The notes under the pieces: generated by a model
Seen by the model: only the letters and a program-made list of their open reading frames with translations
What the model was told of the DNA's origin: nothing
The model's database searches: none
Part shown: positions 1-23,021 of the stretch, in pieces
Layout: each line of letters opens with the position of its first letter
Numbering within the stretch: the stretch's first letter is position 1
Made by a program: the position numbers and the translations under genes
IMG/VR virus record: IMGVR_UViG_3300005529_000102
Location: 1 to 23,021 of that record
From: a virus
Length of the DNA: 23,021 bases
Direction: 5' to 3' (one strand)

Positions 1-1
1 G

Positions 2-283
2 AACGCGGACGACATCTATGCGCTGCAACGCTCGGAAATCCTGGACCGCTCGACGTGCAACTACTGCCTTTCCATCGACGGCCGGGTAGTCGAGAAGGAT
101 GACTCGTTCGCTTCCAACACCATCTTCCACTCGCAGTGCCGTGGCATCTGGGTCGCCATCCTCATGGACGAGGAAGGATCGCCGGCAATCGGCGGCATCC
201 CGCAGTCAGTGCGCGATCGCTTTGGTGATGTTGTAAACGACCTCATACAGCCGAAGAAGCCGATGCCTAAACGGAGGAAGTAG
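2..283 (+). CDS. Head morphogenesis protein (SPP1 gp7 / Mu gpF-like), C-terminal part
   Basis: The window opens inside this gene; 93 codons are visible, read in the frame starting at base 2 and ending with TAG at 281-283. The visible part carries the zinc-ribbon-like signature typical of the end of the SPP1 gp7/Mu F minor head domain: a CNYC pair (from nt 56) followed about 30 residues later by HSQCRG. The protein ends in a lysine/arginine tail (PMPKRRK). Family members are minor head proteins that bind the portal and help package or eject DNA, and they normally sit between portal and protease/scaffold, as here. Its stop codon overlaps the GTG start of the next gene by one base, so the two are translationally coupled. 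Upstream domains cannot be judged. Confidence 0.75.
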   Translation, partial: NADDIYALQRSEILDRSTCNYCLSIDGRVVEKDDSFASNTIFHSQCRGIWVAILMDEEGSPAIGGIPQSVRDRFGDVVNDLIQPKKPMPKRRK

Positions 284-287
284 TGAT
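272..287 (+). promoter_or_regulatory. Shine-Dalgarno and GTG start overlapping the upstream stop
   Basis: A GGAGG purine run (273-277) lies about 5 nt before GTG at 283, and the preceding TAG shares its G with this start. It is the only well-placed Shine-Dalgarno among the phage genes in this window and supports the GTG start. Confidence 0.6.
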
Positions 288-687
288 CCCCATCCAAATC
301 CTCGACGACAGCAAGCAGCCGACCACGGATTTCATCAATGGACGACCCTTAGTGAAGGTTAAGGCGTGGATCAACGGCGATCTCGTCATAGACGACGGAT
401 GGGGCCTCGTAGACCCGGGCTCGCGCCATTCCGCGGTCGTAGCCGACAAGATCGACGCCAATGAACCCGAGGGTCACGTCCCAGGGCGCACCACCAGCGG
501 CGAGAACCTCACCGGCATCTTCCGAATAGCCATGCTGCAAATCGACCAGTTCAGGCAAGTGCCAGTATTTCTCACGCTCATGCCGAAGGACACGCCTTTC
601 GACGTGCTCATCGGGCGAGACGCACTGCAGCACTGCAATGTCGTGTTCGACCACCCGAGCAAGACATACACGCTCGACATGCCGTGA
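283..687 (+). CDS. Retropepsin-like aspartic protease-fold protein
   Basis: A 134-aa protein with the sequence plan of a single-lobe retropepsin (clan AA). A hydrophobic strand leads into VDPGSRHSAV (residues about 43-52), matching the catalytic D-[TS]-G motif with Pro in the middle position. Later comes FDVLIGRDAL, the hydrophobic-hydrophobic-Gly element that supports the active-site loop, then a final strand FDHPSKTYTL. The Asp is kept; the usual Thr/Ser is Pro, so activity is uncertain. A single lobe would have to dimerise. It lies between the minor head protein and the Mu gpI-like protease/scaffold, so a part in capsid maturation is possible but is inference. The fold is assigned from motif order only; it could be a non-catalytic structural relative. 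Confidence 0.6.
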   Translation: MIPIQILDDSKQPTTDFINGRPLVKVKAWINGDLVIDDGWGLVDPGSRHSAVVADKIDANEPEGHVPGRTTSGENLTGIFRIAMLQIDQFRQVPVFLTLMPKDTPFDVLIGRDALQHCNVVFDHPSKTYTLDMP

Positions 688-726
688 TTATCCCCATGCA
701 GCCGCGGCTTGCGCTTTCGCAGGCTG

Positions 727-732
727 TATGAT
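727..732 (+). promoter_or_regulatory. -10-like hexamer for a leaderless start
   Basis: TATGAT (5 of 6 matches to TATAAT) is followed by exactly 6 nt and then ATG at 739, which would place the transcription start on the A of the start codon. TG precedes the hexamer directly. I see no good -35 box. Confidence 0.45.
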
Positions 733-738
733 GGGCGC

Positions 739-1989
739 ATGAGCAAGAAGCGCGATAGCAAAAAGCGAGTCGCTCTTGTGCAGCTCTTCGCAGAGCGGTC
801 GAGCTCTGCGCCACCGGAGCGTATCCACGTCGTCCCAATAGGCGAGTGGGATCACCCGGTCTACGGCCTGATGAAGATAGACGCCGATGACGTCCAGGAG
901 TTCGTAAGGAACTTCAATGACGGCATCCGGCGCGACATCCCCATCACGGCCGGACACGACAATGGCATGAGCGGAGGCGAGCTTCCGGCAGTCGCTTGGT
1001 TCACAAGCATGACTGCTGAATCTGACGGCCTCTGGGGAGACGTCAATTGGAACGACGAAGGCAAGGAGCTTCTCGTTTCCGGCGCCTTCAAGTACTTCTC
1101 GCCCGAGTTCTACGAGGTGTACGAAGACCCCCAGACGCACGAGATACGCAAGAACGTACTCGTCGGAGGCGCTCTTACCAACAAGCCGTACTTCAAGGAA
1201 CTCACGCAGGTTTATTCTTTTAGCGAAGATATTTCTAAGCAAGTAACTCTATATATGGATCTCAAAAAGATTTTGGCGAAGGCTCCGAAGGACCTCTCCG
1301 ATGCGGAGAAGGCGTTCCTTCGCGAGAATGCTGAGAAGCTCAACGACGAGCAGAAGCGCACGTTCTCAGAAGTCATTGCGGCCAGCGAGAACGATGATGA
1401 CAATAAGGACGGCGGCGACGACGAAGGCGGCGGCGGCTCCGATGATGGAGACGACGACGGCGGGAACGGCGGCGACGACAAGGACGAGAAGGGTAACAAG
1501 GACGAGCTTCAGGGCTCGGAAGTGAAGATCTCGGCCGCTGAACTCGCGGCGCTGAAGACTGCTGCCGAACAGGGCGCGGAGGCGCTTCGGAAAGTCCAGG
1601 CGAGCGAGCGCAAGGCATACGTCGACAAGATGATATTCTCGACGGTCAACACGTCGGGCCGCTTCTTCCCGAACCAGAGGGAAGCCCTCGAGAAGTTCGT
1701 TAAGACCCTCTCCGAGAGCCAGCGCGATCAGTTCGGCCAGATCGTCCAGAAAATGCCGAAGCTCGACAAGTCTATCTTCACTGAGGTCGGCAGCGGCGAG
1801 GACACCTCCGCTACGAGGTCCTCGAAGGACATCGCGGAGGAAGTGAAGAAGCTTGCGAATGAGAAGATCACTGCGGCTGAGACCAAGGGCAAGTCGCTCA
1901 AGTACTCCGAGGCAGTGCGCCAGGTCTACGCCGAGAAGCCGGAGCTCAAGCAGGCGTACGACGCTGCGAAGGCTGAAGAGGACAAATAA
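739..1989 (+). CDS. Mu gpI-like prohead protease fused to scaffold
   Basis: A 416-aa protein. Residues about 27-160 match the Mu-like prophage I protein family: RIHVVPIGEWDHP at the start, PITAGHDNG, the YFSPEFYEVYED region and the GGALTNKPYFKEL block. In phage Mu, gpI is the prohead protease and its C-terminal part acts as scaffold. Here a very acidic, Gly-rich linker (residues about 215-255, runs of D, G and E) separates the protease from a charged, coiled-coil-rich scaffold half that ends EEDK. The frame is open from a TTG at 709, but ATG 739 is preferred because a -10-like TATGAT ends 6 nt before it and the extra residues are not family-like. No Shine-Dalgarno. An in-frame ATG at 1255 may give a separate scaffold protein. 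Confidence 0.85.
   Translation: MSKKRDSKKRVALVQLFAERSSSAPPERIHVVPIGEWDHPVYGLMKIDADDVQEFVRNFNDGIRRDIPITAGHDNGMSGGELPAVAWFTSMTAESDGLWGDVNWNDEGKELLVSGAFKYFSPEFYEVYEDPQTHEIRKNVLVGGALTNKPYFKELTQVYSFSEDISKQVTLYMDLKKILAKAPKDLSDAEKAFLRENAEKLNDEQKRTFSEVIAASENDDDNKDGGDDEGGGGSDDGDDDGGNGGDDKDEKGNKDELQGSEVKISAAELAALKTAAEQGAEALRKVQASERKAYVDKMIFSTVNTSGRFFPNQREALEKFVKTLSESQRDQFGQIVQKMPKLDKSIFTEVGSGEDTSATRSSKDIAEEVKKLANEKITAAETKGKSLKYSEAVRQVYAEKPELKQAYDAAKAEEDK
1211..1254 (+). promoter_or_regulatory. AT-rich island before an internal start, possible internal promoter
   Basis: About three quarters of the bases from 1211 to 1260 are A or T, against a clearly GC-rich background. The island contains TTTATT, GATATT and TAACTC and ends in TATATG at 1255. 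This composition inside an otherwise GC-rich coding region suggests a promoter and/or an unstructured ribosome entry site. The exact -10 element is ambiguous. Confidence 0.4.
1255..1989 (+). CDS. Probable nested scaffold protein (in-frame internal start)
   Basis: An in-frame ATG at 1255 lies in the context TATATG, the same start context as most genes here, right after the AT-rich island. It would give a 244-aa protein beginning MDLKKILAKAPKDLSDAEK, which looks like the natural beginning of a phage scaffolding protein. It contains the acidic linker and the coiled-coil C-terminal half but no protease domain. Phage lambda (C/Nu3) and Mu (I/Z) make scaffold in just this way from the 3' half of the protease gene. 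Start context and composition are seen in the sequence; the second product is inferred. Confidence 0.5.
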   Translation: MDLKKILAKAPKDLSDAEKAFLRENAEKLNDEQKRTFSEVIAASENDDDNKDGGDDEGGGGSDDGDDDGGNGGDDKDEKGNKDELQGSEVKISAAELAALKTAAEQGAEALRKVQASERKAYVDKMIFSTVNTSGRFFPNQREALEKFVKTLSESQRDQFGQIVQKMPKLDKSIFTEVGSGEDTSATRSSKDIAEEVKKLANEKITAAETKGKSLKYSEAVRQVYAEKPELKQAYDAAKAEEDK

Positions 1990-2012
1990 TAGCCCGATAA
2001 TTTCTAACATCT

Positions 2013-2390
2013 ATGTCTACTGAAAACATCGGCCACGTAGCCTCTCGCGAAGCTGGAGAGGCGATGACCGACAAGCAGAACTACATCGTGCAGCTCGACG
2101 CCGCCGGCAAGATCGAAGTCGGCGAAGGCGCAACGGATCTCTTGTGCGGTGTTTTGCAGAACACGCCCGACGTCGGACAGATGGCGACCTACGCCTTCTC
2201 CGGCATCGCTAAGGTCAAATTCGGCGGCACCGTGACCCCTGGAGCTTGGGTCACCTCTGACACCAGCGGCAAAGCGATTGCGACCACTACCGATAAGAAC
2301 GTCGTGATAGGCCGCTACATCGGCACGTCGAATGCCGTCGATGGCGACATCGGTCCGGTACAGCTCGGCATCTTTACGCTCTCTGCTTAA
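2013..2390 (+). CDS. Capsid cement / decoration-like protein (DUF2190-like)
   Basis: A 125-aa, beta-rich protein with the plan of small capsid-decorating proteins: an N-terminal EAGEAMTDKQNYIVQLDAAGKIEV, then LLCGVLQNTPDVGQMATYAFSGIAKVKFGG, and a C-terminal strand ending PVQLGIFTLSA. Such proteins sit on the outside of the capsid and stabilise it after expansion. Position directly before the major capsid gene fits. The start context is aacatctATG, shared to the base with the next gene at 2410; there is no Shine-Dalgarno. A GATAAT at 1997-2002 could promote a transcript with a leader of about 4 nt. The family call rests on pattern and position. Confidence 0.7.
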   Translation: MSTENIGHVASREAGEAMTDKQNYIVQLDAAGKIEVGEGATDLLCGVLQNTPDVGQMATYAFSGIAKVKFGGTVTPGAWVTSDTSGKAIATTTDKNVVIGRYIGTSNAVDGDIGPVQLGIFTLSA

Positions 2391-2409
2391 TTCCTAATCA
2401 TCAACATCT

Positions 2410-3333
2410 ATGGGTTCTAAATACGCAATCGACCATGTCCTGACGGACATCTCGCTCGGATACAAGAACGACTCCTACATTGCGGACCTCTTGCTTCCGA
2501 CGCTCCCGGTCAAAGATCGCAGCGCCTCTCACTTCGTGTACGGCAAGGAGAAGTTCCGCACCGAAGACTCGAAGCGCGGTCCGGGTGCTCGCTCCAAAGA
2601 AGTGACGCACAGCGTCACGAAGAGTGGCGTTTACTACTGCGAAGACCACGCTCTGAAGGAGTTCGTCACGCAGGAAGAAATCGACGAGGCGCCGGAAGGC
2701 GTCGACCCGATGGCAGACGCAACGGAGAACGTCACCGAGAAACACTTCATCAACAAGGAGGTGGAAGCCGCGACAATGCTTTTCGATGACAGCATCATCA
2801 CCCAGGGTGAAGCCCTATCCGGCTCCGACCAGTGGTCTGACCCGAACTCCGACCCCGTGAAGAAGATCCGCGCTGCGAAGCAGACCATCCACGCTAGCAT
2901 CTTGAGGGACCCCAACACCCTGATGCTCGGCAAGCAGGTCTTCGACATTCTCGTCGACCACCCAGCCATCGTGGAGCGCGTGAAGTACTCGCAGCTCGGT
3001 GTTCTCACCAAGGAGCTGCTCGCCCGCTTCTTCGACGTCCCGAACGTCATCATCGGCGAGGCTCAGTACAACAACTCGGTCGAAGGCCAGACTGACAGCA
3101 TGTCCTACATCTGGGGCAAGAACGCGCTTCTTGCCTACGTCAATCCGAAGCTCGGCAAGAAGGACGTTACGCTGGGCATGACGTACCAGTGGAAGTCCCG
3201 CATCACGGAAACGCTTGAGGGCGTGGACGAGCGCGATCGCCGCGGCAAGTTCGTACGTGTGGGCGACCACTACTACGACCAGGAGATCATGGCCGCAGGC
3301 GCCGGCTACCGCTTCGAGACCGTCGTCGCTTAA
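2410..3333 (+). CDS. Major capsid protein
   Basis: A 307-aa protein that reads as a phage major head subunit: an N-terminal region with DISLGYKNDSYIADLLLP, an extended-loop-like segment with FVYGKEKFRTEDSKRGPGA, the helix QEEIDEAPEGVDPMADATE, and a C-terminal beta segment ending YDQEIMAAGAGYRFETVVA. Placement right after the protease/scaffold and cement genes is the classic head order. There is no obvious N-terminal delta domain for cleavage, consistent with a separate scaffold. An HK97-type fold is expected from family knowledge but not shown here. The start is ATG 2410 in the context aacatctATG without Shine-Dalgarno. A GC-rich hairpin follows the stop. Confidence 0.85.
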   Translation: MGSKYAIDHVLTDISLGYKNDSYIADLLLPTLPVKDRSASHFVYGKEKFRTEDSKRGPGARSKEVTHSVTKSGVYYCEDHALKEFVTQEEIDEAPEGVDPMADATENVTEKHFINKEVEAATMLFDDSIITQGEALSGSDQWSDPNSDPVKKIRAAKQTIHASILRDPNTLMLGKQVFDILVDHPAIVERVKYSQLGVLTKELLARFFDVPNVIIGEAQYNNSVEGQTDSMSYIWGKNALLAYVNPKLGKKDVTLGMTYQWKSRITETLEGVDERDRRGKFVRVGDHYYDQEIMAAGAGYRFETVVA

Positions 3334-3346
3334 TCGAACGCCATCG

Positions 3347-3366
3347 GCCCGGCCTCAGCGCCGGGC
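3347..3366 (+). terminator. GC hairpin after the major capsid gene
   Basis: GCCCGGC (3347-3353), loop CTCAGC, GCCGGGC (3360-3366): a perfect 7-bp stem 14 nt after the capsid stop codon. No T-run follows, so it is more likely an mRNA-stabilising 3' hairpin or a partial attenuator than a full rho-independent terminator. Confidence 0.4.
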
Positions 3367-3389
3367 TGGTGGCCCTAACACCAAATCAT

Positions 3390-3923
3390 ATGGGAGCATT
3401 TTTTCGAAAAGACGTCCCCATCCTGGCGCCTTTCTTCCAGCTCATCAATCGCACGGGGATCACGCGGCCGAAGATGACCGGCGGCGTCGTCCGAGAGACC
3501 GCAGTGGCGGTCTTCGATCCGTCCGGGAACAGCGGGCATAGGAGCGTCGGTGCACACGGCCTTGGCGTCTTCATTCCGACCAAGGCGATCATTACCGAGG
3601 TACGCATAGACATCCCGACCACGTTCGCGGATGGTGCATCGGATAACGCCACGATCGCGCTGAAGGTTGAGAGCGCGAACGACATCGTGTCGGCAATCGC
3701 GATCAGTGACGCGTCCAATGTCTGGGATGCCGGCATGCACGGTGCCAAGCCTGGCAATTTCGCGCTTGACGGCAACTCACTCACGCAGATCGCAATGGCA
3801 GCTGCGCGTGCAGCGTCGTGGATCAAAACGACCGCAGAGCGCGAGATCACGGCCACCGTTGCCGTTCACGCCCTTACCGCCGGCAAGGCGAACATTTACG
3901 TCGACTATGTAATCAGCGACTAG
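3390..3923 (+). CDS. Predicted virion protein of unknown function
   Basis: A 177-aa protein that I do not recognise. It starts MGAFFRKDVPILAPFF, then has a beta-rich middle (VGAHGLGVFIPTKAIITEVR, IDIPTTFADGASDNATIALKVE) and ends with IYVDYVISD. The pattern of alternating hydrophobic strands suggests a beta-sandwich, as in head fibres or capsid-associated proteins. It lies directly after the major capsid gene. An upstream in-frame GTG at 3369 falls just after the capsid hairpin; ATG 3390 (catATG) is preferred because it has the T at -1 seen in neighbouring genes. No Shine-Dalgarno. Confidence 0.65.
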   Translation: MGAFFRKDVPILAPFFQLINRTGITRPKMTGGVVRETAVAVFDPSGNSGHRSVGAHGLGVFIPTKAIITEVRIDIPTTFADGASDNATIALKVESANDIVSAIAISDASNVWDAGMHGAKPGNFALDGNSLTQIAMAAARAASWIKTTAEREITATVAVHALTAGKANIYVDYVISD

Positions 3924-3925
3924 GT

Positions 3926-4366
3926 ATGACGACCTACTACGTTCGCAAGACTGTGAGCCATAACGGGAAGCGCTACAGTCGCGGTGAGACCGTCGACATC
4001 GAGGGAAGCGCGGAACAGCTGCTCGCTGCCGGTGTCATCCAGGAGGGTCCTGTCGAAGCCACCTCTCCGGAGAAGAACGAGGACAAGCCCGAGAATGAGC
4101 CGACCGTCGGCGGCGACAAGAACGAGTTGGGCGAACCGTCGATAGACGGACGCGATGATGGCGAGCGCACAGAAGCGACCGACGTCACTGTCGAAGTGAC
4201 CGAGGACATGAAGCGCGACGAGCTCGAGGCGATCGCCATCAAAGAAGGCGTGACCGAGGCAGCCATCAGCGACGCCCCGAACAAAGCCGCCCTTGTCGAC
4301 CTCATCAAGGAGAAGCGGGCTGCAACCGACCCCGCGACTACTAACGACCCGTCCGCGGGCCTCTAG
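3926..4366 (+). CDS. Small virion-associated protein with SAP/HeH-like C-terminus
   Basis: A 146-aa protein with three visible parts. Residues 1-38 (MTTYYVRKTVSHNGKRYSRG onward, ending AAGVIQ) resemble the short beta domain of phage head-tail or neck accessory proteins. Residues about 40-95 are an acidic low-complexity linker. Residues about 98-132 (MKRDELEAIAIKEGVTEAAI, then KAALVDLIKEKRA) resemble a SAP/HeH/Rho-N helix-extended loop-helix that often binds nucleic acid. The start is 2 nt after the previous stop in TAGGTATG, so translation reinitiation is likely. Upstream in-frame sequence back to 3818 overlaps the previous gene and is rejected. Confidence 0.6.
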   Translation: MTTYYVRKTVSHNGKRYSRGETVDIEGSAEQLLAAGVIQEGPVEATSPEKNEDKPENEPTVGGDKNELGEPSIDGRDDGERTEATDVTVEVTEDMKRDELEAIAIKEGVTEAAISDAPNKAALVDLIKEKRAATDPATTNDPSAGL

Positions 4367-4368
4367 TT

Positions 4369-4941
4369 ATGACCAAGGCCCTTGAGAGAGTTCTACCTAG
4401 CCTGCTGTTCGCGCTCATCTTCGCGATCCTGCCAACCGCAGCGTTCGCGAACCCGATGTATTACGCGAACGGGACATCGACGGCCGCAGCCACGACCTCC
4501 CCGACGTTTATGTCACCGGGCGCAGGCACGACCACGTCGCCGATCTACGACTCATTCGCGGACACGGTAGCCGGCGGCTTCACATACAGGACCGACTATG
4601 TCGGGCTCCTGGGACGCCTCGCGGGATCTTCCACGAATTCCGTCCTGACGATTTGCCCTGAGTATTCTCAGAACCGGATCGATTGGTATCGCGACTTCGT
4701 GCTCGACCCGACGCAGATAGGCACGACCACGCCGTTCAGCGTCGTGAACCCGAACTGTGTGACCTGGCGCTTTGCGTCGTCCACGGTCGGTGGTGCTGCC
4801 GTGACCGCATCGACCGGCGCCACTTCAACAGCCGCGATGATCTTCTCGACGCCATTCCGCTACACGCGCTTCGTGTACTCAATCGCAGGCGCTGCAGCGA
4901 ACTTCTGGGCTCAGCTCGTGCCCTTGAAGCAGGCTCGCTAG
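4369..4941 (+). CDS. Secreted protein with Sec signal peptide, unknown function
   Basis: A 190-aa protein. Residues 1-27 form a textbook signal peptide: positive N-terminus (MTKALERV), hydrophobic core (LPSLLFALIFAIL) and an Ala-Phe-Ala cleavage site before NPMYY. The mature part is rich in Ser, Thr, Ala and Gly and contains GTSTAAATTSP and GAGTTTSP, in the same style as the 1536-aa protein downstream. Two Cys (ICPEYS and NPNCVTW) may form a disulphide outside the cytoplasm. It begins 2 nt after the previous stop (TAGTTATG). I do not recognise a family. A signal peptide in the middle of a phage structural operon is unusual; it could be a cell-surface moron or an exported fibre component. Confidence 0.65.
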   Translation: MTKALERVLPSLLFALIFAILPTAAFANPMYYANGTSTAAATTSPTFMSPGAGTTTSPIYDSFADTVAGGFTYRTDYVGLLGRLAGSSTNSVLTICPEYSQNRIDWYRDFVLDPTQIGTTTPFSVVNPNCVTWRFASSTVGGAAVTASTGATSTAAMIFSTPFRYTRFVYSIAGAAANFWAQLVPLKQAR

Positions 4942-4953
4942 TTTCACAAGAAA

Positions 4954-4983
4954 CGGCCGGAGTGATACCGCCTCCTCCGGCCG
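4954..4983 (+). terminator. Perfect 9-bp hairpin without T-run
   Basis: CGGCCGGAG (4954-4962), a 12-nt loop, and CTCCGGCCG (4975-4983). It fills the gap between the genes at 4369 and 5004. No T-run follows, so it may act as an attenuator, processing site or mRNA-stabilising element rather than a full terminator. Confidence 0.4.
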
Positions 4984-5003
4984 AGTGCCCCAGGCGGCTA
5001 TAC

Positions 5004-5579
5004 ATGCTCGACCCCGTAACCAACTTCGGAAAGGCGACGGTCACCGGTTTCAATGCCGTTGCGACGTCAGCGACAGTCGATACAGGCCAAGGCGCCAGGT
5101 TTCCGCAGCCGTCAACTGACGGCGCTTTTAATGTGACCGTGTGGAACGCCACCGACTACGCCGATCCATCGGACGATCCAGATAGGGAAATAGTGCGCGT
5201 CACCGCCCGCTCCGGCGACGTCATGACCATCACGCGTGCACAGGAGGGCACATCTGCTTCCGCGCACAACACGGCAGGGAAGACGTACAAGATAGCGCTG
5301 GCCATTACCGAGAAGATGATTGCCGACATAAGAGCTGCTCTGAACGCTATCGCTCCAATCACCTTCTCCTTGGTCGACATCACAGGCACCTTCGACGATA
5401 GCAACCTCATCTTCACGCTCGCATCCGAGCCTGAGAACGGCGTCGCTCTTGTTCTCCTCGCGCGCCAGCCGCAGTTCCCGGACCTCGATTTCGTATACGA
5501 CGGAGTTGTCACCCTCACGTTCGTAACGCCACCGCCGTCTTCCCTATCCGGAGAACCGTTCAAGGCACTGGTATACTGA
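5004..5579 (+). CDS. Tail-fibre/baseplate-associated protein
   Basis: A 191-aa protein starting MLDPVTNFGKATVTGFNAVA. It contains REIVRVTARSGDVMTITRAQ followed by EGTSASAHNTAGKTYKIALAITEKMIADI, a short beta domain I associate with the bases of phage tail fibres (the 'ITRAQEGT' motif followed by a helix). The C-terminal third (TFSLVDITGTFDDSNLIFTL onward) is another beta-rich domain. The frame is open upstream to 4683, but that overlaps the previous gene; ATG 5004 is the first start after the 9-bp hairpin. It is one of only four phage starts with C rather than T at -1. No Shine-Dalgarno. Confidence 0.6.
   Translation: MLDPVTNFGKATVTGFNAVATSATVDTGQGARFPQPSTDGAFNVTVWNATDYADPSDDPDREIVRVTARSGDVMTITRAQEGTSASAHNTAGKTYKIALAITEKMIADIRAALNAIAPITFSLVDITGTFDDSNLIFTLASEPENGVALVLLARQPQFPDLDFVYDGVVTLTFVTPPPSSLSGEPFKALVY
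5572..5577 (+). promoter_or_regulatory. -10-like TATACT before the 1536-aa gene
   Basis: TATACT (5 of 6 matches) ends 8 nt before ATG 5586, predicting a transcript with a leader of about 2 nt. It lies in the last codons of the previous gene. No convincing -35 box. Confidence 0.4.
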
Positions 5580-5585
5580 CATGGT

Positions 5586-8500
5586 ATGAAGCGCAGCCTA
5601 CTTCTCGCGTTTCTAAGCCTTCTACTTCCCCTCACCGCATCGGCCGCCCCGTTCGCTCCCGGCGTCGGAGGCACCGGCACATCGACCGCCCCGAACTACG
5701 GCAAACTGCTCGTCGGCAATGCCGGCGGAACCTATACGCTCACGGCCACCTCGTCGCTTGGCCTACCGGCCTTCTCCGATCTAGCCGGCTACCTGCTCGC
5801 GTCCCAGTTCGGCGCGCAGTTCTACTCGTATTTCCACGGCACAACGACCGACTATCTCACTGAAGGCACCACGAACAAGTACTACACCGACGCCCGCGTT
5901 CAGACGTACCTCGCGACCGTCGACAAGAGCTTCTATTTCAGCACCACGAGCGCGAATGCCTGGAAGTCGCTCAATAACTTCTTCTCGACCACCAGTGCGG
6001 ACCATTGGAAGAGCGCTCGAGACTTCTTCAGCACAACGTCAGCTTCGTACTTCCTAAGCCAGAACCAAGGCGCGGCGTTCTCGACCACGTCGGCCGATGC
6101 GTGGAAGACCAATCGCGACTTTTTCAGCACGACGTCTGCCGAGTACTTCCTATCTCAAAACCAGGGTCCGGCGTTCTCTACGAGCTCGTTCAACTACGCG
6201 CTCTCGATCGTCGATAAAGGCTACTTCTTCAGCACGACCAGCGCGGACTACTGGAAGTCGCAGCGCACGTTCGCCGGCGCATCGACCACGCTGCTCTCCG
6301 ATCGGAATGCATGGTCCGCGCTACAGACATTCAACTACGCATCCTCGACCGCGCTTTCGGGCACCTGGCTTTGCATCGGATCGGATTGCCGCAGCTCCTG
6401 GCCGTCCGCGGGAACCAATGCTTCTTCGACGCTTCTCGGCGATACCAACACGTTCTCGACTGCGGCGACCACGACGTTCTCAAATGGCGTGGCAGTCGGC
6501 AACCTATCCCAGACCGGTTCCGCAACGACGACATTCGCCCGCGGCATAACCCTCGCCGCCGGCTGTTTCGCCATCGCGAACAACTGCATATCTCTCGCGA
6601 ATCTGCCGGGCCAGGTCACGCTTACGAGCCAGGTCACAGGCGCCCTTCCGCTCGCAAATGGCGGCCTTGGTTCCGACGTCTCCGGTTTCGGCACCGGCAT
6701 CTTCGGGCTCATCTCCGGCACGCTCACCGACATCGACACGCTCGGAGAGATAGAGACAGTCGTCGGTTCGCAGAACATCCTGCTCGAGACCGAAATAGAC
6801 GGATGCTCTGAACTCGCTGCCCTCTTCGATGCGGAGACTGGCGGGTGCAATGGTACTTCGGGTCCGGTCTTCCCTGACAGCCCGGTATTCAGCGGCAACG
6901 TCGGCTTCTCCTCGTCGACGCCAGGGGCAACGCTTGCAGTGAATGGGCCGGCGATCGTCGCGGGCACGACGACTGCCACTGTTTTTCTAACCTCTTCCTC
7001 CACGGCTACATCGACCTTCGCGGGCAGCCATTCAGTTCTCAATTTCGCACAGACGGGCACAGCGACATCGACCTTCAATCGCGGCCTGACAATCGCTGCA
7101 GGATGCTTTGCGCTCAACAACGCATGTCTGCTCAGCATCCTTTCCGCTTCATCCCCGCTCACCTTCTCTGCCGGCGCGCTGGGCATCCAGAACGCAGCGG
7201 CAGACGGTTCGACAAAGGGCGCGGCATCGTTCTCCGCTAATGATTTCGACGCCTCGAGCGGAAACATAAGCCTGGACTATACGAACGGGCAGAAAGCATC
7301 GGGATCGCAGCCAGGTTTCCTGTCCTCGGCCGACTACAGCACCTTCAATGCCAAGGCGTCGTTCTCGTACCTATTCCCGAACAATGCGACCGGCACGATC
7401 CTTTCGCTCACAGGCGCCCTTGTCGGTTCTTCGACTGTCGGCAGCCTGAATGCCACGAACACGATCGCTGTCCCTATCTCGGGTATCCTCAAGGGCAACG
7501 GAACCGGGAACGCAGTAGGTGCTGCAGCGAACGGAGCTGATTACACGCTCGTCTCAGCGCAGACATGCTCAGCTGGACAGCACATCTCGGCACTGACCGC
7601 TTCCGGCGGCTCCACATGCTCTTCTGACAGCGCATCTCTCGGCTACACAGCTTGGGGCGGCTCTATCGGTACGACATACGGCACAAGCACTGTCTCATCG
7701 ACTACCCCGATATGGCTCAAAGGCCCGATATACGCCTCTTCGACCCCCGAGAATCCCAGTGTCGTCGATAACTTCACGGCCACGCGCAGCACGACGACGG
7801 CCGCGACCACAAGCGCATTCGCAATTTCGAGCGTCACGTCCGCATTGCACTTGGCGAACAGCACGGGCGGCGTCACTGCGTATTCCGGTACTTCCTGCAC
7901 GAACCAGTTTGTCCGCTCCGTAAACGGCGCGGGTGTCGCGACGTGCAACACGGTATCTCTCACAGCCGACGTAACCGGCACCCTTGGAGTTTCCAACGGC
8001 GGCACCGGCTCCACGACCCTCTCAGGCATCCTCAAGGGCAATGGAACGAGCCAGGTCGCAACCGCAGTGGCCGGCACTGACTACGTCACACCTTCTCAGC
8101 TATTCGCGTATCTGTTCCCAAGCAATGCCACCAGCACGGTCATCGCATTCAGCGCCGGAACTTTGCAGGGTACTTCGACCATTGGCGATCTAACTGCAAC
8201 GAGTTCGTTCAAGCTACCAGTCTCCGGCATCTTGAAGGGCAATGGCGCTTCCACTGCCGTTACCGCTGCCGTAGACGGTACGGACTTCTCGCTCATCACC
8301 GCGCTTACCTGCAGCGCCGGTTCTCATCTTTCGCAAGTCGCAGCAAATGGCGATTTCACGTGCTCCGCCGACACGGCACCCTTTTCCTATCCGTTCCCCA
8401 GCAATGCCACGACGACCGGACTGGGCATCTATGCCTCCTCGACCATAGGCGCAGGCGGTCAAGCGACCGGCCTTACGGTCAGCGGAGGAGCGACCACCAC

Positions 8501-10196
8501 CGGCACGCTTAATGTCGTAAGCACGGGCACATCGACTATCGCAGGCGGTTTGAATGTCGCGGCCATCAACGAGACAGGAAGCGCGACGTCGACCTTCGTA
8601 AACGGCCTCACCGTCAGCAGCGGATGCTTCGCGATAGCGAACAATTGCCTGGGGCTTAACAACCTACCGGGCACTGTTTCGAACTCGCAGCTGGCGAACT
8701 CTTCTCTGACCATCACGGCCAATACACCGCTCACTGGCGGCGGCTCGGTCTCCCTTGGAGGCAGTGTCGGGATTTCGATCCAGCAGGCCAGTGGATCGCA
8801 GAACGGCTACCTCAGCAGCACCGACTGGACGACCTTCAACAACAAGGTTTCCTTCGGTTGGCCGTTTACCTCCACCACTTGGGGAGGCTCGGTCGCCAAC
8901 GCGACCACGACCAACATGCAATTCACAGGGACGATCGCCGCTACATCTACCGCCGGCAATCTCACTGCCGGAACATTCACTGCAACGACGAGTATCACGA
9001 ATAAGAGCGTCACCTCCGCTCTCGTCCTCAATAGCTCGACGGGACTAGAAGGAGCGTATGCCGGCTCTGCTCCCTGCTCAGGAACTCAAGCAGCCTTCTC
9101 AATATCTGCGACAGGCGTAATTACCTGTACGACCGTCTCGACATTCGCATGGCCGTTTACATCGACCACCTGGGGTGGCTCTATTGCCAACTCCACGACA
9201 ACCCTCGTGCGTTTTGACGCTGGTCTCACCTCTGCGACCTCATCTCTAGGACGAGCGACTGTCGGCACGCTAATCGCGACTTCTTCGTTCACGGCCCCTT
9301 ACACCGGACTTCTCCAAGGCAATGGAAGCTCGGCTGTCACAGCCATCACTGACAGCTCCACTGTCGGCCAGGTTCTCCGCGTCACTGGCTCATCCGCCTA
9401 CGCATGGGGCGCTCTGAACCTGGCTAGCTCCAACGCTGTGACCGGCAATTTGCCCATCGGAAACGGAGGCACGAACAGTAACGCTACGCCGTCCACGAAC
9501 GCGCTCATGTACTACAACGGTACAGGCATCGTCGGGACGACCTCGAACCCGCTTTACGTCACGGCGCTCAATTCCGCCTCGCAGTCGACCGCGTCAGGTT
9601 TCGGCACGTCCACTCCCTGGGCTCTGCTTTCCATAAATCCCAATGGAATTACTGGACCCGCGTTCGCCGTCGGTTCCACCAGCGCTACCTACTTCCTCAT
9701 CAACAACGGCGGGAATGTCGGCATCAGCACCACGAGCCCGAAAGCTCTCGTATCCATCAATGCTCCCGCCGGCACTCCATCCTTCATGGTCGGCTCTTCC
9801 ACGCAGACGACTTTCAGTATCGACGACGGCGTAGCCATCTTCTGGGGCAACATCAGCTTCCCGATTGCGTCGTCTTCCGCAGCCGCAGCGACTTACACGG
9901 TGAACTGGTCGCAGGGTTCCACGCAGCGGTTCATCCTCAATCAGAACTCCCAAATAGTCCTCAATAGCACGTCGTCGAACCCGGCAGACGGAGCTTCGTA
10001 CAAGCTGAAGATATGCCAGGACCCGACCGGAGGCCGCACGCTCACGTTCATCACTCCAGGCCAGCTCCGATGGTGGAACGGCACCACATCGATCTCAACA
10101 GCGGCGAATACATGCACCTGGATAGGCATGATCTACGACGCCTTCGCGGGCCACTATGACGTCGTCGCTTCCTCTACCGGAGTGCTTCTGAGATGA
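5586..10196 (+). CDS. Giant secreted repeat protein with fibre-like C-terminus
   Basis: A 1536-aa protein. Residues 1-20 are a signal peptide (MKRSLLLAFLSLLLPLTASA) followed by GVGGTGTSTAP. Residues about 118-224 hold seven or more copies of an FSTTSAxxW or FSTTSAxYFLSQNQG unit. Further on, longer units recur: GCFAIANNC blocks near nt 6553, 7105 and 8620; SGILKGNG blocks with a preceding FPxNAT near 7373 and 8113; and WPFTSTTWGG at 8859 and 9150. Paired Cys suggest disulphides outside the cytoplasm. Near residues 1350-1420 is a GNVGISTTSPKALVSI segment, and the last 110 residues (from TYTVNWSQGS) resemble beta domains at the tips of phage fibres. It may be a receptor-binding fibre that copies host surface proteins, or a lysogen-expressed adhesin. 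Repeats could cause assembly errors. Confidence 0.7.
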   Translation: MKRSLLLAFLSLLLPLTASAAPFAPGVGGTGTSTAPNYGKLLVGNAGGTYTLTATSSLGLPAFSDLAGYLLASQFGAQFYSYFHGTTTDYLTEGTTNKYYTDARVQTYLATVDKSFYFSTTSANAWKSLNNFFSTTSADHWKSARDFFSTTSASYFLSQNQGAAFSTTSADAWKTNRDFFSTTSAEYFLSQNQGPAFSTSSFNYALSIVDKGYFFSTTSADYWKSQRTFAGASTTLLSDRNAWSALQTFNYASSTALSGTWLCIGSDCRSSWPSAGTNASSTLLGDTNTFSTAATTTFSNGVAVGNLSQTGSATTTFARGITLAAGCFAIANNCISLANLPGQVTLTSQVTGALPLANGGLGSDVSGFGTGIFGLISGTLTDIDTLGEIETVVGSQNILLETEIDGCSELAALFDAETGGCNGTSGPVFPDSPVFSGNVGFSSSTPGATLAVNGPAIVAGTTTATVFLTSSSTATSTFAGSHSVLNFAQTGTATSTFNRGLTIAAGCFALNNACLLSILSASSPLTFSAGALGIQNAAADGSTKGAASFSANDFDASSGNISLDYTNGQKASGSQPGFLSSADYSTFNAKASFSYLFPNNATGTILSLTGALVGSSTVGSLNATNTIAVPISGILKGNGTGNAVGAAANGADYTLVSAQTCSAGQHISALTASGGSTCSSDSASLGYTAWGGSIGTTYGTSTVSSTTPIWLKGPIYASSTPENPSVVDNFTATRSTTTAATTSAFAISSVTSALHLANSTGGVTAYSGTSCTNQFVRSVNGAGVATCNTVSLTADVTGTLGVSNGGTGSTTLSGILKGNGTSQVATAVAGTDYVTPSQLFAYLFPSNATSTVIAFSAGTLQGTSTIGDLTATSSFKLPVSGILKGNGASTAVTAAVDGTDFSLITALTCSAGSHLSQVAANGDFTCSADTAPFSYPFPSNATTTGLGIYASSTIGAGGQATGLTVSGGATTTGTLNVVSTGTSTIAGGLNVAAINETGSATSTFVNGLTVSSGCFAIANNCLGLNNLPGTVSNSQLANSSLTITANTPLTGGGSVSLGGSVGISIQQASGSQNGYLSSTDWTTFNNKVSFGWPFTSTTWGGSVANATTTNMQFTGTIAATSTAGNLTAGTFTATTSITNKSVTSALVLNSSTGLEGAYAGSAPCSGTQAAFSISATGVITCTTVSTFAWPFTSTTWGGSIANSTTTLVRFDAGLTSATSSLGRATVGTLIATSSFTAPYTGLLQGNGSSAVTAITDSSTVGQVLRVTGSSAYAWGALNLASSNAVTGNLPIGNGGTNSNATPSTNALMYYNGTGIVGTTSNPLYVTALNSASQSTASGFGTSTPWALLSINPNGITGPAFAVGSTSATYFLINNGGNVGISTTSPKALVSINAPAGTPSFMVGSSTQTTFSIDDGVAIFWGNISFPIASSSAAAATYTVNWSQGSTQRFILNQNSQIVLNSTSSNPADGASYKLKICQDPTGGRTLTFITPGQLRWWNGTTSISTAANTCTWIGMIYDAFAGHYDVVASSTGVLLR
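5938..6255 (+). repeat. Tandem FSTTSA protein-coding repeats
   Basis: Seven or more degenerate in-frame units encode FSTTSA plus a short variable tail (xxW or xYFLSQNQG). The nucleotide copies diverge at third positions while the protein motif is kept, which points to selection on the protein rather than recent duplication. Confidence 0.7.
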
Positions 10197-10197
10197 T

Positions 10198-11439
10198 ATG
10201 CGTCGTGCACTCTTCGCCCTCGCAGCACTCGCCCTTCTCCTTCCGGCAGCCTCTTTCGCTTTCTCCACCGAATGCTCTGGCGGGACCATTACGCGGTCCG
10301 GCGGACAGACGATCCATACATTCACGACCAGCGGCACGCTGGACTGCACCGCTGCCGGCAGCGGCACTGCGAACGTCCTTGTCGTCGCTGGCGGAGGCGG
10401 AGGAGCATCAGGCAACTCCGGCAATAACGACGGCGGTGGAGGAGGAGGAGCCGGCGGCTATCAAGCCAATACTGCGCTCTCCATTTCAGCCAGCTCCTAC
10501 ACGGTCACGGTCGGAGGCGGAGGAAGCCAAGGCACCGCAGGCGGATGCGGGTCCAACGGCACTGATAGCTCGCTCGACGTCCTCCTCAGCGCCACCGGAG
10601 GCGGTAAAGGCGGCTGCTCGGGCACCAATGGAGGAAATGGAGGCAGCGGAGGTGGCGGTGCCAGTACAGGCAGCTCACGCGGTACAGGAACAGGAGGACA
10701 AGGAAACAATGGCGGTTCAGGCGCGACCAACGGTGGCGGTGCTGGTGGCGGCTCCAGCTCTACCGGAGGCGACGGCTCAGGTTCGAACGGCGGCATCGGT
10801 GGAAGCGGAACTGCTAACTCAATCACGGCCTCGTCTGTCACCTATTCATGCGGTGGCGGTGGCGGGGCAAGCGGCCCAAGCTCTACCGGAGGCGCTGCCG
10901 GATGTTCGAACGCAGGCACGGGCGGCGATAGCGGCACTACTGGGGGCAACGGGACTGCGAACACCGGAGGAGGCGGAGGCGGAGGCGGTCGCACGAGCAA
11001 TCAGGCCGGCGGCAATGGAGGAAGCGGAATTGTCGTCGTCTCCTATGGAACGCCCAAGTCCTACAACTACGAGGGACTGTGGTTCGGCGTGCTTTTCGTG
11101 CTTCCGGCTTCGCTCGTCGCTCGACGTCGCGCTAAGACCGCGCTCGCAGGCGCAGCCGTTGCCATCGCTGTAGGCGCAGCTGCGATGCACGGATTTCAGA
11201 AAGAGCGGCCCGACATCGCACCCACGTACTTCGCTCAGATCGACGCAAGCGGCACCGTCCAGCGTGTCATCGTTGCCGACCAGGCGTTCATCGACAGCGG
11301 CAAAGTAGGAGACCCCGCGAGCTGGAAACAGACATATCTTGATGGTCACAAGCGGAAGCGATACGCCGGCCGGGGCTTCAGATACGACAAGTCTGCCGAC
11401 GCCTTCGTCGCCCCGACCAGCACCGCTATAATGAAGTGA
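10198..11439 (+). CDS. Secreted Gly-rich protein with two membrane segments and fibre-type C-domain
   Basis: A 413-aa protein. A signal peptide (MRRALFALAALALLLPAASF, residues 1-22) is followed by a short beta region ending VLVVAGGGG and about 220 residues that are mostly Gly with Ser, Thr and Asn (residues 60-280). Next come a membrane segment (GLWFGVLFVLPASLVA), a basic RRRAK stop-transfer cluster and a second hydrophobic stretch (ALAGAAVAIAVGAAA). The last 75 residues (YFAQIDASGTVQRVIVADQA, then YAGRGFRYDKSADAFVAP) resemble a small domain of cyanophage-type fibre proteins. The start is TGATATG, 1 nt after the previous stop, so translation is coupled. A shadow frame across the Gly region is also open, but that is an effect of base composition. 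Confidence 0.7.
   Translation: MRRALFALAALALLLPAASFAFSTECSGGTITRSGGQTIHTFTTSGTLDCTAAGSGTANVLVVAGGGGGASGNSGNNDGGGGGGAGGYQANTALSISASSYTVTVGGGGSQGTAGGCGSNGTDSSLDVLLSATGGGKGGCSGTNGGNGGSGGGGASTGSSRGTGTGGQGNNGGSGATNGGGAGGGSSSTGGDGSGSNGGIGGSGTANSITASSVTYSCGGGGGASGPSSTGGAAGCSNAGTGGDSGTTGGNGTANTGGGGGGGGRTSNQAGGNGGSGIVVVSYGTPKSYNYEGLWFGVLFVLPASLVARRRAKTALAGAAVAIAVGAAAMHGFQKERPDIAPTYFAQIDASGTVQRVIVADQAFIDSGKVGDPASWKQTYLDGHKRKRYAGRGFRYDKSADAFVAPTSTAIMK
11427..11432 (+). promoter_or_regulatory. Perfect -10 TATAAT before the gene at 11441
   Basis: An exact TATAAT ends 8 nt before ATG 11441, within the last codons of the upstream gene; predicted leader about 2 nt. The best -35 candidate (TTCGTC, 11404-11409) is weak. 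Confidence 0.45.
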
Positions 11440-11440
11440 T

Positions 11441-11698
11441 ATGCTCTACGGCGCTGGTGCTTACGGCTCCCTTCCTTACGGATCTGTGCCGGGCCTTGCG
11501 ATTACGCCGCCGCCGACCATCACCATTCGTTCCGGCAAGCCGGCGACAGTACTGCTGAACACGCCAACGCCGTCACCGCTCTTCACAACCGGATCGCGTC
11601 CCAGTCCCCTAACGTCGGCACGCGGCTTCACCGTGCTACAATCTAGGCAAGGCCGAGTGGCAACGCTTAGCACCGGCTCGAGTACCACCATCGTATGA
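11441..11698 (+). CDS. Small Gly/Tyr and Pro/Thr-rich phage protein
   Basis: An 85-aa protein starting MLYGAGAYGSLPYGS, a Gly-Ala-Tyr-Gly opening that I associate with small structural proteins in fibre regions of phages, followed by a Pro/Thr-rich middle (ITPPPTITIRSGKPA) and a beta-like end. No domain recognised. It starts 1 nt after the previous stop (TGATATG) and its own stop overlaps the next start as ATGA, so it is translationally coupled on both sides. A perfect TATAAT precedes it. Confidence 0.55.
   Translation: MLYGAGAYGSLPYGSVPGLAITPPPTITIRSGKPATVLLNTPTPSPLFTTGSRPSPLTSARGFTVLQSRQGRVATLSTGSSTTIV
11634..11642 (+). promoter_or_regulatory. Extended -10 TGCTACAAT inside the gene at 11441
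   Basis: TGC followed by TACAAT matches an extended -10 element, which can act without a -35 box. It would start a transcript about 45 nt before ATG 11695. The hexamer at the leaderless position (TACCAC, 11683-11688) is weak. Confidence 0.3.
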
Positions 11699-12594
11699 AA
11701 GCTCTATCGGCACCGACCGAAGAATTCATCAAGACAGAAATGGGCGTCCTGGCTGCGAACGCCGATGCCGGCAGTGACGTCGACCTAGTCCTCGAGAACA
11801 ATGACGGCTTGGGGGAGGACGACTTCATCGTCATCGGATACCAGGGCAACGAACTCTGCGAGATGCAGCAAGTCTCTGACACCGACGGAGATACCGGCGT
11901 CGAGGTCGCCACGCTGAAGTTCAACCACAAGAAGGGCGAGCCGGTAGTAAAATTCAGTTTCAACAAGCGCAAGTTCTATGGCGCCACGTCGGCGGACGGT
12001 GAATTTACCGAACTCACTGGCGACGGATCACCGAAGCCCATCCAGGTCGACGACCCGATGGGTACCCTGTTCGAATACACCGGCAGCACGTACACCTACT
12101 TCAAGTCGACATACTTCAATTCCGAAACGAGCGAAGAGACCGACATCGACGACGCTGTGGCTGTGCTCGCGGACGAGAGCGCAAGGTATGCGGATCTGTA
12201 CGCCATCGCGAAGCATGCCGGGCTTGCGGGCAACTCACGCTATTCGCAGTCTTACACGGAGGACAAGCGCAAGCAGGCCGAGAATGAGATCGACAGCGTC
12301 CTCATCGGGCCTTACGTCCTGCCCCTCTCTGAAATTCCGGGCCTCATCCGACGCATCTGCATCCTCCTTGCTGCCGGCTACATCGACTACGAAGAATTCG
12401 GCAAGGAAGGCGAAGGCGTGAAGTGGCTCGCCGAAGCTCGAGCGCTTTTGAAGCAGATCGCGGACGGCCGACAGCGCCTCATCGGCTCCGATAAGACAGA
12501 GCTCGAGCGCAACGAAAAGGTCGACGTGCTCAGCGGCTATCCGAACGACGAGGGCACCGACAAAGCCAAGCACTCGATGGCCGACCGCTTCTAG
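11695..12594 (+). CDS. Head-tail connector-like protein (DUF1320-like C-terminus)
   Basis: A 299-aa protein. The C-terminal third has helices typical of small head-tail connector proteins (PLSEIPGLIRRICILLAAGY, IDYEEFGKEGEGVKWLAEAR and ALLKQIADGRQRL), resembling the DUF1320/Mu gp36 type. The N-terminal half (GSDVDLVLENNDGLGEDDFI and a Lys-rich region) is beta-rich and looks like an additional fused domain. Such proteins dock under the portal and join head to tail. Position at the head of the connector/tail-completion run fits. Its ATG overlaps the previous stop (ATGA). No Shine-Dalgarno. The C-terminal call is firmer than that for the N-terminal half. Confidence 0.6.
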   Translation: MKALSAPTEEFIKTEMGVLAANADAGSDVDLVLENNDGLGEDDFIVIGYQGNELCEMQQVSDTDGDTGVEVATLKFNHKKGEPVVKFSFNKRKFYGATSADGEFTELTGDGSPKPIQVDDPMGTLFEYTGSTYTYFKSTYFNSETSEETDIDDAVAVLADESARYADLYAIAKHAGLAGNSRYSQSYTEDKRKQAENEIDSVLIGPYVLPLSEIPGLIRRICILLAAGYIDYEEFGKEGEGVKWLAEARALLKQIADGRQRLIGSDKTELERNEKVDVLSGYPNDEGTDKAKHSMADRF

Positions 12595-12600
12595 CTATGT

Positions 12601-13053
12601 ATGGGCTTCCAACTGGAATGGAGCATCGAGGGGGAGAAGCAGGTCTCCCGAGTTCTCATCGGTATGGGGTCTGCTTTGAGGGACTACACCCAGCCCTTCA
12701 CGCAGTCCGCGCAATATCTGAAGGAGACCTTCTCCAAGGACGTGTTCGAAACCCAAGGCGCGGCGATTGGGGAGAAGTGGAAACGCCTTTCGCCCTACAC
12801 CGTAGCGCAGAAGGCCCGAAGAGGTTTGCCGCTCGAGCCTCTAGTGGGTTCGGGCAAGATGCGCGATTCATTCGTCACGATCGTCACATCCGAACAGGCA
12901 GTGGTCCGCAACACAGCTCCGTACTTCCCCTTCCATCAGTCGAACAAACCGCGCTCCCGGCTCCCGCGGCGCGTCATGATGAAGATCGGAGAGAACCAGA
13001 AGGAGCAGGTCGTCCGATATTTTCAGGAGTACATCCGCGCTAGCATGCTATGA
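12601..13053 (+). CDS. Phage virion morphogenesis / tail completion protein (Mu gpG-like)
   Basis: A 150-aa protein with the order of motifs seen in the tail-completion family (P2 gpS / Mu gpG): GEKWKRLSPYTVAQKARRGL, then EPLVGSGKMRDSF, then YFPFHQSNKPRSRLPRR, then a C-terminal helix. In family members this protein helps finish and attach the tail. The start is ATG 12601; a second ATG at 12597 is in another frame that gives a composition-driven shadow. The overlap with the next gene is 4 nt (start 13050 within CTATGA). No Shine-Dalgarno. Confidence 0.75.
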   Translation: MGFQLEWSIEGEKQVSRVLIGMGSALRDYTQPFTQSAQYLKETFSKDVFETQGAAIGEKWKRLSPYTVAQKARRGLPLEPLVGSGKMRDSFVTIVTSEQAVVRNTAPYFPFHQSNKPRSRLPRRVMMKIGENQKEQVVRYFQEYIRASML

Positions 13054-13556
13054 GCAAACCCTACTCCGACCCGATCCTGCAGAAGTACATCGACCTCATC
13101 AAGGCGAACTGCGGTGACTTCAAAGCTTTCTATCAGGGTGAACCAGTCCGCATTCCAAACAGCAGTCTTCCGGCCCTTCTCATCTCGAAGCGTCAGACCC
13201 AGGTCGGGCCCCTCAGCAATGCCGAGGACGGACACCAGATGGGGATAACCATCACCGTCATAGTCGACGTCCGGAAGGACCTCAGCACGGAGGAAAGCAT
13301 CCCGGCTGTCACCAACGGCGTCGCTACGCTGTACGACATCATGGAAGGGCGCAATGAAGACTACACCCTAAAAGATGGCTCTATCCTTGACATTCTCAGG
13401 ACCAATCTTCTCGTAGACGACGTCCATCAGCTGCGCACTGACCTCGACAGCGTTACGCGCGTGGACTACGGCACCACGCTGCGCGATCGGCCGGCCGGAG
13501 AATGGTACATCGAGGCGTCTGTGGATTTCGTCTGTACATTCGTACAGGTGCGGTAG
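13050..13556 (+). CDS. Tail terminator-like protein
   Basis: A 168-aa alpha/beta protein starting MSKPYSDPILQKYIDLIKAN. It contains PALLISKRQTQVGPLSNAED and the strand GITITVIVDVRKDL, and it ends in a beta strand (WYIEASVDFVCTFVQVR). The pattern of an N-terminal helix, central strands and a closing strand fits phage tail terminator proteins, which cap the tail tube and bind the head. Its place between the tail-completion gene and the tail tube gene is where a terminator is expected. The start overlaps the upstream stop as ATGA. The assignment relies on order and secondary-structure pattern. Confidence 0.6.
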   Translation: MSKPYSDPILQKYIDLIKANCGDFKAFYQGEPVRIPNSSLPALLISKRQTQVGPLSNAEDGHQMGITITVIVDVRKDLSTEESIPAVTNGVATLYDIMEGRNEDYTLKDGSILDILRTNLLVDDVHQLRTDLDSVTRVDYGTTLRDRPAGEWYIEASVDFVCTFVQVR

Positions 13557-13559
13557 AAT
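13554..13559 (+). promoter_or_regulatory. -10-like TAGAAT for a leaderless start at 13566
   Basis: TAGAAT (5 of 6 matches) overlaps the previous gene's TAG stop and is followed by exactly 6 nt and ATG 13566. Confidence 0.45.
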
Positions 13560-13565
13560 GACCCT

Positions 13566-13730
13566 ATGGCGAAAGGCATCACCGTCATCACCACCCATCA
13601 CAGCGCAATCCACTTCCCGAAGTTCAATTTCACGATCTATCCGGGACAGGCGAAAGAGCTTCCGAAAGAAAAAGAAGCGCAGGAAGCTATTCTCGCATGC
13701 CCGCACATTATCAAGGAGCGCGAACACTAA
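13566..13730 (+). CDS. Small 54-aa phage protein
   Basis: A 54-aa protein: MAKGITVITTHHSAIHFPKF, a short beta segment (NFTIYPGQAKELPKEKEAQE) and a helix ending IIKEREH. It fits tightly between the tail terminator-like and tail tube genes, with 9 nt before and 6 nt after. An ATG at 13558 in another frame gives an Arg-rich protein that overlaps the tail tube gene and is unlikely. Support comes from position, the -10-like TAGAAT exactly 6 nt before the ATG, and T at -1. Function unknown; small genes are often found before phage tail tube genes. Confidence 0.65.
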   Translation: MAKGITVITTHHSAIHFPKFNFTIYPGQAKELPKEKEAQEAILACPHIIKEREH

Positions 13731-13736
13731 TTTTAT

Positions 13737-14711
13737 ATGGCGCGAACATCAGGTACGCAGACCAACATCGGCATCGGAATCGAAAGCACGCCCGGCACCG
13801 CAGTCGCGGCAACCCACTTTCCGAAATGGGCAGAGCTCTCCCTCCAGGGCGTTTCTGAGAAGGCTCCGCTGACCTCTCAGCGCGGCGTCAGGAACATGAG
13901 CTCGGATAGCATGATCCGGCGCAAGTTTTCCCAGGGCAGCATTGCCGTCGTACCGAACGGCGACATCGCTCCGATCTTCTTCTACCTCGCGCTCGGTTCG
14001 AAGGCGACGACAGGCCCGACCGACGGAACCTATTCGCACACCTTTTCCGTTCAGAACGCGAATGCGTCGATGAAGACCGCGACTATCCTCAAGGAAGACG
14101 GCAGCATCGTAACCGAGCGCTTCGCGAACTGCGTCGTCAACGAACTCACTCTCGAGGCATCGGACAGCTGGGCACGGCTGATGGCCTCGATTCTCGGAGG
14201 TTATCCGGACACCGGCAGCGTCACCGAGTCCTTCTCGCAGGAGAATGAGTATGCATATCACCAGATGGCCGTTAAATTTGGTACCTCGCTCTCCAACGCA
14301 GCCAGCCAGAACGCGACGCCGCTCAAGTCTTTCCAGCTCAACATCAAGAACAACGTCCTGCAGGATGAAGCATTCCTATCTGGTAGCAATCAGCCGGTGG
14401 CTTGGGTAGCCGGCCGCTTCGAAGCCTCAGGCTCTTACGCTCTGCACTTCTCCGACACCACGGAGCTCGATAAGTACAAGGCGAACACCAAGAACGCCGC
14501 GATCATCACCTTCACGGGCGCCGTAACCGGTGGCGGCTCCACCCCGGAGAGCATCACTATCAAGCTCGGTAGGCTCGTCCTCAACAAAGAGCCGCTCGTC
14601 TACCAACTCGACGGCATCACTGTCCTGCAGCAGGAATTCACGGTCGAATTCGAAGCCACCGACAAGGAGGTGCAGGTTGTTGTCGTCAACGACACTTCAA
14701 GCTACGCATGA
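13737..14711 (+). CDS. Major tail tube protein
   Basis: A 324-aa protein. The N-terminus (MARTSGTQTNIGIGIESTPG, then TAVAATHFPKWAELSLQ) matches the start of a common siphovirus tail tube family, where the 'GIESTPGT' element precedes the first strand. A large beta-rich body follows, with NELTLEASDSWARLMASILG in the middle and a final strand FTVEFEATDKEVQVVVVND. It lies directly before the frameshifted tail chaperone gene, its canonical position. The start is TATATG after an AT-rich stretch, without Shine-Dalgarno. The stop overlaps the next start as ATGA. Confidence 0.8.
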   Translation: MARTSGTQTNIGIGIESTPGTAVAATHFPKWAELSLQGVSEKAPLTSQRGVRNMSSDSMIRRKFSQGSIAVVPNGDIAPIFFYLALGSKATTGPTDGTYSHTFSVQNANASMKTATILKEDGSIVTERFANCVVNELTLEASDSWARLMASILGGYPDTGSVTESFSQENEYAYHQMAVKFGTSLSNAASQNATPLKSFQLNIKNNVLQDEAFLSGSNQPVAWVAGRFEASGSYALHFSDTTELDKYKANTKNAAIITFTGAVTGGGSTPESITIKLGRLVLNKEPLVYQLDGITVLQQEFTVEFEATDKEVQVVVVNDTSSYA

Positions 14712-15025
14712 TCGCCCGCTCTGAACATCCGTTCGAGACTTCGTCTGGGAAGACCAAGCTCGTGGTCCGCGACTTCATTACTGGCGCCGAGAATTGGGCC
14801 ATACGAAACATCTACGATCGCGGTCTCAAAGAAGAGAAGGACGTCGCCCTCGAGGCTGAGCGCAAAGGCTTCGAAATCGTCGTCGTTTCGGTCAACGGCG
14901 AGACCACCAACATTGCCGATCAGATCCTTGCACTGCCGCTCAGTGAGTACCAGGAGATCGTCAAACACCTCACGCCAATCTTCAGCGGCGAGACTGATAA
15001 AAAAAAATCAGAGACCTCCTCCTAA
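14708..15025 (+). CDS. Tail assembly chaperone, unshifted product (G-type)
   Basis: A 105-aa protein (MIARSEHPFETSSGKTKLVV onward) with a middle of VSVNGETTNIADQILALPLS, in the style of the first tail-assembly chaperone of siphoviruses. In lambda-type phages this protein coats the tape measure during tail assembly. The reading frame ends just after a run of nine A (14999-15007) with KKKSETSS. A second frame continues past the stop, so this is the short product of a programmed frameshift pair. The ATG overlaps the previous stop; the base at -1 is C. Confidence 0.8.
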   Translation: MIARSEHPFETSSGKTKLVVRDFITGAENWAIRNIYDRGLKEEKDVALEAERKGFEIVVVSVNGETTNIADQILALPLSEYQEIVKHLTPIFSGETDKKKSETSS

Positions 15026-15201
15026 GATACGCCAGTGATGGCCTGCTCAGGGACGAACTCATCGTGTTGGAAGTCTGCCGGCGCAACGGCTGGACCTATC
15101 ACGATTTCATGGCGAATCCCCACTGGGTGAATGAGCTTGCGATCGAGCAGCTCGTTATCGACACCAAGAAGGCCAAGGCCGCACAGAGCGCGCTACAATA
15201 G
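14708..15201 (+). CDS. Tail assembly chaperone, -1 frameshift fusion (G-T type)
   Basis: Slipping back one base on A-AAA-AAA (15001-15007) joins the first 100 codons to a 64-codon frame that ends at TAG 15199-15201. The added part begins IRDLLLRYASDGLLRDELIV and ends in a helix (HWVNELAIEQLVIDTKKAKA). The WTYHDFMANPHW motif in its middle is typical of the T part of such chaperones. The -1 frame has a stop (TAA 14998-15000) immediately before the run, so the shift must take place on the run itself. The fusion of about 164 aa would bind tail tube subunits through its T part while the G part coats the tape measure. Confidence 0.8.
14999..15007 (+). other. A9 slippery sequence for programmed -1 frameshifting
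   Basis: Nine consecutive A, read as AAA AAA AAA in the starting frame, including the classic heptamer A-AAA-AAA. It is the longest single-base run I noticed in a GC-rich window and lies exactly at the junction of the two chaperone frames. Confidence 0.8.
15194..15199 (+). promoter_or_regulatory. -10-like TACAAT before the tape measure gene
   Basis: TACAAT (5 of 6 matches) ends 8 nt before ATG 15208, overlapping the stop of the chaperone fusion frame; predicted leader about 2 nt. No clear -35 box. Confidence 0.4.
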
Positions 15202-15207
15202 GCATAT

Positions 15208-16863
15208 ATGGCCTTCTTCGGCGGAGGTAGCGACCAGACCCTGCAGATCACGCTCCGAGCGAAGGATGAGGCCACACAGTCCATCAACAAGGTCCGCCTT
15301 TCTATTGGGGACCTCGCCAAAGGCTTCGTCGTAGGCAACCTGGCTACTGACGTCTTCCGCAGAGGCTTGTCCCTGGTATCGGGCGTTATCAGCGCATCAC
15401 AGCGCGAGTATCAACAGCAGGCCCAGGCCCTGGCACAGATGAATGCTGTGCTGAAGTCCACCGGCTCAGCGGCAGGTCTGACCGCCAAGCAACTCGTCGA
15501 TCTATCAACATCGCTTTCGAAAGCCACCCTCTTTACGGACGATCAGGTCCTCTCGGCTCAGAACCTGTTGCTCACCTTCACCAACATAAAGAGCAGCATC
15601 TTCGAGGACACCACCAGGGCCGTGCTCGACCTGAGCCAAGCGATGGGTCAAGACCTCAAGTCTAGTGCCGTCCAGCTCGGCAAGGCGCTCAACGATCCCC
15701 TGACCGGTATATCGGCACTCCAGCGCGTCGGAGTGTCCTTCAGCAGCTCACAAGAGGAGCTCATTGCCAAGCTCGTAAAGAGCGGCAACACCCTCGAGGC
15801 GCAGCGTCTCATTCTGAAGGAGCTCAACAAGGAGTTCGGCGGATCGGCCGAGAGCGCGTATGCGGCTGCAAGCTCATACGAGAAAATGGAGAAGAACATC
15901 CAGGAGCTCGAGCAAGGCATCGGCTCGGGTCTTGTACCGGCCGTAAACAACCTCTTCCATTCGTTCGAGCAGGTGACGGCAGGCATGGGTGACTCAGTCG
16001 ATGTCGGCCGCGCGACGTTCGTCACTTTCTCCACCATCACGCAAACAGCTGCAGCTGCAGCCGTCATGATCCATTCCGCTGCGGCCGCTTTCGTTCTCTT
16101 CGGCTCAAAGGTCACGCAATACTCGGCCTCAGTCGGAGGAGCCGGACTTGCCATGAAGATGATGGGCAAGGAGGTGAAGGAAAACACCAAAGGCTTCGAC
16201 GATTTCAATAACGCCGTGCTCGATGGCGTCTCAACTTCCAGGCAGTTCTACGACCAGCTCGTCGAACAGAACGGCAAAGTCCTTAAGACTTGGGGCGACA
16301 TGACCACTTCTGCCCTGACGCTCGGGAAGACGGCACCGGACGCCTATCAAAAGACCGCCAAGGAGGCCGCAGAAGCGGCCAAGAAGGGCAAGGAGGCCGC
16401 TCAGTCCATTATGACCGCGAAGAGCGCCGTGGAGGACTTCCAGCGGGCTCTAAGGGGTGACCGAGAGGACCTCGCGAAGTCCTATGCCGACGCCGAGCAG
16501 CGCCTCTTCGGTTTACGCAAGCAGGCCAGTACGGAAGACGACCCGGAGCGCATGAAGGAGCTTCAGCTCGAGATCACAAAGCAGCAATCTGCTCTCGATC
16601 GCCTTCGGCCGAACTTTCAAGGTGACCAGAGCACCGTTCTCGACACCGCGCGTCGCTATGCCGAGGCAACAGATCTCGAGCGCAGCTTCCTTGACATCGC
16701 CAAGCGGACAGTCGAGCAGACCCGCAGCTTCGCACAGACCGTCCAGCTGAATTTCAACTTTAATGACGCCGTGGCCGGTGACCAGGGCATCCGGGACATC
16801 ATCATGAAGACCATGCAAGAGCTCGACCGCCAATCGACCCTCAAGGGCCTCGGTGGTCTCTGA
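15208..16863 (+). CDS. Tail tape measure protein
   Basis: A 551-aa, mainly helical protein directly after the frameshifted chaperone gene. The N-terminal region (MAFFGGGSDQTLQITLRAKD onward) and the segment SSAVQLGKALNDPLTGISAL with QRVGVSFSSSQEELI match the tape measure family in which ALNDPLTG..LQRVGV is a hallmark. Two hydrophobic stretches lie in the middle (residues about 270-300, TQTAAAAAVMIHSAAAAFVL), followed by Lys/Ala-rich coiled coil. Family knowledge suggests about 0.15 nm of tail per residue, so the tail would be roughly 80 nm, short for a siphovirus. The start is TATATG. No lysozyme or peptidase motif seen. Confidence 0.85.
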   Translation: MAFFGGGSDQTLQITLRAKDEATQSINKVRLSIGDLAKGFVVGNLATDVFRRGLSLVSGVISASQREYQQQAQALAQMNAVLKSTGSAAGLTAKQLVDLSTSLSKATLFTDDQVLSAQNLLLTFTNIKSSIFEDTTRAVLDLSQAMGQDLKSSAVQLGKALNDPLTGISALQRVGVSFSSSQEELIAKLVKSGNTLEAQRLILKELNKEFGGSAESAYAAASSYEKMEKNIQELEQGIGSGLVPAVNNLFHSFEQVTAGMGDSVDVGRATFVTFSTITQTAAAAAVMIHSAAAAFVLFGSKVTQYSASVGGAGLAMKMMGKEVKENTKGFDDFNNAVLDGVSTSRQFYDQLVEQNGKVLKTWGDMTTSALTLGKTAPDAYQKTAKEAAEAAKKGKEAAQSIMTAKSAVEDFQRALRGDREDLAKSYADAEQRLFGLRKQASTEDDPERMKELQLEITKQQSALDRLRPNFQGDQSTVLDTARRYAEATDLERSFLDIAKRTVEQTRSFAQTVQLNFNFNDAVAGDQGIRDIIMKTMQELDRQSTLKGLGGL

Positions 16864-16869
16864 TACACT
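16864..16869 (+). promoter_or_regulatory. -10-like TACACT for a leaderless start at 16876
   Basis: TACACT (4 of 6 matches) follows the tape measure stop and is followed by exactly 6 nt and ATG 16876. Confidence 0.35.
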
Positions 16870-16875
16870 TAACCT

Positions 16876-18195
16876 ATGGCGAGCATCAAATTCGATGACA
16901 CTGAAATTCTGGATGCCGACCACATCCCTCAGTACATCAAGCATGAGTCCGTAGCCGAACGAGTGCTCGTATCTATGTCGCTCGGGCGGGAAGACGGCGA
17001 GGCATTCATATCCGAGCGCTACGGCAAGAAACTCATTACGCTCCGAGGCATGCTCCGCGGAAGCAGCCAGGCCGACCTCGACGACGCAATAGATGAATTT
17101 AAGGAGCTTTTTTCTCGTCCCGAGAAAGCACTCGATGTCAGCTTCGGCAGCGGCACACGTCGCTATATCGCCACCTGTACCAAGCACGAGTTCGACCGCG
17201 ACCACTATCACACAAACGGCGTGCCCTGGACTGCTGAGTTCGTCGTTTCAGGAGGCGTTGGTTACGACACCGAAGTCACAACTCCCATCAGCGCTGACAG
17301 CATCACCACCGCAGACGACGGCGACGGCAATTACGTCCACGAAGGCTCGTTCGACATTGAGGGCAGCAAAGCAGCGGCTCCGATCATTACGCTTGAGTTC
17401 ACGACAGCCGACGCAGATATGCTCGGAATTGAGTTCATGAATACCGACACAGGCGAACGCATCGTCATTACGCGCAATGGTGACTGGAACGGCGCCACTC
17501 TGATTATCGACTGTCTGAACAAGCGCGTCCTGGACAACGTACTCAACGGCGGCGACCCCGTTGAAGGCTCCTTCTATGGCATGTTCCCGAATTTCCAGAT
17601 CGGAACCAACAATTTCCGTATCACGACCGGCGGCATCGTCAGCCAGCGTTCTTCGGAGGACAGCGTGCCCGCGAACGGTGCTCCCGGCTACTACGTTCGC
17701 TTCCTCAACGACAGCAAGTTCTGTGCGATGAGCTTTACTGTTCCATACACTGACGACACCTACGGCGCGGTCAAACTTGGCCTTACTCATGAAGGGTCGC
17801 CGCCGGCAAGCACGCCATTCGCCTATATCTGGCCTGACGACGAGGGGGAACCCGATTCAGGCGCGGCCCTAACGTCCGATTCGTTCGACGGCTCTGCTGT
17901 GCCCACCTACCCAACGTACGCCTACGTAACCGCGTCTCTTCCTACCGCTACCCTCCAAGCCAACACGCGCTACTGGCTTGGCATGACCATATCGCTCGAT
18001 GATCCGCCCAACTACTTCGACTGGAATGGCAGCTCCGACATCTCGTATCCTCGCGGCGGCATAAAGACCTCCATCGACAGCGGCGGTACATGGTCTGACG
18101 AAATCGGCAGCATGGCCTTCCGCATCCTCTTCGGCGGCGCACCGAAGGAGACCGATTTCAACCTCACCGTTGAATACACGAAGACCTATCTCTGA
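16876..18195 (+). CDS. Distal tail (Dit-like) protein with added beta-sandwich module
   Basis: A 439-aa protein. Residues 1-130 have the plan of the Dit N-terminal barrel: MASIKFDDTEILDAD, then GKKLITLRGMLRGSSQADLD with the helix DDAIDEFKELFSRPEKALDV, then strands RRYIATCTKHEFDRDHYHT and WTAEFVVSGGVGYD. In siphoviruses Dit joins the tail tube to the baseplate. Residues about 130-255 are a second beta domain. Residues about 256-421 look like a carbohydrate-binding-type beta-sandwich (FTVPYTDDTYGAVKLGLTHE, NTRYWLGMTISLDD, FRILFGG) that is similar in plan to a module in the next gene. Position after the tape measure fits. No Shine-Dalgarno. Confidence 0.75.
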   Translation: MASIKFDDTEILDADHIPQYIKHESVAERVLVSMSLGREDGEAFISERYGKKLITLRGMLRGSSQADLDDAIDEFKELFSRPEKALDVSFGSGTRRYIATCTKHEFDRDHYHTNGVPWTAEFVVSGGVGYDTEVTTPISADSITTADDGDGNYVHEGSFDIEGSKAAAPIITLEFTTADADMLGIEFMNTDTGERIVITRNGDWNGATLIIDCLNKRVLDNVLNGGDPVEGSFYGMFPNFQIGTNNFRITTGGIVSQRSSEDSVPANGAPGYYVRFLNDSKFCAMSFTVPYTDDTYGAVKLGLTHEGSPPASTPFAYIWPDDEGEPDSGAALTSDSFDGSAVPTYPTYAYVTASLPTATLQANTRYWLGMTISLDDPPNYFDWNGSSDISYPRGGIKTSIDSGGTWSDEIGSMAFRILFGGAPKETDFNLTVEYTKTYL

Positions 18196-18198
18196 GGT

Positions 18199-19980
18199 AT
18201 GACGTCCAAGAAACACGTCATCGCGCGCGTATCCGATTCGTCAGACCGCTTCATCAAGGCGTGGTCCAATATCCAATTCGATGGCTACGCGAAGGTCCTC
18301 AACGGCGGCTGTGGCGAGTGCGTAATACGCTATGCCGTACCCTTCGATTACGACGGCGCAGACCTTCGTGAAGGCAATCAAATCGACCTGCTCCTGGGCG
18401 ATGCTGATACCCTAGCAGACCCTACCTCCGACTTTGGAGCACGCCTTCTCTATCGCGGCTACATCTCACTCATTGAGCGCGAGCTGTCGCAGAACGACGA
18501 GCGCGTCACCGTCCACATTCTTGGGCACTACACACTGCTATCCCTGGACATATTGAGAGAGAGCGACGTCACCACGCTTTACTCTGCTGATGGTACGGGC
18601 GTCGAAGCCAATCTGTCCAACTCCTCCGGCGATCTCGCACCGGGCGACATTGCCCAGATGGCCCGCAGCGTCATCCTCTACTTCAACGACCAAGCGGGAG
18701 TGAATGCGAATAAGCTGTACTTCCTAGCCGAGGACGCACCGGACCTTGGTGCAACCGCGACGTACAAGTTCGTCCAGAAGACTTATCGTGAAGCTCTCGA
18801 CATACTGAAGAGCCTCGCTCCTGCGAACGTCTACTGGTCCATAGACGAGACCGGACGCTTCCGCTTCAAGTCAATTCCCTCGGCCCCCACGCACGAGTTT
18901 GTATTCGGCAAGCATGTCTCGAAGCTGCGCGTAGAGCGCTCCCTAGAAAAGCTCCGGAACGTCGTCCTCGTATGGAACGGGGATGCTATCTATGCCAACT
19001 ACGAGGACTCCGCCTCCATTGCTCTATATGGGCGCAGAGCCGAGCGCATAAACGACTTCGGCATCGCCGACACCGACGCCGCGGATGCCGTCGGAGCGAA
19101 GTTCCTCGCTGAGAATAAAGACCCCTCCATGAAGGTCATCGCCACCATCGTGGACAATGCCAGTTCGGACGGTGCAAACGAAATCACTGTAGATCGGCCA
19201 GTATACACGGTCGATGATAGCGATAGCGCCTGCGACGCCGGCAACACTCTGACGACGAGCGGCGACCAGGCAGCAGCACAGACATTCGAGTCCAATGGAG
19301 GCACTCTCGCGCAAGCTCGCTTTCGATTGGCTCGCACCGGCTCTCCAACAGGCAACATCTACGCCAAGCTATACGCGATTACAGGCTCGTTCGGTTCGAC
19401 CTCGACGCCTACCGGCTCCCCTCTGGCCGTCTCCGAGCCGGTCGACGTCTCAACGCTTCCGACGACGGCCGGCGACCCAGCTGACTTCGCCCAGACCCTC
19501 TTCCGCTTCACTGGGGTCAATCAGTACGCAATGTCAGCCGCCACGCGGTACGCCATAGTCCTCGAATACACGGGCGGCGACATATCTAATTACGTCTGGT
19601 ACGGCGTAGACGGCAGCCTCACCCATCCCGGCAATCTTTCAACCTTCACAGCCGCAACGTGGACCCCGAACGGCTCTGCCGACCTAACCTTTGCGGTCTA
19701 CATCGTCACTGTCGAATCGCTCACCATTTCCCAGGCAACCGGCACCGACATCGAGGACATACAGCCTGGTCACACTTGCCGCTTCGTTGGTTTCAGCTCG
19801 ACCCTATCGGATATATTCAAGGACAACATGCTCATCACTGAGGTGCGTTATAGCCTTGGCTCGGTCGAACTGACCATCGAACTCAACAAAAGCGGTATCC
19901 TCGACATCCAGGCACAGCAGGGCCGTCGCATCAGTGACATCGGCAACGGTGGTCTAGGCATCCCCGATAACTACTCCTGA
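18199..19980 (+). CDS. Baseplate hub / tail-associated (Tal-like) protein
   Basis: A 593-aa protein. The N-terminal half reads as a phage baseplate hub: RFIKAWSNIQFDGYAKVLNG, RLLYRGYISLIERELSQNDE, VHILGHYTLLSLDIL and a region with YWSIDETGRFRFKSIP, consistent with a gp27/Tal-type hub. Residues about 335-506 are an inserted beta-sandwich (AAQTFESNGGTLAQARFRLA, TRYAIVLEYTGGDISNYVWY, DLTFAVYIV) similar in plan to the one in the preceding Dit-like protein. The hub fold then resumes (TGTDIEDIQPGHTCRFVGFS to IELNKSGILDI). It starts 3 nt after the previous stop (TGAGGTATG); the GAGG there is too close to act as a good Shine-Dalgarno. Confidence 0.7.
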   Translation: MTSKKHVIARVSDSSDRFIKAWSNIQFDGYAKVLNGGCGECVIRYAVPFDYDGADLREGNQIDLLLGDADTLADPTSDFGARLLYRGYISLIERELSQNDERVTVHILGHYTLLSLDILRESDVTTLYSADGTGVEANLSNSSGDLAPGDIAQMARSVILYFNDQAGVNANKLYFLAEDAPDLGATATYKFVQKTYREALDILKSLAPANVYWSIDETGRFRFKSIPSAPTHEFVFGKHVSKLRVERSLEKLRNVVLVWNGDAIYANYEDSASIALYGRRAERINDFGIADTDAADAVGAKFLAENKDPSMKVIATIVDNASSDGANEITVDRPVYTVDDSDSACDAGNTLTTSGDQAAAQTFESNGGTLAQARFRLARTGSPTGNIYAKLYAITGSFGSTSTPTGSPLAVSEPVDVSTLPTTAGDPADFAQTLFRFTGVNQYAMSAATRYAIVLEYTGGDISNYVWYGVDGSLTHPGNLSTFTAATWTPNGSADLTFAVYIVTVESLTISQATGTDIEDIQPGHTCRFVGFSSTLSDIFKDNMLITEVRYSLGSVELTIELNKSGILDIQAQQGRRISDIGNGGLGIPDNYS

Positions 19981-20019
19981 CGTATCCACAGTACCCGCTG
20001 CTACCTCTCCTTCCGGGTA

Positions 20020-20025
20020 TATAAT
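20020..20025 (+). promoter_or_regulatory. Perfect -10 TATAAT for a leaderless lysis-module transcript
   Basis: An exact TATAAT lies in the 51-nt gap after the hub gene, followed by exactly 6 nt and then ATG 20032. This is the best leaderless promoter candidate in the window because it lies outside any gene. No good -35 box (CTGCTA at 19998-20003 is weak). Confidence 0.55.
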
Positions 20026-20031
20026 TCGGTC

Positions 20032-20358
20032 ATGCCCACGGACTGGCTTCAGGTCCTCCCCAATCTCTCGATCGGCGTCATTTCCGTAATCGCCCTGGCC
20101 TATATATCCCTTCGGCACTCCCAGACGCAGCAATCTTTACAAGATCAATTCATCACGTCATTGGACGACCGCGCTGACAAGCACGAAGCCGCTATGAACG
20201 AGCGCGAGCAGGCTCTTCGCGCTGTCGAAGCCGACGTGCGCCGCAATCTGACCGACCAGCTCGCACAGAACACCATCGCTCTGAAGGGTAATGCTGACGC
20301 CTTTGCCAGCAACACCAAACTCATGGAGCGCGTCGTCGAGCACCTCGACTCCAAATGA
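20032..20358 (+). CDS. Small membrane-anchored coiled-coil protein (lysis-associated)
   Basis: A 108-aa protein. Residues about 9-27 form one hydrophobic segment (PNLSIGVISVIALAYISL); the rest is a charged, heptad-rich helix (from SLDDRADKHEAAMNEREQAL to MERVVEHLDSK) with no Cys. A single N-terminal membrane segment with a long coiled coil is seen in phage lysis-cassette proteins such as spanin-like or holin-accessory proteins. It lies directly upstream of the endolysin and shares a TGATATG junction with it. Function is inferred from topology and position only. Confidence 0.55.
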   Translation: MPTDWLQVLPNLSIGVISVIALAYISLRHSQTQQSLQDQFITSLDDRADKHEAAMNEREQALRAVEADVRRNLTDQLAQNTIALKGNADAFASNTKLMERVVEHLDSK

Positions 20359-20359
20359 T

Positions 20360-21148
20360 ATGACCTGCGTACAGGGCCAGGGCTTCGGACAGAACCTCAA
20401 CCCCTCCTACAAGCAAACGGGAATTGCGGGCCATCCGGGGATCGACGAGAGCTGCGGCTTCGGCACGCCGGGTCATGCCATCTACGACGGACCTGCCTAC
20501 AAGGTCGTCACGCCTGCCAATGCAGGACCCGAGGGCTTCACAGGCGTATTTCAGCTCGTCGACGACGGCCTGGAATGCTTCGAATGGCTCACGGGCCATT
20601 GCGATCCGCTCGTCCAGCCGGGCACCCCAGTCCATAAGGGGGATCTCTTCTTCACCGAGGCCAACCACGGCAAGGTCTACTCGGGCAACATCGAAATAAC
20701 GCTAGCGATGCAAAAAGCAGGCAACAAGGCCGGCGCGCATCGCCACTACCAGAAGCGCCCCGTCATGCCGGTGCCCTCAACTGACTGGCGCTATGAATAT
20801 CTAGGTGGCCAGACATCCAGCCCCTATCGCGATCCCCAGGGCAACTACTACCGCATCATCGAGCCGTATAACGGCTTCAACGGATGCGTTGACCCTCTGC
20901 GCCCAACCTTCTACCGCGATCTTACGGTCGGCCGCTCTGGTTACGATGTCTTCGTTCTGCAGCGGCTACTGCGCAGGAAGGGCTATTTTGGCGCAGAACC
21001 TACAGCCTTCTTCGGCGCATTCACGGCCGTGGCAGTCGCGAAGTATCAATCAGCAAACGGAATCACGCCGACATCCTATTTTGGCCCACTCACGCGCACT
21101 TTAGCGCTCCGGGAGCTTAGTCCGCTGCCCGTACTGAGCCGGGAATAA
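20360..21148 (+). CDS. M23-family peptidase endolysin with peptidoglycan-binding domain
   Basis: A 262-aa protein. An M23 (LytM/lysostaphin-type) zinc peptidase core is visible from ordered motifs: HxxxD in GHPGIDESC (H25, D29), GTPGHAIYDGPAYKVV, a GHCD equivalent to the family's GH(L) motif, PGTPVHKGDLFF, and HxH in AGAHRHYQ. The C-terminal 65 residues (LTVGRSGYDVFVLQRLLRRK to YFGPLTRTLALREL) are a PG_binding_1-type domain. Such enzymes cut peptide cross-bridges in cell-wall peptidoglycan at lysis. There is no signal peptide, so export probably depends on a holin. ATG 20360 is chosen because it is 1 nt after the previous stop (TGATATG); the open frame upstream overlaps the preceding gene. 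Confidence 0.8.
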   Translation: MTCVQGQGFGQNLNPSYKQTGIAGHPGIDESCGFGTPGHAIYDGPAYKVVTPANAGPEGFTGVFQLVDDGLECFEWLTGHCDPLVQPGTPVHKGDLFFTEANHGKVYSGNIEITLAMQKAGNKAGAHRHYQKRPVMPVPSTDWRYEYLGGQTSSPYRDPQGNYYRIIEPYNGFNGCVDPLRPTFYRDLTVGRSGYDVFVLQRLLRRKGYFGAEPTAFFGAFTAVAVAKYQSANGITPTSYFGPLTRTLALRELSPLPVLSRE

Positions 21149-21152
21149 CAAT
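21147..21152 (+). promoter_or_regulatory. Weak -10-like AACAAT at the leaderless position
   Basis: AACAAT (4 of 6 matches) is followed by exactly 6 nt and ATG 21159. It is listed for its spacing, which repeats that of stronger sites; on its own it is weak. Confidence 0.25.
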
Positions 21153-21158
21153 GCATCT

Positions 21159-21344
21159 ATGGATCAAGGCAAGGCCCTCGTTTCCTCAAGGACGTTCCAG
21201 GTCGCGCTCGTGCAGGCCATCATCGCTGTTGTTGTGATCTTCTCGACGGCCTATCCGGGCGTCGGCTGGTTGCTCGCAGCGAAGTCGGTCCTCGACATCG
21301 TGCTACGCCTCATAACGACCGACCCGATTGCATCGCTTTCCTAA
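21159..21344 (+). CDS. Holin-like small membrane protein
   Basis: A 61-aa protein with two likely membrane segments (VALVQAIIAVVVIFSTAYPG and GWLLAAKSVLDIVLRLI) and a polar N-terminus (MDQGKALVSSRTF). Size, topology and position just after the endolysin suggest a holin, which would let the leaderless endolysin reach the wall. The start is ATCTATG with T at -1, as in most phage genes here. It is the last gene with that start style before the structured region. No family signature recognised. Confidence 0.55.
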   Translation: MDQGKALVSSRTFQVALVQAIIAVVVIFSTAYPGVGWLLAAKSVLDIVLRLITTDPIASLS

Positions 21345-21357
21345 GCTCTTTCACATC

Positions 21358-21512
21358 GCGGGACCACCCCTTCACAGCGTCAGTGTTCTTTGGCCGGGCA
21401 GCGTCAACGAGCCTTAGTATTCGCACTCAAGAACAGCTGCGGATCGCGTGTTTTCATCAGCGCCCTCGGCATACGGCGAAAGCCTTCTGGCGTCGTGAAT
21501 GGGTGGTCCCGC
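21358..21512 (+). ncRNA. Candidate structured RNA with 26-position rod-like helix
   Basis: No convincing gene lies between 21345 and 21616. Instead 21358-21383 is complementary to 21487-21512: 22 Watson-Crick pairs, 2 G-U pairs and 2 mismatches, with the outer 12 bp (GCGGGACCACCC) perfect. Inside it, TGTTCTT (21384-21390) pairs with AAGAACA (21429-21435), directly continuing the rod into a branch, and short stems GCTG/CAGC and CGCC/GGCG follow. This nesting suggests a folded RNA. Alternatives are a small inverted-repeat element (MITE-like), although I see no target-site duplication, or a protein-coding stretch. The strand is assumed to be that of the flanking genes. Confidence 0.5.
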
Positions 21513-21524
21513 CTCGAGAGCGGA

Positions 21525-21577
21525 GTGCTGCGTGGACGAAAGTCCCCCGTGTGGCCACGGAGTTTGGCGCGCAGCAC
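21525..21577 (+). ncRNA. Candidate three-way-junction RNA upstream of a small gene
   Basis: An 8-bp closing stem GTGCTGCG (21525-21532) / CGCAGCAC (21570-21577) holds two hairpins: GGAC-GAAA-GTCC (21534-21545, a GNRA tetraloop) and CCGTG-TGGC-CACGG (21547-21560). A free strand AGTTTGGCG links back to the closing stem. It ends 40 nt before the Shine-Dalgarno start at 21617, so it could be a cis-regulatory leader or part of a larger RNA with the upstream rod. It does not match any riboswitch or ribozyme consensus that I recognise. Confidence 0.5.
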
Positions 21578-21602
21578 CCCGAGCTCGAGCGAGCATCGGG
21601 AG

Positions 21603-21616
21603 AAAGGAGGGCTTCG
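21603..21616 (+). promoter_or_regulatory. Strong Shine-Dalgarno for the gene at 21617
   Basis: AAAGGAGG (21603-21610) lies about 6 nt before ATG 21617. It decides the start: a longer open frame from 21383 has no such signal and runs through the base-paired region. Confidence 0.7.
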
Positions 21617-21820
21617 ATGCCGAAGCTCATCCAGTGCAACGCACCCGAGTGCCGGCGGCCAGTGGATACGACCAAGAGCCACGTCACGATAAACGAGCTC
21701 ACGTTCCACGACCTCCATTGCGCGAACGAGTATCTGGCGCAGGTGGAGCGGTTCGCCCGCGCAGCCGATCCCTTCCATGCGCCAGTGCATGACAAGCGAC
21801 GGCCGTGGTGGCGATGCTGA
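21617..21820 (+). CDS. Small Cys/His protein, possible zinc-binding
   Basis: A 67-aa protein starting MPKLIQCNAPECRRPVDTTK. C7 and C12 (CNAPEC) and H31/H34/C35 (HDLHC) make a plausible treble-clef or zinc-ribbon-like site; the C-terminus is basic and aromatic (RRPWWRC). Function unknown. It differs from the phage genes in having a strong Shine-Dalgarno and a purine (G) at -1. It is followed within 7 nt by the stem of a rho-independent terminator, so it is the last gene of its transcript. It may be a phage accessory gene or belong to the neighbouring module. Confidence 0.6.
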   Translation: MPKLIQCNAPECRRPVDTTKSHVTINELTFHDLHCANEYLAQVERFARAADPFHAPVHDKRRPWWRC

Positions 21821-21826
21821 TTCGCA

Positions 21827-21857
21827 AGGAGGCGGCAAGTGTCGCCTCCTCTTTTTT
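21827..21857 (+). terminator. Rho-independent terminator
   Basis: AGGAGGCG (21827-21834), loop GCAAGTGT, CGCCTCCT (21843-21850): a perfect 8-bp stem followed by C and six T (21852-21857). This is the only complete intrinsic terminator that I see in the window and probably ends the late transcript. Confidence 0.85.
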
Positions 21858-22003
21858 CCCCAGAATTACTCACCTCGCGGACTATTGAACCGCCTGCGAC
21901 CATTGACCATATAGCCGCCCAGATGGCGCCGAGGGGCACGGCGGCGCCGGGGACTTGCGCCCCGTCCTCATACTGGGACGGCCGCGCTGCTATTGAGGGC
22001 TTA

Positions 22004-23021
22004 ATGCACTACGAGATCGACTTCCTGCCCGTTGGCGACAGCAACGGTGACGCAATCTGCTTGCGCTATGGCGACGATGCCAGCTTCTGGGTCCACGTCG
22101 TAGACGGCGGCTTCACGGACACGGCCGCGACGGTGATCAAGCACCTCCGGACGCACTACGGCAATGTCTTCATCAATCACATGGTCCTGTCGCATGCCGA
22201 CAATGACCATGCCTGCGGGCTCGTCGGCATCCTGAAGGCCATGGATGTGAAGAACCTCTGGATGAACCGGCCGTGGCTCTATGCCGGTGAGATCATCCAC
22301 AACTTCCACGGCAACTGGACGCTCCAGGGTCTCATCGACCACATCCGCGAGAAGCACCCGTACCTCGTGGAGCTCGAGGACATTGCCAACAGTCGGGGAA
22401 TCCCGATCCGCTCAGTATTCCAGGGCGATAAGATCGGCCTGCACTTCACCGTCCTGGCACCGTCGAGGGCACGCTATGTACGGCTGCTGCCCGACCTGGA
22501 GAAGACCCCGCAGACCTACGCCGAGAAGAAGGGCATCATCCCGAGCATCTTCGAAGGCGCCAAGTCCGTCATTGATGCAGTGGCCGAGCACTGGGGTGTC
22601 GAGACGCTGGACGATGATCCTCCGGCCACGTCCGCGTCGAATGAGACCAGCGTCGTCCAGTGGGGAGTGTTCGACGACAAGCGCGCGCTGCTCACCGCCG
22701 ACGTCGGCCCCGAGGGTCTCGCGGAAGCCTACGTCTACGCTGTCAACAGCGGGCTGTATCAGCGCCCGAATATCGTGCAGATCCCGCACCACGGCAGCCG
22801 GCGCAACGTGACGCCGACCGTTCTCAATGCATGGCTCGGCAAGCCGCTGGCGGCCGAGGGCGTGGTCGGCAGTGCATACTGCTCCGTCGGCAAGGACGCC
22901 GACATCTATCCGCGCAAGAAGGTCAAGAACGCCTTCATCCGTCGCGGTTTCCCGGTTCACGCGACGCGCGGCATGACCAAGTACGCCTACAACGGCTGGC
23001 CCATCCGCCCCGGCTGGGTGA
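22004..23021 (+). CDS. MBL-fold metallo-hydrolase (ComEC/Rec2-like), partial
   Basis: The start is in the window and the end is not; 339 codons are visible without a stop. LSHADNDH (H64, D66, D68, H69) is the metal-binding motif of the metallo-beta-lactamase fold in its SHxDxDH form, typical of ComEC/Rec2-type hydrolases; VVDGG (from residue 32) precedes it and LLTADVGPEG and IPHHGSRRN follow, as in that family. No membrane segments, so it is the soluble hydrolase type rather than the DNA-uptake channel. The substrate is unknown. A GAGGG (21995-21999) lies about 4 nt before the ATG. It lies beyond the terminator, has its own transcription unit and may be host or cargo DNA rather than a phage structural gene. 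Confidence 0.75.
   Translation, partial: MHYEIDFLPVGDSNGDAICLRYGDDASFWVHVVDGGFTDTAATVIKHLRTHYGNVFINHMVLSHADNDHACGLVGILKAMDVKNLWMNRPWLYAGEIIHNFHGNWTLQGLIDHIREKHPYLVELEDIANSRGIPIRSVFQGDKIGLHFTVLAPSRARYVRLLPDLEKTPQTYAEKKGIIPSIFEGAKSVIDAVAEHWGVETLDDDPPATSASNETSVVQWGVFDDKRALLTADVGPEGLAEAYVYAVNSGLYQRPNIVQIPHHGSRRNVTPTVLNAWLGKPLAAEGVVGSAYCSVGKDADIYPRKKVKNAFIRRGFPVHATRGMTKYAYNGWPIRPGWV

Follow-up and report, generated by a model that had tools for sequence, protein, structure and literature searches.

A conserved T before the ATG of Shine-Dalgarno-less genes in one phage clade, a probable SD-free translation signal

How bacterial ribosomes find the start codon on mRNAs that lack a Shine-Dalgarno (SD) sequence is a long-standing question, and it is raised by the window analysed here, the whole 23,021-nt stretch of viral DNA from IMG/VR record IMGVR_UViG_3300005529_000102. 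An earlier note had listed 22 phage starts in which the base before the ATG is T or, less often, C. All 22 coordinates are ATG codons within open frames, and the count is correct: T stands at -1 in 18 of them, C in four (739, 5004, 14708 and 20032) and a purine in none. Across the block, T precedes 7 of 74 internal in-frame ATGs and 46 of all 238 plus-strand ATGs, and the binomial probability of 18 or more in 22 is 1.9e-15 against the first background and 4.6e-10 against the second. Of the two objections foreseen in the note, an equal T frequency at background ATGs fails, as internal in-frame ATGs lie far below the starts (7/74 versus 18/22), and misassignment of the predicted starts is made less likely by leftmost-ATG starts, which, picked blind to the -1 base, keep T in 16 of 22. 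A composition artefact is also rejected, because T is the scarcest of the four bases in the block and T(-1) is uncorrelated with GC content (rho 0.02, 75 loci).

All these starts lie on the plus strand. TATG opens the genes for a phrog_673 head (scaffold/decoration) protein (2012..2015, where most orthologues keep T), the major capsid protein (phrog_1005; 2409..2412), a 1536-aa repeat protein (5585..5588), a Mu gp36-like head-tail adaptor (11694..11697), a tail completion protein (12600..12603), the tail tube protein (Phage_tube_2; 13736..13739), the tape measure protein (15207..15210), the distal tail protein (16875..16878), a tail protein (18198..18201), an endolysin with a PG-binding domain (20359..20362) and a 61-aa protein (21158..21161), as well as an unnamed gene of the structural block (3389..3392) and the gene starting at 13565..13568. 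Two operon-internal TATG starts (3925..3928 and 4368..4371) follow a TAG after a 2-nt gap, two others (10197..10200 and 11440..11443) follow a stop after a single nucleotide (TGA T ATG), and the one at 13049..13052 overlaps the stop of the upstream gene. The four CATG exceptions are the head maturation protease (738..741) and the start at 20031..20034, both of the predicted leaderless class described below, the start at 5003..5006, which is preceded by T in some orthologues, and that at 14707..14710, which lies in an ATGA overlap and whose orthologues use a nearby TATG.

The 22 starts indeed lack an SD, as the note had held: their mean anti-SD energy is -1.77 kcal/mol compared with -2.19 kcal/mol in shuffled sequences, SDs are found in 2% of the genes of the structural block, and upstream of these starts there is no anti-SD pairing above chance, as is expected of SD-independent genes. 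The same expectation holds for mRNA structure, as local folding at the starts dips to -4.3 kcal/mol from about -8 outside, a dip that is far smaller or absent in the left arm, in hosts and in other prophages. The three flanking starts that had been set against the block do have a purine at -1 and strong anti-SD pairing (-9.5, -12.1 and -6.1); their SDs include GGAGG at 273..277 (+) for the GTG start at 283, which opens an Asp_protease_2-like frame scoring below the cut-off, and AGGAGGG at 21605..21611 (+) for the ATG at 21617. This part of the contrast stands, while the place of the flanks outside the phage is unclear, since bases 1-282 read, by eye, as the C-terminal part of a MuF-like head protein and match the portal/MuF-like protein of the relative G001 at its end; a Pfam search with this 93-aa piece gave no match. 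The phage integrase and other left-arm genes carry strong SDs, so SD pairing seems usable in the hosts of these phages, and T stands at -1 in 20% of SD genes versus 66% of the others (p=1.3e-5).

The pattern of TATG without SD is real and conserved throughout one phage clade. T occupies -1 in 113 of 137 orthologue-anchored starts, and the base at this position is kept in 80% of comparisons between orthologous starts versus about 30% at neighbouring positions. Across phages, with starts as set by a simple gene caller, T(-1) is found in 60% and an SD in 8% of genes in relatives that share at least 41% capsid identity, while in distant relatives T(-1) equals background and SDs reach 62%. T(-1) and SD usage are correlated at -0.68 over 75 loci, a value that reflects mostly one contrast between clades and not 75 independent tests, since the pattern requires just three changes on the capsid tree and there is essentially one carrier clade; independent evolutionary switches are rejected on the same ground. 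Within the genes of these phages, in-frame TATG shows no depletion (odds ratio 1.02), so a U at -1 is not enough by itself to select a start. Searches with the tail tube protein in phage records, with the 1536-aa protein in viral contigs and with a Replic_Relax protein in plasmids and Rhodospirillales returned nothing useful.

Several readings of the -1 base have to be weighed, and the arrangement of genes and promoter-like boxes bears on two of them. In operon genes that start 0-12 nt after a stop, the signal is strongest, with T in 79 and a pyrimidine in 84 of 86. Alongside these, 9% of starts have TANNNT at -12, the background value being 0.4%, with lesser peaks at -14/-15. In the window, a box at leaderless spacing precedes a subset of starts: TATGAT (727..732), exactly 6 nt 5' of ATG 739 and kept in orthologues down to 38% identity, and TATAAT (20020..20025), exactly 6 nt 5' of ATG 20032, are both predicted leaderless promoters, and TAGAAT (13554..13559, kept in most orthologues) and TACACT (16864..16869, TACAAT or TATACT in orthologues) occupy -12..-7 of the starts at 13566 and 16876. 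Other boxes span -14..-9, namely TATACT (5572..5577) before 5586, TATAAT (11427..11432) before 11441 and TACAAT (15194..15199), conserved 5' of the tape measure gene; all boxes lie on the plus strand. It could be argued that each gene has a leaderless promoter ahead of it, with T(-1) as the transcription initiator (Y-1 R+1), as the TANNNT enrichment, the conservation of boxes among orthologues of 739, 13566, 15208 and 16876, and the pyrimidine found at -1 in 35 of 36 starts with a box at -12 would suggest. However, most TATG starts lack a box, and at a perfectly placed one T is weaker, 18/36 versus 144/173 at tight boxless starts (p=9e-5), although the contrast weakens to 13/20 versus 144/173 when starts are chosen blind to boxes. 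As boxless operon genes carry T most strongly, the initiator is dropped as the main cause and this reading is improbable; the distribution argues for a signal at the level of mRNA and translation, which best explains T(-1), rather than for a promoter base. Somewhat less probable still is cleavage at U|AUG, by which an endoribonuclease of the phage or the host would process the polycistronic mRNA into leaderless mRNAs of one gene each. This proposal would bring together both classes of leaderless mRNA, those made from a promoter and those made by a cut, and would account for the relaxed -1 base of the promoter class. Against it, UAUG is free inside genes, so the cutter would need further specificity, and no nuclease candidate was found.

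The two other readings concern the host. In the relative G016, a 53-bp att repeat lies in tRNA-Ala beside TIGR02300, a family present in 77 of 96 Alphaproteobacteria and, among 14 controls, only in Caulobacter; a single-sequence search with the 46-aa flank fragment returned nothing useful, and the TIGR02300 profile then identified it. The tRNA-Ala synteny of this site recurs in 13 of 15 loci. On this sequence evidence G016 is a prophage integrated in an alphaproteobacterial tRNA gene, and another relative, G166, is probably integrated in such a gene as well. A Rhodospirillales MAG contig (GC 57% versus 68%) was considered as a case of mis-binning, an explanation that was dropped, since, taken with the other flanks, the contig fits a true alphaproteobacterial host. 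The window itself carries no host flank or attachment site, and from its relatives we infer that its own host is alphaproteobacterial. The note had proposed a phage tuned to a distinct initiation mode in its host, with Patescibacteria in mind. On this view, the host's own genes would use SD-less starts with U(-1). Some Patescibacteria lineages are reported to be SD-scarce and to lack CCUCC (PMC10783764), and low-GC members of the clade have no assigned host, which would favour the proposal; nevertheless, a Patescibacteria host is disfavoured for the phage family by the alphaproteobacterial flanks of its nearest relatives with host sequence, and T(-1) is at background in the alphaproteobacterial genes tested (1/59 and 8/110, 2-7%). 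Given this, and the use of SDs in the phage's own left arm, tuning to such a host is highly improbable, and the pattern looks phage-specific. T(-1) is also missing from SD-less alphaproteobacterial genes, which counts against the translational reading preferred here, since the same ribosomes might be expected to favour it in host genes too. It is very unlikely that the U(-1) context is a now functionless relic from an ancestral phage of an SD-less host: the single carrier clade would agree with it, as would SD-poor Bacteroidetes phages with a milder T(-1) excess (crAss001, 72% versus a background of 39%), but a relic should decay in alphaproteobacterial hosts of high GC, and T(-1) is 80% conserved amid randomised neighbouring bases.

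The reading that we consider probable is that U(-1) is a phage-specific, SD-free translation signal, accompanied by a leaderless subset of genes, in a clade of alphaproteobacterial siphophages. The window is the structural block of a siphophage, and those of its clade whose host flanks can be read are prophages of Alphaproteobacteria. Its structural genes and most right-arm genes would initiate without SD pairing, where the start region is AT-rich and unstructured and U directly precedes AUG. This U would work at the mRNA level when translation begins, and the most plausible means is an extended or stacked contact between AUG and fMet-tRNA (U-1 with A37). Pairing of U(-1) with A37 is compatible with the order of bases observed, in which U is much commoner than C and purines are rare; A37 reportedly restacks upon P-site binding (PMC4611024). 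In the second, smaller gene set, the -10 box stands 6 nt before the start codon, a spacing that predicts transcripts beginning with the A of AUG; U(-1) would then not be transcribed, and the base would be relaxed to C. An initiation-mode switch might be added to this, which we regard as unlikely: integration and left-arm genes would be translated in the host manner, with SDs, while a phage-altered ribosome, initiation factor or initiator tRNA would favour SD-free UAUG mRNAs of structural and replication genes. If true, such a switch would separate phage from host translation.

For the general question, this clade points to one strongly selected base, U before AUG, in Alphaproteobacteria, where no motif had been found earlier, and it offers a contrast inside each genome among an SD-bearing left arm, a UAUG structural block and predicted leaderless genes without U. 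With UAUG taken into account, gene starts in such phages would be easier to predict, and these contexts could serve as portable SD-free start sites.

Leaderless genes have been described in bacteria (Zheng 2011, PMC3160421). Such genes have a -10-type signal upstream. The boxes at -12..-7 of 739, 13566, 16876 and 20032 would match this arrangement, but they precede a minority of the window's genes, most TATG starts being operon-internal and boxless. The head gene set is like that of Pseudomonas B3/Mu-like phages, with related capsid (about 31%), protease and gp36 proteins; unlike the window, B3 uses SDs (62%), and T stands at -1 in 2 of 42 of its genes. Caulobacter belongs to the class that hosts these phages, and 75% of its starts are SD-less; on its ribosomes, leaderless mRNAs and unstructured mRNAs without an SD are translated no less efficiently than those that have one, and the study showing this reports no abundant motif that would explain non-SD initiation (PMC4117421). 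The host-type alphaproteobacterial genomes tested differ from the phage clade in showing no T(-1). In Bacteroidetes, SD-independent initiation is Kozak-like, with adenines at -3, -6, -12 and -13 as the reported determinants (PMC6847099), and the likeness lies in the missing SD and in the tuning of initiation by low structure and by the bases just 5' of AUG; Bacteroidetes phages likewise show some T(-1) excess. Adenines at -3/-6 are carried by low-GC members of the clade, whereas in high-GC members A at -3 is mostly at 0-19% (44% in one genome). Unlike the Bacteroidetes system, these high-GC phages rely on the -1 base, and their left-arm genes keep strong SDs.

The gene content of the window (protease, capsid, adaptor, tail tube, tape measure, Dit and endolysin) is, as read from sequence, that of a siphophage structural block. 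Positions 1-282 look, in a by-eye comparison with the relative G001, as if they encoded the last part of a MuF-like head protein, and no Pfam match was found for their product. The N-termini of the ORFs at 4369, 5586 and 10198 appear signal-peptide-like by eye, which is odd for virion proteins.

The earlier note had reported T before 18 of 22 ATG starts of this block, C before four and a purine before none, and this table proved exact. T, the rarest base of the block, precedes 7/74 internal in-frame ATGs, against which the proposed excess holds, and 46/238 of all plus-strand ATGs; the binomial probability of the count is 2e-15 or 5e-10 on these two backgrounds. The starts are predictions of a simple codon-usage caller, and the count is 16/22 with the leftmost ATG per called gene, chosen blind to position -1. 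Anti-SD pairing bears out the claimed lack of a Shine-Dalgarno (SD) at block starts, as it does not exceed that of shuffled sequences (-1.77 versus -2.19 kcal/mol), and it is strong at the flanking starts 283, 21617 and 22004, also as claimed.

Relatives were gathered via the capsid and tail tube proteins, several of them being completed to lengths of 33-51 kb. In 17 records of these mutually related loci, the base before the leftmost ATG is T in 292, C in 89, A in 50 and G in 31 genes, versus C 671, G 516, A 435 and T 281 at other in-frame ATGs, and the pattern is present from 36% to 62% GC. Where starts were fixed by aligning orthologues with window genes, position -1 holds T in 113, C in 18, G in 3 and A in 3 cases; orthologous starts agree with the window at -1 in 80% of comparisons, versus 23-34% at -2, -3 and -16 to -25. 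Among 80 capsid relatives, T(-1) reaches 60% and SD 8% at capsid identities of at least 41%, versus 22% (background 24%) and 62% at 35% or less. The two features are anticorrelated (rho -0.68, 75 loci), and since three state changes suffice on the capsid tree, this reflects one main evolutionary event. The distant relatives L086 (capsid 38%) and L101 (34%), which adjoin SD users in the tree, also have SD-less T(-1) starts, possibly as separate switches. The clade member L072 shows neither SD nor T(-1) excess over seven genes and so departs from the rule that T(-1) replaces SD.

The -10-like hexamer TANNNT is enriched precisely at -12 (9% versus 0.4%), with smaller peaks at -14 and -15, and is conserved 5' of orthologues of 739, 13566, 15208 and 16876. 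With a box at -12 to -7, the A of the start codon is the predicted first base of the transcript. Were T(-1) a mere transcription initiator base, it should be strongest at box genes and missing from box-less operon genes, and the reverse is observed: T precedes 79/86 genes lying 0-12 nt past a stop codon and 144/173 tight box-less genes, versus 18/36 genes with a box at -12, the remainder being mostly C, a contrast that weakens (13/20) when starts are picked regardless of the box. Of the window's four C exceptions, 739 and 20032 belong to this box class, 14708 lies in an ATGA overlap, and the start at 5004 is doubtful. Most simply, U(-1) would have an effect only where the mRNA includes it. SD-independent initiation at unstructured UAUG starts is the probable mechanism; start regions are unusually unstructured (-4.3 versus about -8 kcal/mol), as expected for this mode. 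U-1 would contact A37 of fMet-tRNA, a base known to restack upon P-site binding (PMC4611024), and a preference at -1 for U over C and for C over purines is compatible with such a contact. No avoidance of internal UAUG was found in the phage genes, so that U(-1) would help, rather than define, the start. The protease-gene box at 727-732, exactly 6 nt before the gene, is kept in seven relatives (G001, G008, G010, G011, G012, G014 and G016), in orthologues as distant as 38% protein identity; relatives also conserve a comparable box upstream of the portal gene.

High-GC relatives combine two start classes in one genome. Their left arm (P4-type integrase, TrwB-like ATPase, Replic_Relax-like and DUF932 genes) has 43% SD and 21% T(-1), the structural block 2% and 80%, and the right arm, with RecT-like genes, 13% and 62%; T(-1) occurs in 20% of SD genes and 66% of the others. 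The hosts can therefore presumably use SD, and the existence of an SD-free class is not a consequence of ribosomes blind to it. It appears unlikely that the phage itself imposes a change of initiation mode. The left arm of G001 encodes a tRNA-Met(CAU) (L019:1493-1570, plus strand) whose anticodon loop is CTCATAA and whose first acceptor-end pair is weak; this tRNA could be initiator-like, elongator or Ile2; ARAGORN found none in the other long relatives scanned.

By its sequence context, G016 is an integrated prophage with alphaproteobacterial flanks: a perfect 53-bp direct repeat, ending tRNA-Ala(GGC), bounds the phage (about 1985-2037 and 50743-50795 of contig L024+L017+L025); one flank encodes a TRAP-TAXI protein and an aldolase, and the other carries the end of a TIGR02300 gene. 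TIGR02300 is present in 77/96 Alphaproteobacteria searched and, among 14 control genomes, in Caulobacter only, and it lies beside the same tRNA-Ala in 13/15 loci examined. The terminus of G166 (capsid 67% identical to that of the window) carries tRNA-Thr and a DUF6894 gene, together with DNA that matches genomes of Alphaproteobacteria, and one more relative sits in a Rhodospirillales MAG. A Ku (NHEJ) gene lies inside the G166 prophage record (L052, 24699-25632). By kinship only with these relatives, the window's own host would be alphaproteobacterial. T(-1) occurs in 1/59 and 8/110 genes of two alphaproteobacterial genomes, and in 5/65 genes of alphaproteobacterial prophages at 30-34% capsid identity. 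In Caulobacter, 75.4% of starts reportedly lack SD and 9.6% are leaderless, both classes are equally efficient, and no abundant motif was found to explain non-SD initiation (PMC4117421). The phages have therefore not taken this signature from their host, but ribosomes of that kind can use it.

Run through the same gene caller, control phages gave T(-1) frequencies of 5% in B3, 33% in lambda (background 21%), 48% in Thermus P23-45 (background 18%) and 49-72% in Bacteroides and Flavobacterium phages (background 33-39%). The excess in the Bacteroidetes phages crAss001 (L040, 72%) and 11b (L046, 57%) is a feature absent from the reported list of Flavobacterium initiation determinants. A milder T(-1) excess thus accompanies SD-poor phages elsewhere, and the window clade represents the strong case of it.
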